Shown: in pieces, positions 1 to 64,000 of the stretch
How the letters are laid out: the number at the start of each line of letters is the position of its first letter
How positions within the stretch are numbered: the stretch's first letter is position 1
NCBI RefSeq assembly: GCF_014764505.1
Contig: NZ_JACXWX010000005.1
Location: forward strand, 62,001 to 126,000
Length of the DNA: 64,000 bases
Direction of reading: 5' to 3'
Origin: Phormidium tenue FACHB-886
GTDB taxonomy: Bacteria > Cyanobacteriota > Cyanobacteriia > Elainellales > Elainellaceae
Position numbers and translations under genes: made by a program
Notes under the pieces: generated by a model
What the model was told of the DNA's origin: nothing
Databases searched by the model: none
What the model saw: only the letters and a program-made list of their open reading frames with translations

Positions 1-30
1 TACTACAGGAAGTATGGACCTCTAAATTTC

Positions 31-300
31 TTAAGGACCCGAGAAAATTGCCTCGTCTAAATCGCTGCGGCTCAGCGAATATTTGAACGATCGCTGGATA
101 TCTTTACCGTCTGCCCCAGCGCCGATGTAACGCACCGCCAGCGAGTCGATCTCCATCCAAATCTCGGCTTGCCAGGTGGGCCGGGTGATGTGCCAACAGT
201 GGCGGTTTTCCTGATCTTGCTGGCAGCCGTGAGAACGGAGCCATTGCTCGATTTCCGGCAAGGGATAGTTGTAGAGCGGTGTAGTGGGAGGAAGCGACAT
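31..300 (-). CDS. DUF3143 family protein
   Basis: This is an 89-residue soluble protein with no signal peptide or membrane segment. The pattern of a short N-terminal PLP..IEQWLRSHGC helix followed by a Trp/His-rich strand region (HCWHITRPTWQAEIWME) matches the small cyanobacterial DUF3143 family as I remember it. No biochemical role is known to me. It lies about 100 bp downstream of a J-domain gene on the same strand, a pairing I recall from other cyanobacteria, so a shared transcript is plausible. The assignment rests on family memory; function is unknown. Confidence 0.75.
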   Translation of the reverse strand: MSLPPTTPLYNYPLPEIEQWLRSHGCQQDQENRHCWHITRPTWQAEIWMEIDSLAVRYIGAGADGKDIQRSFKYSLSRSDLDEAIFSGP

Positions 301-397
301 GACTAGATCAAGCTGAGATTGCTTAACCTATTGTAATAAGTCTTGTACTTAAGTCTTGTCCTGGGAGGGCATGTATCCTACTCAGCCTTCCAGCAAC

Positions 398-838
398 TCA
401 GAGCACAATCTCTCCTCGGACGATGCCAACGCCGATTGCCAAGAGAATACATCCCAGGAAAGTAACCGCCAGAATAAATAGGGCAAACAGCTCTCCAGCG
501 GATAAGGGACGATCAGTAGGGTCAAGATAGACAGTCGATCGAGTCTTTTGCTTCTCTGTGACTGGACGATACAAATCTGCAGGCGGCTGGATCACCGTAT
601 AGCGAGAATAGCCAATCCTCAAGTCGTAGGCGATGCGGCGCTCTGGATTGCTGAGTGTGGCATAGGCTTCGTTAAGCTGCTGAAATTTGGCTGTAGCGAT
701 CGCTGCCGGTAGAGTTGTGGTGTCAGGGTGATAGAGCTTGCTGAGCGTCCGGTACGTCCGCCGAATCTGCTGAGCAGAAGCAGAGGGGTGCAAATTCAAC
801 AAATCATAATAGGTTCGATTTGCTTTTGCTTCAGCCAT
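398..838 (-). CDS. J-domain (DnaJ-like) membrane-anchored protein
   Basis: A 146-residue protein with an N-terminal J domain (about residues 8-75, HPD motif in KLYHPDTTT) and a C-terminal hydrophobic segment (about 115-140) that should anchor it in a membrane. J domains stimulate the ATPase of DnaK/Hsp70, so this is probably a co-chaperone that recruits Hsp70 to a membrane. It lacks the Gly/Phe and zinc-finger regions of full DnaJ (type III layout). The start was set at the second Met because AAGGG lies nine bases upstream of it, whereas the same AAGGG abuts the first Met with no spacing. An alternative start is position 847. Confidence 0.85.
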   Translation of the reverse strand: MAEAKANRTYYDLLNLHPSASAQQIRRTYRTLSKLYHPDTTTLPAAIATAKFQQLNEAYATLSNPERRIAYDLRIGYSRYTVIQPPADLYRPVTEKQKTRSTVYLDPTDRPLSAGELFALFILAVTFLGCILLAIGVGIVRGEIVL

Positions 839-918
839 CTGGTGCATCCCTTAATCCACTTACCAGTTTGTTCTAACCTGCCGTTGTTCAACCGTCTCAA
901 AGTTAACCTGTCTCAAAA

Positions 919-1779
919 TTAAGCTGTTTCAAAACAGTAGTCAGTCCGAGTCAAGCGAATTTGGGCAAGGGTGAAGATCACCGGGATGACTCGCCCGTAG
1001 TTAGTCGCGATCGTTCGCCAGCCCAAATCACTCAAAAACCAGGCCCACATTGCCGGGCCCAAAAAAGTAAAGAGGCTACGCACTGCCCCATAGCGGACAG
1101 CACTCGCTGCCATGGTGCGGCTAGCAATTTGTAGCGCTGCCTGACTTTGAATTTGTGCTGCAACCGTTGCCCCCCCTTGCAAAACCGCCTGCTTTGCCAG
1201 TTGGTAGGCTGCCATCTGCAGCGCAAACTGACGTGCCACGAGCTGCAAGATCCAGGGACGAACGACTGAGTTAACTGCTAATACACTACCGCCTTTCAGC
1301 AGCAAGCTCACTGGATCATTATGGGCAGCAGGCGGCAGCTGTTTTGCCAGATGCGATTCTGAAATGACGCGCTGCATCTGCCCTGCAATTGCCTGTTGTT
1401 CAGAAGGCGGCATCTGCTTCCAGGCGCGACTTAGCAGATGTAGGAAGATTTCGGCTTCTAGATCTTCAGCCGTATCCGTTTGAGCGTAAGAGATTTTTAG
1501 ATGGCGGCAAACCTGAAGCAACACCTGGCGATAGCTAATTTCGCTGGCTTTGCCACGCAGCACCGTCATGCCATCAGCAGCCAAAAACCGAAATCGATCT
1601 TCAATCGCCTCTAACCAAGTGTCTCGATCCTGGCTCTGCACATCGAGCGGCTCTGGGGTGTAGACATAATCCAGTGGGTTAAACTTTCGGCGGAAAAGGA
1701 TCTCAGTCAACGCCTGCAGTTCTTCGTCTGTTGCCAATTCTAACGCCGCTGTTAGCTCGTCCAAGATCCATCCCTCCAC
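919..1779 (-). CDS. YaaW/UPF0174-like protein
   Basis: A 286-residue protein. The N-terminal half is charged (LATDEELQALTEILF followed by RRKFNPLDYV), and the C-terminal half (about residues 140-270) is Ala-rich with hydrophobic helices and a GPAMWAWFLSDLGWRTIA segment near the end. This layout matches the YaaW/UPF0174 family, which has no established function. The start is a GTG codon at 1779. A nearby ATG at 1771 is in a different frame. The gene is divergent from the FAD oxidoreductase at 1867, with 87 bp between them for both promoters. Confidence 0.7.
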   Translation of the reverse strand: MEGWILDELTAALELATDEELQALTEILFRRKFNPLDYVYTPEPLDVQSQDRDTWLEAIEDRFRFLAADGMTVLRGKASEISYRQVLLQVCRHLKISYAQTDTAEDLEAEIFLHLLSRAWKQMPPSEQQAIAGQMQRVISESHLAKQLPPAAHNDPVSLLLKGGSVLAVNSVVRPWILQLVARQFALQMAAYQLAKQAVLQGGATVAAQIQSQAALQIASRTMAASAVRYGAVRSLFTFLGPAMWAWFLSDLGWRTIATNYGRVIPVIFTLAQIRLTRTDYCFETA

Positions 1780-1866
1780 CGCTACTAAGTTTCCCTGCTG
1801 TCCAATATTCTACTGAATCAGTCAAGTCTTCGGGAGTAAGCTGAGAAGAGGAATGGGGGTGAGGCG

Positions 1867-2994
1867 ATGAAGCTTGATGTGGTAGTAGTTGGGGCAGGCA
1901 TGGCTGGCTTAATTTGTGCTCAGCAGCTCCAGCGATCGGGCTATCGGGTGGTTGTGATTGAGAAGTCACGCGGGCTGGGTGGACGGGTAGCAACTCGTCG
2001 GCTTGCCGGAACCTGGGCAGATCACGGGTTGCGCTGCTTGGAGGTGCAAGGCGATCTCACATCGCTGCTAATTCAAACGCTGGTGCAGCAAGGCATACTG
2101 CATCGCTGGACAGAAACAATTCACGACTGGACAACAACAGGGCTGCAAGTGTCTCCCGTACAGCATCCGCGCTATGCTGCTGCAGAAGGCATTACGGCAG
2201 TTGCTAAAGCATTGGGAGCAGGGTTAGAAATTCGGCGGGCTCAACGGGTGCAGGCTATCGCTTTCCAGCCCGATCGCAGTTGGAAGCTGACGCTAGAAAC
2301 GGGTGCAGGCTCCGGGGCAGAGGTAGCAAGTCTAGCGGTTGTGCTGGCGATCCCTGCTCCACAAGCATTGCTGTTGCTGCAGCCAATCGCCGACTGGCTG
2401 CCAGATGACCTGCTAGCAGCACTGCGCTCAGTACAGTTTGCGCCTTGCATCACCTCGATTGCAGCTTACCCGATTAAGTATGCAGCAAAGTTTCAAAACC
2501 TTCCCTGGCAGGCAGTGCAGTTTCCAGCAGGGGCAACGCTGGCTTGGGTAGGACTGGAAGGCAGTAAACGATCGATTGAATCGAGTGAATCAACTGAGAC
2601 ATCGCCTACGCTAGTTGTTCAAAGTTCGGCGGCATTTGCCGAGCTTCACCTAGACGACACAGACCTCCAGCCCGTGGGACAGCATCTGCTGACGCAAGCG
2701 GCAGAGGCGCTGCTACCTGCCCTGGCAGAGGCAGAAGAACTCCAGGTGCATCGCTGGCGCTATGCTTTTGTATCGCAACCTTGGCAGAATACGAGCCTTC
2801 AGGCTGCATCACTGCCGCTTGTCTGTTGCGGAGATTGGTGTGGGGGCGATCGTCTGGAGAGCGCCTTAAACTCTGGTTTGGCAGCCGCTCAGCAAATTGC
2901 GCTCCAGCTAGGCACCCCAGTTGTAAGTGAGACTGCTGAACCGATCGCAGCCTTTGCCGACCTGCTAAAGCTGGTTAGTGCACATTCAACTTGA
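1867..2994 (+). CDS. FAD-dependent oxidoreductase, renalase/amine-oxidase-like
   Basis: A 375-residue flavoprotein. The N-terminus has a classic dinucleotide-binding fold (VVVGAGMAGLICAQQL, residues 5-20, with the acidic strand end VVVIEKSRGLGGR at about 28-40). The C-terminus carries the second FAD motif (CCGDWCGGDRLESALNSG). The family covers renalase-like and amine-oxidase-like enzymes; the substrate cannot be told from sequence. GAGG about seven bases upstream supports the start. The gene stands alone: its neighbour on the left is divergent and the one on the right is convergent. Confidence 0.85.
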   Translation: MKLDVVVVGAGMAGLICAQQLQRSGYRVVVIEKSRGLGGRVATRRLAGTWADHGLRCLEVQGDLTSLLIQTLVQQGILHRWTETIHDWTTTGLQVSPVQHPRYAAAEGITAVAKALGAGLEIRRAQRVQAIAFQPDRSWKLTLETGAGSGAEVASLAVVLAIPAPQALLLLQPIADWLPDDLLAALRSVQFAPCITSIAAYPIKYAAKFQNLPWQAVQFPAGATLAWVGLEGSKRSIESSESTETSPTLVVQSSAAFAELHLDDTDLQPVGQHLLTQAAEALLPALAEAEELQVHRWRYAFVSQPWQNTSLQAASLPLVCCGDWCGGDRLESALNSGLAAAQQIALQLGTPVVSETAEPIAAFADLLKLVSAHST

Positions 2995-3058
2995 TCTGAA
3001 GTCTGTAGGGCTTTATGGAGTAACGCTCTACGAAGCCATCATTCCCTTAAAGAAAAAA

Positions 3059-3086
3059 CTATCGGTAGTCAATGCACTACCGATAG
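3059..3086 (-). terminator. Rho-independent terminator for the 62-residue basic protein gene
   Basis: Two 11-nt arms (ctatcggtagt at 3059-3069 and its complement at 3076-3086) enclose a 6-nt loop. On the minus strand the stem is followed by a run of six T residues (aaaaaa at 3053-3058 on the plus strand). It lies between two convergent genes and, by the T run, serves the minus-strand one. Confidence 0.8.
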
Positions 3087-3112
3087 TGAATGATTCTCGA
3101 AAGGAATTGAGG

Positions 3113-3301
3113 TTAGTCTGCTGCCCCTGTCCCTTCTTGACTCATATTGTCGCGCTCGGCATCGTCCTCCTGGCTGCCTCCGCCAGCGCCGTAGCGCCGT
3201 CTATTGCCGAATCGACCAACGTTAGTACGCTTACGAAACTTACGAGCGTAAGCCTGGTTACGGAGTGCTTTTTCTTTCTTTTGATTACGGCGTTTAGCCA
3301 T
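3113..3301 (-). CDS. Small basic conserved cyanobacterial protein
   Basis: A 62-residue protein with a strongly basic N-terminal half (MAKRRNQKKEKALRNQAYAR, then further Arg and Lys to residue 37) and a Gly-rich, acidic C-terminal tail. I remember the N-terminal pattern from other cyanobacteria as a conserved hypothetical. The composition suggests RNA or ribosome binding, but that is inference. AGAGG upstream supports the start, and a T-tailed hairpin follows the stop. A 117-residue frame on the plus strand covers the same DNA and has no such support. Confidence 0.75.
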   Translation of the reverse strand: MAKRRNQKKEKALRNQAYARKFRKRTNVGRFGNRRRYGAGGGSQEDDAERDNMSQEGTGAAD

Positions 3302-3613
3302 TCTAAGACCTCTTTACCTCTATTTGATTGAAGTTGAACTAGTTTGAGCTGAGCTTAGACAGAAAAATCTGACGGGGTGGAGGCTTTAACAAGGTGGAGA
3401 CTTAGCCAAACGAAAGCTCGCTTAGCAAGAAATGCGCTGAGCTACGCCAAACTACGGCTCCATCCAACCTTTCCCACAGGATGTTTACTCTATCATAGTT
3501 GGTGCGATCTTGGCTTGGGGTTGATTTCCTGGAACGCTTGTTGGGCAAGGTTTTCAAGAAAACAGAGAGGTAGATGAAATTTTCCTCATAGCGTTTTGTT
3601 GGCTGGGAATCTG
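3302..3613. other. Intergenic, no supported gene
   Basis: About 310 bp between the small basic protein gene and the cca stop. Two short frames (66 and 71 residues) exist but show no family features or ribosome sites. I see no tRNA or clear terminator. Confidence 0.5.
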
Positions 3614-4960
3614 TCACTCTACAATCCCCTCAGCCGCAATCTGCGATCTGGCAAATTCTAGAGCGTCCGCGCGGCTGTGCAGCTTTCCCTCGGCTCTGGC
3701 AAGCTGAATCGCATCTAGCAGATGTCCAATTTGAGGGCTAGGGCGTAGGTGTAGCTGCGTCATCAAATCTCGTCCGCTGACCAATGAGACGGGATGAGCA
3801 ACCGGGTCGTCGGGCGTTAGAAAGCGATGGAACAACGCCTCGATCGGCGCCTGAGTCGTCCCTTGAGCAATTGCCAAAACTGCCAGAGCAGGAAACGCAA
3901 AGCCAATACTGCGAAAAAGGTGATACTGATCCCGCAGAGATAACACCGATTGAATTTGCGGCAAAGCTCTGATGACCGAGAGCACCGCCTGCACTTCGGC
4001 GCGGCTATATTTCAGCCGCCACAGATCTTGCTCTGCTGCTGCCGGATCTTCTGCAACCAAGCAGGCCAGCTTGGCCACCTTGAGCCAGCTCCTACCTGTA
4101 CCTGAAATTTTTTGCTGATCCCGTAGCCAGCCCTGTAGCTCTTGCCCAAATGCCGCCTGCTGCTCGGCCAGGGCGATTGCCGCTTGGTCAATGCCTGCCA
4201 CCTGCGAAAGTTTTGTCGTCGTCGCATGGGGAAACCAATGTGTCAGCAGACCATCTTCAAAGGCAAGCGCCAGAAAAGGCGTTCCCTTGGCAGTGCTAAG
4301 CAGGTAGCCCACTTCTGACTGAATCCGCTCTGGCGCAATTGATTGCAGCAGCGGCGCCAACAGCCGAATCATCTGCTGCGTTTCTGGGTCTACCTTGAAG
4401 CCAAGCTGAGCTGCCTGTCTGTAGGCTCGCAGCAGTCTCAAGGGGTCCTCCTTGAGATTGTCTGGCTCCACCATGCGAATCATTTGCTGCTGCAGGTCAG
4501 CATGTCCCTGGAGGGGATCAAGAATGTGCTCCGTATGAGGGCTGTAGGCGATCGCATTAACCGTGAAATCTCGTCTCCGCAGGTCTTCTTCGAGACTATC
4601 GCCCACCTGCTGAGCAAAGTCTACGGTGGCGTTCTCAAACACAACCCGCGCAATTTGGCGATCGGCATCGAGCAGGACAAAACCAGCCTGGTAGTGAGCT
4701 GCCATTTTTTGAGCAGTTTTAACAGCTCCTGCAGGCATGACAAAATCCAAATCTAGATATTCGGCGCTTCTGCCCAGCAGTGCATCTCGCACATTGCCGC
4801 CCACTAGATAAGTTGTTTGCGGTAGCCAATCCAAACTAAAAGGCCAAGTTTGGGGAGACAGTGCTGAAACGTCTAATACCGGAGATGTTCCCTGGGAGGG
4901 TGATGAAGCTGCGCCTAGAAATGAATTTGCCTGGTTCAACAGTATTGCGTCCAATGTCAA
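3614..4960 (-). CDS. cca: CCA-adding tRNA nucleotidyltransferase / poly(A) polymerase family
   Basis: A 448-residue class II nucleotidyltransferase. The head domain shows the LVGGNVRDALLG motif (about residues 52-63) followed by the catalytic DLDFV acidic pair (about 70-74), then RRRDFTVNAIAY (about 128-139) and the neck motif that begins near DPLRLLRAYRQAAQLGF (about 192-208). The family either adds or repairs the CCA end of tRNAs or makes poly(A) tails. In cyanobacteria the role may be split with a second enzyme, so whether it adds CC, A or CCA is not decided here. The gene is monocistronic by spacing. Confidence 0.9.
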   Translation of the reverse strand: MTLDAILLNQANSFLGAASSPSQGTSPVLDVSALSPQTWPFSLDWLPQTTYLVGGNVRDALLGRSAEYLDLDFVMPAGAVKTAQKMAAHYQAGFVLLDADRQIARVVFENATVDFAQQVGDSLEEDLRRRDFTVNAIAYSPHTEHILDPLQGHADLQQQMIRMVEPDNLKEDPLRLLRAYRQAAQLGFKVDPETQQMIRLLAPLLQSIAPERIQSEVGYLLSTAKGTPFLALAFEDGLLTHWFPHATTTKLSQVAGIDQAAIALAEQQAAFGQELQGWLRDQQKISGTGRSWLKVAKLACLVAEDPAAAEQDLWRLKYSRAEVQAVLSVIRALPQIQSVLSLRDQYHLFRSIGFAFPALAVLAIAQGTTQAPIEALFHRFLTPDDPVAHPVSLVSGRDLMTQLHLRPSPQIGHLLDAIQLARAEGKLHSRADALEFARSQIAAEGIVE

Positions 4961-5216
4961 GTCCGAATGAGTATCCGAATGAGTAAATGTGCCCGCTGAA
5001 AAGGAGGTGCGGCTGATGGATGAACTAACCTAATTTTTCTCTGCGACAGCACCAATCCCGAAGAAAATCGCCACTTCTTTTCATTTTGTCAATCTCACTC
5101 CAGGGTGGCTGCCAGTTTTAGGAAAACTTGAGATACATTATCAAAAAAGGGTCATACAAACCTAATTTTGCTCCGTTCGTTTCGCTGCTGCTTATCGCTG
5201 TTGGAGGGCTTGACTC

Positions 5217-5465
5217 ATGTGTATTTGCGTGAACTGTCATTATGTCGATCGCTGCACGACATATCATGCCGTGGAGCATCAGCACCAGCAGCGCCATCTC
5301 ACGGAATCCCCTGATTTTGAGGCGGCAGAACCTACCATCAACGTTAACATTCGCCCACGCCAAGACGAAATTGAGATGGAGTGGGATGTCGTAGGCTGCC
5401 TCAGCTTTAAAGAAGAAGTCGGCAAATGGTCGCGGCTGCGCCCCGGTGAGCTAATTCCGACTTAA
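5217..5465 (+). CDS. ycf34: Ycf34 family protein
   Basis: An 82-residue protein that opens with MCICVNCHYVDRCTTYH, the Cys-rich start typical of the Ycf34 family shared by cyanobacteria and red-lineage plastids. Three Cys lie within the first 13 residues (C2, C4, C7, with C13 a fourth) and probably bind a metal or an iron-sulfur cluster. Work in Synechocystis ties the family to photosynthetic electron transport, as I recall. It is convergent with the TPR gene at 5474, with only 8 bp between the stops. A minus-strand frame at 5118-5363 is a shadow. Confidence 0.9.
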   Translation: MCICVNCHYVDRCTTYHAVEHQHQQRHLTESPDFEAAEPTINVNIRPRQDEIEMEWDVVGCLSFKEEVGKWSRLRPGELIPT

Positions 5466-5473
5466 GTCTCCAG

Positions 5474-6610
5474 TTAGGCTGTGTGCTGAAAGATTAATGT
5501 GCTGTACAGGTGAAAAGCCGCATCCCAAGCCGAAGGCTGTTTGCGGAATACATCAATATGAGCCGGAAAATTCCGAACAATTGCTAGCTGCTCTAAGGCA
5601 GTTTCAGCAAATGGCGTAAATTCTGACCCTGCAGATCCAGAGGATTGATGTGGAGTGGCGTTTCCGAGAGGCGCCGCTCCGTGAACTCGATCGCCTAGAA
5701 AGGCAGCAAGCTGATTCCAGCGGATGCGAGTTGTGGCTTGGCTAACTGCTCCATCCTGGCTAGCGTCAAACACCACCCCTTGATTGAACTGGTACGCTCG
5801 ATCGCAAAACCGCAGCAAGCAGCGGCGCTTAGGCAGATGCAAATCTAGCACTTGGGCGTAGTCCTGCGTTTCTTCTCGGTGCGTCAGCGCTTGCCGCTGG
5901 AATGGCGCATGGCTGACCACATCCACGACATCTTCAAAAATGGGCAATAGCCCATTCACCCGACGGCTCACTTCCGACCACTCGAATGTTAGCGAACCGA
6001 GCTGATCGGATTCATTCAGGCAGACGATTTGGGGTTGAGGCAAGGCAGATTGGATATACTGCACTCGAAACACGCGAATCTGCTGCAAATCTGCCAGTGA
6101 TACCCAAAAGACTGGAATGCCAGCTTGCCGTAGCGCCTGCCCCAAAACCTGAAGTTCGCCGATCGCCCCAACTCGGTACAGCCGCCAACCTCGGCTAGGC
6201 AGCAGCAGCCGTGCGGCATAGGCGTCGATCTTCATGATGCGAGCAAAACTCTGGGCAGCAGCCTGCTTGGCAGATGCATCGATCGGCTCTAGTACCAAAA
6301 CACCCTGCGCGGTTTGGCTCGGATCAGCCATTGCTTGGGCGATCGCTGCTTCCCTTTGGCTCTGTGCGGCTGCGGCCAAGCGCTGCAAACCCTCCCGTGC
6401 TTGCGCTGCCACTTTCGTCGGTGTGGCTCCCTGCAACAGCCCTCGATAGATCGCTTCTGCGGCTTCAGCTTTTCCCGTCACTTCTCGCAGCCGTCCGATG
6501 TATAGCCGCACCCACAGGTTGTCAGGCGACTGCTGATGGAGTTGCTTTAACAGGTGAGCAGCCGTTTTGTAATCTTGGCGATCGAAGGCAGCAGAAACTT
6601 GGTCGAGCAT
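5474..6610 (-). CDS. TPR-containing cyanobacterial protein
   Basis: A 378-residue soluble protein. The N-terminal ~70 residues form TPR-type helices (FDRQDYKTAAHLLKQLHQQS; VRLYIGRLREVTGKAEAAEA). The rest is a domain I do not recognise by name, with GWRLYRVGAIGELQVLGQAL and CLLRFCDRAYQFNQGVVFD as marked stretches. It seems to be a conserved cyanobacterial protein of unknown role. It sits 29 bp downstream of rsmE on the same strand, so the two probably share a transcript. Confidence 0.75.
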   Translation of the reverse strand: MLDQVSAAFDRQDYKTAAHLLKQLHQQSPDNLWVRLYIGRLREVTGKAEAAEAIYRGLLQGATPTKVAAQAREGLQRLAAAAQSQREAAIAQAMADPSQTAQGVLVLEPIDASAKQAAAQSFARIMKIDAYAARLLLPSRGWRLYRVGAIGELQVLGQALRQAGIPVFWVSLADLQQIRVFRVQYIQSALPQPQIVCLNESDQLGSLTFEWSEVSRRVNGLLPIFEDVVDVVSHAPFQRQALTHREETQDYAQVLDLHLPKRRCLLRFCDRAYQFNQGVVFDASQDGAVSQATTRIRWNQLAAFLGDRVHGAAPLGNATPHQSSGSAGSEFTPFAETALEQLAIVRNFPAHIDVFRKQPSAWDAAFHLYSTLIFQHTA

Positions 6611-6639
6611 GAGAGTTCAGCGATCGGTTTTTTCATAGC

Positions 6640-7377
6640 CTAAACCGTTTTGCCAATGGGTGGCATCGCTTCATATACAGACGCAACGATTGCCATTACT
6701 ACAACAGGTGCCGTTACAGCCCTGAGGATGCGAGAACCCAGCGAGATGGGCTGGTAGGCTGCAGCAATTGCCATCTCAACTTCAGCGGGTGTCCAACCGC
6801 CCTCGCAGCCTGTGGCCAGGATGAGAGAGGATGCTGTAGTTTGCTGCAGGGTAGACAGCAGCGGCGATCGCGCCCCCCGCTCGGCGCAGAGATAGCAGGA
6901 GCCATTGTTCCAAGTTTTTAACGCTTCAGCCCAAGGGGTTGGCTCCCAGATTCTGGGTACGATCTGCCGTTCAGATTGTTCGGCGGCTTCAGCTGCAATC
7001 CGCTGCCAACGATCGCGCTTTTGGACACTGGGATTGAGCAAAGTGCGCTGGCTGAGCACAGGCACGATTTGCTCAACCCCTAGCTCTGTGACTTGCCGCA
7101 CGATGTCTTCCATGCCGGTTTTGGGTAAGGCTATGAGCAGCGTTACAGAGACGGGCAGCTCGGTTTGAGCGGCAATTGGCTCCAAAATCTTGGCTTCGCG
7201 GAGAGTACTGCCGAGGGCAGAAAGCCACCCGTGTCCCTGCCCGTCCATTGCAATAAAGCGATCGCCTGCACCTAATCGGAGAACCCGACTGAGATAGTGA
7301 TGCTGTTCCGGCGTGAGATAGAGGGTTTCGTTAGAGAGCTGGCTGGGGGCAATTGTCACCCGCTGGAGCTGAACCAT
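6640..7377 (-). CDS. rsmE: 16S rRNA (uracil1498-N3)-methyltransferase RsmE
   Basis: A 246-residue SPOUT-class methyltransferase. The N-terminal PUA-like part contains EQHHYLSRVLRLGAGDRF. The C-terminal knot shows ALPKTGMEDIVRQVTELGV, VPVLSQRT, ERQIVPRIWEP, GCEGGWTPAEVE and LGSRILRAVTAPVV, all typical of RsmE, which methylates U1498 in helix 44 of 16S rRNA. The longest frame begins at 7431. I chose the internal ATG at 7377 because the family starts with a short MVQLQRV-type strand and the extra 18 residues have no family character. Confidence 0.92.
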   Translation of the reverse strand: MVQLQRVTIAPSQLSNETLYLTPEQHHYLSRVLRLGAGDRFIAMDGQGHGWLSALGSTLREAKILEPIAAQTELPVSVTLLIALPKTGMEDIVRQVTELGVEQIVPVLSQRTLLNPSVQKRDRWQRIAAEAAEQSERQIVPRIWEPTPWAEALKTWNNGSCYLCAERGARSPLLSTLQQTTASSLILATGCEGGWTPAEVEMAIAAAYQPISLGSRILRAVTAPVVVMAIVASVYEAMPPIGKTV

Positions 7378-7624
7378 AAGCGGCAGGACTGGCAGTACAC
7401 CTTCATTATAGGCAAGTTTTGCTAGCACCATTAAAAGAATTTTGCAACATTTATTGCAAAACTGTAATATTTACTGTTATATTTATTTACATAAGGTAAC
7501 AACGCACTCCTCCTAAGAGTCCATCCGAGAGCGCCGATGCAGGCAGGGTGAAGAATTTAGTCTCCTTGCTTATGTTGCTTAGAGGATGAGCTGAAACCTT
7601 CAGAGTAGTTGAGAGGTAAAAACC

Positions 7625-7828
7625 ATGACGATGCTAATTCTAATCGCACTGTTTGTTGTAGGCTGGGTGGCGGCTGCCGTAATTGGGACACAAGTCTACT
7701 TCTTGGGAGAGCAAACCAAGCCAATTCACGAACGCAACTGGAATTCAGACTCCTTCGAGGATTTGGCAGAGTCCATCACGGGAACTGAAACTGACTACAG
7801 CAGCCGCATTCCGGGCTACCAGGCGTAG
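7625..7828 (+). CDS. psb35: Psb35-like small membrane protein (PSII assembly)
   Basis: A 67-residue protein with one N-terminal membrane segment (ILIALFVVGWVAAAVIGTQVYFL) and a polar tail with GEQTKPIHERNW. The pattern fits, from memory, the family of Synechocystis Ssl2148/Psb35, which stabilises the CP47 module and associated Hlips during photosystem II assembly. The match is by recollection and not an alignment, so the symbol is tentative. GAGAGG about ten bases upstream supports the start. A 13-nt direct repeat spans its stop codon and a perfect 22-bp hairpin follows. Confidence 0.55.
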   Translation: MTMLILIALFVVGWVAAAVIGTQVYFLGEQTKPIHERNWNSDSFEDLAESITGTETDYSSRIPGYQA

Positions 7829-7881
7829 TAAATTTGCGTAGTAAATTTGCAGCCCTCCTAACGATCTTCAACGCTTTCGTA

Positions 7882-7929
7882 GATCTTTTAACCCCCTAGC
7901 GGATTACTCCGCTAGGGGGTTAAAAGATC
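7882..7929 (+). terminator. Perfect 22-bp inverted repeat, likely terminator
   Basis: The arms at 7882-7903 and 7908-7929 are exact complements with a TTAC loop. The stem contains CCCCCTAGCGGA and its complement, and the right arm carries TTAAAAGATC, so both ends are A/T rich. It lies 54 bp after the Psb35-like gene and 120 bp before the next plus-strand gene, so it probably ends the first transcript. Confidence 0.75.
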
Positions 7930-8048
7930 GATAGAACGAAAGATCGGAAACATCTAGCAAACCTGAAGAATTTTAGAGAGTCCGTCGCTCACACGTTAAA
8001 CTGATTCCTCTTGAGATGCCTTTTTAAGCTTTTTCGAGGTAAAACACT

Positions 8049-8399
8049 ATGTCAGAATTTCAAGACTTTTTGAGGCGGCGATTTGCGTACGTGGCAATCG
8101 GAGAATTCAAGTCTGGCAAATTTGAAGAGGCAAGACGGCTCTACGAAGAAGCGGTTTCATCCTATGGTGAGGGCTTCAAGGGAACCTATCTTTTGCAAGA
8201 ACCTGGAACCGATCGCGGTATTTCAGTGATTTTTTGGGAAAGCGCTGCTGATATGGAAGACAACCGGACTGAGGCACATGAAACGATCTTAAAAAAGATG
8301 ACACCGCTTTTTGCTAAAGCACCAGATACAGCCTTCTATGAAGTGGTTTGTGATATCCAACCCAGTGGCTCAAAAACTATAGAGTCTACGCAGTCTTAG
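8049..8399 (+). CDS. Hypothetical protein, possible dimeric alpha/beta-barrel fold
   Basis: A 116-residue soluble protein with an aromatic N-terminal strand (RRFAYVAIGEFKSGKFEEAR), a central GFKGTYLLQEPGTDRGISVIFWES strand pair and a helix with DNRTEAHETILKKM. The strand-helix-strand order resembles ferredoxin-like dimeric barrels such as antibiotic-biosynthesis monooxygenase-like proteins. I do not recognise a specific family. GAGG about ten bases upstream supports the start. A hairpin follows the gene. Confidence 0.7.
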   Translation: MSEFQDFLRRRFAYVAIGEFKSGKFEEARRLYEEAVSSYGEGFKGTYLLQEPGTDRGISVIFWESAADMEDNRTEAHETILKKMTPLFAKAPDTAFYEVVCDIQPSGSKTIESTQS

Positions 8400-8497
8400 T
8401 GTAATTGTCAGTGCAACTGCTTACCTTTACCCTCAGGGTGGGTGAATAATGCTCATCCCCTGCCTGTAGACAGGTTTTCAGTCATCCAATCTCTTAC

Positions 8498-8534
8498 ATA
8501 AATCGTGGGGTGGCGAAGCCGCCTCACGATTTAT
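8498..8534. terminator. Bidirectional terminator-like hairpin
   Basis: A 17-bp stem (ATAAATCGTG at 8498-8507 pairs with 8525-8534, continued inward by GGGTGGC with GCCGCCT including G-U pairs) closes on a GAA loop. It sits between the convergent genes ending at 8399 (+) and 8573 (-). Confidence 0.7.
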
Positions 8535-8572
8535 TTGGTTAAAAATCTATTCGTATAGGAAGCCTGTTGTGT

Positions 8573-9079
8573 TTAAAAATCTGGTCCAAAAAGAAGGATG
8601 TAGATAAGAAGCCCTGAAATGATGCCATAAGCACAGGCAACCAACGACCTAAAGGGGAGGCGTCCTGTTATGAATATGTAGAGGCTCAGGGTAAGGGATA
8701 TAACAAATTCTCCCAAAGGAATTTCGCGATTGTAATAAACGATCGCATATCGCGTAAACAATAGCAGGAAGATCATCCAAACGCTAGACAAGAAGTAGAA
8801 GATAAAATCTACTAACTGGTGCGTTACTCCAAGCGCCTGGTGCGATTTATTGGCAAAAGAGAGATAGCCTGTAATCAGAAGAGGCAATATCGTGGCTGCG
8901 AGGCTTCTGGCGCCAGCTTCCGGGCTAACCATGAACGATTGAATAATCAGATTGAGGAGCAAACCCGCCAAAATCACACGTGCAGCCATGATCATCAGGC
9001 GATTTAGTGTTTGTCTCAACGACTGAGCATGACCTTTAATATAGTCTGACCTTTCCGTGTGATTCGTATTTTGAGGCAT
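8573..9079 (-). CDS. Hypothetical four-helix membrane protein
   Basis: A 168-residue integral membrane protein with about five hydrophobic segments (around residues 30-48, 60-75, 90-115, 122-140 and 147-166) and a polar, charged N-terminus. I recognise no family. The longest frame starts with GTG at 9088; the ATG at 9079 is taken here, but neither has a strong ribosome site. It lies downstream of the YkvA-type gene on the same strand, with a strong hairpin between, so it is probably transcribed separately. Confidence 0.6.
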   Translation of the reverse strand: MPQNTNHTERSDYIKGHAQSLRQTLNRLMIMAARVILAGLLLNLIIQSFMVSPEAGARSLAATILPLLITGYLSFANKSHQALGVTHQLVDFIFYFLSSVWMIFLLLFTRYAIVYYNREIPLGEFVISLTLSLYIFITGRLPFRSLVACAYGIISGLLIYILLFGPDF

Positions 9080-9157
9080 TGACAGCACCGTAAAGTATAG
9101 GACGCTTGCCTTAAGTTAACAACACTTACCCCCAGTCTTCGCAGCTATCTAAAGTAG

Positions 9158-9190
9158 GAAAGCGATCGCCTGCAGTAGGCGATCGCTTTC
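9158..9190 (-). terminator. 14-bp hairpin containing HIP1 in both arms
   Basis: The arms gaaagcgatcgcct (9158-9171) and its exact complement (9177-9190) surround a 5-nt loop. Each arm contains the GCGATCGC palindrome. It lies about 50 bp beyond the stop of the minus-strand gene at 9244, as expected for a terminator, though the T run is short. Confidence 0.6.
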
Positions 9191-9243
9191 TTACTAAAAG
9201 ATCGAGTTGGCTCGGTTTGCGCTTTGAGATGCGCTCGGCTGGC

Positions 9244-9549
9244 TTAGTTAACTTCAACTGCCTTGACATCTACAGGATTCTTATCCGTAGTCGTCTGGGT
9301 AGCAGTTGTGCTAGCCACTGCTTCTGTTGATTTTTTGTCTTTGCCTGCTTTGATGCGATCGAGCAGGATCTGTGAAACTTCTGAGATAACGAGCGTTATC
9401 ACTGCAACATCATCAATTTGACCAATGAAGGGAATGAAGTCAGGAGAGATGTCCAGCGGGCTAAGGACATAAGCAACCGCTCCCAAAATAATCCACCAGC
9501 GGTACTTGGGGTTGCGAATTGTCTGCCGGAACCAGTCGTAGAATTTCAT
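9244..9549 (-). CDS. YkvA family (DUF1232) membrane protein
   Basis: A 101-residue protein. The segment YRWWIILGAVAYVLSPLDIS followed by PDFIPFIGQIDDVAVI is the hallmark of the YkvA/DUF1232 family, small membrane proteins of unknown role. The C-terminal 35 residues are a Thr/Lys-rich low-complexity tail. The start was moved to the ATG at 9549 because AAGGA lies eight bases upstream; the longer frame from 9582 has no such site. Confidence 0.85.
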   Translation of the reverse strand: MKFYDWFRQTIRNPKYRWWIILGAVAYVLSPLDISPDFIPFIGQIDDVAVITLVISEVSQILLDRIKAGKDKKSTEAVASTTATQTTTDKNPVDVKAVEVN

Positions 9550-9756
9550 GTCTTTGTCCTTTTGGGTACGTCTTGACGGCATGTTGCCTTTCTTGATCCA
9601 ATTTTCGCAATTCCAAAGGGTTTAGCAAACCATCCTCAGGGGAGGATAGCCGATCTGATTTAGGAGAGAGAACCGATTTAAAGCTTTAAAGCGCTGCTTG
9701 GATAAAACTTGCAATGGTTGCCTGAGTGCCAGCTCGATCGCTTAGCTCGATCGTCT

Positions 9757-9786
9757 ATCCCCAGCACGGTCCATCCCCAGCACGGT
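9757..9786. repeat. 16-nt tandem duplication upstream of the histidine kinase gene
   Basis: ATCCCCAGCACGGTCC at 9757-9772 is followed at once by a second copy that is exact for its first 14 nt. It lies in the 5' region of the histidine kinase gene. A shorter repeat, agctcgatcg, occurs just upstream at 9731 and 9744. Confidence 0.8.
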
Positions 9787-9872
9787 TGCATTAACTTTGG
9801 CAGCGCTGAGTGCTCATCCTTCGTTCTTGCAGCTATGCTAAAGGCAACCGTCTTCCAACCCGTTCTACAGCC

Positions 9873-11354
9873 ATGTCTCGCAGCCTTAAGTTTCAACAGC
9901 TTTGGAAGCAAGCCATTCCTGCAAAGCTGAGCAATATTGCTCGCTCATGGGTCATCCAATGGAAACAGAAGGAGTCAGCCGACTACCGCACATGGCGCAA
10001 TCAATTTTTGGGCGATCGGCTGCGGTTTGCTCTGTGGATCACGGCTGCTTGCTTCCTCACCTTCGTTATCCAGGGCTATTCGCAGCTCTTCTTTAAGCCG
10101 GATAAGGTGAGAGCAGATTTTACAGAAGCGATGGGCTCGGCTGATTTGTTTGAGCCACTCCTCCGCATGTCTATTACTGCCGACATCGTTCGAGCCGTCT
10201 TGCTGTTAGGCTGCCTAATTTTAGTGCGAACAGCTTGGGGACGCCGCCGCTCGGTGCTGATGTTTCTATATTTCTCCTGGACGATTAGCCTAGCTCCACA
10301 GATCGTTGGAACGGCGATGGGCATCCCTAATCCAGTTCTTAATGACTGGATTCTCATTTTCTTTGCTCAAGCGATTCTCATGCCGGTCCACTGGGGGCTT
10401 CACCTTTTTTCTCAGCTTGTTCCGCTGTTTTATTACATTACGGTTAATCTGTCGCTGGGCACGACTTCTATTGGCGATCAACCCATCTTTGATGAATATG
10501 CTTCCATCTTTATATTCTGGGCTTGCGTGATTGCAGATATTTCTGTATTCACCTATGAGCGACTCAAGCGGTCAGAGTTTGAGTCTCGCCGCGAGTTAAA
10601 GCTATTTCTCCATGCGGTGACCCATGATCTGCGTGCCCCAGTGACGGGGACTTCGATCGTGCTGCAAAGCTTGCTAAAAAAACCAGAAGAAAAAATTACC
10701 GTCGATCGCGCAGATCTAGAATGGCTGCTGCGCGGATGCGATCGTCAGAATGCGTTGATTAATTCTTTGCTGGAGGCACATGCCAGCGAATTTGGCTCGA
10801 TGCCGCTCAATTTAGAGCCAATCCGCCTCAACGAATTTATGCAGTCAGTGCTTTCAGAGCTTCAGCCGTCTTTAGAGAGAAATCGGGTGAATGTGATCAA
10901 TCACATCCGTGAAGATCTGCCCGAAATCGATGGCGATCGTCATCAGCTTTGGCGCGTCTTTTGCAATATCATCACCAACTCCCTCAAACACAACCCCAAT
11001 GGAATTGAGCTAACCCTTGATGCAGCCCTGACGACCCAAAAACTTACCCGCCCCAAATCTTTTACCAGCTTATTTAACGCCAAGCTCAAACCGAATCACT
11101 CCAAACAGAAGCAGTGGATTTACTGCTCGATTCGGGACAATGGCGTTGGGATTGAGCGCAAACAGCAAAAGCGGCTGTTCGATCTTTACACGCGTGGCGC
11201 TCAAGCGCGCTATATGCCGGGGCTGGGGTTGGGGCTTTACCTGTGTAAGCAGATCGTTTCGGCGCACGGCGGCGAGATTGGTGTAATCAGCCAGCTTGGC
11301 GGGGGTGCTACCTTCTGGCTAACGCTGCCTGTGGCGCAGAACACTCCCCGCTAA
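9873..11354 (+). CDS. Membrane sensor histidine kinase
   Basis: A 493-residue sensor kinase. About six membrane helices fill residues 45-240 with no large extracytoplasmic domain, which suggests sensing in or near the membrane. The kinase core follows: H-box FLHAVTHDLRAPVTG (about residue 250), N-box FCNIITNSLKHNP, G1 DNGVGI, and G2 GLGLGLYLCKQIV. It should autophosphorylate on the H-box His. The start at 9873 (MSRSLKF) is preferred over an upstream ATG at 9810. Its stop codon overlaps that of the convergent response regulator, which is the obvious candidate partner. Confidence 0.88.
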   Translation: MSRSLKFQQLWKQAIPAKLSNIARSWVIQWKQKESADYRTWRNQFLGDRLRFALWITAACFLTFVIQGYSQLFFKPDKVRADFTEAMGSADLFEPLLRMSITADIVRAVLLLGCLILVRTAWGRRRSVLMFLYFSWTISLAPQIVGTAMGIPNPVLNDWILIFFAQAILMPVHWGLHLFSQLVPLFYYITVNLSLGTTSIGDQPIFDEYASIFIFWACVIADISVFTYERLKRSEFESRRELKLFLHAVTHDLRAPVTGTSIVLQSLLKKPEEKITVDRADLEWLLRGCDRQNALINSLLEAHASEFGSMPLNLEPIRLNEFMQSVLSELQPSLERNRVNVINHIREDLPEIDGDRHQLWRVFCNIITNSLKHNPNGIELTLDAALTTQKLTRPKSFTSLFNAKLKPNHSKQKQWIYCSIRDNGVGIERKQQKRLFDLYTRGAQARYMPGLGLGLYLCKQIVSAHGGEIGVISQLGGGATFWLTLPVAQNTPR

Positions 11355-12043
11355 ACAATGCCCGCTCGCAGCGCCACCACAGCCGCCTGAACACGATCGT
11401 CAACAGACAGCTTGTTCATAATGCTGCGAATATGCGTTTTAACAGTGCTAAGGCTGAGATACAGCTCTGCGGCAATCTCTGGATTGCTGTATCCCTCCAC
11501 CATCAGCTTCAGGACTTGCAGCTCTCGCTCAGAGAGCTGGGTAATTGCAGCATTGGGCTTGGGCATTCGCGAAGTCGCTGGTTTCAGCTGATCCAGCACA
11601 TGTCGGACGATTTGTGGATCAAGATAGATCGTGCCATCTTGCACAGTAGCAATTGCTGCAAACAGGCGATCGATATTCGTTCCTTTGATGCAGTAAGCAT
11701 CGGCTCCACTGGAAAGCGCAGCGATCGTTTCATGCTCAGTGCTGTGGGAAGTCAGCATAATCACATGCACCGCAGGCTGGTTCGCTTTGATCTGCTGAGT
11801 CGCGGCAATGCCATCTAGCTGTGGTAGCCCAATATCCATCACGATTAGATCCGGCTCTAACGTTTGCGCTGCTTCGATTGCCGAATAGCCATCGCCTACT
11901 TGTCCGACAATCTGAAAGCGAGAATCGGTACTAAGCAGATGTTTGAGACCCAGCTGCATGACTGGATCATCTTCTACAATCAGCACCCGCACCGTTGAGC
12001 GGTTAGAGGCGATCTCACTAGGTTTAGCAGGGAAATTAGACAT
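11351..12043 (-). CDS. NarL/LuxR-type response regulator
   Basis: A 230-residue two-domain regulator. The receiver domain has the acidic pair VEDD (about residue 23), the phospho-acceptor Asp in DLIVMDIGLPQLDG (about residue 71), and the switch Thr/Ser in VIMLTSHS. The C-terminal LuxR-type helix-turn-helix is complete (LSERELQVLKLMVEGYSNPE; LYLSLSTVKTHIRSIMNKL). It probably binds DNA when phosphorylated. Its stop shares bases with the stop of the convergent histidine kinase, an unusual tail-to-tail layout for a cognate pair. Confidence 0.9.
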   Translation of the reverse strand: MSNFPAKPSEIASNRSTVRVLIVEDDPVMQLGLKHLLSTDSRFQIVGQVGDGYSAIEAAQTLEPDLIVMDIGLPQLDGIAATQQIKANQPAVHVIMLTSHSTEHETIAALSSGADAYCIKGTNIDRLFAAIATVQDGTIYLDPQIVRHVLDQLKPATSRMPKPNAAITQLSERELQVLKLMVEGYSNPEIAAELYLSLSTVKTHIRSIMNKLSVDDRVQAAVVALRAGIV

Positions 12044-12122
12044 GAGTCTGTCCTGTCTGGAATTGACAGCGCTAGTTTGGTAAGCCTGTTTGATTTATAG
12101 CAACCGCTATGGTTGTTGAGAT

Positions 12123-12168
12123 AAAGAATATTTTTGTGGGCGTGCAAAGCAACCCAAAAATATTCTTT
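12123..12168 (-). terminator. 14-bp A/T-rich hairpin after the MFS gene
   Basis: The arms aaagaatatttttg (12123-12136) and its exact complement (12155-12168) are followed inward by GGG/CCC after a one-base bulge. The hairpin lies 30 bp past the stop of the minus-strand MFS gene and 80 bp before the response regulator start. Confidence 0.65.
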
Positions 12169-12197
12169 GTGCAATGGCCAAGTTCATACGTTACTTG

Positions 12198-13511
12198 TTA
12201 GCGAGTGAGAGCCGCTGTGATTGTTTGCCCTGAGCGCCGATTAATTTGCAGCACCATTACTGCTGCCACCAAACATAGCCCACCTGACAACATAAAGGCA
12301 TGTAGATAAGTACCCTGCCAGGTTCGTAGTGCGCCTGCTCCGAAGGCTGCCACCGCTGCACCAACCTGGTGTGCTGCCACAATCCAGCCAAACATCACCC
12401 CTGTTTTCTCCTTGCCAAAGACATTAGTCGTCAAACGAACTGTGGGAGGTACGGTGGCAATCCAATCTAGCCCATAAAATACGGCAAAAATCCACAGCCC
12501 ATAGAACGACTGATCAAAGCTAAACGGCAGAAACAGCAAAGATAGACCGCGCAAGCCATAGTACCAGCAGAGCAGCTTACGGCTATCGAGACGATCGCTT
12601 AACCAGCCCGATGCAGTCGTGCCCACAAAGTCAAAAATGCCCATCACCGCCAGCAGACCTGCTGCCTTAACTTCTGGAATGCCGTGGTCAATGCAGGCAG
12701 GAATCAAGTGAGTGCCAATCAGCCCATTGGTGCTGGCTCCACATACAAAGAAGCTGCCAGCCAGCAGCCAGAAATCACCAGATTGTGTCCCCCGCTTTAG
12801 ATCGCTTAATGTGGCAGCGATCGGGTTTTGGGAAGGAGGGGCTGATGGCGTCCGGCTGGGGGCGATTTCCGGTGAGTGCTCTGCCGCCCGCTCACCCAAT
12901 GCCCGTAGCCCCACATCGCTGGGGCGACTCCGCATTAGCAGCCCGATCAGGGGCATCACCAGCAGGGCAACTCCGGCGATTAGCAGCACTGCGATTCGCC
13001 AGCCAAACCGCTCTACCAGCGAGGCAAGCAGCGGCAAAAACACGAGCTGCCCTGTAGCAGTGCTGGCAGTCAATACGCCTAACACTAAACCGCGCCGCTC
13101 GGCAAACCAGCGGTTTACCACAATTGCTCCTAGCACCAGCGCCAGCATCCCTGAGCCACCGCCAACAACTACACCCCACAGCAAAATGAGCTGCCAGGAC
13201 TGAGTCATCAATGGAGTTAAGCCAACGCCTACCACCAGCAAGCCCAGCGAAAACAGCATCGCCTTACGAATGCCAATTCGCTCTGCCACTGTGGCGGCAA
13301 AAGGACCGATCAGCCCATACAGCACTAGATTGATCGAAATTGCTAGCGAGATCGTTGCCCGTGTCCAGCCAAAATCCTGCTCCAACGGCACCATCAACAC
13401 CCCCGGAGCCGAGCGAATTCCAGCGGCAATCAACAGTGCTAAAAATGTCAGTGCTGCTACCACCCAGCTGTAGTGAACCGATCGTCTAGCTAAAAATGAA
13501 GCGATCGACAT
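12198..13511 (-). CDS. MFS transporter
   Basis: A 437-residue major-facilitator protein with about twelve membrane segments split into two halves by a Ser/Pro-rich loop (about residues 200-235). The N-terminal half has the loop GPFAATVAERIGIRKAM, and the C-terminal half has TASGWLSDRLDSRKLL, matching the conserved loop 2-3 and 8-9 patterns. The sequence resembles monocarboxylate/oxalate-formate type carriers, but the substrate is unknown. A hairpin closes the transcript; upstream, 138 bp separate it from a divergent small gene. Confidence 0.85.
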   Translation of the reverse strand: MSIASFLARRSVHYSWVVAALTFLALLIAAGIRSAPGVLMVPLEQDFGWTRATISLAISINLVLYGLIGPFAATVAERIGIRKAMLFSLGLLVVGVGLTPLMTQSWQLILLWGVVVGGGSGMLALVLGAIVVNRWFAERRGLVLGVLTASTATGQLVFLPLLASLVERFGWRIAVLLIAGVALLVMPLIGLLMRSRPSDVGLRALGERAAEHSPEIAPSRTPSAPPSQNPIAATLSDLKRGTQSGDFWLLAGSFFVCGASTNGLIGTHLIPACIDHGIPEVKAAGLLAVMGIFDFVGTTASGWLSDRLDSRKLLCWYYGLRGLSLLFLPFSFDQSFYGLWIFAVFYGLDWIATVPPTVRLTTNVFGKEKTGVMFGWIVAAHQVGAAVAAFGAGALRTWQGTYLHAFMLSGGLCLVAAVMVLQINRRSGQTITAALTR

Positions 13512-13649
13512 GATTTACCCTGCAAAGAACAAAGCTGCACTGGCAAACCTACTATCTTTTACAGATTTCATCCAGAGACAATTTGTCTCACTTTAAAGAG
13601 GGAATCTGTTTTTTTAATTTGCGGCAGTTCTATTTGTGTTTGGCTAACA

Positions 13650-13967
13650 ATGCGCTACCCCACCACTCCAGACGGTCGCTATTTTGTTGTCAAAGGCAAA
13701 CTATGGCGATGTTCCAACCCTGCCCTCACTGAAGCAGAACGATCGCACTTAGTCAAAGAGCTGATGAAGGCTCGTCGTGCCGTTAAAACAGCAATGCAGC
13801 AAAATGAGCCAGCGCTGGAAACAGCTCGTGCAGCAGTGAATGCCGCCAAAATAGCGCTAGGCGAGCGTGGAGCCGTTTGGTGGGCGGATGGTGCACCCGA
13901 TTATAACCAGCAGCCAGTTCACAAAACCCCTTATGCAGACTGGTATAAAGCGCTGCCTGTTGATTAG
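13650..13967 (+). CDS. Conserved hypothetical protein
   Basis: A 105-residue soluble protein. It opens with MRYPTTPDGRYFVVKGKLWR and RCSNPALTEAERSHLVKELM, has an Ala-rich helix (about residues 50-72), and ends with RGAVWWADGAPDYNQ and TPYADWYKALP. I remember this pattern as a small conserved hypothetical also found in Proteobacteria, so lateral transfer is possible. No function is known to me. There is no signal peptide or metal site. Confidence 0.7.
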   Translation: MRYPTTPDGRYFVVKGKLWRCSNPALTEAERSHLVKELMKARRAVKTAMQQNEPALETARAAVNAAKIALGERGAVWWADGAPDYNQQPVHKTPYADWYKALPVD

Positions 13968-14303
13968 CCAATCAACAGATGCAAGGATTAAATTTTTGTT
14001 CCAATTTAGGTATTAAGTCTCTAAAACTCTCCAGATGATCCTGATAAGCTTAGGAAGGAATAACAGTGGCTAACCAGGAAACCTTAGAGTAGCTGGATGT
14101 CGCGGCATGTCATAGGCTGTAGGTTCAATATCGATGATTACAGGGCGATTTTTGCCCAGTCGGGGTTGCACAGCATCGGTTCGTTGGAGCCTGCGGTCTT
14201 TTGAAGGCTTGTTTTGTGGAATGGACTTTGTTCATCCCACAAGCTCCACTGCTGTTGAACATCTTGATCTTGCAATTGCTAAAACTTCGGAATCGCCAAA
14301 GCA
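13968..14303. other. Intergenic, nothing recognised
   Basis: About 335 bp between two plus-strand hypothetical genes. Short frames on both strands lack family features or ribosome sites. I see no hairpin of note. Confidence 0.45.
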
Positions 14304-14705
14304 ATGATTCAAAAAGTGGCACTAGGGAGCTTCTGCGCAGGCATCGCCCTGTCGATCGCGCTGTGGTCAAACGACAAAATGGTGCAGGCTGCCGCTGTTG
14401 CTGCAGGTTCCTGTCTTGCCAGCTTTAGCGCCACGTCGATTGTGCTAGAACAGCACCGCATCCGCAAAAGCCGGACTGCCCACGCTGATCTCTACATCGA
14501 ACTACTGCGGCAAATGAACCGCCGCACTCCACCGCCCAGACCCCAGCGTCCGATCGCCTGTCAAGGCTGTCACTTTTACCATGGCAAAGCCTACGGCGGG
14601 GAGCAGCTTGTTTGTGCAATGCACCCCTATGGCGTTGAAGATGATTACTGTATGGATTGGGAAGCCGAAGAAACTGAAGCAGTGGATGCTTCCAATCGGC
14701 TTTAG
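14304..14705 (+). CDS. Membrane protein with C-terminal four-Cys motif
   Basis: A 133-residue protein with two hydrophobic segments (about residues 5-22 and 27-46), a basic linker, and a C-terminal cytosolic or lumenal part with CQGCHFYHGKAYGGEQLVC, then MHPYG and CMDWE. The two Cys of CQGC plus two later Cys, with nearby His, form a likely metal-binding site. I recall related sequences in cyanobacteria as unnamed proteins. It is 138 bp upstream of enolase on the same strand, and linkage is not clear. Confidence 0.65.
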   Translation: MIQKVALGSFCAGIALSIALWSNDKMVQAAAVAAGSCLASFSATSIVLEQHRIRKSRTAHADLYIELLRQMNRRTPPPRPQRPIACQGCHFYHGKAYGGEQLVCAMHPYGVEDDYCMDWEAEETEAVDASNRL

Positions 14706-14810
14706 CTAAGCTCTTAAGCGAACGACAGAACTTGCAGCCACGCTCGCTTTAAAAGTGAAAAGAGTACAAAAGTGACTACTGCCCACCACGATCTCTGGTT
14801 CAATCAGTAA

Positions 14811-16121
<1,311 letters not shown>

Positions 16122-16194
16122 CGGAAAATAGTAAGAAACCGTCAAAACTCGCTTCTTTGCTCAATTTACTGTAAAAAACAATAAGTGCAATGCA

Positions 16195-16233
16195 CCGCCG
16201 CCAGTTTGCCTCGCGATCGAGCTGGCGGTTTTT
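16195..16233 (+). terminator. Rho-independent terminator after enolase
   Basis: The arms ccgccag (16198-16204) and ctggcgg (16222-16228) pair, with some weaker pairs inward, and are followed by TTTTT at 16229-16233. It lies about 75 bp after the enolase stop. Confidence 0.75.
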
Positions 16234-16385
16234 CTGTTGATCTGTCTAACGACAGCTAACGATTCTCTCTTATGGGCTAGGGTTCCATAAATTGACGCTG
16301 GTAGGGTGAGAATGTTTGAGCAGTGGGAATTTGGGCAAACTCTGCCCGACGCCCACAACGCGTTTTGCAATAAGGAATCGTTAGT

Positions 16386-17651
16386 GTGGATATCTACATC
16401 CTAGACTTGATGGTCATTGGTTTACTCCTGCTGACGGTAACACTGGGATCAGGCTGGATTATTCGATCGCCTTTTTCGTTTGCTCTAATTTATCTGCTGG
16501 TGGGGATTCTTCTCAGTCCCTATGGGTTTGGCTTAATTCAGATTCGTCCAGATGCAAAGTTTTTAGAGCGGCTAACGGAATTCGTGGTTCTGATTTCGCT
16601 GTTCGGCTGTGGCTTAAAGATGAATCGCCCCTTCAACTTAGTGGCTTGGGGTGCGACGGTGCGGCTGCTGGGACTGCTGATGCCCCTGTCTATCTTTGCA
16701 GTTGCAGCGCTTGGTCACTTCGCGCTGAAGCTTTCTTGGGGAGAGGGCATCCTGCTGGGGGCAATTTTGGCCCCCACCGACCCAGTTTTGGCATCAGATA
16801 TTCAGCTCAACCATCCTGAAGATCGCGATGGGCTCCGGTTTGGGCTAACCTCCGAAGGGGGACTAAATGATGCCCTAGCCTTTCCTTTCGTCTACTTTGG
16901 GTTGCACTGGCTAGAAGATGACAACTGGCAAAGCTGGTTTGGTCAGTGGGTGCTGGTAGATCTACTGTGGGCGATCGCCGCTGGTGTCGGTATGGGCATT
17001 TTGGTTCCTAGAGTCGTGGTATGGATGGACAAGCGCATTCGAAGAATCCGCCCAGTCAATGAAGCGATGGAAGAGTTTGTTGCTCTGGGCATTATTCTGC
17101 TCACCTATGCCCTCACAGAGCTAGCCCACGGCTATGGGTTTCTGGCAGTTTTTGTGGCAGGGGTTGCCACTTACTATGCCTATCACGACCCTGAGAAGCG
17201 TCAGGTCTACCTTGATTTTGTGGAGCAAGGCGAGAAGCTTGCCGAAATTGGTACGATTTTGCTGTTGGGGTCGCTGCTCCGGTTTGAACCCATGCTCCGC
17301 TTTGCCGCGCCTGCTCTACTTGTCGCAGGGTTGCTAATTTTTGTAATCCGTCCGGTGGGAACCTGGATCAGCACGATTGGCGCAAAATATACGCCTGTGA
17401 AACGCTTACTATTCGGCTGGTTTGGTATTCGTGGAGTTGGTTCTCTTTATTATTTGTTTTACTCCCTTGGTGGCGGCTTGCGGGGTGAAGTTGGTGAGCT
17501 AATTGCCTGGGTCACCCTCATCACTGTTGTAATTTCGGTGGTGCTACATGGTATGACAGCAACGCCGTTCATGGATTGGTATGAGCGGTATATAGAAACT
17601 CGACAGCAGCGGCTCAAGGAAGCCTTAACGAAATCAGATACGTTAGATTGA
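16386..17651 (+). CDS. Cation:proton antiporter, CPA1 (NhaP) type
   Basis: A 421-residue membrane protein with about twelve hydrophobic segments. GAILAPTDPVLASDIQ (about residues 130-145) and EGGLNDALAFPFVYF (about 158-172) are the core motifs of the CPA1 exchangers, where the Asp in GLND binds the cation. It probably exchanges sodium or potassium for protons across the plasma or thylakoid membrane. The start is a GTG. No cytosolic C-terminal regulatory domain is present. It is separated from enolase by a terminator. Confidence 0.9.
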   Translation: MDIYILDLMVIGLLLLTVTLGSGWIIRSPFSFALIYLLVGILLSPYGFGLIQIRPDAKFLERLTEFVVLISLFGCGLKMNRPFNLVAWGATVRLLGLLMPLSIFAVAALGHFALKLSWGEGILLGAILAPTDPVLASDIQLNHPEDRDGLRFGLTSEGGLNDALAFPFVYFGLHWLEDDNWQSWFGQWVLVDLLWAIAAGVGMGILVPRVVVWMDKRIRRIRPVNEAMEEFVALGIILLTYALTELAHGYGFLAVFVAGVATYYAYHDPEKRQVYLDFVEQGEKLAEIGTILLLGSLLRFEPMLRFAAPALLVAGLLIFVIRPVGTWISTIGAKYTPVKRLLFGWFGIRGVGSLYYLFYSLGGGLRGEVGELIAWVTLITVVISVVLHGMTATPFMDWYERYIETRQQRLKEALTKSDTLD

Positions 17652-18707
17652 CAGAAGATTTCTCATGATGAATCTTAAGCGGTTACTAAAGCTACGAACA
17701 GATGCTGATCTATTTTTTAAGATTGGTGCGAATGCTATAGATTTGGTGAATGAACTGCTGAACCAGCATTAAAGTTATTTTGCCCTGGGTATAGTGCTCC
17801 GCGCTTAGCTTGAAATCTTTTTGTGTAGAAGCTTTGCGTAGCAGAGCTTCTACACAAAAACTTGTCCTGATGCATACGGGCAGCGCTATAACTATCAAAG
17901 AATTTCTATGCTTCACCCGAGAATCCTAATAAATACCAGTCATGCTGCTGAGGCGTAACGCGGAAAACTGGTAGAGCTCGGCAATCGAGCGGCATTATTG
18001 TTTGTTTCTTCTACCATAAATGCAATTTTCACTCAATTTCCAGTATCATACATATACAAAATGGGTCTCTACCGCGCATTGCTAGCTTTGTACGTGAATT
18101 AAGATGAAAAGCCCGCTCTGTGAGCCTTTTCAGCCTGATTCGCAAGCAGATCAAGCAATGCTAGTTTCGACTGAGCCAGTTTCGACTGATATAATTCTGG
18201 TGATAGGTGCTAGTTCTTGCAGGTTGTGAAAGGGGCAGAGGGATTCCCAGTTGAATTTGGAGTGGATTGGCTAACCACTGGACCAGTTCGCACAGGGTGA
18301 AATGGCTACTACAATTGTTCCCTCACTGGGGTCACCTCCCCTCCTAGCCCAGTAGCAGTAGGCATTGCAGGGTAATCTATTACATGCTCACCAGGCAGAA
18401 TTAAGCCCATGAGAATCAACACCAGTACAAAATGACAGCTGGGCTGTACAGCCATACAATCGGCTGTGCAGGGCATGGGCAAAACGGGTGCATCTACGCT
18501 TGTCATCCTACTCTTATAAACTTAGAGCCAGTCTGCCCAAAGCGAATTCTGCAGCGAATTGGTTCGATTGCTTATAGGCGATTAGGTTTTCATGTAATTT
18601 TAGGCTCAATTTAGGAAAAGAACCTGCTGCTGTAGTAGCTGTCGTAAGGCTAAATCCATTAGTCAGAATCACGAGAAATCGCAAACATCATAATTCCTAC
18701 CTTATAC
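17652..18707. other. Long intergenic region
   Basis: About 1.05 kb with no supported gene. It contains one copy of the dispersed palindromic element (17791-17891). Two 60-65-residue frames near 18309-18614 have no family character. I see no tRNA, riboswitch or clear RNA gene, and the 5' region of the GGDEF gene may hold regulatory sites I cannot name. Confidence 0.5.
17791..17891. repeat. Dispersed palindromic element, copy A
   Basis: A ~100-bp element centred on a perfect 16-bp stem (TTTTTGTGTAGAAGCT at 17818-17833 with its complement at 17845-17860). Its flanks match those of copies at 34567-34667 and 36101-36203: one flank ends in a GCGCTATAA-like box and the other in a TAGTGCTCC-like box. 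Confidence 0.75.
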
Positions 18708-20900
18708 ATGGTTGCACACCAGGCAGAAGGATCAGTGACAAACGGGATGCTAGCACTGCTCAAAGAGAATGCCGAACTTCGGCAACAGCTTACTAAACGT
18801 CAGTATAGAGAGCAAGTGCTGCTAGAAACTAAGCAGCAGCTTCAACGCCTGCTAGCATTTAGCCCTGCAGTCATTTACAATAGCCGACCTGACGGCAACT
18901 ACGGCATTACCTACATTAGCGAGAGCATTAATCAGCTTGGCTATGAGCCGCAGGAATTTCTAAAAGATACTGGACTTTGGCAGCGAGCTGTTCATCCAGA
19001 AGATTTGCCGTATGTCTTGAATACACTGGCTCAGCTCATTCATCAGGAGTCTCAGGTTCTTGAGTATCGCTTCTTACATCAAAACGGGGGCTATCGCTGG
19101 CTACAAGACCAGCGTCGGCTGATTTGTGATGTACAGGGGCGACCGATCGAAATAGTCGGTGCTTGGCAAGATATCACCGAGCGCAAAGACATTGAGCTGG
19201 CATTATTTCAAGAAAAAGAGCTGGCACAAAACGTGTTGCAATCGTTGGGCGATGGTGTGATTACAACGGATATCGCTGGACGAATTCAATACGTCAATCC
19301 AGTTGCTGAACAGCTAACAGGGTGGCAAGCCAATCAAGCAATTGGCTCACCGCTTGCTGAGGTTTTTCAAACGCTTAATGAAGTCACACGTCAAACAGCT
19401 GAAAATTTAGTAGAAAAAGTCTGCAGTTCGGGCAAAGTTGTTGGGCTATCGCATCCAACGCTGCTGATTGCCCGTGATGAAGCCGAACATACCATTGACC
19501 ACTCAGCGGCCCCGATCCGCGATCGCCAAAACCGGATCATTGGGACAGTGATTGTCTTCCGGGATATGACACAGTACCACTCGCTGGCTCGCAAGCTGTC
19601 TTGGCAGGCAAGCCACGATTCCCTAACAGGGCTGGTGAATCGGCGTGAGTTTGAGCAGCAGCTTGCGGAAGCGATCATCAGCGTCCGTGAACAAGAGCAG
19701 CAGCATGTGCTTTGCTATCTGGATCTAGACCAGTTCAAATGGGTGAATGATACTTGTGGACATGTAGCAGGCGATGAACTACTGCGCCAGCTGGCCGCCT
19801 TGCTTCAGCAGCAGGTGCGGGCTGCCGATACCTTAGGACGTCTAGGGGGTGATGAATTTGGCATTCTGCTGCACCAGTGCAACCTCGACTCTGCCTGCCG
19901 GATTGCAGATGCCATCCTCAAAAAAATTCAGAGCTTTCGATTTGCTTGGCAAAATAACACCTTCACAATTGGGGTGAGTATTGGACTGGTTGCCATTGAT
20001 CTAGATAGCGGTGATCTTAACTCAGTGCTCAGTGCTGCTGATGCCGCCTGCTATGCCGCCAAAGATAAAGGACGGAACCAAGTCCATATTTACCAAACCG
20101 ACGATAGCGAGTTGGTCCGCCAGCGGGGTGAGCGGCAATGGGTGGCGCGCCTCTCCAATGCCCTTCAAGAAAATCGGTTTCAGCTGTATCGACAGGCGAT
20201 CGTGCCGCTGGGTCAGTCATGTGCAGATCGGGCGCAACATTGGGAGCTGCTGGTGCGGATGGTGTCAGAGCAGGGAGAGGTTGTGCCGCCCATGGCATTT
20301 ATTCCGGCTGCCGAGCGCTATGGCTTGATGGCTGCTGTCGATCGCTGGGTAATCAGCCGATTTTTTAGCAGCTATGCTGCCCTGAATCCTAGTTCCCAGC
20401 CTGATACGCAGCCTCTCCAAGATCAGTACGCGATTAATCTTTCAGGCGCTAGCCTTAATGATGACCAGTTTTTAGACTTTCTGCGGGAGCAGTTTGAGCG
20501 CCACGCTGTGCCTCCGCAGGCGATCTGCTTCGAAGTCACAGAAACGGCAGCGATCGCCAACCTTGCTAGAGCCGTTCCGCTGATTCGTGAACTGAAGCAA
20601 ATCGGCTGCTGCTTTGCACTAGATCACTTTGGTAGCGGCATGAGTTCGTTAGCCTATCTCAAAAATTTGCCGATCGATTACCTGAAAATAGATGGCTACT
20701 TCGTCAAAAACATCGTGAATGATGTGGTCGATCGGGCGATGGTGGAGTGCATCAACCGAATTGGACATGTAATGGGGCTGTATACGATCGCTGGCTTTGT
20801 TGAAAACGACGAAATTCTGGGCAAGCTGCGAGAGTTAGGAGTTGATTATGCCCAGGGCTATGGTATTGATGAGCCTGTTCCGCTCAATCTTGCGCCTTAA
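18708..20900 (+). CDS. PAS-PAS-GGDEF-EAL protein, EAL site degenerate
   Basis: A 730-residue signalling protein without membrane segments. A short coiled coil leads to a PAS/PAC domain (about 45-165, with GAWQDITERK), a second PAS (about 170-290, VFRDMTQYH), a GGDEF domain (about 300-450) and an EAL domain (about 475-725). The GGDEF motif is intact (RLGGDEFG, residues 378-385), so it should make cyclic-di-GMP. In the EAL domain E513 (ELLVR) and EVTETAAI are kept, but the metal-binding DDFG reads DHFG (H640) and the Glu of the AExVE motif is Gly696. Hydrolysis is therefore doubtful. PAS ligands are unknown. Confidence 0.9.
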   Translation: MVAHQAEGSVTNGMLALLKENAELRQQLTKRQYREQVLLETKQQLQRLLAFSPAVIYNSRPDGNYGITYISESINQLGYEPQEFLKDTGLWQRAVHPEDLPYVLNTLAQLIHQESQVLEYRFLHQNGGYRWLQDQRRLICDVQGRPIEIVGAWQDITERKDIELALFQEKELAQNVLQSLGDGVITTDIAGRIQYVNPVAEQLTGWQANQAIGSPLAEVFQTLNEVTRQTAENLVEKVCSSGKVVGLSHPTLLIARDEAEHTIDHSAAPIRDRQNRIIGTVIVFRDMTQYHSLARKLSWQASHDSLTGLVNRREFEQQLAEAIISVREQEQQHVLCYLDLDQFKWVNDTCGHVAGDELLRQLAALLQQQVRAADTLGRLGGDEFGILLHQCNLDSACRIADAILKKIQSFRFAWQNNTFTIGVSIGLVAIDLDSGDLNSVLSAADAACYAAKDKGRNQVHIYQTDDSELVRQRGERQWVARLSNALQENRFQLYRQAIVPLGQSCADRAQHWELLVRMVSEQGEVVPPMAFIPAAERYGLMAAVDRWVISRFFSSYAALNPSSQPDTQPLQDQYAINLSGASLNDDQFLDFLREQFERHAVPPQAICFEVTETAAIANLARAVPLIRELKQIGCCFALDHFGSGMSSLAYLKNLPIDYLKIDGYFVKNIVNDVVDRAMVECINRIGHVMGLYTIAGFVENDEILGKLRELGVDYAQGYGIDEPVPLNLAP

Positions 20901-21156
20901 ACGAGAATTGCCCGAAGAAACATAAGGCAGCGTTTCTTCAAGCAAGAAACAATTTTTTACAGAATCAATGCAAATTCTGATGCAAATGCAAATTGCTATA
21001 AAGCCTGAAATTCTCAATGATTGCAAGCTCTCAGGCGGATTGCAAACTTTTAGACTCCATTAATACTTGACATGCTCGAAGCTTCTGTGATCTTCCGGGA
21101 GAGTCCAGATTGGTGCTGTTAAAGTGTGAATACCCTGGATTGAAGGCAATCTTGCC

Positions 21157-22791
21157 ATGTTGATGCACAGAGTTAGATTGAGCTGGAGAATGCTGCCAAG
21201 CGTTTGGCAAGCGTTAATTATCGTGTGTTTGGTATTGGGGATCTTTTTTCGTTTTGTCCAGTTGGACAGCAAAGTTTATCAATACGATGAAACCTTCACG
21301 GCATTGCGGGTTTCTGGCTACACCGAAGCTGAAGTAGTTGAAGCTTTGACAGAAGCGCGTCTTGTTTCTGTTTCAGATATCCAGGACTTTCAGCGGCTTA
21401 ATACCGAGAAGCGTGGTGTGGATACTCTGAAGGGATTAGTGCGTGAAGAGCCCCAGCTAACGCCTTTATTTTTTGCATTAGAGCGGCTATGGGTACGCTG
21501 GTTTGAGACGTGGGGCAACGGCATTGTTGTAACCCGCAGCCTCTCGGCGATCCTTAGCCTACTAGCGTTTCCGGCGTTGGGATGGCTCTGCTGGGAGCTG
21601 TTTCAATCACCGTCGGTTGCTTGGCTGGCAGTCGCCCTCTATGCTGTTTCCCCCTTTCATGTGCTGTATGCGCAAGAGGCGCGACCTATCGAAGCTTGGG
21701 CAGTTGCCGTGTTGGCAATGGGTGCTACTCTGCTGTGGGCAATCCGGCGAAGAAGCGAATTGAGTTGGCTCCTCTATGCATTGTCGGTTGCAGTGAGCCT
21801 ATACACATTTCTGTTCTCGAGCTTTGTAGTTATGGCGCAGCTGGCATATGTAGCGACGCTCGAACAGCTTCAGCGCCAGCGCATAGTGGTAGCTCATTTA
21901 GCTGCCGTAGCGCTTGGGGTGATCATGTTTTCCCCCTGGTTTCTCAAACTTCTCCTAAATACTCAGCAGGTACAAGAAGTAACAAACTGGACAAATCAAG
22001 GAGGTCCATCGCTATTCACGTATGGAATCACGTGGATGCACAATCTAAGTTTGGGGTTTGTAGATGGTAACCTGTCATCGGCAACGCCGCTAGTTCTGAA
22101 GCTGGCACTGAGACTAATTGAGGTAGCCACTGTAGCCCTGATCGTCTATAGCTTTTATTTTATCTGGTCTAAAGAAAAACTAAACCGCTGGCTGTTTGTC
22201 GTCGCTTTGGCAGGTGTTCCGGCGTTATGCTTAATTATTCCTGATCTGGTTACTAATGGAATTCGATCGATTATTCCTCGCTATGCTGTTCCCTGCTATC
22301 TGGGAAGCCAGATTTCAGTTGCTTATTTGTTGACAAATAAGCTCAACGACGTTGCTCGACAGCGGTTTTGGTCCATAGTAACAGTGCTTGTACTCTCTGG
22401 GGGTGTGCTCTCTTGTGCCGCGATCTCTCAGGCAGATACCTGGTGGAATAAGATGATCGGCAGTGCTAATCCAGCGCTTGCCCAACAGATCAACCAAGCT
22501 GATCGTCCTCTGCTGATCAGCGATGCTGATATGGGCGATCTCTTCTCGCTTAGCTACTACCTCGATCCCAAAGTGCAGCTGCTGGTACGACCCCAGTGTT
22601 ACGCTTGCAACCTAAATCGAACGCTAGAGAATCGTCCTTACTTGCCCACCATTCCTAAGGGATTTAGCGATGTATTTGTGTTTCATCCTAGACCTTCGCT
22701 TGGCTGGATGGAAGCCTTGAAACAATCGCCATACCCGCTACAAGTGGTTTCAGAGGGGCACGATCGCTGGCTGTGGCGAGTCCAACGATAG
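21157..22791 (+). CDS. GT39/ArnT-like membrane glycosyltransferase
   Basis: A 544-residue protein with about eleven membrane segments. The first loop has QLDSKVYQYDETFTALR, with the acidic DE pair typical of GT-C enzymes of the PMT/ArnT type, and YAQEARPIEAWAV matches the conserved QEARPY-like motif. Such enzymes move a sugar from a polyprenyl phosphate donor to an acceptor on the outer face of the membrane. The acceptor is unknown. A short soluble domain ends the protein. The gene is monocistronic and ends at a palindromic hairpin. Confidence 0.8.
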   Translation: MLMHRVRLSWRMLPSVWQALIIVCLVLGIFFRFVQLDSKVYQYDETFTALRVSGYTEAEVVEALTEARLVSVSDIQDFQRLNTEKRGVDTLKGLVREEPQLTPLFFALERLWVRWFETWGNGIVVTRSLSAILSLLAFPALGWLCWELFQSPSVAWLAVALYAVSPFHVLYAQEARPIEAWAVAVLAMGATLLWAIRRRSELSWLLYALSVAVSLYTFLFSSFVVMAQLAYVATLEQLQRQRIVVAHLAAVALGVIMFSPWFLKLLLNTQQVQEVTNWTNQGGPSLFTYGITWMHNLSLGFVDGNLSSATPLVLKLALRLIEVATVALIVYSFYFIWSKEKLNRWLFVVALAGVPALCLIIPDLVTNGIRSIIPRYAVPCYLGSQISVAYLLTNKLNDVARQRFWSIVTVLVLSGGVLSCAAISQADTWWNKMIGSANPALAQQINQADRPLLISDADMGDLFSLSYYLDPKVQLLVRPQCYACNLNRTLENRPYLPTIPKGFSDVFVFHPRPSLGWMEALKQSPYPLQVVSEGHDRWLWRVQR

Positions 22792-22807
22792 CAGAAGAGG
22801 AACAACC

Positions 22808-22837
22808 TGGGGCGTGAAAGCTAGCTTTCGCGCCCCA
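22808..22837 (+). terminator. 15-bp palindromic hairpin
   Basis: The palindrome runs from TGGGGCGTGAAAGCT at 22808-22822 to its complement at 22823-22837, with one G-U pair and no separate loop. It starts 17 bp after the glycosyltransferase stop. Confidence 0.65.
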
Positions 22838-23003
22838 ATCGATTAGTAGTCTTTTCCAAAATAAAGAATGCCAGATCCTGGCGTGACTCATGCAAATTCT
22901 CTAGTCGGACTGCCTGAGGTGGAGGTATGATTAGCTTCGCCCACTCTACCTCCATAAAACACGTAAGTCCTGAATCAGCTTGAGGAGACCAAAGGAGAAA
23001 GCT

Positions 23004-23792
23004 ATGCGAAGCGCACAGACATCTTTGCAGCGCTGTGGCAGTTTGTCGATCGCCGCTTGGGGAATAAGTGCAATCATTCCGGCAGCAGTATCGTTTGTTG
23101 GTGCACCTGCCTATGCCGATATGGTGCGGGGCAGTGGCACTTTTGAATTGGCAGGGCGATCGCCTCAGCGGATCAGCAGCGTTACCTATGAATACGGCAG
23201 AGAATATAACCGGACTCTATTTCTCAATCTCAACGACGGACGACGCATACCCCTTCGGGGAGCGTTAGAAGAAGGCGATAGTGGCGTTTTCTTTGTGAAT
23301 GGGTCTGGTGATGCGGATGCCTCTGGTATTTTGCAGATGACCTTTTTCAACGGCAATCCAGACACCGTGACAGGCAGAGGACTCCTGGATGGACAACGGT
23401 TCACGGTAAGCTTCCGCCGCAGTTCAGATTCAAACGGCAGCAATTCGTCCCAGGTTCCAGCTCAAACAGAGCCATTAAACCTGCTTCAGCAAGGATCTGG
23501 AATTTACCAGGTGGGTGACCGCAGCACCGCTATTGTGCGAGCAAGTGTGGCAATCCGGGCAGACAGACGAGTCGAGCTTGCTTTTCGATTGGCAGACGAT
23601 CGGCTGCTGCGGCTCACCGGTGAACTAACCAGTCGCCTAGAGAATGCGATCGTTGTGCAGCTAACCAACGCAGGTAACGCAGATGCTAGCGGCACCGCCA
23701 ACATTTCACAGGGCGAAGGCAGTGCGATCAACAGCATCGTTATCGACGGCACAGTAGACAGACAGCCGCTGTTAGTGGATTTTTATCGTTAG
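23004..23792 (+). CDS. Secreted two-repeat hypothetical protein
   Basis: A 262-residue protein with an N-terminal signal peptide (AAWGISAIIPAAVSFVGAPA then YADM, cleavage likely near AYA-D). The mature part has two related halves: GSGTFELAG...VFFVNGSGDADASGILQMTF and GSGIYQVGD...VVQLTNAGNADASGTANI, so it arose by internal duplication. A Ser/Asn-rich linker joins them. The periplasmic role is unknown. The start at 23004 follows AAAGGAGA; the longer frame begins with TTG at 22980. Confidence 0.75.
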   Translation: MRSAQTSLQRCGSLSIAAWGISAIIPAAVSFVGAPAYADMVRGSGTFELAGRSPQRISSVTYEYGREYNRTLFLNLNDGRRIPLRGALEEGDSGVFFVNGSGDADASGILQMTFFNGNPDTVTGRGLLDGQRFTVSFRRSSDSNGSNSSQVPAQTEPLNLLQQGSGIYQVGDRSTAIVRASVAIRADRRVELAFRLADDRLLRLTGELTSRLENAIVVQLTNAGNADASGTANISQGEGSAINSIVIDGTVDRQPLLVDFYR

Positions 23793-23842
23793 CTTGGCGC
23801 TGGTAATGCTTCAGGTCGGGGTAATCAGGCATTGCTTAACAG

Positions 23843-23901
23843 GGGAATGATTTTTGAGTGAGAGGGGCGCTCCGCGCCCCTCTCACTCAAAAATCATTCC
23901 C
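23843..23901 (+). terminator. Perfect 28-bp inverted repeat
   Basis: The arms at 23843-23870 and 23874-23901 are exact complements with a 3-nt loop. The stem carries GAGAGGGGCGC near the loop and A/T-rich TTTTTGAGTG further out. It lies 50 bp after the secreted protein gene. Its length exceeds a normal terminator, so an extra role is possible. Confidence 0.75.
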
Positions 23902-24027
23902 GAAATCAGTAACACCAATAAGCGATAGTCGCGGATTGACGATTATCCCTATTCCCACCTATTCCCTTCAGTTCCGAAAACGGCTAGCGGCTTTGAAGAA
24001 GCCTCTCTATTGTGAATGTAGAGCGCA

Positions 24028-25527
24028 ATGCTCTCAATGCCGCTATCTTCTGACCTTATGCCGCCCACGCTTGACCCCACCCCCTACTATCGGGCGATCC
24101 AAACCAAAGATGCTCGATTTGATGGGCAATTCTTTGTGGCAGTGCGGAGTACAGGTATCTACTGCCGTCCGGTTTGCCCTGCAACGACACCGAAGCCAGA
24201 AAACTGCACGTTTTACCCCAGCGCTGCGGCTGCCCAGCAGGCAGGGTTTCGTCCCTGTTTGCGCTGCCGTCCGGAGCTAGCGCCTCATTTGTTTGCCTTT
24301 GTGGGAACCGCCAGCACGGTTTCGCGAGCGCTGCGGCTGATTGCAGACGGTGCCTTAGATACTGGCTCCGTTGAGGCATTGGCAGCTCGGCTGGGTATTA
24401 GCGATCGCCATCTGCGGCAGCTATTTGCTAAACACCTGGGAACTTCTCCGGTGGCAATTGCTCAAACGCGGCGATTGCAATTTGCTAAGCAGCTGATTGA
24501 CGAAACACCGCTTTCTATGACGGATATTGCGATCGCGGCAGGATTTGCTAGCATTCGTCGCTTTAATGATGCCGTGCGGCAAACCTACGGACGTTCGCCT
24601 TCTGAGTTGCGAAGACACACTGCCCCCATCCCAGAAACTAACCTCACCATCACCCTTAAGCTCTCTTTCAGCCCGCCTTACGATTGGGCAGCAATGATGC
24701 GCTTTCTGATGCCGCGAGCTACTCCAGGATTGGAGGCAGCAGGCTTAGATAGCTATCGACGGGCGATCGCAATTGACGGCGATCAGGGCGTAGTCGAGGT
24801 GCGTCCTGTTGTAGGGAAAAATCACCTGATTGCTAACATTTGTTTTCCCAAGCTGGCGCACTTAGGGCAGATCGTGGAGCGCTTGCGCCGAATGTTTGAT
24901 CTGGGTGCAAATGCAACAGAAATTGCAGCTCACTTCCAGACAGATCCAGTGTTGAGGGAAATTGTACAGCGGCAGCCCGGACTGCGAATTCCAGGTGCGT
25001 GGGAGCCATTTGAGCTAGCGGTGCGGGCAATTTTGGGGCAGCAGGTCAGCGTCAGCGCTGCGACTACCCTGGCAGGGCGCTTGGTGAGTGCCTATGGAGA
25101 GCCGCTAACGGTAGGCACTGCGAAGGCATCCCTGCTACAGGCTGTGTTTCCGCGCCCAGAGCAGCTAGCTGATGCAGATTTATCGGTCTTGGGCATCCCC
25201 AGGGGACGGGCGAAGGCGATCGTTGCCCTTGCTGCCGTAGTTGCCGAAAATCCGCAGTTCTTCACCCAGTTTCACAGCCTAGAAGAAACTATTCAGACCC
25301 TTTGTCGGCTTCCGGGTATTGGCGAGTGGACAGCTCACTATATTGCACTGCGTGCCTTGAGGGAACCTGATGCTTTTCCTACCAGTGATTTGGGCTTGCT
25401 GCGAGCCATGGCGGCGCTCGGATACACCGTTACCAAAGCAGAACTTGCAGATTATGCTGACGCTTGGCGACCGTGGCGAGCGTATGCTGCTATGCATCTG
25501 TGGTCGATGGGCAACCAGAAGCAGTAG
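24028..25527 (+). CDS. Ada-AlkA fusion DNA glycosylase
   Basis: A 499-residue alkylation-repair protein. Residues about 15-90 form the Ada zinc domain with four Cys (GIYCRPVC, ENCTF, LRCRPE): in Ada, a Cys here takes methyl groups from DNA phosphotriesters. An AraC-type helix-turn-helix follows (about 105-200), then the AlkA N-terminal domain and the HhH-GPD glycosylase (about 320-499; ILGQQVSVSAATTLAGRLV; LCRLPGIGEWTAHYIALRAL). The catalytic Asp lies in AFPTSDLGLLRA. It should remove 3-methyladenine and sense alkylation. The methyltransferase gene follows 68 bp later. The ATG at 24058 is an alternative start. Confidence 0.92.
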   Translation: MLSMPLSSDLMPPTLDPTPYYRAIQTKDARFDGQFFVAVRSTGIYCRPVCPATTPKPENCTFYPSAAAAQQAGFRPCLRCRPELAPHLFAFVGTASTVSRALRLIADGALDTGSVEALAARLGISDRHLRQLFAKHLGTSPVAIAQTRRLQFAKQLIDETPLSMTDIAIAAGFASIRRFNDAVRQTYGRSPSELRRHTAPIPETNLTITLKLSFSPPYDWAAMMRFLMPRATPGLEAAGLDSYRRAIAIDGDQGVVEVRPVVGKNHLIANICFPKLAHLGQIVERLRRMFDLGANATEIAAHFQTDPVLREIVQRQPGLRIPGAWEPFELAVRAILGQQVSVSAATTLAGRLVSAYGEPLTVGTAKASLLQAVFPRPEQLADADLSVLGIPRGRAKAIVALAAVVAENPQFFTQFHSLEETIQTLCRLPGIGEWTAHYIALRALREPDAFPTSDLGLLRAMAALGYTVTKAELADYADAWRPWRAYAAMHLWSMGNQKQ

Positions 25528-25595
25528 GCAATCAGCAGCAGGCGATCGGCAGAAAGGGCAGCTGATGTTTAGAATAGTATCCCTCTACATTTCCT

Positions 25596-26096
25596 ATGAA
25601 AGAACTTTCGATTGATAAATTTGATTCTCCAGTAGGTGAAATTTCGTTAGTTTTTGAAGTTGAAACACTGTGCGCTTTGGATTTTCAAGACTATGAAGCA
25701 CGGATGCTCAAGCTGCTGCAAAAGCGCTATGGCACGGTGCATCTGGTGCCACAGCGTCGCTCCGAGATGCGTGATCGGCTGACTGCCTATCTAGCTGGAG
25801 ATTTTACCAGCCTAGATAGTGTCTCTGTCTCGACGGGCGGCACATTATTTCAGCAGCAGGTTTGGCAGGCGTTGCGCTTCATCCCGGCAGGCACTGTGCT
25901 GACCTATCGAGAGCTGGCGCTGCGCGTGGGTAAACCCACTGCCTGTCGAGCAGTTGGCATGGCAAACTCGCTCAATCCCGTGTCGATCGTCTTGCCCTGC
26001 CACCGAGTGATTGGGGCAAATGCGTCCCTAACTGGCTATGCGGGTGGTCTAGAGCGCAAGCGTTGGCTGCTTCAGCATGAAGGAGTGCACTTGTAA
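25596..26096 (+). CDS. ogt: Methylated-DNA--protein-cysteine methyltransferase
   Basis: A 166-residue protein. The active-site signature IVLPCHRVIGANASLTGYAG (about residues 128-147) includes the acceptor Cys, and the DNA-binding helix LTYRELALRVGKPTACRAVG precedes it. It transfers the methyl group from O6-methylguanine to itself. Together with the upstream Ada-AlkA fusion it forms a compact alkylation-repair unit, in which the sensor half of classical Ada is fused to the glycosylase and the methyltransferase half is a separate protein. Confidence 0.93.
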   Translation: MKELSIDKFDSPVGEISLVFEVETLCALDFQDYEARMLKLLQKRYGTVHLVPQRRSEMRDRLTAYLAGDFTSLDSVSVSTGGTLFQQQVWQALRFIPAGTVLTYRELALRVGKPTACRAVGMANSLNPVSIVLPCHRVIGANASLTGYAGGLERKRWLLQHEGVHL

Positions 26097-26118
26097 GATA
26101 CAGCTCTGCGCTGAAGCG

Positions 26119-26158
26119 ACTTACTTTTGAAGGCTATGCGTAGCTTTCGGAAATAAGT
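26119..26158. terminator. Long imperfect hairpin after ogt
   Basis: The sequence 26119-26136 pairs with 26141-26158 at 17 of 18 positions counting G-U pairs, with a TGCG loop. It lies 23 bp after the ogt stop and just before the EamA gene, so it probably separates the two transcripts. Confidence 0.6.
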
Positions 26159-26187
26159 GGAATTTATCCAAGGATTTTGTTGCAGCT

Positions 26188-27117
26188 ATGCCTAAACAAC
26201 TTGCCAGTCCACCGGTTCTGGGAAAGACGGAGTGGATACTGCTCTTGGTTCTCTCCGTCCTTTGGGGGGGATCCTTCTTCTTTAGTGAAATCATTCTTCA
26301 GGATTTGCAGCCGTTTACCGTTGTATTGGGTCGCACCAGTTTAGCAGCGATCGCTCTCCTGCTTTTGGCATACTGGGGCGGGCAAAGATTGCCCAGATCC
26401 TGGAAACTCTGGCGTTCTTTTGCCGTGATGGGACTGCTGAACAATTTGATTCCTTTCAGTTTGATCGTTTGGGGTCAGACCCAAATTGGCAGCAGCCTTG
26501 CCGCAATCCTGAATGCTACGACGCCTGTTTTTGGGGTAATGTTGGCGCACTTTCTAACAGACGACGAACGTTTGACTGCTAATCGGCTCTGGGGTGTGCT
26601 GTTGGGGTTGTCTGGGGTGGTGGTGCTGGTCAGCCCGAATCTACAGCAGGGGTTAAACCTACAAGGATTGGGACAGTTTGCCGTACTGGGAGCAGCTCTT
26701 TCCTACAGCTTTGCTGGACTTTATGGACGGCGATTCAAAGATATACCGCCGACTGTGGCAGCCGGAATGCAGATTATCTGTACCGCGATCGCTATGCTGC
26801 CAGTTGCCCTGCTGTTAGAACACCCATGGACAGCTAGCCCTCGTCTGGAAACTTGGGGAGCCCTGCTAGGCTTGGGGTTGCTGAGTACCGCGATCGCCTA
26901 CCTGCTCTATTTTCGGATCCTTGCGGTCGCCGGAGCCACAAATCTAATGCTGGTCACATTTTTGATCCCCGTCAGCGCTTTGCTGCTCGGTGTAGTGGTT
27001 TTGGGCGAGCGGCTGGAGTGGACGGCGATCGCAGGGATGGGATTAATATTTTTAGGGCTAGCGGCGATCGACGGACGGCTGATTGCTCAGCTCAAACGCT
27101 CCGAAAAGCGGCTTTGA
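26188..27117 (+). CDS. EamA (DMT) family transporter
   Basis: A 309-residue membrane protein with ten hydrophobic segments in two EamA repeats (about residues 18-145 and 160-298). SVLWGGSFFFSEIILQDLQP and GQTQIGSSLAAILNATTPVF are typical of the first repeat; ALSYSFAGLYGRRF and GLGLLSTAIAYLLYFRIL of the second. The family exports metabolites and amino acids; the substrate is unknown. It ends 8 bp from the stop of the convergent pentapeptide gene. Confidence 0.9.
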   Translation: MPKQLASPPVLGKTEWILLLVLSVLWGGSFFFSEIILQDLQPFTVVLGRTSLAAIALLLLAYWGGQRLPRSWKLWRSFAVMGLLNNLIPFSLIVWGQTQIGSSLAAILNATTPVFGVMLAHFLTDDERLTANRLWGVLLGLSGVVVLVSPNLQQGLNLQGLGQFAVLGAALSYSFAGLYGRRFKDIPPTVAAGMQIICTAIAMLPVALLLEHPWTASPRLETWGALLGLGLLSTAIAYLLYFRILAVAGATNLMLVTFLIPVSALLLGVVVLGERLEWTAIAGMGLIFLGLAAIDGRLIAQLKRSEKRL

Positions 27118-27125
27118 AGCCGATT

Positions 27126-27626
27126 TTAAGGGCATCCAAGCGACTCGCGGGTGTCAACGCCTGTGATGGGGTTTGTTCCTTCTGCCACTTTGCAAAGGAG
27201 GATGGTTTGTTCGCGATCAAGCAGAGCAAAGCTGAAATCTGCTCCGGTAATCTTAGCGCCTTTAAAGTTGGTTTTTAGCAGCATGGCAGATTCTAAGATC
27301 GCGTCTGTCAGGTCTACACCCGCTAAGTTGGTGATATAAGCGATGCCATCACTAAAGTTGGCTCCACGCAGGTTCGCGTTGGTCAGGTTTGCGCCATTGA
27401 AGACTGCACCCCGTAGATCGGTACCGCTAAAATTTGCGCCGACCAGCTTAGCATCACCAAACTCGGCCCTGGCTAGATTCTGACCTGAGTAATCTTGGGT
27501 TGAAGCGTTTACGTCATCAAAAGCACGAATTGCGGCTGAGCTTGCGGCTTGGGCAGAAAGCGGCACTGCAATAAAGGTAATGAGCAGAACAAGACAAAAT
27601 CCTAAAAGCGACTGGAGTAAACGCAT
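27126..27626 (-). CDS. Secreted pentapeptide-repeat protein
   Basis: A 166-residue protein with a signal peptide ([20 protein letters not shown], then LSAQAAS; cleavage near AQA). The mature part has about 13 pentapeptide repeats of the A(D/N)LxX type ([20 protein letters not shown] and on), which fold as a right-handed beta helix. A short C-terminal tail holds two Cys. It is probably a periplasmic or thylakoid-lumen protein, as for similar cyanobacterial proteins. The start at 27626 places the signal peptide directly after the Met. Confidence 0.88.
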
Positions 27627-27719
27627 AGCAGCTAAATAAGTCAACCTCTAAACTGTTATAAAATTAACATTTTTTAATGTCAGTTCAATATCCTGCAGCA
27701 CTCCAAACAGAAGCGTACA

Positions 27720-27757
27720 AAGCAAGGCTGACTCGCAATTGCGAACCAGCCTTGCTT
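27720..27757 (-). terminator. Terminator-like hairpin
   Basis: The arms aagcaaggctg (27720-27730) and its complement (27747-27757) enclose an inner palindrome, tcgcaattgcga. It lies about 45 bp beyond the stop of the minus-strand PRC-barrel gene. Confidence 0.65.
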
Positions 27758-27800
27758 GAAGTAATTAACGCAAAACTGCAAAACTGAACTTTATACAACA

Positions 27801-28868
27801 TCACACAGTATGTTGATTGGCTGCTTGCAAGAGATATTCCTCGTATTTGGTTTGAAGCGTTGCGTCTTCAAAAACCAGCTTAACTTTAGGAGTGTGGTTT
27901 CCAGTTTGGCGAGGTACCGCCGCTAAAATCTGCTGGGCAAAGTCAGCAGAGACAAATCTGTTGCGTTCGATCGAATCCAATGCAGTTTGCGCTGCGGTTG
28001 CCAGTTCGGCTTCTGAAGCCTGCGTGGAGATATCTACTACTGCTATCTGCTTCGGTTCTGGGCTAACTTGCTCAATAATTAACTTTTCGCGGCGAACTGG
28101 AACCTGGATCATTCGCGTTTCGATCGCTTTGCGAACAGTAATCTCACCCACTTTGCGTCTTAGCCGATTGACAACAAGACGCTCTTCCAACAGTTGAATC
28201 GTTTCTTCTGCCACGGTCGATGCCACTGGCTGTGATGCAAGTGGCTGTGATGTAAGTGACTGTGATGCCATTGGCTGTGATGTAAGTGGCTGGACTACTT
28301 CGGGAACTGGCTGGAGGCTCGTCTTTGTTTCGACAAGTGGGTGCTCCTGACGATGGGCTGGGACAGAAATAGATCGGGTTGTCCCAAGGGTTGTCTCAGA
28401 AATCCAAGCTGAACCCAGCGGTGCAGAGGTTTCTAGTTGCGCAGAGGCTTCTACAGGAAGCATCGTTTGTGGAATTGCTTGGGAACTAGCGGAATGAACA
28501 GCGGGTTCTACCCTAGTGCCAGTCGGCTTTGTCGCTCGATGCAAAGACGGGTCATACGTGGAGCGATGATTGATTTCGTCTTTAGTGAGATTAATTAAAT
28601 TAACTCGCTGAGTTGCTCGATCGATACGGAATTCTTCTGGCTCGACTAGAACCAGCTTCCGGCTCAACCATGAACCAATATCTATAACAATGTAATAGAG
28701 CTGCCCAATATCATTCATCAAAATATCTGCAACTTTTCCAACGCGTTCCTCGTTGTTTGCCCAGACGTCGAAGCGAATGATATCTGAAAATTCATATGCA
28801 TGGCGACTCTGTGGGTCAGAATCGCTGATTCGAAAAAGATCCATAGGTTCTATATTAGATCGCTTCAT
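27801..28868 (-). CDS. PRC-barrel and DUF2382 protein (1)
   Basis: A protein of about 355 residues. The N-terminal PRC-barrel (about 18-85; RVGKVADILMNDIGQLYYIV) is followed by a long Ser/Gln/Thr-rich linker with a five-residue repeat (variants of LTSQP and MASQS), then a DUF2382 domain (about 225-300; ERLVVNRLRRKVGEITVRKA). DUF2382 proteins are linked to stress responses in several bacteria. It is a diverged paralogue of the next gene at 29077. The frame extends to 28913; starts at 28874 or 28868 are near the PRC-barrel as in the paralogue. Confidence 0.8.
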   Translation of the reverse strand: MKRSNIEPMDLFRISDSDPQSRHAYEFSDIIRFDVWANNEERVGKVADILMNDIGQLYYIVIDIGSWLSRKLVLVEPEEFRIDRATQRVNLINLTKDEINHRSTYDPSLHRATKPTGTRVEPAVHSASSQAIPQTMLPVEASAQLETSAPLGSAWISETTLGTTRSISVPAHRQEHPLVETKTSLQPVPEVVQPLTSQPMASQSLTSQPLASQPVASTVAEETIQLLEERLVVNRLRRKVGEITVRKAIETRMIQVPVRREKLIIEQVSPEPKQIAVVDISTQASEAELATAAQTALDSIERNRFVSADFAQQILAAVPRQTGNHTPKVKLVFEDATLQTKYEEYLLQAANQHTV

Positions 28869-28967
28869 GTTCATAATAGTTTTGCGGGGTTTATCAAAAG
28901 CGAACTGCCACATAGTTCAGACTGCTGGTTGCGTCCATCCCATGTGGCATGATATATGTTCCAGGTG

Positions 28968-29006
28968 TAGCCTCTAGATAGGGCAACCTGTCCTATCTAG
29001 AGGCTA
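28968..29006 (-). terminator. 15-bp hairpin between the two PRC-barrel genes
   Basis: The arms tagcctctagatagg (28968-28982) and its exact complement (28992-29006) surround a 9-nt loop. It lies 70 bp after the stop of the gene at 29077, so the two paralogues are probably transcribed separately. Confidence 0.75.
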
Positions 29007-29076
29007 AGATTTTGCAGGATCGCAATCAATGCAGCGCTAATATCCGCTATCGCACTACAAGACTACAGCCTGCAGT

Positions 29077-30024
29077 TTAGCTCCGCACGTTAGGGTTGCC
29101 GCTCTTATCAATGTCAAGGCGCTCTTTACGAATCGTCTCATCTGCCTCGACGGTATCGCGATCGACTTCCTTGCGGACTCGGACTTCCTCACGTACAAAC
29201 GCTTCTTTGTGGATGTCCGGTGTTTCTTCGTAAATTTCCATCCGAGCCACTTCGCCCTCTTGGAAGGCATCACCGGTTCCTACAACAGCTGTCGTATCCG
29301 TAGAATCGACGCGCTCAATCACCACGCGCTCTTTCTCAACGGGCACGGAAACGTGGACTGTCTCAGTCTCTACACGCTTACCAACCGTTACTTCACCAGT
29401 CTTGACGCGGGTTTTGTTAGCGATCAGCCGCTCTTCATAGAGTTTCAGGTTTTGGTGATCGCGCTCGTTGATGTCGAACAAAGCGGCGTCATGGTCATAC
29501 TTGTAGGTGTCACGGTTGTAATTGGTTACCCGATTACCCGCTAGGGCACCTTGATTCGTCGCGGTGCTCCGGTCAGCAAGAGGTGCAGAAGCATCCAGTG
29601 GGCTTGCTGCTTCCAGAGGTGCTACAGGTGCAATTGGATCTGCAGTCGTGGCAGTCGCGGCAGTCGTGTTTGCCACATTGGGACGGTAAACGCCACGAAC
29701 ACGCTCTTCGTAGTCGTAGTCTACCGTAGAACCATCGTACTCGGGCAGGTTCTCGACTTGTTCACGAGTCAGACCACTCACACGTACACGTCGATCGTTA
29801 TAGTCGATCTGCGTCCGTCCGATTGGCAGAAGTACTTTCTTACCAAAAATCCATGCGCCTGTATTCACGATCAGGTAACGGAACCGACCTTCATCGTCCA
29901 CTAGTAGATCGTCAACAGATCCAATCTTATCTTCGCCGGCGTAAAGACTATAGCCAATAATGTCCTGATTATCTAGCTGATCACGGTAGTCAGGATAGAA
30001 ATCCTTAATTTTGTGCAATGCCAT
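29077..30024 (-). CDS. PRC-barrel and DUF2382 protein (2)
   Basis: A 315-residue protein with an N-terminal PRC-barrel (about 20-95; DKIGSVDDLLVDDEGRFRYL), an Ala/Thr-rich linker, and a DUF2382 domain (about 185-300; ERLIANKTRVKTGEVTVGKR; EKERVVIERVDSTD). The C-terminal part alternates Glu and Arg (EEVRVRKEVDRDTVEADETI), giving a highly charged strand pattern. It shares domain order with the neighbour at 27801. GAGGG seven bases upstream of the ATG at 30024 fixes the start. Function is unknown; a stress role is inferred from family and context. Confidence 0.85.
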   Translation of the reverse strand: MALHKIKDFYPDYRDQLDNQDIIGYSLYAGEDKIGSVDDLLVDDEGRFRYLIVNTGAWIFGKKVLLPIGRTQIDYNDRRVRVSGLTREQVENLPEYDGSTVDYDYEERVRGVYRPNVANTTAATATTADPIAPVAPLEAASPLDASAPLADRSTATNQGALAGNRVTNYNRDTYKYDHDAALFDINERDHQNLKLYEERLIANKTRVKTGEVTVGKRVETETVHVSVPVEKERVVIERVDSTDTTAVVGTGDAFQEGEVARMEIYEETPDIHKEAFVREEVRVRKEVDRDTVEADETIRKERLDIDKSGNPNVRS

Positions 30025-30505
30025 CTGGTTATCCCTCAATTCACTTCAATGAATTCAGTTACCAAGTTAAACCTTTGTCAGCAATATTCCCTCCCTCTGC
30101 TGAACTAGATGAGGATGCGTCTTTGTATTCAATAGGGGGATTTCAAAAGCAAATCTTTTACAAATTCTCTGCAACATTAGATAGAGGCTTGGGTACTTCT
30201 AAAGGTATACGCATAAAGGAAGAAAGGGTATGTAAAAGGCGGATGTTTCTTTGAATACAATTTACCTTTATTCCAAGCTTATTCTTTTGACAGACGTAGC
30301 TTAAAATACTCTGCCTCTACAGTACAGGTGAATGATCTGCTCATGCTTTGTGCCATGACCTGGTACTGGGCTTAAACCATGAAAGCCAAAATTTAGCGCT
30401 GAAGTGAAGAGCGATTGCTAATCGACAGCTTCAACTGTAGCAATCTGTTCTAATCCGGTTTAACCCGGCTCTTGGTGCTCTTTGAAAATTGAGAGGAAGA
30501 ACAAA
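30025..30505. other. Divergent promoter region
   Basis: About 480 bp between the minus-strand PRC-barrel gene and the plus-strand SRPBCC gene. It is AT-rich near 30100-30300 and holds no supported frame. It should contain promoters for both directions, but I could not name sites. Confidence 0.45.
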
Positions 30506-31030
30506 ATGGAGCAAATGCAAAATAAAACTAGCTCATCCCAGTCCCCAGCCTCAGGCAAAGGTATCCGGGTTCAGAAAACTGTCACGATCGACAAACCTGC
30601 TGAAACGCTGTATCAATTTTGGCGCAACTTTGAAAACCTACCGACTTTCATGCGTCACCTCAAGTCTGTAAATATCATCAACGATACTCGCTCACATTGG
30701 GTTGCCGATGCTCCTTTGGGTCAGCATGTCGAATGGGATGCAGACATTACCAATGACCAGCCGAATCAAGCGATCGCTTGGACTGCTACTGCAAATGCAG
30801 ATGTCGATCATACGGGTTCTGTGGAATTTCGACCGGCTCCCGCAGGACGTGGAACTGAAGTTAGGGTAGTGATGGACTACACGCCGCCCGGTGGCATTAT
30901 TGGGGCTGCCCTGGCAAAACTTGTTGGCAAAGCGCCAGAACAGCAAATTGGCGATGAGCTTGCTCGCTTCAAAATGCTAATGGAAGCAGGCGAGATCGCT
31001 ACTACAGATGGACAGCCTAAAGGAGGCTAA
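30506..31030 (+). CDS. SRPBCC family protein (cyclase/dehydrase type)
   Basis: A 174-residue protein with a START-like SRPBCC fold: VQKTVTIDKPAETLYQFWRN opens the domain, followed by NLPTFMRHLKSV, HVEWDADITNDQPNQAIAW and GTEVRVVMDYTPPGGIIG, and a C-terminal helix. The family binds hydrophobic ligands; no ligand is known here. GAGAGGAAG upstream places the start at 30506, not the TTG at 30482. It is followed 111 bp later by an alcohol dehydrogenase gene, an association I recall from other cyanobacteria and soil bacteria. Confidence 0.85.
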   Translation: MEQMQNKTSSSQSPASGKGIRVQKTVTIDKPAETLYQFWRNFENLPTFMRHLKSVNIINDTRSHWVADAPLGQHVEWDADITNDQPNQAIAWTATANADVDHTGSVEFRPAPAGRGTEVRVVMDYTPPGGIIGAALAKLVGKAPEQQIGDELARFKMLMEAGEIATTDGQPKGG

Positions 31031-31141
31031 TAATACTCTAAAGTCTCTAAAGTAACACTCAGAAAATACGGTTAAGCCACCATTCCTGAGATGCATAAGG
31101 CTATTAAATTTATACACAACTTCTAGCACGGAGAATAAAGC

Positions 31142-32320
31142 ATGAGAGCTGTATGCTGGCATGGCGCGATGGATATGAGAGTGGATACGGTACCCGATCC
31201 AACTATTCTTAATCCACAAGACGCCATTATTAAGATTACTTCTACTGCCATCTGCGGCTCTGATCTGCATATTTATGATGGCTTCATTCCCACGATGCAA
31301 GCAGGCGACATCATGGGACATGAATTTATGGGTGAAGTCGTTGAAGTTGGCAGTTCTGTCAGAAAACTGAAGAAGGGCGATCGCGTCGTGGTTCCTTTCC
31401 CGATCTCCTGCGGTCATTGCTTCTTCTGCCAGCGAGATTTATGGTCACTCTGCGATAACTCTAATCCAAATGCCCCGATGGCAGAAAAGCTGTACGGTCA
31501 TTCTCCGGCGGCGCTGTTTGGCTATTCTCATCTGTTGGGTGGCTATGCGGGCGGGCAAGCTGAGTACGCGCGAGTTCCCTTCGCCGATGTGGGACCTATC
31601 AAAATTCCCGATGGCTTAACCGATGACCAAGTGCTGTTCCTCAGCGATATTTTACCCACTGGCTACATGGCAGCCGAGAACTGCAACATCCAACCTGGAG
31701 ACACAGTTGCTGTTTGGGGCTGCGGACCTGTGGGGCAGTTTGCCATTAAGAGTGCGTTTCTGCTAGGTGCAGAGCGGGTCATAGCCATCGATCGCATCCC
31801 AGAACGGCTACAGATGGCGCGGAAATATAATCCCTTGGTGGATTTGATTAACTACGAAGAGGTGGAAACGGGTGAAGCTCTCAAAGAAATGACGGGTGGA
31901 CGTGGACCTGATGCCTGTATCGATGCTGTGGGACTAGAAGCGCACGGCATGGGCTTGGAAGGATTTTACGACAAGGTGATGCAGTCAGTCCGGCTGGAAA
32001 CTGATCGCCCCAATGTGCTGCGACAAGCAATTGTTGCTTGCCGTAAGGGCGGAACTGTTTCGTTAGCAGGTGTATACGGCGGCATCATCGACAAAGTACC
32101 CATGGGTGCAGCATTCAATAAAGGATTGACCTTTAAGATGGGTCAAACTCATACCCAAAAGTATCTTCGTCCGCTGCTCGAACGGATTCAGGCAGGCGAA
32201 ATTGATGCCACCTTCGTCATTAGCCATCGCCTACCGCTTGAAGATGCACCTAATGCCTACGACATGTTTAAGCATAAGAAAGATAACTGTACCAAAGTAG
32301 TTCTCAAACCTGCATCCTAA
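31142..32320 (+). CDS. Zinc-dependent alcohol dehydrogenase, formaldehyde-dehydrogenase-like
   Basis: A 392-residue medium-chain dehydrogenase. The catalytic zinc ligands appear as CGSDLH (about residue 38) and GHEF (about 59); the structural-zinc Cys series is [15 protein letters not shown] (about 89-103). The NAD site is [17 protein letters not shown] (about 188-204). Length and the extra [14 protein letters not shown] loop resemble glutathione-independent formaldehyde dehydrogenases. The substrate is not certain. A gene for a secreted protein starts 13 bp after the stop with its own AAGGAGG site, so they are probably co-transcribed. Confidence 0.9.
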
Positions 32321-32333
32321 AAGGAGGAAGATT

Positions 32334-32834
32334 ATGAATTTTTCAAAGTCTTGGAAGTCTTATTTCCAGCGCTTTACTTCGCTGTTGCTGTGTTTGGGGC
32401 TGATGGCTTCTGTGGCGCTGAGCAACAGTGCAGCGGCTTTGGCCGCCTCTAACACAACTGCTGGTCAGGGTGAAGTGGTGATGCCTGAGTGGTATCCTGA
32501 TGACCACCGTGACATCGATACAATGATTGAGGAAGCGGGTGTCAAGCGGGAAGGATCTAACGATGTCAGTGCCGATAAAATTGGCCTAGACAGAAACACC
32601 AACGCTAACAACAGCGATAATCCTAACCTGCTCGATCGCGCTCAGCAACGGATTAAAGAGGTGGCTGGTGATGTTCAAACGAAGCTCGAATCTAATCCTG
32701 TTGAGAATGCCAGAGCTGCAGTAGAAGGCATCCGCGATCGGGAAGGACACCTGATTGAAAGCGCGAAAGGCTCCGTCGGTAAAAAAGCCGAACGATTGCT
32801 AGAAGACGGCACTCCGGTTTACACTCGCCGCTAA
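32334..32834 (+). CDS. Secreted hypothetical protein
   Basis: A 166-residue protein with a signal peptide (FTSLLLCLGLMASVALSNSA, then AALAAS). The mature protein is hydrophilic and helical: RAQQRIKEVAGDVQTKLESN, then an Ala/Glu helix and a basic C-terminus. The amphipathic repeats recall stress-related periplasmic or lumen proteins, but I do not recognise a family. It follows the alcohol dehydrogenase by 13 bp with a near-perfect ribosome site. Confidence 0.75.
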   Translation: MNFSKSWKSYFQRFTSLLLCLGLMASVALSNSAAALAASNTTAGQGEVVMPEWYPDDHRDIDTMIEEAGVKREGSNDVSADKIGLDRNTNANNSDNPNLLDRAQQRIKEVAGDVQTKLESNPVENARAAVEGIRDREGHLIESAKGSVGKKAERLLEDGTPVYTRR

Positions 32835-32915
32835 ATCAAAACTGCAAATCACAGGAGCTGTATCTTTAAGGTGCAGCTTCTATTTGTTTAAACTATTGAA
32901 ACTACAGCAATCGCA

Positions 32916-33548
32916 ATGACATACCCTCAACCCCCTTGGACACTGCAAGGTTATGGGCTGCAAACAGTTCAACTCATTGATATCGATTCCATTCGCTCAC
33001 AAATTCCGCCGCAGCTCAACATCGTTCCTGTGTTGCCCGGTAAAACTGCTGGCGGAATCTATGCTGCAGCTTATGGCACTGGCTCTACGCTGCTGTACAA
33101 CGAGCTGATTGTAGCGGCAGCTTTGGTACAGCATGCCGGACGAATTGGGGCTTGGATCTCTCACATCTACGTTGATAATGCTGATTCAGTTGCTGGCGGA
33201 CGCGAAATTTGGGGATTACCTAAAGAAAATGCTCAGTTTAGCTGGGAGATGGGCGATCGTCCTTCTGTACAGGTGCGCCAAGGGGAGCAATTGCTATGCC
33301 ACTTGAGTCGGCAGTGGGCGGTCCCAGGCTGGCAGCAAGCTTTTACGGTGCCTGTGTTCAGTTTGCTGAATCAGCAGTTGATTCAGTTCAATGGGCAAAC
33401 TGACTTTAAGTTTTATCTTGCCGGGGTAGAGGTGCAGATTCCGTCAGGTAGCCCGTTAGCACAGTTGAAGATGGCTCCACCCTGGCTTAATTTCTATTTC
33501 AATCCACTGCAGTTGGTAGCAGAAGCACCGTACTTTGTAAAACAGTGA
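32916..33548 (+). CDS. Acetoacetate-decarboxylase-like protein
   Basis: A 210-residue protein of the acetoacetate decarboxylase superfamily. GGREIWGLPKENAQFSW (about residues 102-118) aligns with the motif holding the Schiff-base Lys of the clostridial enzyme. That Lys is kept, but the next residue, a Lys that lowers its pKa in the true decarboxylase, is Glu here. Decarboxylase activity is thus doubtful; related proteins are hydratase-aldolases or of unknown role. A hairpin follows the gene. Confidence 0.8.
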   Translation: MTYPQPPWTLQGYGLQTVQLIDIDSIRSQIPPQLNIVPVLPGKTAGGIYAAAYGTGSTLLYNELIVAAALVQHAGRIGAWISHIYVDNADSVAGGREIWGLPKENAQFSWEMGDRPSVQVRQGEQLLCHLSRQWAVPGWQQAFTVPVFSLLNQQLIQFNGQTDFKFYLAGVEVQIPSGSPLAQLKMAPPWLNFYFNPLQLVAEAPYFVKQ

Positions 33549-33578
33549 TCGGACCACATTCTCAATCGCGCCTAAACG

Positions 33579-33613
33579 TAATAGCGCACCGTGCAAAACA
33601 TGGTGCGCTATTA
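33579..33613 (+). terminator. Terminator-like hairpin
   Basis: The arms taatagcgcacc (33579-33590) and its exact complement (33602-33613) pair, with a few further pairs inward. It lies 30 bp after the stop of the plus-strand gene and before the convergent small gene at 33656. Confidence 0.7.
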
Positions 33614-33655
33614 ACATCACTAAATCAACCTCACTAAAAAGTGAGTAAGGCGAGC

Positions 33656-33892
33656 TTACATTCTGCCTTTTTGCATTACTTCTTGCAGATGGTGCCGGAC
33701 TTCTTGAGCCTGTTCTAACTCTGCCTGCTGCAATTTCTGGATGAGCTCTACACAGGGCTGGGAGTTAGCATTCTGTGCATCTTTCAGGTATGTGTTGTAA
33801 AGCTGAACGGCTTCTGCTTTGTTCTTCAGAATAGCCACTAGATCAAATTCTAGATCGCTAATTGCTTGTGTGTTGCTGTTTGTTGCTACCAT
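33656..33892 (-). CDS. Small helical hypothetical protein
   Basis: A 78-residue protein predicted to be all helical: LEFDLVAILKNKAEAVQLYN and a C-terminal Gln/Glu-rich helix (QKLQQAELEQAQEVRHHLQE) with a His pair. It recalls small helical-hairpin proteins in cyanobacteria, yet I cannot name a family. GGAG upstream fixes the start at 33892; the longer frame to 33958 lacks support. Confidence 0.65.
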   Translation of the reverse strand: MVATNSNTQAISDLEFDLVAILKNKAEAVQLYNTYLKDAQNANSQPCVELIQKLQQAELEQAQEVRHHLQEVMQKGRM

Positions 33893-33999
33893 ACAAATTC
33901 TCCAGTCGAACTTCGGGCTACTCTGAAGATCTTGACGATTGTTGAGCGGCATCACCATCGCTCGAAATGTGGATCATGAAATGTCTTGATCAATACATT

Positions 34000-34491
34000 T
34001 CAACTTTGAAACCAAGCGGTTAGCGCCAGCGCCAGCCCATCAGCCGCATCATCAGGCTTCGGTGGCTTTTCCAAATTTAGCTCTCTCGCTACGGCTTGCT
34101 GGACATCCTGCTTTCCGGCATTGCCATGCCCCGTCAAGGCTTGTTTCACTTGGGCAGGGGTAAACTCCACCACTGGAACTTTGTACTGCGCCAGCACCAG
34201 CATCACTACGCCCCGTGCCTGCGCCACCGCAATCGTATTGCCCATCTTATAGAAAAACAGCTTCTCGATCGCCACCAAATCTGGCTGCACCTGCGCCAGC
34301 AGGCTGTGCAGGTCATCGTAGATGATGCAGAGGCGATCGCGCGTTTCTATCTTCGCGGGCGTTTGGATCACCCCAAAATCTAGCGTTGCGACGGCTTGCG
34401 GCTGCTCGCGCCCGTGTGCAGCTCGACACAGCACCGCCCCAAAACCCAGGATGGCAAGTCCGGGATCTAGACCAAGGATGCGTTTCTCCAT
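34000..34491 (-). CDS. ruvC: Holliday junction resolvase RuvC
   Basis: A 163-residue endonuclease of the usual length. It cuts Holliday junctions made by RuvAB. The four acidic catalytic residues are visible: Asp in LGLDPGLAI, Glu in VAIEKLFF, and the Asp pair in [25 protein letters not shown] is also typical. No other ruv gene is near. The gene ends 107 bp before the minus-strand small gene start and seems to be monocistronic. Confidence 0.95.
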
Positions 34492-34566
34492 GAGTAGCGC
34501 TAAAGATAAAGGGCTGAGCTAAGTGTACTCTAGATGTACTATTCTGCAACCCTAATATCCAGAACT

Positions 34567-34667
34567 TTATAGCGCTACATACCTATACCAGAACAGTTTC
34601 TTTGTGTAGAAGCCCCATCTAGCAAGACTTCTACACAAAAAAGATCTCAATCTAAGCACAGAGCGCC
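34567..34667. repeat. Dispersed palindromic element, copy B
   Basis: A ~100-bp element with a central 12-bp stem (TTTGTGTAGAAG at 34601-34612 with its complement at 34628-34639). The left flank TTATAGCGCTACAT and the right flank GATCTCAATCTAAGCACAGA correspond to those of copy A read in the opposite direction. It lies between chlI and ruvC. Confidence 0.75.
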
Positions 34668-34720
34668 ATCATTGCAATTAATGAAATTTTTCTCGCAATC
34701 GACTACATCCAGCAGCTACC

Positions 34721-34748
34721 CAGCCCCGCCAGAGGACGACTGGGGCTG
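34721..34748 (-). terminator. Short hairpin after chlI
   Basis: cagcccc (34721-34727) and ggggctg (34742-34748) pair around a 14-nt loop. It lies about 40 bp past the chlI stop on the minus strand. The stem is short, so this is tentative. Confidence 0.4.
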
Positions 34749-34785
34749 AGTAAAAGTCCTATTGACTTGCTTACCTCTGCAAAGG

Positions 34786-35889
34786 CTAGCTTTTACCGTT
34801 TTGGCTAACTTCCTGCCCCGCATCGACAATGCCAAACACCTGATTGAAAACCTTCCCCACCTTGTACCCAGAATCGATCGACTCCAACGGGTCTTTCCGC
34901 AGCCGGTGCCGCAACGCCATCACCATGACCTGTTTGATATCTTCCACGGTGACCTCTGTGCGGCCGTCTAGCGCAGCAAGGGCTTTGGCGGTGCGGTTGG
35001 TAACGATATCGCCGCGCAGCCCGTCTACGTCTAGCTCTGAGCAAACCTGAGAAATTTTGATTTTCAGATCGCGATCGATTGTCACTGACTTCAGCCGTTC
35101 CTGTGCGCTAACCAACCGCTGCTGCAGTTCTTCCTGCTGAGGACGGCACTGTTCTAGAAAGGCTTCTGGGTCTTGGTCAAACTGCGATCGCTGCTCCACG
35201 ATCTCAACGCGCAACGTCGGATCTTTAACCGTCCGGATTTCGGCATGCAATCCAAAGCGATCGAGCAGCTGCGGACGCAGTTCGCCTTCTTCTGGGTTAC
35301 CAGAACCAACCAGCACAAAGCGTGCCGGATGGCGAATCGAAATGCCTTCCCGCTCTACCGTGTTCCAGCCTGACGCGGCAGAATCTAGCAGTACATCTAC
35401 CAAGTGATCGTCTAGCAGGTTTACTTCATCCACGTAAAGGATGCCGCGATTTGCCTGCGCCAGCAGCCCCGGTTCAAACGCCTTCACGCCTTCCGACAGG
35501 GCCTTTTCAATGTCAATTGTGCCGCACACCCGATCTTCCGTTGCGCCCAGCGGCAGGTCGATCATCGGCACTTTTTTGGTAGTTGCCTCAATTGGCTCAC
35601 CCGCCTCAAACTGCTGTTTCACTGGATCGCTCATCAGACCCACATCGCTGGGGTGGCTGTTGAATGGATCGCCTACCGCAACCTCAATTTCGGGCAGCAC
35701 ATCTGCCAAGGCACGAATTGTCGTAGATTTGCCTGTGCCACGATCCCCCATGATCATCACCCCGCCAATTTTGGGGTCGATCACGTTTAGCAATAGCGCA
35801 AGCTTCATTTCTTCTTGACCCACAATCGCCGTGAACGGGAACACCGCGCGGCGAGCAGCAACTTTGGGAGCGGCAACCGTAAGACTCAT
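34786..35889 (-). CDS. chlI: Magnesium chelatase subunit I
   Basis: A 367-residue AAA+ ATPase that drives insertion of Mg into protoporphyrin IX with ChlD and ChlH, the first dedicated step of chlorophyll synthesis. The Walker A motif [15 protein letters not shown] (about residues 48-62), the Walker B region [20 protein letters not shown] (about 145-164) and the sensor region [21 protein letters not shown] are all intact. ChlD and ChlH are not in the window. The gene is monocistronic. Confidence 0.97.
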
Positions 35890-36224
35890 TTAAACCTGAA
35901 ATGCTAAGAAAATATTAATGACCGTTCTTTATTGTGACACGAAAGCGGAGCTGGATCAGAAGTCAGAAGAAAGGTCGAAATTTAGCGCTTTGCACTCAAA
36001 TGCAGACAGGTTTTGTTGAATGCCGTGTGGAGGGCAGCGCACAGCAAAATCTGCTCTTCAAAATATCTAGAACACTGGCTAGAGCAATGGCTAGCAAGCT
36101 GGTATAGGCTACGCGCATACGTTTAGGACAAACCTTTTTGTGTAAAAGTCCTGCTGCGCGGAGCTTCTACACAAAAAGAACTTTAATCCAGGCGTGTAGC
36201 GCCACAGTTAGCGATCGCAGCGGC
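35890..36224. other. Intergenic region with one palindromic element
   Basis: About 335 bp between chlI and the PotD-like gene. It holds copy C of the dispersed element (36101-36203), which may also act as a terminator for the PotD-like gene. Nothing else was recognised. Confidence 0.5.
36101..36203. repeat. Dispersed palindromic element, copy C
   Basis: A ~100-bp element with a central stem that pairs 36134-36149 with 36163-36178 (one mismatch). The left flank reads GGACAAAC and CGCATAC and the right flank ends GGCGTGTAGCGCC. Both match parts of copies A and B. Confidence 0.75.
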
Positions 36225-37385
36225 TCAGGCGCTCTTGAGCTGCGTCCAGAAGCGCTCATAAACTTCTAGTTTGTCTCCCACCGGGGTAAGTCCTTCGCAC
36301 TTGGCAAGGAGCGCTTCCGGTGGGAAGAGGGTTGGATTGTTCTTCAACTCGCCAGAGAGGAGATCAAAGCCGGGTTGGTTGGGTGTCGCGATCTTCAGTT
36401 CGTTGACGGCAGCAGCAGCGTTTTCAGGCTGGAGGATAAAATTAATCCACTCATAGGCAGCATCAGGGTTAGGGGCGCTGACCGGAATGGCGATCGTGTC
36501 AGTCCACAAAGAAGTGCCGCTTGCAGGAATCACGAACTTGAGCTGAGGCTGCTCGGCAGGGAGAAGATTACCAAGCGGGGAGAAGGTCATGCACATGGCA
36601 AGGTCGCCGCTTGCAAGCTGGTCTTCCCAACCGTAGGTTTGGAACGAAGCCACGGCGGGTTTGATTTCGCGCAGCTTGTTGTATGCCTCTTCGATCTCCT
36701 TGTCGTTGGTGGAGTTGTAGGAGTAGCCGAGCGATCGCAAAGTTGCTCCCATCACTTCCCGCACATCATCAAGTAGCGTTAGCTTCCCAGCAACTCCGTC
36801 TTGGAATTTCCACAGATCGCTCCAGTCCTGGGGGGCTTGAGTCCAAACCTTTGTGTTGTAGATGACGCCTGTCGTGCCCCAGTTAAACGGCACGGTGTGC
36901 GTGTTATTGGGGTCATAGCTGGGATTTTTCCAGCGATCGCGCAAAGTATCGAGTCCGCGAATTCGGGATTGATCCAGCTTAGTTAGCAGATTGAGATCGA
37001 GCATCTGCTGCACAAAGTAGTCAGATGGGTAGATGATGCTGTACTGTTTACCCCCGCCTGCCTGCAGCTTAGCCAGCATTGTTTCGTTGGAGTCATACAC
37101 ATCGTGAATGACTTCGATGCCAGTTTGCTCAGTAAAGCGCTTAAATAAGTCCTGTCCGGCATAATCTGCCCAAGTGTACAGATAAAGCTGTTTGCTGCCT
37201 TGCCCGCTCGACGTGGAAGCTGTCTGCGCTGTCGGAGAGGCTGCCGAGTTAGAGGGGCGTTCTAGCGCTCCCCGACAGTTAGAGAGCGCTACCCCTGAAA
37301 GGGCAGCGGCAGATAGCTGCAGAAAACGACGGCGGCTGTGGCGAAGGCAGTAGGCTTGGCTGGTCTGACGAGAATTAAAACGCAT
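36225..37385 (-). CDS. PotD-like polyamine-binding lipoprotein
   Basis: A 386-residue extracytoplasmic solute-binding protein of the spermidine/putrescine type (LYLYTWADYAGQDLFKRFTE; PSDYFVQQMLDLNLL; PFNWGTTGVIYN). The N-terminus has a Tat motif (SRRRFLQLS) and a lipobox-like ALSNC, so it is probably a Tat-exported lipoprotein. No permease or ATPase gene is nearby, so it is an orphan subunit. The frame extends to 37439, but the ATG at 37385 puts the Tat motif at a usual distance. A 20-nt tandem repeat covers this start codon. Confidence 0.85.
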   Translation of the reverse strand: MRFNSRQTSQAYCLRHSRRRFLQLSAAALSGVALSNCRGALERPSNSAASPTAQTASTSSGQGSKQLYLYTWADYAGQDLFKRFTEQTGIEVIHDVYDSNETMLAKLQAGGGKQYSIIYPSDYFVQQMLDLNLLTKLDQSRIRGLDTLRDRWKNPSYDPNNTHTVPFNWGTTGVIYNTKVWTQAPQDWSDLWKFQDGVAGKLTLLDDVREVMGATLRSLGYSYNSTNDKEIEEAYNKLREIKPAVASFQTYGWEDQLASGDLAMCMTFSPLGNLLPAEQPQLKFVIPASGTSLWTDTIAIPVSAPNPDAAYEWINFILQPENAAAAVNELKIATPNQPGFDLLSGELKNNPTLFPPEALLAKCEGLTPVGDKLEVYERFWTQLKSA

Positions 37386-37421
37386 GATACACAACAGGGT
37401 TGCATGATACACAACAGGATT
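37382..37421. repeat. 20-nt tandem duplication at the PotD-like start
   Basis: gcatgatacacaacagggtt at 37382-37401 is followed directly by a second copy with one change (37402-37421). The copy next to the gene includes the start codon. Confidence 0.85.
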
Positions 37422-37487
37422 GAAAGATTTCGATCGCAAAGGCAGCCTCTCCTCTGAGGCAGGAACGGCGATAGAGCAGCAGGCTCC

Positions 37488-37997
37488 TTACGTCTCGTTG
37501 GTCATACTGAAGAATTGGTACAAATTATATACAGGAGTTTCGGCCGCAGGGGGTGCAAAGGGCTTAGCGAACGTAAATGCTTCTGGTGTAGCTCCATGCT
37601 GCCGCAGACGGTTTAACCGTGCTTGCGCTTCTGGGAGGGTAGGAATCTGCCCTGCCGCAATCCACCACAGCACTACACTGGGTAAATCGCTTGTCTCAAA
37701 CCACTTGCGGCGATCGCGCATCGCCTGCCCGTGCCCACCGCGATAAACAAAGGTCTGCAGCGCTTCAACAGACTCCCACACCGATAGATTGACCAGCAAA
37801 TGTGGATCGTCAAATGCTTGGATATTGGTTGCGTTTCCGGCTTCGGTTTGCAGCCGCCAAACAAAACCAGGGGTGCGATCGGCGATGGCGTTGATGGTGT
37901 CTAGCTGAGCAACAAAGTCTGCCATGACGGGAGCGGTAAGCGGTGCGACGATGCGAGAAATATTGAGCTGCGCTAGATGATAGATCGTTGAATTCAT
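37488..37997 (-). CDS. DUF3291 family protein
   Basis: A 169-residue soluble protein. YHLAQLNISRIVAPLTAPVM at the N-terminus and the stretch NLSVWESVEALQTFVYRGGH followed by RRKWFE are typical of the DUF3291 family. The fold is expected to be a ferredoxin-like dimeric barrel; function is unknown. It is 24 bp upstream of an AraC-type regulator stop on the same strand, so they may share a transcript or the regulator may control it. Confidence 0.85.
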   Translation of the reverse strand: MNSTIYHLAQLNISRIVAPLTAPVMADFVAQLDTINAIADRTPGFVWRLQTEAGNATNIQAFDDPHLLVNLSVWESVEALQTFVYRGGHGQAMRDRRKWFETSDLPSVVLWWIAAGQIPTLPEAQARLNRLRQHGATPEAFTFAKPFAPPAAETPVYNLYQFFSMTNET

Positions 37998-38021
37998 GAG
38001 CTTTGACGCAAAGACTACTTT

Positions 38022-38954
38022 TTAAGAATCCTTGCAGTCAAGATCGTCTGTCTTGCAGAAAAGTGACATGCGGCGAAACTGTCCCGGTGTAATGCCATAC
38101 CGCTGTTTGAAGTAGCGGGTCAGGTGGCTTTGGTCTGCCATGCCCACGGCGAGTGCCACTTGGGCGACAGGCTCACCCAAGCTAAGCAGCCGTTTGGCTT
38201 GGGCTAAGCGCACTTGAGTTAAGTAGGCATGCGGCGGTAGCCCTGTTGCTTGACGGAACATGCGGATCAGGTAAGCTCGGTTGAGCTGGGTGAGCTGCAC
38301 TAGATCGCCCAGCGAAACATTGGCACTCCAATTCGCCTGCAGGTAGTCTTTAATGCGCTCGACATGGACGGGTTCCTTGCTTATCTTCTGCTGCGTCGAT
38401 CGCCCTTCGGTATAGCGGTGCAGCAGCACTGAGAAGAGTTCTAGACAGAGCGACTCTTGCCGCAGCCGTTCGGTGGGTTGTTCTAGAGTTTGATGAAGAT
38501 GCGCAATCGCCTTAGCAAGGGCAGCATCGGGAACGAGTGCTTGTTTGAAAGCGATCGTGCCCAATTTGCCCGTTTCAGCCGCTGCCTGCTGCATCAACGT
38601 AGGGGGCGGATACAGCATCCGATAGGAAAATGGTTGATCATTCACCGAATAGCAGGTATGCACTTCATCGGGATTCATCAACACTAGCGTGGCAGACGGG
38701 GCATAGTACGTGGTGCCCCGATAGAGACTACCGCTAACGCCTGCTTCCATGACGGCGATCGAAAAAGTTTCATGAGAGTGGCGGCTATATCGATGGCAGA
38801 GCGCCTGGGCTTGATAAAGCTCCATACCCTGCAAATCCGGAACTTGCCAGAATTTTAGAGGAGGCATCTCGTCAAACCGCTGGTTTCCATAGAACAGTTC
38901 TTCTCTATATTTGTCCTGATCGCCATAGAATAGTACCGACAGCATTCGATGCAA
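38022..38954 (-). CDS. AraC family transcriptional regulator
   Basis: A 310-residue regulator with an N-terminal cupin-like sensing domain ([33 protein letters not shown]) and a C-terminal pair of helix-turn-helix motifs ([40 protein letters not shown]), followed by the conserved [13 protein letters not shown]. The ligand is unknown. It precedes the DUF3291 gene in the same direction and is divergent from comB. Starts at 38954 or 38945 are both possible. Confidence 0.9.
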
Positions 38955-39023
38955 ATCTTAATTTCTTTCCGGGCATCTTCTGCGTCACCTGTCCTGACTA
39001 TTCATCCTTTATTTGCACCACCC

Positions 39024-39761
39024 GTGAAGCTTTACATTTATCACACGCCTGAACTGATCCCCTCTGCCCAGCCACCCGACTGCGCGATTGCTATTGATGT
39101 CCTACGGGCAACTAGTACCATCGCAACCGCCCTTGCGGCAGGCGCAGAAGCCGTTCAGGTGTTTAGCTCAATGGATGAACTGATGCAGGTGAGTGACCAC
39201 TGGTCGCCTGATCAGCGGATACGAGCCGGAGAGCGCGGCGGCAAAACTGTAGAAGGCTGTGACTTAGGCAACTCGCCGCTAGACTGTACTCCAGAGCGGG
39301 TCAGCGGCAAGCGCTTGTTTATTAGCACCACCAACGGCACTCGCTGTCTCTCTCGAATTGAGAAAGCCCCCGCTGTCCTCGCTGCCGCCTTAATTAATCG
39401 AAGAGCGATCGTTCAATATCTGCTAAAATATCGCCCTGAGACGGTCTGGATTGCAGGATCTGGCTGGGAAGGTAGCTTTTCGCTAGAAGATACCGTTTGC
39501 GCCGGAGGGATTATTCATGCCCTCAGCAACCAGCTGAACGGGCATACCTTAGATGAAATTGCCGGAAATGATGAGGTTTTTAGCTCACTTGCCTTGTTTA
39601 CTCAATGGCAGCACGATCTGCTGGGGCTGTTGCGCTTCGCTAGCCACGGTCAGCGGCTGTTGCGGCTAGGCTGCCTAGATGACCTCAAATATTGTGCTCA
39701 AACAGATACTTTGGACGTATTACCGATGCAACGGGAAGTAGGAGTTCTAGTGAAAGCTTAA
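39024..39761 (+). CDS. comB: 2-phosphosulfolactate phosphatase family protein
   Basis: A 245-residue protein of the ComB family. [20 protein letters not shown] (about residues 19-38), [17 protein letters not shown], and [10 protein letters not shown] hold the conserved acidic and Thr/Asn active-site residues. In methanogens ComB makes sulfolactate for coenzyme M. Cyanobacteria keep the gene, though they are not known to make coenzyme M, so the substrate is open. The GTG start at 39024 gives the family N-terminus ([10 protein letters not shown]); the frame extends to 38949. It ends at a strong terminator. Confidence 0.9.
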
Positions 39762-39781
39762 GTAAAGCCTTATAGAAAAAG

Positions 39782-39808
39782 AAAAAACCCCGCCTTGCGG
39801 GGTTTTTT
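39782..39808. terminator. Bidirectional rho-independent terminator
   Basis: aaaaaaccccgc (39782-39793) and its complement (39797-39808) enclose a CTT loop, with A and T runs on both sides. It serves comB on the plus strand and probably the ABC operon ending at 39849 on the minus strand. Confidence 0.9.
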
Positions 39809-39848
39809 ACTTGAGAATTTCAGCGCCTAGCGCCATAAGTTACACCGC

Positions 39849-41561
39849 TCAGGGTGTTGTGCCGCTCAACAGCACTTTAGTCTCTGATGCGCCTGATCTA
39901 CGGAGCTGCTGGCTTAGCCGGAAGCTAAACAAACCAAACAAACTAAAATGCCCTAGCAGTGTTAACAAAAGCGACTGAGCAGTGACTGTCTCCACTGCTA
40001 CCCAAGGAATCGCTGAAAACAGCCACATGCTCTGCGGCACGCTTGTATTGGCAAAGGCAAACATGAATGCGATCGGCGGCAGCACAATTAAACCGCTCAC
40101 CGTACCAATTGCCCAAAACTCGCGCTTAGGCAAGCGGCTGTTGAGCATGACTTGAGCGATCGCCATACATACCAGCATGACACCCGCATTCAGCAGCGCT
40201 GTCAAAATCGCTCGCTTCTGATACTCCGCATCCGACCAGCTTGCCGCCCACGCCAACATCATCACCATTACCAGCCCGATATTAATGGCCATGGTCAGCA
40301 GCATTGGGCTGTTTTCTGCCCAGAGCAAATCTTGCAGCAGACTCTGCCAGGCCCGCTGCGATTGAGTACGGCGGTAGCGTGCCCAGTCTTGCAATTCCTG
40401 CCGTGCTGGAGATAGCAAGATTGCCAGCGCCAGTAAGCCCAGCAAATTGAACAGCATCAGCAGGTAGAAATTATTTAACAGCAACTCCGGAACGACGCTG
40501 TAATCCAACTGTGGAGGTTCAGCAGAGCCTATGCTGCCCATATAGGGAGGCGTCGCTTGAGTTGCAAAGCCAACAGCGATCAGCTCTAGAGTGGCAACCA
40601 GCCCATAGCTCTGGCGTTTGCTAAATAGCGTAGCGCTCGGTGTCCGAAAGCGGCGATCTAACGCCACCCAAATCCAGGCTGTTAAGACGGAATAATGCAG
40701 CAAAAAAGCTGCCAGCAGGCGAAGCGGCGTAATCAGAAATGGGAATCCAAACCATAGAAACCGGATATTATGCTGCGGATCTGCGAAAGACTGAATGGCA
40801 AACGCTGACCCGTCTAGGTGTCCAAGCAGAATGGTTGGGCTAAGCAACGTTAGCCAGTTGCCAGGAAAAGCATATCCGGCGCCCCTGTACACAAACATCA
40901 GCAGTATAAACACTACCCCACTGCTGCACCAAACCTGCAAACCGCCTAGCTTGGGAAGTGCTAAGTTCACCAACAGTCCAGCGCTGTAGAAAAACAAGCA
41001 GGCAGCGATCGTTACCAGATCAAAGCTCAACATTAAGCCGATCGATACTTGTCCATTCAGTGCTGCCCAGATATGCAGCGGCAACGCCAGCAATACGCCC
41101 AAATACAGCACTACAGGCACACCCAGCAGCTTACCCAGCAGGATTTCCCACGTCGCTCGCGGGCTCAGCCGAATAAAATTCAGTGTGCCGCGCTGCTCTT
41201 CCTGGGTCACGTCATTTGCCAGCAAATAAACGCCTACCAAAATTAGCAAAAAGCTGCCCGTTAAACTTAGGCTCACAAAAGTATCTGCCCACCAGACTTG
41301 CCAGTTAATCAGCAAGTTGCCAACAGCATCTCTGACGCACATTTGCTCCCCCAGATGGAGCAGCTTTCCAGTGCAGTAGTGATGAGAATTCAGCGTTGAG
41401 ATTGGGGCAGGCAAACGCCCGTAGCAATAAATCAGCAGCAAAAACTGCACAATCCCAGAGAGCGCGATCGCCAACACCACCGTACTCGGTTTGATACGAC
41501 CTTTTAGCTCCCGCAACAGCTGCGGATTCCAGTTACCTAGTTGATCGATGAGAGGAAACAT
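39849..41561 (-). CDS. ABC-2 type transporter permease (1)
   Basis: A 570-residue membrane protein with about twelve hydrophobic segments. The N-terminus MFPLIDQLGNWNPQLLRELK matches that of the upstream paralogue (MLPLLDRVGDWNPQLLREAR), which fixes the start at 41561 and not at 41702. EEQRGTLNFIRLSPRATWEI, LLGKLLGVPVVLYLG and QDLLWAENSPMLLTMAINIG are shared with it. It probably pairs with that protein and the ATPase at 43358 as an exporter. The substrate is unknown. It ends facing comB across a terminator. Confidence 0.8.
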   Translation of the reverse strand: MFPLIDQLGNWNPQLLRELKGRIKPSTVVLAIALSGIVQFLLLIYCYGRLPAPISTLNSHHYCTGKLLHLGEQMCVRDAVGNLLINWQVWWADTFVSLSLTGSFLLILVGVYLLANDVTQEEQRGTLNFIRLSPRATWEILLGKLLGVPVVLYLGVLLALPLHIWAALNGQVSIGLMLSFDLVTIAACLFFYSAGLLVNLALPKLGGLQVWCSSGVVFILLMFVYRGAGYAFPGNWLTLLSPTILLGHLDGSAFAIQSFADPQHNIRFLWFGFPFLITPLRLLAAFLLHYSVLTAWIWVALDRRFRTPSATLFSKRQSYGLVATLELIAVGFATQATPPYMGSIGSAEPPQLDYSVVPELLLNNFYLLMLFNLLGLLALAILLSPARQELQDWARYRRTQSQRAWQSLLQDLLWAENSPMLLTMAINIGLVMVMMLAWAASWSDAEYQKRAILTALLNAGVMLVCMAIAQVMLNSRLPKREFWAIGTVSGLIVLPPIAFMFAFANTSVPQSMWLFSAIPWVAVETVTAQSLLLTLLGHFSLFGLFSFRLSQQLRRSGASETKVLLSGTTP

Positions 41562-41631
41562 AAGGAAAAAAGAAAAAATAAGGAATGAGAGGTAGATGCA
41601 CGACTGGACAGCGGCAGGATGCGGAGTGCTC

Positions 41632-43302
41632 CTAGCCGATCGCGTTGAGCAACATCTTTGTTTCTGACTCGCCCATTTTGCGGAGCTGCCGAGCAGCGCC
41701 AAAACTAACCAGCGTAAACAGGCTAAACTGCCCCAGCAGCACCAAAACTACCGTCTCCACTGCAACCCTCCCAGCGATCGCCACCCATGGAAAGGCAGAA
41801 ACCAGCCAAAGCGAATGAGAAAGCACATAATCCCTATGCTCCAGATAGCCCAGAAATACAGCGATTGGTGCCAGCCCAATTAACGCAGCCAAGGTGGCGA
41901 TCGCCCAGAGCCCCCGATGAGCAGCACGACTGGCAAGGATGAGCTGGGCGATCGCCACATACACCAGGATTGCACCCGCATTCAATAGCACCGCCAGCAC
42001 CCCCTGCACTTGATCCTGCGAGTCTGTCCAGGTTGCTATCCATACCAGCAATATTCCAGAGACAATGCCCACGTTCAGCGCCATTGCCAGCAGCATCGGG
42101 CTGTTTTCTGCCCCTAGCAAGTCTTGCAGCAGACTGTGCTGGGGTTGCTGCGGCTGGGGTTGGCTTGGCTGAGTGCGACGATAGCGAGTCCAGTCCAGCA
42201 GCGACTGCCGCGAGGGAGACAGCAATAGCGCCAAAATCGGCAAACCAAGCAGATTCAAAGTGAGCATCGCATATAGCTGGCTAGCGACGATTCCCTCGTG
42301 ATCTACAAATCCCAGCAGGATTAGCTCAGTGCAGGCGACTAGCTTGTAGCTTTGGGGCTTGCTCAACAGTGGAGTGCTAGACGATCGAAAGCGCCGTCCC
42401 AGTGCGATTCCAATCCAAGCAATCCAAAATCCGTAATGCAGCAGCAGAGCAGCGATTAGACTGAGGGGATTCTCTGCAAAAGGAATGCCCATCCATTGCC
42501 ATGCTCTTAACGCCTCCCACTCGTAAGCCCGCTGAGCATCCCAAGCGAACTTGAAGAGGGTGACTGGCGTGAACATCAGCAGCCACCTGCCCGGAAAGAA
42601 ATCTAAAAACTTTCCGCTATTCAGCATCACCAACAAGACAAGCACAAAGCCTGTACTCAACCACGCCTGTAGCCCCCCCATGCGAGGTAAGCTGAAGCTA
42701 ACCAAAATTGCAGCGCTAAAGAAGAACAGGCTCGCAGCAATCGTCACGGCATCAAAACCCAACAGCAGCCCCATCGACACGCCGCCATTTAGCCCCGCCC
42801 AGACCTGCAATGGTAGTGCCAGCCCCAGCGTTACGTATAGCGGCAACGGCACGCCCAACAGTTTGCCTGTTAGGATTTCGCGCGTCGATCGTGGACTCAT
42901 CCGCACGAAATTGAGAGTGCCGCGCTGTTCTTCCGAGCCCAGATCGCTAGCCAGCAAATAGACACCGACTACGATCAGAAGAAAGCTGCTCGCCCAGCTC
43001 AACCCCACAAATACATCTGTCCACCAAAGCTGCCAGTTGATCAGCAAATTTCCAGCCGCATCTTTGATGCAGATCAGCGCTTGGTAGCCTGTTTGCAAAC
43101 CGCTGCTGCAATAGCGGTGGCGTGGTCCTTCAATCAGCGAAGAGAATTGAGGCAGTTGCCCCCAAAAAAAGATTAAAAGCAAGCCCTGTAGAGTGATTGA
43201 TACCAAGCCTGCCAAAACTAGCGAACCTGGTTTTAGCCGCCCCCTTGCCTCGCGGAGCAGTTGAGGGTTCCAGTCGCCAACCCGATCGAGAAGAGGAAGC
43301 AT
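41632..43302 (-). CDS. ABC-2 type transporter permease (2)
   Basis: A 556-residue membrane protein, paralogous along its whole length to the gene downstream. EEQRGTLNFVRMSPRSTREI, TGKLLGVPLPLYVTL and QDLLGAENSPMLLAMALNVG correspond to stretches in the other permease. The two probably arose by tandem duplication and may form a heterodimer. The gene lies 55 bp downstream of the ATPase and 70 bp upstream of the other permease, so a three-gene operon is likely. Confidence 0.82.
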   Translation of the reverse strand: MLPLLDRVGDWNPQLLREARGRLKPGSLVLAGLVSITLQGLLLIFFWGQLPQFSSLIEGPRHRYCSSGLQTGYQALICIKDAAGNLLINWQLWWTDVFVGLSWASSFLLIVVGVYLLASDLGSEEQRGTLNFVRMSPRSTREILTGKLLGVPLPLYVTLGLALPLQVWAGLNGGVSMGLLLGFDAVTIAASLFFFSAAILVSFSLPRMGGLQAWLSTGFVLVLLVMLNSGKFLDFFPGRWLLMFTPVTLFKFAWDAQRAYEWEALRAWQWMGIPFAENPLSLIAALLLHYGFWIAWIGIALGRRFRSSSTPLLSKPQSYKLVACTELILLGFVDHEGIVASQLYAMLTLNLLGLPILALLLSPSRQSLLDWTRYRRTQPSQPQPQQPQHSLLQDLLGAENSPMLLAMALNVGIVSGILLVWIATWTDSQDQVQGVLAVLLNAGAILVYVAIAQLILASRAAHRGLWAIATLAALIGLAPIAVFLGYLEHRDYVLSHSLWLVSAFPWVAIAGRVAVETVVLVLLGQFSLFTLVSFGAARQLRKMGESETKMLLNAIG

Positions 43303-43357
43303 AAGAAGCGTTGTGAAAGGTTGCCAGAAGATTTATAAGGGGGAAAAGAGGACAGCC

Positions 43358-44308
43358 TTACGATGCTTGCTGATGCTCCATCTTGTGCAGGAAGATCGTC
43401 TCTAAGTCCTCCCGTGTGCAGTGAAACTCACAGATTGGAATTTCTGCCCGGATCAGCGATCGCAGTAGCTCTGCCTGATCTTCCGAGCTGCCTGCAAAAT
43501 GAATCTGCACCTGCTGGGATGGCAACAATTGCCAATCTTCTACGCCTGGATAGTGACGCAACGCATGGATCAAAGGGTCTGGGCTGCCCAGCGTCGCCAG
43601 CAAAATTTGGGGACGGCTAAGGCGGTGGTAAATCTCTTGGAGGCTAGCGCTTTCCACCAAACAGCCCAGCTCCATAATGCCGACAGAAGTACAGAGTTCA
43701 GCTAGATCACTTAAGACGTGCGAAGAAATCAAAATCGTCATGCCTGCTTCCTGCAGCGCTTTGATGATGTCTCGAAACTGCATCCGGGCGATCGGGTCTA
43801 AGCCTGATACGGGTTCATCGAGCAGCAGCAGCAGCGGCTGATGAATAATAGTCCGTGCTAAGCTAAGCCGCTGCTTCATCCCGCGTGACAGGCTAGCGGT
43901 GCGGCTGTCTCGTTTGTGACCCAGGTTGACGATCTCCAACACTTCATGAAGACGGCGGCTGCGTTGAGGTTCGCGCAGGTGATAAAGGCGGGCGAAATAG
44001 TCGAGATAGTCCCAGACGGTCAGGTCGTCGTATAGGGGGAAGTCATCGGGCAGAAACCCAATGCGGCGTTTGAGGGTGGTGTGGCTGCGGTCGCGCAATA
44101 GCCGCTCTCCAAACAAATAAATTTCTCCTACCGAAGGCTCTTCGGCCGTCGCCAGCATTCGAATCAGGGTAGTTTTGCCTGCGCCATTAGGCCCAATCAA
44201 ACCATAGACTTCGCCTGCTTCCACTTGCAGGTCAACATCGTTTACGACGATACGACGGTCAAACCGTTTAGTGAGTTCATGCGTAGAAATTGCCAGTTCT
44301 TTTGCCAC
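43358..44308 (-). CDS. ABC transporter ATP-binding protein
   Basis: A 316-residue ATPase. Walker A is GLIGPNGAGKTTLIRML (about residues 36-52), the signature is SLSRGMKQRLSLARTI, and Walker B is LLLLDEPVSGLDPIARM. The H-loop His lies in LISSHVLSDL. The C-terminal 80 residues are an accessory domain seen in export ABC ATPases of the ABC-2 class. It heads the operon of two paralogous permeases. Whether it exports a lipid, peptide or polysaccharide cannot be told. Confidence 0.92.
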   Translation of the reverse strand: MAKELAISTHELTKRFDRRIVVNDVDLQVEAGEVYGLIGPNGAGKTTLIRMLATAEEPSVGEIYLFGERLLRDRSHTTLKRRIGFLPDDFPLYDDLTVWDYLDYFARLYHLREPQRSRRLHEVLEIVNLGHKRDSRTASLSRGMKQRLSLARTIIHQPLLLLLDEPVSGLDPIARMQFRDIIKALQEAGMTILISSHVLSDLAELCTSVGIMELGCLVESASLQEIYHRLSRPQILLATLGSPDPLIHALRHYPGVEDWQLLPSQQVQIHFAGSSEDQAELLRSLIRAEIPICEFHCTREDLETIFLHKMEHQQAS

Positions 44309-44743
44309 GATCGCCAGTGTTATAGAGGAGAATGAGCTTCGTTAGAATCGATTAGATGAACAGTAACAGAGACAATCTTTTTTACCTTGTACCGTTTGTC
44401 TGCTGATCAAATGGTTAATTTGACTGGGTCGCCTGTCTTAGCTTTGTCAGAGGTAAATTTCCCTTTAGCAAAGTCAATTTTCAAAACAAAATGCACCCAT
44501 CTAATCCTTCAGAGCATGTCTGAGAAGACTATTTTTAACTGACAAGTTGTTCCATTTCTCTAAATCTCCCTTTGAAAGAGACACTTTGAGTGGCGCGGGG
44601 GAGCCGCGCGCTTAAGGCAAGAAGCAGCTTTTCAGCATTCTTCAGAACGGTGAATAGCTATGAATATACTCAGCTTCAGGATATTCTTTATGTAGCTAAA
44701 GCTTTACCCTGATACAGTGCTTCTAAGTGAAATTTCTGAATCT

Positions 44744-44792
44744 CAGAGGCTTTGTAATCCCAGAGGCTTTGTAATCCCAGAGGCTTTGTAAT
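44744..44792. repeat. 17-nt tandem repeat, nearly three copies
   Basis: cagaggctttgtaatcc at 44744-44760 is repeated exactly at 44761-44777, and a third copy holds for 15 nt at 44778-44792. Confidence 0.9.
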
Positions 44793-44977
44793 AAAAGTCT
44801 TAGATCCTGTTTGAGCTTTAATTTGTGCAGAGTTGTGGTTAGGGTTGGATGCAACAGATGTAGAGTACACTGCCGTTTCACGGTTAGATGGTTGAATTAT
44901 GGCTACTCTAGCCTCTCAATGAATCGATCGACTAGAGCAAGTACAGAAATTGAAACGGCATATTCTCAGCGCAGTAC

Positions 44978-45040
44978 TGCACAAAAACGTCCTCAATCTT
45001 GCGTGTAGGCTATGTAGCGCCTTGGATATGTAGCGCTATG
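44978..45040. repeat. Dispersed palindromic element, partial copy D
   Basis: The sequence GCACAAAAACGTCCTCAATC followed by TTGCGTGTAGG and a TGTAGCGCC box matches the right half of copies B and C. A second box, TGTAGCGCTAT, lies 10 bp further. The central stem is missing, so it looks like a deletion remnant. Confidence 0.5.
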
Positions 45041-45059
45041 CCATCAGAACAGCAATAAA

Positions 45060-45092
45060 AGTGGACGCAAAGGCTCTACCTCTGCATCCACT
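45060..45092 (-). terminator. Terminator for the membrane pentapeptide gene
   Basis: agtggacgca (45060-45069) pairs with tgcatccact (45083-45092) at nine of ten positions. On the minus strand the stem is followed by TTTTATTG. It lies about 30 bp after the gene stop. Confidence 0.7.
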
Positions 45093-45119
45093 GTCAGGTC
45101 TGGATTTAGCAAGCGTTCT

Positions 45120-46007
45120 TTAATTCAGCAAGAAATCAATCTCTCGATCCTGCCAGCGGGCGTTGCCTAGAACTGCCCCTCGGAAGTCGGTATTCTTCAA
45201 TATGGCTTGAGAGAAGTTAGCGCCGGTCAGGTCAGCGCCTCGGAAGCTTGTGCCCCAGCGAGCAAACAGCGTCCCGCTAATCGTCGAAATGGTTTCCCTG
45301 CGGCGCAACGCTCGCCAGCTCACGTAGGCGCTTAAAATTAGCACCGTCATGATGATTGCCGCACCGGAAACGGAGGTAGGGGCTACGCTTAGCGTTCCCA
45401 AAAAGGCTAGGGCGAAGCCAATTGCCACTACTATTGCCACTTTACGGTTTACCACTGTCCAAGCAATCAGCGAAAGACCCACCGCAGCCATTGTTAGGGA
45501 TGCCACAGCGAAGTCAAGTACGCTAGCAATGGCGATCGCTGCGGCTGTAGGAATGGCAACAGAATGGATCATAGCGGCTGTAAATGCCAGCGCTACCGCG
45601 ATTGCAAAAACAGTAAAACTGGCGGTAATACCTTTACGCAGAGCAATGATTAAGAAGCCACAGTGGACGGTAAGCGCAATGATCTTCGCAGTGAATTCTA
45701 AGTAGGCAGCGTGGAACTGCAAGCCGATCACTGAGGCTAACAAAGCAGTAAGAACGCCCAATAGGACAGCAGTTAGAAACAGAAGAATTGCAGCGATAAT
45801 CGCGGTGTGTAGCTGTAATCCTGCCCTAGCGTTTGCAAAATTTGCATTTTTGAGGATGGCATTTGTGAAGACTGCCCCCCGAATGTCGCACCCACTAAAA
45901 TCTACATTTGATAGATCCTGTCCCCGAAAAGATTGTCCCTGGAGATCTTGCCCTCCAAAAGTCTTTTCTTCTTGTATCGGGATATCTAATTGCTGCTGAT
46001 TGTGCAT
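45120..46007 (-). CDS. Membrane protein flanked by pentapeptide repeats
   Basis: A 295-residue protein. Residues about 17-60 are pentapeptide repeats (TFGGQDLQGQSFRGQDLSNV and on). Residues about 65-240 form seven or so hydrophobic helices. Residues about 250-285 are again pentapeptide repeats (FRGADLTGANFSQAILKNTD). The two repeat blocks on either side of the membrane part could join into one beta helix if both ends are on the same side. Function is unknown. GAGG upstream supports the start. Confidence 0.78.
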   Translation of the reverse strand: MHNQQQLDIPIQEEKTFGGQDLQGQSFRGQDLSNVDFSGCDIRGAVFTNAILKNANFANARAGLQLHTAIIAAILLFLTAVLLGVLTALLASVIGLQFHAAYLEFTAKIIALTVHCGFLIIALRKGITASFTVFAIAVALAFTAAMIHSVAIPTAAAIAIASVLDFAVASLTMAAVGLSLIAWTVVNRKVAIVVAIGFALAFLGTLSVAPTSVSGAAIIMTVLILSAYVSWRALRRRETISTISGTLFARWGTSFRGADLTGANFSQAILKNTDFRGAVLGNARWQDREIDFLLN

Positions 46008-46374
46008 ACTAACCTCATCAATGCTAAACCCAATGACAACCTAATACAGTCACAGCGGCGTATATTCCGGTTTTTACTCCCAAAAGCTAGAACTTGAGAT
46101 GAATCGCAACAAAAACAATCGAAAGGAAAATGAACTACGTAGAACCAGCCTATCTTTTCCTTAGCCTCCTCCCAATCAAGCAACTGACGCAGAGGCAGAT
46201 TGACAATGTTACACATTGTTAGACAATGCGCTCATCTGATATTTTTGACAACCGTACCTGATTACGACCCATGTATAGGAAGTGGTTTGGCGGAATTATC
46301 CGTTAAGCCAATCAATTTGGTAAAGCACCTAAGGAGAGATTTAAACCGAAGCAGTGGATTTTGGCACCAGTGGT
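46008..46374. other. Intergenic, nothing recognised
   Basis: About 370 bp between two minus-strand genes. Frames of 63 and 76 residues are present but lack family features. No clear hairpin or repeat was found. Confidence 0.45.
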
Positions 46375-47676
46375 TCATGCCACTGTCCTAAAGCACATTG
46401 TTTCGAGACACGCTGCAATACGGGCTGCTGCACCCGCTTCACCCATGCGCCGCTGCCCATTCTCCCGAATGTCCTGAAGGCGACGTGTATCCTGCAACAA
46501 GGATGACACCACATCAATGACCTGTGAAGGAGATTCTACCAGAATCACTGAAATTCCTAATAGGCGACTTTGCGCTTCTGCGAAGCTGGGCGTGAACTGC
46601 GGTCCTTTCCCTGGCAAGATAATAGCGGGTTTCCCTAATCCCACAAACTGTTCGGTTGCAGTCCCTGCCATAGCGATCGCTAAGTCTGCCTGATGCAAAC
46701 AATCATTAAAAGCAGAAGTCAAGATCAGTGTTGCAGTTGCTTTCCTAAAGCTGAAAGAACTCCCAGAACTGAGTGAAGAAGAGCCACGGGGTGCAGCAAA
46801 AGTAGGTAAACTATCAGGCTGTATCTTAGCGCTGCTCAGCTCGCCTTGCCAGCCTGCTGCCTCCAATGCCTGTTGCAGTGGGGTTAATTCTAGGCTGGGG
46901 GCGATCGCTGCTAGAAATAGCAGATGTTGCGGTAGAGACGCTGACAGCAGTGCTTCTGCTGCCTGCAGAATGGTTTGCCAATTTTCGTATGCCTCTGGTG
47001 CTCTAGAACCAGGCAACAGCGTCAGAGTCAGCCCGGGTTTGCCAACGGCTGACCCAAAATTAACGCCGGTAGGGTCTAGCCCGTCCATCATGGGATTGCC
47101 CAGATCAAGCGCAGGGATTTTCCACCGCCTCAATCTGGCAGCCGTCAATGCGTCCCTGGGAAACACAGCTTTGCAGCGTGGATGCCGCATCAATGCTCGT
47201 TCCCAGGGCAAATACGCCGATCCCAATGAACTTTCTAACTGCTCAAACCAAGATCGACGAGACAGAGCCCCCTGTTCATCGCGCAGATGGTATTCCGACT
47301 TTGCCGTACCTACGAAGGCATAAGGTGCACCACTCCACCAAGCAAACAGCAGCGGTACGATATCTCCCACCGCTAAAATCACCCCACCTTGCTGCGCCCA
47401 CTCCCGTACCGTTTGGAGCTGCAGCCAGGTGAGCTGTAGCAACCCTTGCTGCAAATCTCGTACAAGCTGTCGTCCATCCATGTAGATAAACCCACCTGAT
47501 GGCATCTGCTTCGCTGCTCCAGCAATGGGAATCCCATGGCTGGTGTAAGCGTTTCCTTCTCCGACGATCGGCAGCGCCAAAAGTTCCAGCTGTTTTTCCT
47601 GAAGTTGAAGTGCCTGCAGGATGCGCAGCGCGATCGCATCTTCACCATGACCATTACTGAGGCAGAGCAGACGCAT
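46375..47676 (-). CDS. Lipid-A-disaccharide-synthase-related protein
   Basis: A 433-residue protein that opens with MRLLCLSNGHGEDAIALRIL, as in the cyanobacterial family related to LpxB. FVGTAKSEYHLRDEQGALSR and a C-terminal sugar-nucleotide type region (AIAMAGTATEQFVGLGKPAI; LPGKGPQFTPSFAEAQSRLL) resemble GT-B glycosyltransferases such as LpxB and MurG. Since many cyanobacteria lack standard lipid A, the substrate is unclear. It stands alone, and an MFS pseudogene lies upstream. Confidence 0.82.
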   Translation of the reverse strand: MRLLCLSNGHGEDAIALRILQALQLQEKQLELLALPIVGEGNAYTSHGIPIAGAAKQMPSGGFIYMDGRQLVRDLQQGLLQLTWLQLQTVREWAQQGGVILAVGDIVPLLFAWWSGAPYAFVGTAKSEYHLRDEQGALSRRSWFEQLESSLGSAYLPWERALMRHPRCKAVFPRDALTAARLRRWKIPALDLGNPMMDGLDPTGVNFGSAVGKPGLTLTLLPGSRAPEAYENWQTILQAAEALLSASLPQHLLFLAAIAPSLELTPLQQALEAAGWQGELSSAKIQPDSLPTFAAPRGSSSLSSGSSFSFRKATATLILTSAFNDCLHQADLAIAMAGTATEQFVGLGKPAIILPGKGPQFTPSFAEAQSRLLGISVILVESPSQVIDVVSSLLQDTRRLQDIRENGQRRMGEAGAAARIAACLETMCFRTVA

Positions 47677-47721
47677 TAGAGGGGGAGGGATAAGAAATGA
47701 GGTTGAACTTGCTACAGCGAT

Positions 47722-48131
47722 TCAGGGATGGTGGAGGGGCAGCAGACCAGCCGTTTGTGAATAGGCATGACCAAGTAGAGCAGGCAACTGGCGGCTGAAG
47801 GCGATCGAAACCACGATGCAAATGCTGCTTCCAATTATGAAGGCGTAGGAAACGCCGATCTGGTTCGTCAAAGCGCCAAACAGGGCGGGCGAAGCAATAA
47901 TTACCTTACCCAAGCCTACCACTGTTGTCCGAGTGCTGAGATATAGCCCACACCCAACAACGCTCCTATCTCCGAAGCTGCCGTCAAGAAGCCGAGGGTA
48001 TGGGCATTACCTTGGAGGACTTGTGTAGCGTAGACGGGCAGCAAATGAAAAAAAGGCAGTAGTTTCTTGATCTTCAGTGCCGGAAAGTTGAGCGGCATAG
48101 GGTTAGCGAATGCAGAACGACTTCTCATCAT
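47722..48131 (-). pseudogene. Decayed MFS transporter gene
   Basis: Two overlapping frames together resemble the C-terminal half of a major-facilitator exporter: LPVYATQVLQGNAHTLGFLT and GALLGVGYISALGQQW end at a stop near 47916, and VGLGKVIIASPALFGALTNQ and FIIGSSICIVVSIAFSRQLP continue in another frame from 47922. A one-base shift near 47920 would join them. The N-terminal half is missing. The gene therefore has both a truncation and a frameshift. Confidence 0.75.
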
Positions 48132-48267
48132 CCGGGAAGCCCTTTTTCAATGCAACTAGCCCTCAGATGCAAATTCTTACTTTCCACTTGCGTCCTTTAT
48201 GGTTCCTTTCTGCTGCTTTCGTCTGAATTACAGTAGGCTGAATGAAGACTCTGTGATATTCAAACGC

Positions 48268-49659
48268 ATGACCACTGGGCTGCTCTTGATTGCGGCAGTA
48301 TTGGTACTGGGCGGAGTAATTGCGACGGTGGGCGACCGCCTTGGCACAAAAGTGGGCAAGGCAAGGCTGACCTTGTTCAATATGCGTCCGCGCCGCACGG
48401 CAACGCTAATTACTATCTTGACGGGGGGAATTATTTCTGCTTCTACACTGGGCGTTCTGTTCGCGGTTAGCGACCAGCTGCGAACAGGGGTTTTTGAGCT
48501 GGAAAAAATTCAGGATGATTTGCAATCGGCACGAGAAGGGCTCAGCCAAGCCAATGCGGAGCAGCAGCGCACTGAGCAGCGGCTAAAGCGGGCACGACAG
48601 CAGCAGGCAACTGCACAACGACGGCTAGAGCGGATCAATCGATCGCTGCAGGCGGCCGTAGAGCGACAAGCCAACACCGAACAACAGCTCACCCGCACCC
48701 AAACCCAGCTGCAGCAGGTGCAGTCGAACTACCAGCAGGCACAGAGTTTGCTTGGATCGGTGTCGCAGCAAGCTGCTAGCCTCCGATCGGAAATTCAGCA
48801 GCTCCAAAGCGATCGCCAAGAGCTAGTTCGCCAGCGCGACGAAGTACGGAGCCAAATTGCCCTGCGGGATCAGGAAATTGCTGAGCGCGATCGGGCAATT
48901 TCCGACCGTGAGGCACAGCTGCAGCAGCTAGAGACGCAGCGAACCTCTCTTTCCCAGGAGATTGCCACGCTGGAGGGGCAATATCAGCAACTCGACCAAG
49001 AATATCAGGATTTGCGGGAGGGTAATGTTGCAATCTTACGCAACCAGACCCTCTCGGCTGGGGTAGTACGAGTTGATGATCCCAGCGCTGCGCCCCAAGC
49101 GCTGAATCGATTGCTCCAGGATGCCAACCAGTTTGCGACACAGCGTATCAGCCCTGCCACAATGGGAACAAATGACCCAATTGTCCGGTTGCCCACCGCT
49201 GAAGCCGAGCAGTTTATTGATCAAATTGAAGACGGCAAGGTTTACGTAGTTCGCGTTCTGGCAGCCGAAAACTACGTCGTCGGGGAGCCTCGCGTTCTAG
49301 CAGGCGAAGATGGCGTTAAGGTCGCAATTAGCGCTATTCCCAATCAGCTAATTTTTCGACAGGGGCAAGCTATTGCCGCTTCTACCATTAACCCGCTCAG
49401 CATCCCTCAGTCTGAACTGCGGGCACGGCTAAGCGTACTCGTTCAAGCCGCTCAATTTCGCGCTCGGCAGGCAGGCATCCTGTGGGAGACGATCGAACTT
49501 CCCGATCGAGAACAGCTGACTGCTTTCCTAAGTGAAATAGAACAAGCTACCCAAGCGCTAGAGATTCAGGTGATCGCCGCTGAAGATGCTTACACAGCCG
49601 GAATGCGGCTAGAGCTGGTGGCAATTCAGGCGGGGCAGGTGGTGTTTAGCACAAACTGA
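48268..49659 (+). CDS. DUF3084 membrane-anchored coiled-coil protein
   Basis: A 463-residue protein. Two hydrophobic segments lie near the N-terminus (LLLIAAVLVLGGVIATVGDR and TLITILTGGIISASTLGVLF), separated by RLGTKVGKARLTLFNMRPRR. A long coiled coil (about residues 75-260, rich in Gln, Arg and Glu) and a C-terminal domain follow. This is the DUF3084 layout, known mainly in cyanobacteria. Function is unknown; it may organise membrane or cell-envelope proteins. Starts at 48268 (ATG) or 48253 (GTG) are possible. The stop lies one base from that of the convergent gene. Confidence 0.85.
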   Translation: MTTGLLLIAAVLVLGGVIATVGDRLGTKVGKARLTLFNMRPRRTATLITILTGGIISASTLGVLFAVSDQLRTGVFELEKIQDDLQSAREGLSQANAEQQRTEQRLKRARQQQATAQRRLERINRSLQAAVERQANTEQQLTRTQTQLQQVQSNYQQAQSLLGSVSQQAASLRSEIQQLQSDRQELVRQRDEVRSQIALRDQEIAERDRAISDREAQLQQLETQRTSLSQEIATLEGQYQQLDQEYQDLREGNVAILRNQTLSAGVVRVDDPSAAPQALNRLLQDANQFATQRISPATMGTNDPIVRLPTAEAEQFIDQIEDGKVYVVRVLAAENYVVGEPRVLAGEDGVKVAISAIPNQLIFRQGQAIAASTINPLSIPQSELRARLSVLVQAAQFRARQAGILWETIELPDREQLTAFLSEIEQATQALEIQVIAAEDAYTAGMRLELVAIQAGQVVFSTN

Positions 49660-49660
49660 T

Positions 49661-50119
49661 TTACGCCAGTACTGCTTTTAGCTTCGCCAGCGTTGCCATC
49701 TCCCGATCGCTAACCTTAGTTTCACCCGTTCCAAATAGACCATCCCCCGCAGCCTCAGCAACTTGCTCCGCGGCAGCATAGATGAACTGTTGGTACTCCG
49801 CTAGCTCAGCAGGAGTGGCCTTGGGCTGTAGCAGGCTGATAGCTTCACGAATTGCTGTAGTTGCCATTTCTATTGCGTTCTCAGGCGTCGCGTCTTTGGG
49901 TATTTCCTCCAATGGCAGCTTTTTCAGCGTTTCATTGGCAAACACAGCCTGAATGATTGAATTGTTGGGGTACTTGCGGGCAGCGCCTGCGACTTCTTGG
50001 GCTAGTGCCGTTGCCTCGATCGCCGTTGAAACAACTCCCACATCTGCCATTGCAACTGCCATTCCGCTGAGGGTAACAGCCCTAAGGACGATCGCGGATT
50101 CTTCGAGAGTATAAACCAT
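49661..50119 (-). CDS. Conserved hypothetical protein
   Basis: A 152-residue soluble helical protein (LEESAIVLRAVTLSGMAVAM; TPAELAEYQQFIYAAAEQVA; GDGLFGTGETKVSDREMATL). It has no signal peptide that I can support. The C-terminal half, ending in a Lys-rich helix, resembles helical proteins of unknown role. GGAG upstream supports the start. It ends one base from the stop of the DUF3084 gene on the other strand. Confidence 0.7.
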   Translation of the reverse strand: MVYTLEESAIVLRAVTLSGMAVAMADVGVVSTAIEATALAQEVAGAARKYPNNSIIQAVFANETLKKLPLEEIPKDATPENAIEMATTAIREAISLLQPKATPAELAEYQQFIYAAAEQVAEAAGDGLFGTGETKVSDREMATLAKLKAVLA

Positions 50120-50260
50120 ATTGCCTGCTCCAGCCTTTTGCTACGGGGCTATTTCGATCAGATGTAAAGGGTTCTCCTAAGTGCTAAAGGAGCTAAGTAC
50201 TAAAGGGGCACTGAAGGCGCTTTGCACTCAACCCTGCTCCAAATGAAGATTTAGAAGAAG

Positions 50261-50305
50261 TAAAGGCGCAAACATTCACGTCTTCCGCGAACACTTACGC
50301 CTTTA
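50261..50305 (-). terminator. Hairpin after psaX
   Basis: taaaggcg (50261-50268) pairs with cgccttta (50298-50305) around a long loop. It lies about 47 bp beyond the psaX stop on the minus strand. Confidence 0.55.
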
Positions 50306-50351
50306 TCTACATACCTACAAAGACCTAAGACAATCTAACCAGCATTCTGGG

Positions 50352-50468
50352 TTACTTAAGAATGCCGAAATAGAATGCAGCTACTAAAAAGTTGCCTGCT
50401 AGAAGCAGCAGCGCCCAGCCCAACCGAAAGGTATAGGGAGGCTTAGCAGTAGGTGATTTGGATGTCAT
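50352..50468 (-). CDS. psaX: Photosystem I subunit PsaX
   Basis: A 38-residue protein read directly from the sequence. It has a short polar N-terminus (MTSKSPTAKPPYTFRLG) and one membrane helix ending in FLVAAFYFGILK. This matches PsaX of Thermosynechococcus, where the crystal structure shows it as a peripheral single-helix subunit that helps hold a chlorophyll near PsaF/PsaB. PsaX is present in only some cyanobacteria. A clear AGGAG site lies upstream of the ATG at 50468. The gene is too short for usual length cut-offs and could be missed. Confidence 0.88.
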   Translation of the reverse strand: MTSKSPTAKPPYTFRLGWALLLLAGNFLVAAFYFGILK

Positions 50469-50617
50469 AGGAATTTCTCCTCATCTAGTGAATAATTGGC
50501 AAACCAAGATTATTATCGGCTGATTAGGATGCCAAAGTTTCTTGAACAAATCAAAGCTTATTCTTATTCTGCAAAGAAACCGCAGGAAACTTAATCTCCT
50601 AATGGAAGAATTCACAT

Positions 50618-51607
50618 TCAGGCAGTTCTCCCCTGAGACTGACCTTCTAGCCTGCCTACAGGCTCAGCCTCACCTGCATGATAAGAACTCCGCACCAACG
50701 GAGCCGATCGCACATGCGAAAAGCCGATTTCACGAGCAATAGCACCCAGCCGCTCAAACTCTTCCGGTGTCCAGTATTTCTCAACGGGCAGATGCGCCAA
50801 CGACGGACGCATATACTGTCCCATCGTTAAGCGATCGCAGCCCACCGACCGCAGATCTCGCAGCGTTTCAATGATTTCTGCTTCGGTTTCCCCCAGCCCC
50901 AGCATCAGTCCAGATTTCGTGGGGATCGTTGGGTCAGCCTGCTTCACCACTTCCAGAACATGCAGCGATCGTTCGTACTTCGCGCCACGGCGGACTGGAG
51001 CTTGCAGCCGCTTCACCGTCTCGATATTGTGGTTGTAGCAGGCAGGAGCAGCTTGCACCACGGTGGTAATTCGACCGCGCTGGCTAACCTCGCTGCCCAA
51101 CCCGCTCCAAAAATCTGGAGTCAGGACTTCAATCTGAGTTTGAGGATTCGCCTGCCGAATTGCCGTCATGGTTTGAACAAACCAACCTGCGCCTTGGTCG
51201 GGCAAATCGTCCCGTGTCACAGAAGTCAGCACCACATAGCGCAGCCCCAGCAAACTCACCGATTCTGCAACTTTCTGCGGCTCTGCGGGGTCAAGTGGCA
51301 TGGGCGCGTGTCCTTTATCCACCTGGCAGAAGCCACAGGATCGCGTACAGGTAGGACCCATCAGCAGAAATGTGGCGGTTTTTTGGGCATAGCACTCGCC
51401 CCGATTTGGACAGCGCCCCTCTTCACAGATCGTGTGGATCTGGCGTTGCTTAATAATTTGCTGCACGGTAGAAATGTCGCTAGCATTACCGATTGGACGG
51501 CGCAACCAGTCGGGCAGGTTCAGCAAGGAAGACTTCTGGGGAGTCTGGGGCGATCGAGCGGCTGCTTGAACCGATTTTGCCGCTGGTGTCTCCTCTAGGG
51601 GCATCAT
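50618..51607 (-). CDS. lipA: Lipoyl synthase
   Basis: A 329-residue radical-SAM enzyme that inserts two sulfurs into protein-bound octanoate. The three-Cys auxiliary cluster motif [12 protein letters not shown] and the radical-SAM motif CTRSCGFC are intact, followed by [15 protein letters not shown] and [11 protein letters not shown]. The C-terminal RSSYHAGE contains the Ser ligand of the auxiliary cluster. Cyanobacteria often have two LipA proteins; this is one. The gene is monocistronic by spacing. Confidence 0.96.
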
Positions 51608-51855
51608 ATCTACAGGCTGTAAAGACTCTCTCCCTAGCCTAATCGAAATTTCTCATTCACGACGGGAAACCCGTTGCAACGCTATTGCAGTTCGCTACGA
51701 TTCAGGGCGGACATAGAGCGCTTCGTGCTCGGAGGGGAGTTCTTGTTGGGCGCTGGGCAGAGTGGGTTATGTGTTCAGCCCAAACTCGGCCATCTTCTGT
51801 CTGACTCTCAGACAGACCCTTCATAATTTAAACAGTCGTTCAATCATATCCTCCT

Positions 51856-52848
51856 ATGAAACTCTCGAAGAAAACCCTGGATCAGCGGCTCAACCACGTC
51901 TATGACGTCATTATCGTTGGGGGTGGCGTAGGTGGTTTGTCAGCAGCAATCTATCTTCAGCGCTATCGGCTGTCCTGTCTGGTGATCGAGAAGGGAAAGG
52001 GGCGATCGTTCTGGATGCAGGATGTTACTAACTTTATGGGATTTGCGCCACACCAGTCCGGACGCGATTTGCTGCAAGGGGGGCAAGAACATGCCCTTGA
52101 AGTAGGCGCAGACCACCTGCGCGGCTTTGTGGAAGACGTGATTGATGAAGGCGATACCTTTGCCGTCAAAGTGAAAGTGGGCAGGGTCGATAGTATCTAT
52201 CCGGTGTTTCGCAGCAAATACCTGGTTGCCGCCAGCGGCATTATCGATACCTTGCCCCAGCTCGAAGACATGCAAAACGTCTATGACTATGCAGGCTACA
52301 ACCTACATGTCTGCTTGATCTGCGACGGCTACGAAATGGCAGATAAAAAATGTGGTTTATTTGTGAGTTCTGAGGGGGCAATCAACACTGCCTTCGTCCT
52401 CAACTGGTTTACGCCCTACATCACCGTGTTTACAGACGGCAAGGTTGAGGTTGGTGAAGAAATGCGACAAAAACTAAAGGATCATGGCTATCCGCTGATA
52501 GAAGCGCCCATCAGAAAATTTCTCGGACAAAATCATCAGATGACGGGCGTGGAGCTGGCAGATGGTTCGGTTGTGGAGCTAGAAACAGGATTAGTCTCAA
52601 TGGGATCAACGTATCACAACAGCTATCTGAAGGGCTTTGATCTGGAGCGCCGGGGCGAAAACCTGATTACTGATTCCATGTGCCGCACATCGCATCCGCG
52701 CATTTTTGCTGTTGGCGATATAAAAGAAGGGATAAATCAAGTGTCAATTGCCGTGGCTGATGGTACATTGGCAGCTACAGCAATTTGGCGAGAGGTTCGT
52801 CGGGCTTCTCCGCCGCGCCGTTGGGAAGAAAACCTGGTGCAGTCTTGA
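51856..52848 (+). CDS. Thioredoxin-reductase-like flavoprotein without clear NAD(P)H site
   Basis: A 330-residue flavoprotein. The FAD motif is VIIVGGGVGGLSAAIYL (about residues 19-35), with the redox pair CLICDG (about 153-158) and the C-terminal FAD motif IFAVGDIKEGINQVSIAVAD. The region that holds the second Rossmann GxGxxA in thioredoxin reductases reads CGLFVSSEGAINTAFVL, with no such motif. This fits the cyanobacterial disulfide oxidoreductases of the DDOR type (Synechocystis Slr0600), which do not use NADPH as I recall. An electron donor is not known here. Confidence 0.82.
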   Translation: MKLSKKTLDQRLNHVYDVIIVGGGVGGLSAAIYLQRYRLSCLVIEKGKGRSFWMQDVTNFMGFAPHQSGRDLLQGGQEHALEVGADHLRGFVEDVIDEGDTFAVKVKVGRVDSIYPVFRSKYLVAASGIIDTLPQLEDMQNVYDYAGYNLHVCLICDGYEMADKKCGLFVSSEGAINTAFVLNWFTPYITVFTDGKVEVGEEMRQKLKDHGYPLIEAPIRKFLGQNHQMTGVELADGSVVELETGLVSMGSTYHNSYLKGFDLERRGENLITDSMCRTSHPRIFAVGDIKEGINQVSIAVADGTLAATAIWREVRRASPPRRWEENLVQS

Positions 52849-52908
52849 CCCCAACTAATGCAAGGCTAAACTCCCTTATCCCTTGTCCATCCTTACCGGA
52901 GCAGAACC

Positions 52909-53442
52909 GTGACACAGATCGAAGCGCTGACCGTTCCTGAACTACAAGCAGAAGTTGCTCATCTACGCGCAGAATTGCAGACACGCGATCAGTTAGTCCA
53001 GCAGTTGTCGCAAGAGCTATTTCGCCTGGTCAAAGGCAATGCCGCCTTACTGCCTCCTCCTGATATTTCAGAACGGCAGGCAGCAGAGCTACGAGCGCTC
53101 CGCGAACAGCTCCAGGGCTTTGAAGAGCAGGTGACTTTTTATCAAGGGCAGCTTGCCGACCGGGAGTCTGAGGTTTTTCAGCTCCGTCAGTCTGTGCAGG
53201 AGCTGGGCGATCGATCGCGCATGTTGGAAAGAGTGGTGCAGGAAATGCCCCATATCTACCGCGAAAAGTTTGAGCAGCGATTGGCTCCAATTAAGGAGAA
53301 GGTCGCCCTGATTCAGCGCGAAAATCGCCAGCTCCACGCTGAGCTACAGAGCGTGAGCTATCGGCTGGCAGTCCGAAATCGCCGCGTCAATGAGATCGAT
53401 CTACCTAGCTTTCCACGGGTGGCGCTGCCGTCGCTGGGGTAG
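52909..53442 (+). CDS. Coiled-coil hypothetical protein
   Basis: A 177-residue soluble protein that is mostly coiled coil: LQAEVAHLRAELQTRDQLVQ, AELRALREQLQGFEEQVTFY and QRENRQLHAELQSVSYRLAV. The start is a GTG. The gene follows the flavoprotein by 60 bp on the same strand, so a shared transcript is plausible. I recall similar sequences only from cyanobacteria. Function is unknown. Confidence 0.75.
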   Translation: MTQIEALTVPELQAEVAHLRAELQTRDQLVQQLSQELFRLVKGNAALLPPPDISERQAAELRALREQLQGFEEQVTFYQGQLADRESEVFQLRQSVQELGDRSRMLERVVQEMPHIYREKFEQRLAPIKEKVALIQRENRQLHAELQSVSYRLAVRNRRVNEIDLPSFPRVALPSLG

Positions 53443-53791
53443 CACATGGGGGCAATAATACCCCCATGCGGCGCAATGATTTTACATTGATGCCACACCT
53501 AAGCTTTGTGGCTCTACTAAAACTCAAGTGACCCAATACTAGCTACTTCAAGTTTCCAAGCCGGTAAGAGTTCGGGGACAGTCAGAATGTCCCCGTTCTG
53601 TAGAAGGATGGTGTCTACCTTCTCTCGTTACACTTCAATGGCTTTTACGCTTCAATGATTTGGGCACGACAGTCTACAGGTGCGCCAACGGCAGTACCAA
53701 GTTCTAGAAACTGCAGAATTTTAGCTTTAGGGCTGTCCAGGCTGTCGATTCTGGAGCGCACCTATATTCAAGAAGCTGGCGCAGCAAGGCT
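53443..53791. other. Intergenic with hairpins and a possible gene relic
   Basis: About 350 bp after the ccmO stop. It contains the hairpin at 53445-53468, a second stem (ggggaca paired with tgtcccc near 53573-53595) and a 38-codon minus-strand frame at 53645-53761 that may be the end of a broken gene. Confidence 0.5.
53445..53468 (+). terminator. Short hairpin after the coiled-coil gene
   Basis: catggggg (53445-53452) pairs with cccccatg (53461-53468) around an A/T-rich 8-nt loop. It begins two bases after the stop codon. Confidence 0.6.
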
Positions 53792-54592
53792 TTAGCTGTC
53801 GCGCGGCAGTTCCTCAGGAGTAGAAATTTGGCGTAAGTCTGGCAGTTCGATCGTTTCTTCCTGCCCCACCAGCTCTTTCTGCGGCTGCTTCAGCTCGATC
53901 GGGATGCTGAGCGGCTGCGGCTGTTCGATCCAGCAGCTAGCGACTGGCAGGGATTCCTCCAAATCCTCTAGAGGGCGCGGGATAACCATGACGGCGTGAA
54001 TTTCGCCAATCCGCTCGGCTTCCTGCATCCCTATTTCAACCGCCATTGCCACATCTGCCACCCGCCCTCGGACGATTGCAGTACACAAGCCATCACCAAT
54101 GACTTCGTAAGACGCAAGCTGTACATCTGCCGATTTCAACATGGCATCGGCTGCGCCAACCATGGCTGGGAAGCCACGTGTCTCTAGCAGCCCCACCGCT
54201 AGGTTGCTGAGGCGGCTGTAGCCCTGGTTTGCTGCAATGCGAGAGAGGCGATCGCTAATTGGCAGCACCACTTCTAGATTGGGCAGAGGGCGCGTGATTA
54301 CCGTTTTAGAAATAAGCTGCCCGAATTGCTCTGCCACATCTGCGCCTGCCTCGACTGCCAGCCGTACATCAGAGATGTTGCCACGCACTACAGCGGTGCA
54401 GTAGCCACCGCCTGTTTTCTCGTAGCCCACGAGCCGCACTCCTGATGACTTCAGCATCATATCTGCCACGCCGACAATTGCCGGAAAGCTATGGGTGGAC
54501 ACTAGTCCCAAGGCGCTGCCGCTGGGAATGGGCGATCGAGAGGAAGAGTGCATGGAAAACCTGAGCGCAGACGAACTGGGTTGGGTCTGCAT
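53792..54592 (-). CDS. ccmO: Carboxysome shell protein CcmO (tandem BMC)
   Basis: A 266-residue shell protein with two BMC domains (about residues 28-110 and 130-215). Each has the SFPAIVGVADMMLKSSGVRL- or GFPAMVGAADAMLKSADVQL-type start, so the product should form pseudohexamers from trimers in the carboxysome shell. A Gln/Glu-rich tail of about 50 residues follows. It is the last gene of the ccm operon, 67 bp after ccmN. Confidence 0.93.
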   Translation of the reverse strand: MQTQPSSSALRFSMHSSSRSPIPSGSALGLVSTHSFPAIVGVADMMLKSSGVRLVGYEKTGGGYCTAVVRGNISDVRLAVEAGADVAEQFGQLISKTVITRPLPNLEVVLPISDRLSRIAANQGYSRLSNLAVGLLETRGFPAMVGAADAMLKSADVQLASYEVIGDGLCTAIVRGRVADVAMAVEIGMQEAERIGEIHAVMVIPRPLEDLEESLPVASCWIEQPQPLSIPIELKQPQKELVGQEETIELPDLRQISTPEELPRDS

Positions 54593-54659
54593 TCTTAATT
54601 TCTAGTATAGAAAGGGAATCAAGGTTGAACGCGAGGACACTTCATCAGACGTAGATTTC

Positions 54660-55397
54660 TCAAGACGAATCTGGATCAGGCGGCGGATCTAATGCTTGCC
54701 GCTGTGGAAACATCCGAATCATCATCTTTTCCATGTAGGCTCGCCCATAGACAATTTGTTGGGCTGGCGCTGTTGGGGGCGGCTCTGGAGTGGGTTGAGG
54801 AGGCTGGCTACCGTTGCGATTCTCCGCTGGCGCTGGAGGAGGAGCTGTGGCTGCTGGAGTAGTGCTGGGACTCGCCCAAGGAGAATCTAGCTGAGTGTGA
54901 GAGGTAGCAGTGCTGCCATTGCGGTCAGCCGGTTTTTCGGCCGGTTTAGCGTCAGTCGGTTTAGCGTCAGCAGTGGCTTGCGCGTGAGTCTGGCTATGAG
55001 TGTGGCTATCGGTCTGGGCTTGAGCTTTAGTAGAAGGCTCGAGCTGACGACTGCGATCGCCCAGCAGCGACTCCGCCGATATAAACTGCTTTGGCTCAAC
55101 CGAGCAGTTCAAAATTGTGGTGAATGAGCCGATGCAGGCGTTTGCCCCGACAGTGCTGCTGCCCACAATCAAAATGCCGCTGCCCAGCGTTGCACCCGCT
55201 TCAATCACCAAGTTCCCTTGGTTAGCGTGCAGAATTGAGCCGCTGCCAACGCAAACCCCTGCCTCTACCACTATCCGGCAGCCCGGATCGGCTTGCAGCA
55301 AAACGCCCGATGCGATCGCCGCCGTCGGATGAATCACGACATCACCACTGACAAATAGGTGGGAGTCATTGATGAGAACCAGCGAAGGCGATCGCAT
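54660..55397 (-). CDS. ccmN: Carboxysome assembly protein CcmN
   Basis: A 245-residue protein. The N-terminal ~115 residues form a left-handed beta helix (SGDVVIHPTAAIASGVLLQA; GSILHANQGNLVIEAGATLG). A long Thr/Ala/Pro-rich linker leads to the C-terminal encapsulation peptide (VYGRAYMEKMMIRMFPQRQ), the helix that binds shell protein CcmK2 while the N-terminal part binds CcmM. AAGGA seven bases upstream supports the ATG at 55397; the longer frame begins with TTG at 55421. The linker contains imperfect repeats. Confidence 0.93.
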   Translation of the reverse strand: MRSPSLVLINDSHLFVSGDVVIHPTAAIASGVLLQADPGCRIVVEAGVCVGSGSILHANQGNLVIEAGATLGSGILIVGSSTVGANACIGSFTTILNCSVEPKQFISAESLLGDRSRQLEPSTKAQAQTDSHTHSQTHAQATADAKPTDAKPAEKPADRNGSTATSHTQLDSPWASPSTTPAATAPPPAPAENRNGSQPPQPTPEPPPTAPAQQIVYGRAYMEKMMIRMFPQRQALDPPPDPDSS

Positions 55398-55433
55398 AGG
55401 AAGATCCTTGAGGGTGATCAAATGGCTTGCCGC

Positions 55434-57206
55434 CTAAGGACGTTGAATAACCGTCTCAGCCACCCGTCGCTTCGTTTTGGTATCAACCCCTACTAAGCGC
55501 ACGTACTTGCCTGGGTTCTCGGCAGCACAGCGTTCTAAAGCTGCCAATACATCAGAGTCACGGCTGCTCTCAATGGCAGCGCAACTTGTCCAGGAGCTGG
55601 TTTGGAAGCGGCGCTTATCGGCATGCTCTGCCGAAATGCGATAGCCCTGAGCTAGCAGCTGACGGACTTGATTGACAACCTCAGCATTCAGTTTGCCGCT
55701 TCCAGCAGAGCTGGTCTGACGGGGCTGGGAATAGCTCTGGGTATTGCTAGGACTGCTATGACCATTGCTGTAGCCATTGCTAGAAGCCTGGTAGCTCTGA
55801 GAAGGCGTGTTACTGTCGCCCGGACGTTGGATGATTAGCTCAGCCACCCGCTTTTTCGCTTTAGTGTCGATGCCAAACAGCCGCACATAAGAACCTGCGT
55901 GTTCATTGAGGCAGTTTTCTAGAGCGCTGATTGCCTCTGATTCGCGAGATGCCTGGATGGGCGTACAGCTTGTCCAAGAGCTAGTTTGGAAGCGGCGCTT
56001 ATCGGCATGTTCTGTGCCGATCTTGTAGCCATGGGCAACGAAATTGCGAACTCGCTCGACAGCTTCTGGAGTTAGGCGGGTATTAAAGCTAGCAGCATTG
56101 CTCTTCGAGCTGCCGTAGCTGCTGCCGCTGCCGCTGCCGTAGCTGCTACCGCCGTAGCTGCTGCCACCACTATAGCCGCCGCCGTAGCTACTAACGGAGG
56201 GCGGTTTAGACGGTTGACCAGGCTTATCACCGGGACGCTGGATAATTAGCTCCGAGACGCGCTTTTTGGCTTGCATATCGATGCCAAACAGCCGGACATA
56301 TTCGCCTGTATGTTCAGCTAAGCATTGCTCCAAGGCATTTAGAACATCAGCTTCTCGGTTCGTTTGGACGGGGGAACAACTTGTCCAGGAGCTTGTCTGG
56401 AAACGGCGCTTGTCGGCATGTTCCATGCCAATCTTCAGCCCTTGAGCTAGCAGTTGGCGGACTTGTTGAACGACATTGGAATCGAGACGAGTGGTGACCA
56501 TGAGACTGTTTGGATTAGAAGGACTGGGTTTGCTAGAAGACTGTTCGTTAGGAGACTGTTTGCTAGAAGACTGATAGACTTTTTCGAGCTTCTGACGAAT
56601 GGGCGCAATGCAAGTGACATTTTCAGCATGGTGGTAGCCCGATCGCAGCGCGTGGTTAACCCCTATCACATGTTCGGCGAACTGGGCATCAGCAGGCTGG
56701 ACGTTGGGCAGGCGATCGGCTTGCTGCTGCGAGGTGATCACAGAGCCAGACGGCACAAATTTTCCTGCCGGAATTTCCACATCTTGAATGAGCACATGCA
56801 TCATCACAATGCAGCCATCGCCGACTCTGGCATTAAAAATGGTCGAGCGAAAGCCGATGAAGCAATTGTTCCCGATGTAAGCCGGTCCATGGACTAGCGT
56901 CATGTGCATGATCGATGTATTTCTACCGATCCAGACAGAATAGGGCTGGTCGTCATCTCCTAAGACGCGCCCCTGTGCCAGCCCGTGAATCATGACCCCA
57001 TCTTGAACGCTCGTACCTTCTCCAATCCGAAAGGAGCTGCCCTCATCTGCCCGAATGGACGTTCCAGGAGCGATCAGCACATTTGCGCCAACTGCTACAT
57101 CGCCAGTCAGGTTGGAAAAAGTATGCACATAAGCGGTGGCATCAACCTGGGGTTGAGCCGAGCCTTGCGACCGGGTGGGAGGAGCCGCAGAACCACCAGC
57201 GACCAT
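55434..57206 (-). CDS. ccmM: Carboxysome protein CcmM with three SSUL modules
   Basis: A 590-residue protein. The N-terminal gamma-carbonic-anhydrase-like domain (about 20-195) keeps His residues in [21 protein letters not shown] and MMHVLIQD. Three Rubisco small-subunit-like (SSUL) modules follow (about 240-325, 370-455, 505-590), each with [15 protein letters not shown] and a second Cys 17 to 19 residues later. SSULs crosslink Rubisco in the carboxysome core. An internal ATG at 56501 (residue 236) could start the short CcmM isoform, but no clear ribosome site is seen. GGAGAG supports the main start at 57206. Confidence 0.96.
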
Positions 57207-57366
57207 AAAAATCTCTCCTATATTCAAGCAGCCAATCGGCTGCAATCTGTTTGGAAGTCTGTCTCATTGCGGAGCGGTTCAAAGAGCATGAACAGCCAAA
57301 TTCGCCTGACGATCAGCGCTAGAGCTGATTGCATCCAGGCGGTTGTAAAAGAACCCCGTGAGAAAC

Positions 57367-57400
57367 CAATTTTGCCTGCGCAATGTGACAGGCAAAATTG
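57367..57400 (-). terminator. Hairpin within the ccm operon, between ccmL and ccmM
   Basis: caattttgcctg (57367-57378) pairs exactly with its complement at 57389-57400 around a 10-nt loop. It lies about 90 bp past the ccmL stop, in a 284-bp gap that is long for an operon. It could terminate or attenuate transcription, or mark an RNA processing site. The T run is weak. Confidence 0.55.
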
Positions 57401-57490
57401 ACTTTCATGTTCTTAAACCTCAGAAGAGGAGGGCTAGCGATCGCTTGTCCAAAGCCGGTCAACACCTGACTCGGCACCCAGGAAAAGCAC

Positions 57491-57799
57491 CTACCCTAGC
57501 CGATCCTGCTCTCGCTTGCTGTAAAGCCGTTGATTATCCACGCTAACTGTGTCAATGATTCCCACCACCAGCGCGTCAAGCGGGCGACGCTCACTTCCTT
57601 GAGCCTGACGAGCAGCGCTGCCCCGGCTCACGAGTACCCACTCATTCACCCCAGCGCCCACGCTGTCAGCAGCTACCTCATACTCTGGCAAGGGTTGCCC
57701 TGCCTCATCGAGAAACTGCACCAGCAAGAATTTGACCCCGGTCAGACTTGGCTCCTTCTGAGTGCTGACAACCGTGCCGCAAACTCTAGCAATTTGCAT
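57491..57799 (-). CDS. ccmL: Carboxysome vertex protein CcmL
   Basis: A 102-residue protein of the EutN/CcmL family, which forms pentamers at the shell vertices. MQIARVCGTVVSTQKEPSLT at the start, LLVQFLDEAGQPL, and the loop VGAGVNEWVLVSRGSAARQA are characteristic. It starts 9 bp after the ccmK1 stop. A long gap with a hairpin separates it from ccmM. Confidence 0.96.
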   Translation of the reverse strand: MQIARVCGTVVSTQKEPSLTGVKFLLVQFLDEAGQPLPEYEVAADSVGAGVNEWVLVSRGSAARQAQGSERRPLDALVVGIIDTVSVDNQRLYSKREQDRLG

Positions 57800-57808
57800 G
57801 GGTTAGGC

Positions 57809-58150
57809 TTAGGAGCGGCTAATCGGACGAATGCCGCTAACACTCTCGCGGAATGCTTCAACTGCCTCGGTGTAACGAATTGGCAGGACATATTCCAGGT
57901 TCTCGTGGGGACGAGCAATGATGTGGGTGGAAAGCACCTGACCGCCATTGACCCGCTTGACATTTTCAATGCCAGCCGCAACAGAAGCCTGCACTTCCGA
58001 GACATCGCCCCGCACAATTACTGTGACGCGACCGCTGCCGATCTTCTCATAGCCCACCAGTGTCACACGGGCAGCCTTCACCATCGCGTCTGCTGCTTCT
58101 ACTACGGCGGGAAAGCCCAGCGTTTCAACCATTCCAACTGCAATAGCCAT
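57809..58150 (-). CDS. ccmK1: Carboxysome shell protein CcmK1
   Basis: A 113-residue BMC-domain protein that forms flat hexamers in the carboxysome facets. [20 protein letters not shown], the pore segment with EKIGSGR, and the loop [16 protein letters not shown] are typical. The tail is longer than in the ccmK2 product, as for CcmK1. A 122-nt stretch is identical to ccmK2 except for one base. Confidence 0.95.
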
Positions 58151-58288
58151 CGTTAATTCTCCCTTCCAGTAATCTGTAACCTAACGAATCAAGCTGATAC
58201 CTCAGCACCTTCCTGTAACTCGCCATCTGTCAACTTAGCAACTCTAGAAGCTAAAAACAGCTTGGCGCCGTTTCTAACTTCCAAGCCT

Positions 58289-58597
58289 CTACGATCGGAA
58301 TTGCTCCACCGATTCGGTGTAGCGAATCGGCAGGACATACTCCAGGTTTTCGTGGGGGCGAGCAATGATGTGAGTCGAAATGACTTCGCCTCCGTTTACT
58401 CGCTTAGCAGACTCAATGCCAGCCGCAACAGAAGCCTGTACTTCCGAGACATCGCCCCGCACAATTACTGTGACGCGACCGCTGCCGATCTTCTCATAGC
58501 CCACCAGTGTCACACGGGCAGCCTTCACCATCGCATCGGCGGCTTCCACCACCGCAGGGAAACCCCTAGTCTCAATCATCCCAACCGCAATTGGCAT
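58289..58597 (-). CDS. ccmK2: Carboxysome shell protein CcmK2
   Basis: A 102-residue BMC-domain protein and the main facet hexamer of beta-carboxysomes. [20 protein letters not shown] and the pore segment EKIGSGR are intact, and the C-terminus is short. It is the first gene of the operon. A 12-nt near-exact direct repeat (tcctgcaacc units at 58606-58629) lies just upstream of the start. Confidence 0.95.
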
Positions 58598-59491
58598 TGT
58601 TTATCTCCTGCAACCAATCCTGCAACCGAACTCCGTGTGTCCCATGACACTCTGCTGAAATGCCGCCTGAAAACTTGACGGAAATGGCAATCCTTAAATT
58701 TTCATTAAAGCACTTTAGAATTCCCAAGCTTAACAATACAGGTCTGATTTAACGTTTGGCAATATAATTTCAGATGATTGTTTTTATAGCAAAGATAAGC
58801 TTGAATTATCTTCTAGCTTAATAATACTACCTAACTGTTGCTTTCCTTATCGCTTGCGATAAATCAAACTGCCCCAAATAATGCCTCGAAATCATAGCAG
58901 TTTTGGAAGTTTAGACTAGCAGTTCTAGAAGTTCAAAACTGCTGCTTGACTAATCAAAACTTATGGTTTTGCTGCTTAACAAAGCTAATTTGCTTCACCA
59001 GAGAAAAACTGAAATCACTTTAACAAACGTTTGGCAAACCTCTAGACAACACCTACAAAGTACCGCTAGAGTCTAGATTTTACGGAATGGTAGTCTATTC
59101 TTCTAAATCTATTCGAGCGCAAAAATAATACTCAACTAATGATTTTTGATTATATCAGCGATAAGTACCATTTTTGCTTTTTAAACAGGTCTATGACGTA
59201 GATCGATTCCTTTAGAAACAAAGGATGGCAATCTGTTATGAAACGAAAGATTAGAAAACTTAAGTTGTCAATGCTAATATTTTCTTAACAAACTGCGCGA
59301 TCGCCTCAGTACCTCATCTACTCATATTTCACGCCTTTTGGCTGCCTCAAAGCTTGCTATTAGCCCGCTGAGGTTCGTTTTGGGCTATTTTAAGAGCATC
59401 ACGCTTCACCCCTTCGGCAGCCGTGAGAGGGCATCTTTGTCCGCCCAGTGCTTTATTTCCTGACTTACGAGATCCACTGAAGTAGAGACCC
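58598..59491. promoter_or_regulatory. AT-rich divergent region between ccm and ndhF
   Basis: About 890 bp with no supported gene, markedly richer in A and T than its neighbours (notably 58680-59290). It should hold the promoters of the ccm operon and of ndhF-ndhD. Both operons are often under LysR-type control (CcmR or CmpR), so T-N11-A sites are expected here, but I could not fix their positions by eye. Confidence 0.6.
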
Positions 59492-61369
59492 ATGATCGAG
59501 TTCGTTTCTCAGACCAGTTGGTGGGTTCCCATTTATGGCTTGATCGGCGCAGTCATAACACTGCCCTGGTCGATTGGGCTTGTTCAACGTACCGGACCCC
59601 GTCCTGCTGCTTACCTCAATATTTTGATGACGGTATTTGCCCTAATCCACAGTGCAGTGATTCTGTGGGCAGTGTGGGATATGCCGGCAGAGCGATTGCT
59701 GATTCCCTGGCTGCATGCTCCTGGCTTTGACATTTGGCTAACTCTCGTTACCTCTAGAATCAGCGTAGGTGCTGCCTTTTGTATCACAGGCTTGAGCCTG
59801 CTGGCGCAGGTATTTGCGCTGGGGTATTTAGAAAAAGACTGGGCGTTAGCCCGGTTTTTTGGGCTAATGGGCTTCTTTGAGGCAGCCCTCAGCGGCATTG
59901 CCCTTAGCGACTCGCTTTTCCTCACCTACGCTCTGCTGGAAATGCTGACCTTCTCAACTTATCTGCTGGTGGGCTTCTGGTATGCACAGCCCTTGGTAGT
60001 GACTGCGGCACGAGATGCCTTTTTGACTAAACGGGTGGGCGATCTGCTGCTGCTAATGGGGGTAGTGACGCTCTCAGCGATCGCAGGTAGCATGGACTTT
60101 ACTCATCTAGGCGTGTGGGCACAAACCGCGCAGCTATCTCCCCTGACGGCGAATTTACTGGGTGTGGCGCTGCTAGCAGGTCCAGTTGGCAAATGCGCTC
60201 AGTTCCCTCTAAATCTGTGGCTGGATGAGGCCATGGAAGGGCCAAACCCTGCTTCAATCTTGCGAAACTCGGTTGTGGTTGCCTGCGGGGCCTATGTGTT
60301 GATCAGCCTCCAGCCTGTGCTGGCGCTCTCGCCACTAGCGCTCTCGCTGCTGATTGTGCTAGGAGCAATGACGGCGATCGGAGCTTCGCTGGTAGCAATT
60401 GCTCAGATCGATATTAAACGGGCCCTGTCTCATACAACGAGTGCCTATCTGGGGCTCGTCTTTCTGGCAGTAGGGATGCAGCAGGATGAAGTGGCGCTGC
60501 TGTTCCTGTTAGTACATGGCATCTCCAAGGCGCTGTTGTTTATGAGTACGGGCGCGGTAATCTTGACGACCAGTACCCAAAACCTGACTGAAATGGGTGG
60601 GTTAGGCTCTAGAATGCCTGCAACTGCTACTGCTTATGTCGTGGGGGCGCTCGCCTCAATCGGGCTGCTGCCGCTGGGTTGCTTTATGGCAATGCTGGAG
60701 TGGGCAGAAGCAGCATGGACGATTGCGCCTTGGCTGCTTGGCATTTTAATTGCAGTCAATGGGCTAACGGCGTTTAACCTGGTGCGGATATTCGCTTTGG
60801 TGTTTTGGGGCAAGCCGCAGCCTAAATCTCGTCGGGCGCCAGAAGTGGGCTGGCTCATGGCAGTGCCAATGGTAATCCTGACTGTGCTCAACCTGCTAAT
60901 GCCACTGATCTTGCAGCGTTGGGACATGCTGCCCAACTGGGATCATCTAAACCGTGGGGTTGTGCTGCTGCTCCTGCTCTCCAGTATTTTGGGCTGTGTG
61001 GCGGGCGGTTGGGTTTATCTGCGCCCAGAGCGGACAGGTAAACTGCTACCCGACAACCCGCTGCGGGAGATACTGGCAGACGACTTTAAGATGAACCGTC
61101 TCTATCAGCTCACTGTAGTGCTGGCGGTTTCTAGTGGGTCTCGCCTGACGGCATGGTTCGATCGCTATGTTGTCGATGGGCTGGTCAACTTTGTGGGTGT
61201 TGCGTCTCTGTTTAGTGGCGAAAGCTTGAAATACACCATCTCGGGGCAGTCGCGTAACTACCTGCTAACGCTGTTTGTGGGCGTTCTGGTGTCGGTGACA
61301 GCGGTGGGTTGGGCGTTTTGGGAATGGTCGCCTGAGCTGCACTCAATGGCATTGCGAATACAGCCGTAG
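59492..61369 (+). CDS. ndhF4: NDH-1 subunit F, CO2-uptake type
   Basis: A 625-residue membrane subunit with about 16 hydrophobic segments. The proton-channel residues appear in TYALLEMLTFSTYLLVGFWY and AGPVGKCAQFPLNLWLDEAM followed by EGPNPASILRNSVVV, typical of the NdhF3/F4 branch rather than respiratory NdhF1. These subunits work with NdhD3/D4 and a Cup protein to hydrate CO2. The number 4 is chosen because in some cyanobacteria the ndhF4-ndhD4 pair lies next to ccm, as I recall; F3 cannot be ruled out without a tree. Confidence 0.85.
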   Translation: MIEFVSQTSWWVPIYGLIGAVITLPWSIGLVQRTGPRPAAYLNILMTVFALIHSAVILWAVWDMPAERLLIPWLHAPGFDIWLTLVTSRISVGAAFCITGLSLLAQVFALGYLEKDWALARFFGLMGFFEAALSGIALSDSLFLTYALLEMLTFSTYLLVGFWYAQPLVVTAARDAFLTKRVGDLLLLMGVVTLSAIAGSMDFTHLGVWAQTAQLSPLTANLLGVALLAGPVGKCAQFPLNLWLDEAMEGPNPASILRNSVVVACGAYVLISLQPVLALSPLALSLLIVLGAMTAIGASLVAIAQIDIKRALSHTTSAYLGLVFLAVGMQQDEVALLFLLVHGISKALLFMSTGAVILTTSTQNLTEMGGLGSRMPATATAYVVGALASIGLLPLGCFMAMLEWAEAAWTIAPWLLGILIAVNGLTAFNLVRIFALVFWGKPQPKSRRAPEVGWLMAVPMVILTVLNLLMPLILQRWDMLPNWDHLNRGVVLLLLLSSILGCVAGGWVYLRPERTGKLLPDNPLREILADDFKMNRLYQLTVVLAVSSGSRLTAWFDRYVVDGLVNFVGVASLFSGESLKYTISGQSRNYLLTLFVGVLVSVTAVGWAFWEWSPELHSMALRIQP

Positions 61370-61442
61370 TGGCGGAGTGAGGAACGAAGGGGCAGTTGTG
61401 GGGGCGGGTTGCTCGCTCCTGTAGAAGGATGAGGGATCAAGC

Positions 61443-63038
61443 ATGTTGAGTTTGTTGGTTTGGGCACCGATTGTCGGGGCGTTGATCATTGTGGTGTTAC
61501 CAGAATCGACCGCATCAACCCGCTCGCGGCAGGTCGCAATGACGATCGCTGGGTTTGGGGTACTGTGGTCGCTCTATTTAATGAGCCAATTCAGTCTGAG
61601 TACGGCTGGCTGGCAGTTTCAGGAATCCTTGCCATGGCTGGAGCGGTTAGGGCTGACCTACCAGCTCGGTATAGATGGGCTGTCTCTGCCTTTGATTGTG
61701 ATCAACAGCCTGCTTACCTGGATTGCACTCTACGCTACCGACCTACAGGTTAACCGTCCTCGGCTTTATTACATTTTGCTGCTGACGCTGAGCAGCGCAG
61801 TCTCTGGCGCATTTCTGGCGCAAAATCTGCTGCTGTTCTTTCTGTTTTATGAGATAGAGCTGATTCCGCTCTATCTAATGATTGCGATCTGGGGTGGAGC
61901 GCGGCGAGGCTATGCCGCAACTAAATTTTTGATCTACACGGCAGTTTCTGGAGTGTTGATTCTGGCAGCCTTCTTTAGCTTGGCGCTGCTAAGTGGCTTT
62001 GCTACGTTTGACTATGAAGTGCTGCGATCGCACACGCTCCCTGCTGCAACTCAGCTAGTGTTGCTGGTTCTGCTGATTGTAGGCTTTGGCATCAAAATTC
62101 CGATTGTGCCGCTACACACTTGGCTTCCGGATGCTCACGTTGAAGCGCCGACTCCCGTTTCGGTGCTGTTGGCGGGGGTGCTGTTGAAGCTGGGCACCTA
62201 TGGGCTACTGCGGTTTGGACTGGGGCTATTTCCAGAAGCATGGGGCGTAGTGGCTCCGGGGCTAGCAGCAATCGCCGTGGTCAGCGTTCTCTATGGCTCG
62301 TTTGCGGCGATCGCCCAAACGGATATGAAAAAGATTGTGGCATACAGCTCCGTGGGGCACATGGGCTACATTATCCTTGCTGCTGCTGCTGCTACACCCT
62401 TAAGCCTGCAGGGGACGATCGCCCAAATGATTAGCCACGGCTTGATTTCGGCAATGCTGTTTCTGCTAGTTGGGGTGGTGTATACCAAAACGGGAACGCG
62501 TGACATCAATGTGCTGCGGGGCTTGCTCAGCCCGGAACGGGGCTTGCCTCTAATTGGCAGTCTGATGGTAATGGCAACGATGGCGAGCGCCGGAATTCCT
62601 GGAATGATGGGATTCATTGCCGAATTCTTGGTTTATCGCAGCAGCTTTGAGGTCTTTCCACTGCAAACACTCTTGTGTATGGTAGGTACAGGCTTGACGG
62701 CGGTGTATTTTCTGATGCTGGTGAACAAGGTTTTCTTCGGTCGTCTGCCTCAGTCGCTCAGCAATTTGCCTTCTGTGGAGTGGCGCGATCGCATCCCGGC
62801 AGGTATTATGGCGGTTCTGATTCTGCTGCTGGGGATCCAGCCCAATTGGATGCTGCGCTGGAGTGAGCAAACTAGCGTGGCGCTGGGAACTGGAGTGATG
62901 GAGCGATCGGCACAGGCGGCAATGGTAGCCGCTGAAGCAGTGGAGCAAACCAGCGAGGTGCAGGAGATCGTGGTACAGGAAGCTGTCGCTCCGGTGCTGG
63001 AACTCTCGCAAAATTTAGGGCGCACTACCCTTAAATAG
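61443..63038 (+). CDS. ndhD4: NDH-1 subunit D, CO2-uptake type
   Basis: A 531-residue membrane subunit with about 14 hydrophobic segments. LLLFFLFYEIELIPLYLMIA and FGIKIPIVPLHTWLPDAHVE followed by APTPVSVLLAGVLLKLGTYG hold the proton-channel Glu and Lys. It follows ndhF by 73 bp on the same strand, as in the ndhF-ndhD pairs of the CO2-uptake systems. No cupB (chpX) or cupA follows. The C-terminal 60 residues are Val/Glu-rich and unusual for the family. Confidence 0.87.
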   Translation: MLSLLVWAPIVGALIIVVLPESTASTRSRQVAMTIAGFGVLWSLYLMSQFSLSTAGWQFQESLPWLERLGLTYQLGIDGLSLPLIVINSLLTWIALYATDLQVNRPRLYYILLLTLSSAVSGAFLAQNLLLFFLFYEIELIPLYLMIAIWGGARRGYAATKFLIYTAVSGVLILAAFFSLALLSGFATFDYEVLRSHTLPAATQLVLLVLLIVGFGIKIPIVPLHTWLPDAHVEAPTPVSVLLAGVLLKLGTYGLLRFGLGLFPEAWGVVAPGLAAIAVVSVLYGSFAAIAQTDMKKIVAYSSVGHMGYIILAAAAATPLSLQGTIAQMISHGLISAMLFLLVGVVYTKTGTRDINVLRGLLSPERGLPLIGSLMVMATMASAGIPGMMGFIAEFLVYRSSFEVFPLQTLLCMVGTGLTAVYFLMLVNKVFFGRLPQSLSNLPSVEWRDRIPAGIMAVLILLLGIQPNWMLRWSEQTSVALGTGVMERSAQAAMVAAEAVEQTSEVQEIVVQEAVAPVLELSQNLGRTTLK

Positions 63039-63612
63039 ACTTCACTGGAACGACCTCCACTAGTGTCAGTAATTAGGTCCTGTATGAAGTTTCAGAGGTC
63101 TGGCTAAAAAGGAATTTGCTCACGTAGGGCTTGCAAGAGAGTGAAGCGACCAGCGACTGGCCGCTCCCTGCAGTTGATTTGCAGGTAGTGGCGACAGAAT
63201 GCCTAGATGCTACCAGCGATCGAGGCACAGGAACAGCGATTCGGAAGTGGCGCTAGCGCTTCGTTAATAAGTGGGTTGAGGCACCCTATCAAGCTAAGGC
63301 AACCCGCCAGAAACAACCTAGAAGCAATAAGAATTCAACAAGGCGCTGTTGCTCAAGATTGTCCAATAGAGACAGCAGGAGAGATATCTCAGATTGTTAT
63401 ACTAAAGGCGCTAGCCAATCCACTTTAGACGATCGCCCGCTTTAACCCTTGTCTAACGGGTCTGCCTCTAGGCAGCCGCAGAACCAAGATGCCTGAGCTG
63501 GTTGCCCCTCGCTCTAAAGTCAAATTTGCTGTTTCTCTTCAACAAAGTCTCGATTCAGCAAAGTCTCGATTCAGCGTTTGTCCTCTACTTTTGTTTTGCC
63601 TGTCTGTCGCGT
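63039..63612. other. Intergenic region upstream of clpB
   Basis: About 570 bp. A 73-residue frame at 63207-63428 has no family features. A 16-nt exact tandem repeat lies at 63543-63574. I saw no CIRCE-type inverted repeat. Confidence 0.5.
63543..63574. repeat. 16-nt exact tandem duplication upstream of clpB
   Basis: caaagtctcgattcag at 63543-63558 is repeated exactly at 63559-63574, 38 bp before the clpB start. Confidence 0.9.
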
Positions 63613-64000
63613 ATGCAGCCTACTGACCCTGGTAAGTTTACTGAAAAAGCCTGGGAGGCGATCGTCAAATCCCAGGATGTTGCACGGAGCTATCGCCATC
63701 AGCAGCTGGAGGTTGAACATCTGGCGATCGCGACGCTGGATTTAGAAGGTGTGGTGACCACAATGCTGAGCAAAGCAGGTATTGAGCCAGCTCGGCTGAA
63801 ACAGCAGATCGAAAACTTTGCGCAGCGCCAGCCCAGAGTCGCGTCAGATGGACAGCTTTATCTAGGGCAGGGGTTGGATATTCTGCTCGACAAAGCTGAA
63901 GCCTCCCGCAAACTTTTTCAGGATGAATATATATCGGTCGAGCATCTGCTGATGGCGCTGGCAGAAGACGATCGGATGGGTCGGCGGCTGTTTCGCAACC
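63613..64000 (+). CDS. clpB: Chaperone ClpB, partial (runs off the window)
   Basis: The first 129 residues of a ClpB-type AAA+ disaggregase. MQPTDPGKFTEKAWEAIVKS and the double Clp-N repeat (RHQQLEVEHLAIATLDLEGV; FQDEYISVEHLLMALAEDDR) are clear. The ATPase domains lie beyond the window. ClpB works with DnaK to recover aggregated proteins. Cyanobacteria often have two ClpB proteins, one essential and one heat-induced; which this is cannot be told. Confidence 0.92.
   Translation, partial: MQPTDPGKFTEKAWEAIVKSQDVARSYRHQQLEVEHLAIATLDLEGVVTTMLSKAGIEPARLKQQIENFAQRQPRVASDGQLYLGQGLDILLDKAEASRKLFQDEYISVEHLLMALAEDDRMGRRLFRN

Follow-up and report, generated by a model that had tools for sequence, protein, structure and literature searches.

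Palindromic elements in the window

The window, which here means the whole stretch of DNA analysed, comprises 64,000 nucleotides of contig NZ_JACXWX010000005.1 from Phormidium tenue FACHB-886. It contains three full-length copies of a non-coding element of about 100 bp, which carries terminal inverted repeats of about 15 bp (TATRGCGCTMCGCGC) and a central palindrome. The bounds of the copies were read by hand and include the flanking dinucleotide on each side.

17790..17890, + strand: copy 1, full length, TA at both ends; sets the + orientation; older cluster 6
17818..17860, no strand: central palindrome of copy 1, 20-base arms and 3-base loop
34568..34670, - strand: copy 2, full length, right-hand dinucleotide now TC; alone at the clustering cut-off
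34601..34641, no strand: central palindrome of copy 2
36103..36206, - strand: copy 3, full length, right-hand dinucleotide now CA; cluster 5
36135..36175, no strand: central palindrome of copy 3
39781..39837, - strand: weak half copy, E = 9.7e-5 in the window with the 69-copy profile, model positions 2-66
44975..45008, - strand: possible remnant, E = 0.64, without folding excess

A search of the 8.93-Mb host genome with copy 1 recovers copy 2 (E = 2.1e-8) and copy 3 (E = 6e-9), and a profile of 69 copies, the three window copies themselves being among its members, matches copies 1, 2, and 3 in the window at E = 1.7e-25, 1.5e-22, and 3e-26, respectively. One consensus base is missing from the left end of copy 3. 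Single-strand folding compared with dinucleotide shuffles gives z values of -4.48, -3.66, and -2.49 for copies 1, 2, and 3, with 0, 0, and 4 out of 200 shuffles folding as well. The E-values and the folding bear out the three dispersed copies proposed in the first-pass annotation, the bounds of which are correct to about 3 bases, and none of the three (0/3) lies inside a called gene, in agreement with the intergenic position given there. The fragment that it placed at 44978-45040 did not hold up, with E = 0.64 in the window and a folding z of -0.22 against shuffles; the remnant at 44975-45008 may be a decayed copy and is indistinguishable from chance. The half copy at 39781-39837, which like the size of the family had gone unnoticed, has a short GC-rich hairpin with A and T runs on its flanks and lies between the convergent genes 38949-39761 (+) and 39849-41702 (-). 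Rfam 15 gave no match within the window at the gathering score, and the element had no match in the plasmid collection.

The window holds other repeats as well. A 17-bp tandem repeat of three units (AATCYCAGAGGCTTTGT type) is found at 44739-44792, about 180 bp before the doubtful fragment. The 59-bp near-perfect palindrome at 23843-23901 is of a kind other than the element; in the host DNA examined, BLAST finds relatives of it at six other loci (L099, L006, L125, L122, L198, and L115), and it represents a second dispersed hairpin family. A 300-nt stretch occurs twice, at 57849-58148 and 58296-58595, with 84% identity, and covers the minus-strand open reading frames (ORFs) 57809-58150 and 58289-58597, which are neighbouring duplicated genes.

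Family size, anatomy, and distribution

In the host genome, the search with copy 1 yields at least 57 matches (40 of 75 candidates scored), and a covariance model built from 27 aligned copies yields at least 150, being the best 150 of 2481 candidates. Because many palindromes were matched on both strands, these 150 matches correspond to at least 117 distinct full-length places on 45 contigs. A pattern of the leftmost 28 bases that tolerates 3 mismatches finds 79 places, against 0 for the reversed control, and 22 of the 79 lie outside the 117 and are further left ends; the 117 and 22 places together are a lower bound. Clustering of 69 aligned copies places 43 in one large cluster, which contains several near-identical subfamilies, 13 in an older cluster, and the remaining 13 as singletons or pairs. 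Of the window copies, copy 1 belongs to the older cluster and copy 3 to the large one, with copy 2 standing alone.

Read from the outside inward, the consensus is composed of TA, the left end TRGCGCTMCGCGC, an arm some 14 bases long, and the palindrome, in which two arms of some 20 bases enclose a short loop, followed by a differing arm (TTGTCCTGACGTATGC type), the right end GCGTAGCGCTA, and TA. The arms are unequal, and the element therefore has an orientation.

Among 36 genomes sampled from the order of the host, including the host itself and all belonging to one family, at least 11 have matches at E <= 1e-6, and the element is found in at least 6 of 21 genera, that of the host included (best 110 candidates per genome scored). 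A search of 40 genomes, again including the host, gives 9 with matches at E <= 0.001. In the genome G013 alone, the right-end pattern occurs 159 times, against none for its reversed control. The intact-end pattern finds 22 stretches in the named species collection, from six cyanobacterial genomes by title; of the 13 that were inspected, four (L243, L244, L247, and L252) have the ends without such a palindrome. In the relative G021, other hairpin-bearing repeats lie beside copies of the element at loci L151 and L154, one of which has ends like those of the element (TATGGCG...GCGCTATAA) and a different palindrome.

Target site and empty sites

The host copy L117:16886-16988 sits in the remnant of a transposase gene, and the paralogues at L183, a DDE_Tnp_IS240 gene according to Pfam, and L160 are without the copy. 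The empty site at L160 reads TTGTC-TA-CTGTGATCACTCG, and the filled site at L117 reads TTGTC-TA-element-TA-CATTGATAACTCG. The search for paralogous junctions of 85 copies returned eight junction-spanning rows, of which two, from one site, are informative; the row L106/L191 is compatible with an empty site, yet unclean, and the remaining five match an element end, either its own or that of a neighbour, and are uninformative.

For orthologous sites, the flanks of three G041 copies and two G048 copies were compared with G049, G017, G012, G042, and G043. A clean empty site was found for L277 of G041, where GTTG-TA-element-TA-CTG stands against GTTG-TC-CTG in G043. The junction aligns at 82% identity with a single dinucleotide left, and its reading of TC for TA is a change to be expected at this identity. 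L270 is filled in both G048 and G049, and the insertion therefore predates their split; the element is absent and the spacer diverged for L269 in G017, L278 in G043, and L283 in G012. The flanks of five G021 copies gave one half-flank match only in G003, these genomes being too divergent. A copy in G013 interrupts a broken DDE_3 gene, the frame of which, read by hand, is continuous only with one TA kept. TA flanks both sides in 31 of 43 copies with clear ends under a strict pattern, the 43 being drawn from the 85 copies with both ends in the model. Insertion of the element duplicates TA, as seen at two clean empty sites, one paralogous and one orthologous.

Conservation of the palindrome

Among 103 elements drawn from several genomes, 78 pair at 16 or more of the 20 palindrome positions, compared with a median of 10 and a maximum of 14 in shuffled elements. 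Within the 78, the outer positions 8-20 are paired in 92-100% by several pair types; position 15, for example, is G-C in 35, T-A in 24, and A-T in 19, with no mismatch. As these 78 had been selected for pairing, the analysis was repeated on 71 copies found by the left end only. In this set, 16 or more of the 20 positions are paired in 42 copies and 13-15 in another 15, of which at least three pair elsewhere and represent a 55-bp form; the other 14 copies fall below 13. In the 57 copies with at least 13 paired positions, position 15 is paired in 95% (A-T 23, G-C 20, T-A 10, and C-G 1).

Compensated double changes number 60 in the large cluster against 21.9 +- 3.2 in shuffles, which ignore descent, so that the 60 partly counts single changes repeatedly; the old cluster has 8 against 5.4 +- 1.7. 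Across genera, the palindrome diverges widely in sequence while its pairing is kept by compensatory changes and the ends remain alike. We read this as an intact palindrome in the founders of subfamilies and decay in resident copies. Selection for the hairpin may keep the pairing, and so may template switching that corrects it.

Twelve copies of 66-75 bp are without the inner stem, as slippage between CTTTT or AAAAG arm repeats would give. The hairpin-less form of 55 bp (TA to TA) is present at three loci, which share one junction:

L188:4969-5017, hairpin-less 55-bp form
L190:4698-4746, hairpin-less 55-bp form
L205:5280-5329, hairpin-less 55-bp form

Independent identical deletions are a possible origin of these three copies. 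Their shared junction suggests that the 55-bp form has itself moved, in line with the mini-transposons of ISY100 described below. Since three loci share this one form, the palindrome is probably dispensable for movement, that is, not required for it.

Genomic placement

With the elements masked, a position relative to genes was obtained for 83 of 85 copies: tandem gaps hold 44, convergent gaps 29, and divergent gaps 10, compared with 163, 32, and 85 among 280 element-free gaps of at least 100 bases, a cut-off that favours the element side, as the element lengthens its own gap. With simple ORF calls, the convergent excess has P = 2.9e-6 and the divergent deficit P = 6e-4; with ORFs of at least 120 aa instead, the values are 2.1e-6 and 0.015. 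By length, convergent gaps take up 8690 of 93279 gap bases. The unmasked ORF calls make four of 83 copies genic, three of them on ORFs that overlap the element nearly whole, and the masked calls, which are blind to gene-breaking insertions, make none of 83 genic; the term intergenic here covers broken genes such as the L117 transposase.

The first-pass annotation had allowed for a second use of the copies as terminators, and terminating transcription or stabilising 3' ends might by now be the main role of the element, one that could coexist with mobility. Such a role would account for the share of convergent gaps (29/83 against 32/280), for the 32 of 44 copies in tandem gaps that lie closer to the end of the upstream gene, and for the GC-rich inner stem with its compensatory pairing. 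However, the scan, which covered the three window copies, flagged no terminator-like site (a stem with a T-rich tract behind it) in any of them, and their T tracts are short. Copies shorter than 95 bp show the same bias (8/16 convergent), compensation in the old cluster scarcely exceeds the shuffles, and RUP and IS elements of the pneumococcus are likewise described as enriched between convergent genes, in the portion of the source available (PMC3049150). We therefore consider a present terminator function unlikely. The same bias in short copies and in the pneumococcal RUP and IS elements argues for placement by tolerance. Survival outside intact genes, with convergent gaps favoured above all, fits selection against harmful insertions.

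Relation to IS630 elements

The host transposase belongs to IS630 according to Pfam and NCBIfam, and DDE_3 (PF13358) has 32 matches in the host genome. Thirty IS630-type loci of the host were examined, of which 11 have a clear end of the TATAGC-N-CTAC kind, only L158 at both sides, and the others have no such end or weak matches. Some IS630 ends are out of sight, because contigs break off within the IS, as the host contigs C133, C147, C88, and C228 do, among others; such breaks would be expected if similar copies of recent origin had disrupted the assembly. The host showed no single IS630 copy that was intact. There, as in G008, the transposase occupies two separate frames beside a run of A (L181:1079-1441 and 1480-1665; L209:1133-1474 and 1498-1992), a sequence arrangement that suggests programmed frameshifting.

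Six element types, three from the host and three from relatives, were compared as representatives with the IS630 ends. The right end agrees with four host IS630 right ends at 20-24 of 28 bases, and the match takes in the inner TAGGACA box. The left end agrees at only 12-20 of 28 bases, and 30 shuffled 28-mers reach a best match of 17-21 anywhere in 510 kb, so that the link to IS630 rests on the right end. In relatives, such an end is present at all 21 examined loci with a transposase identity of at least 52% and at none of nine with at most 39%. In Argonema antarcticum, an element with identical 15-bp ends shows, on inspection by eye, an interior similar to the 3' end of IS630, and is a plausible intermediate.

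Element and partner co-occur patchily. Seven family members besides the host carry the element in the 40-genome search, and only three of these (G012, G015, and G017) belong to the nine genomes with an IS630 match of at least 70% identity; conversely, G008, where IS630 has six strong matches, gives none for the element. G013 and G003 are rich in element copies, but the IS630 query finds no match there at the threshold used. Their weaker DDE_3 matches, three in G013 and one in G003, have no such ends, apart from the inserted copy of the element itself. Loss of the partner and degenerate old copies could explain this pattern, and since partners can be lost, their absence from copy-rich hosts is not strictly defining.

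We conclude that the element is very probably a non-autonomous mini-transposon (MITE) of the IS630/Tc1-mariner kind, with ends recognised by an IS630-family transposase encoded elsewhere. The non-autonomous mobile element suggested by the first-pass annotation, which proposed other genomic copies and empty sites in relatives as tests, passed both, and is upheld by the copies at 117 or more dispersed places, the terminal inverted repeats, the TA duplication at empty sites, including the orthologous one of L277 (G041 against G043), and the presence of IS630 with like ends.

It is rather improbable, slightly more so than a terminator function, that a different, unseen DDE transposase moves a TA-target MITE whose likeness to IS630 ends is convergent or older than both. 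The inconsistent co-occurrence with IS630, the weak left-end match, and G013 with its 159 right-end matches and no partner bearing such ends would fit this explanation, but the extent of the right-end match with its inner box, the duplication of TA, which is the hallmark of IS630, and the Argonema element with its IS630-like interior speak against it. The REP-like nature proposed in the first-pass annotation, if taken to mean a REP/REPIN-type element moved by a Y1 (RAYT) transposase, would explain dispersed intergenic palindromes, some of them side by side, and the letters GTAG within the ends, but was rejected as extremely improbable, as PF01797 (Y1/RAYT transposase) has no match in the copy-rich genomes G013 and G003, and terminal inverted repeats and TA duplication are foreign to REP elements.

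For the IS630-type MITE, a transposase of the IS630 family acting in trans would excise the element, presumably by the cut-and-paste chemistry known for the relative ISY100, and the excised element would be inserted at TA with duplication of the TA. Resident copies would then decay with age, new subfamilies would be founded by copies with an intact palindrome, and copies would persist outside intact genes, above all between convergent ones. The palindrome would be kept because copies with a hairpin spread or persist better, for example if read-through transcription is kept off the element.

We tentatively consider a two-part transposon, in which an IS630-type shell surrounds a palindrome that is free in sequence and kept paired since the hairpin aids spread. 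The hairpin might then act as RNA, as a cruciform, or as a single-strand hairpin, with its structure as the selected cargo. It could, for example, insulate the element from transcription or couple transposition to replication.

Comparison with known elements

The closest known analogue is RUP of Streptococcus pneumoniae, an element that uses TA as its target. As far as it is described in the text available, it is like our element in size, kind of ends, and placement. RUP is described there as about 107 bp long, without coding capacity, with terminal inverted repeats like those of IS630-Spn1 and 110 copies per genome (PMC3049150). It differs in belonging to another phylum and in having another sequence, the resemblance being one of description and not of compared sequences. 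A central palindrome kept by compensatory change across genera, as in our element, is not mentioned for RUP in the passages available (PMC3049150).

ISY100 of Synechocystis PCC 6803 is described as an IS630/Tc1-mariner element with a duplicated TA target, that needs no more than short ends in cis, as mini-transposons keeping 30 bp from either end are functional (PMC2170065). In contrast to our element, it is described as autonomous, with 947 bp and a single-frame transposase, and the likeness is again one of description rather than of compared ends. Nezha (Zhou 2008) is reportedly a MITE of cyanobacteria and in this respect resembles the element. SPRITE of S. pneumoniae is a short repeat with a long duplex, also described as enriched between convergent genes, but, unlike our element, it is reported in the available passages to carry a U-rich tract and to end in AAAA/TTTT, and a target duplication is not established for it (PMC3049150).

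Judged by titles, abstract openings, and passages, searches of the open PMC library turned up no paper on the family. We file the element as a new IS630-type MITE family, RUP having been compared by description and Nezha by name only; within this known kind of element, its hairpin is unusually well kept. More than 100 palindromic sites in the host, and many more across six genera of one cyanobacterial family, are thereby recognised as one MITE family, which parallels in a cyanobacterium what RUP is in the pneumococcus. Because the ends stay alike while the hairpin diverges with compensation, the family provides a natural experiment on the function of MITE hairpins.
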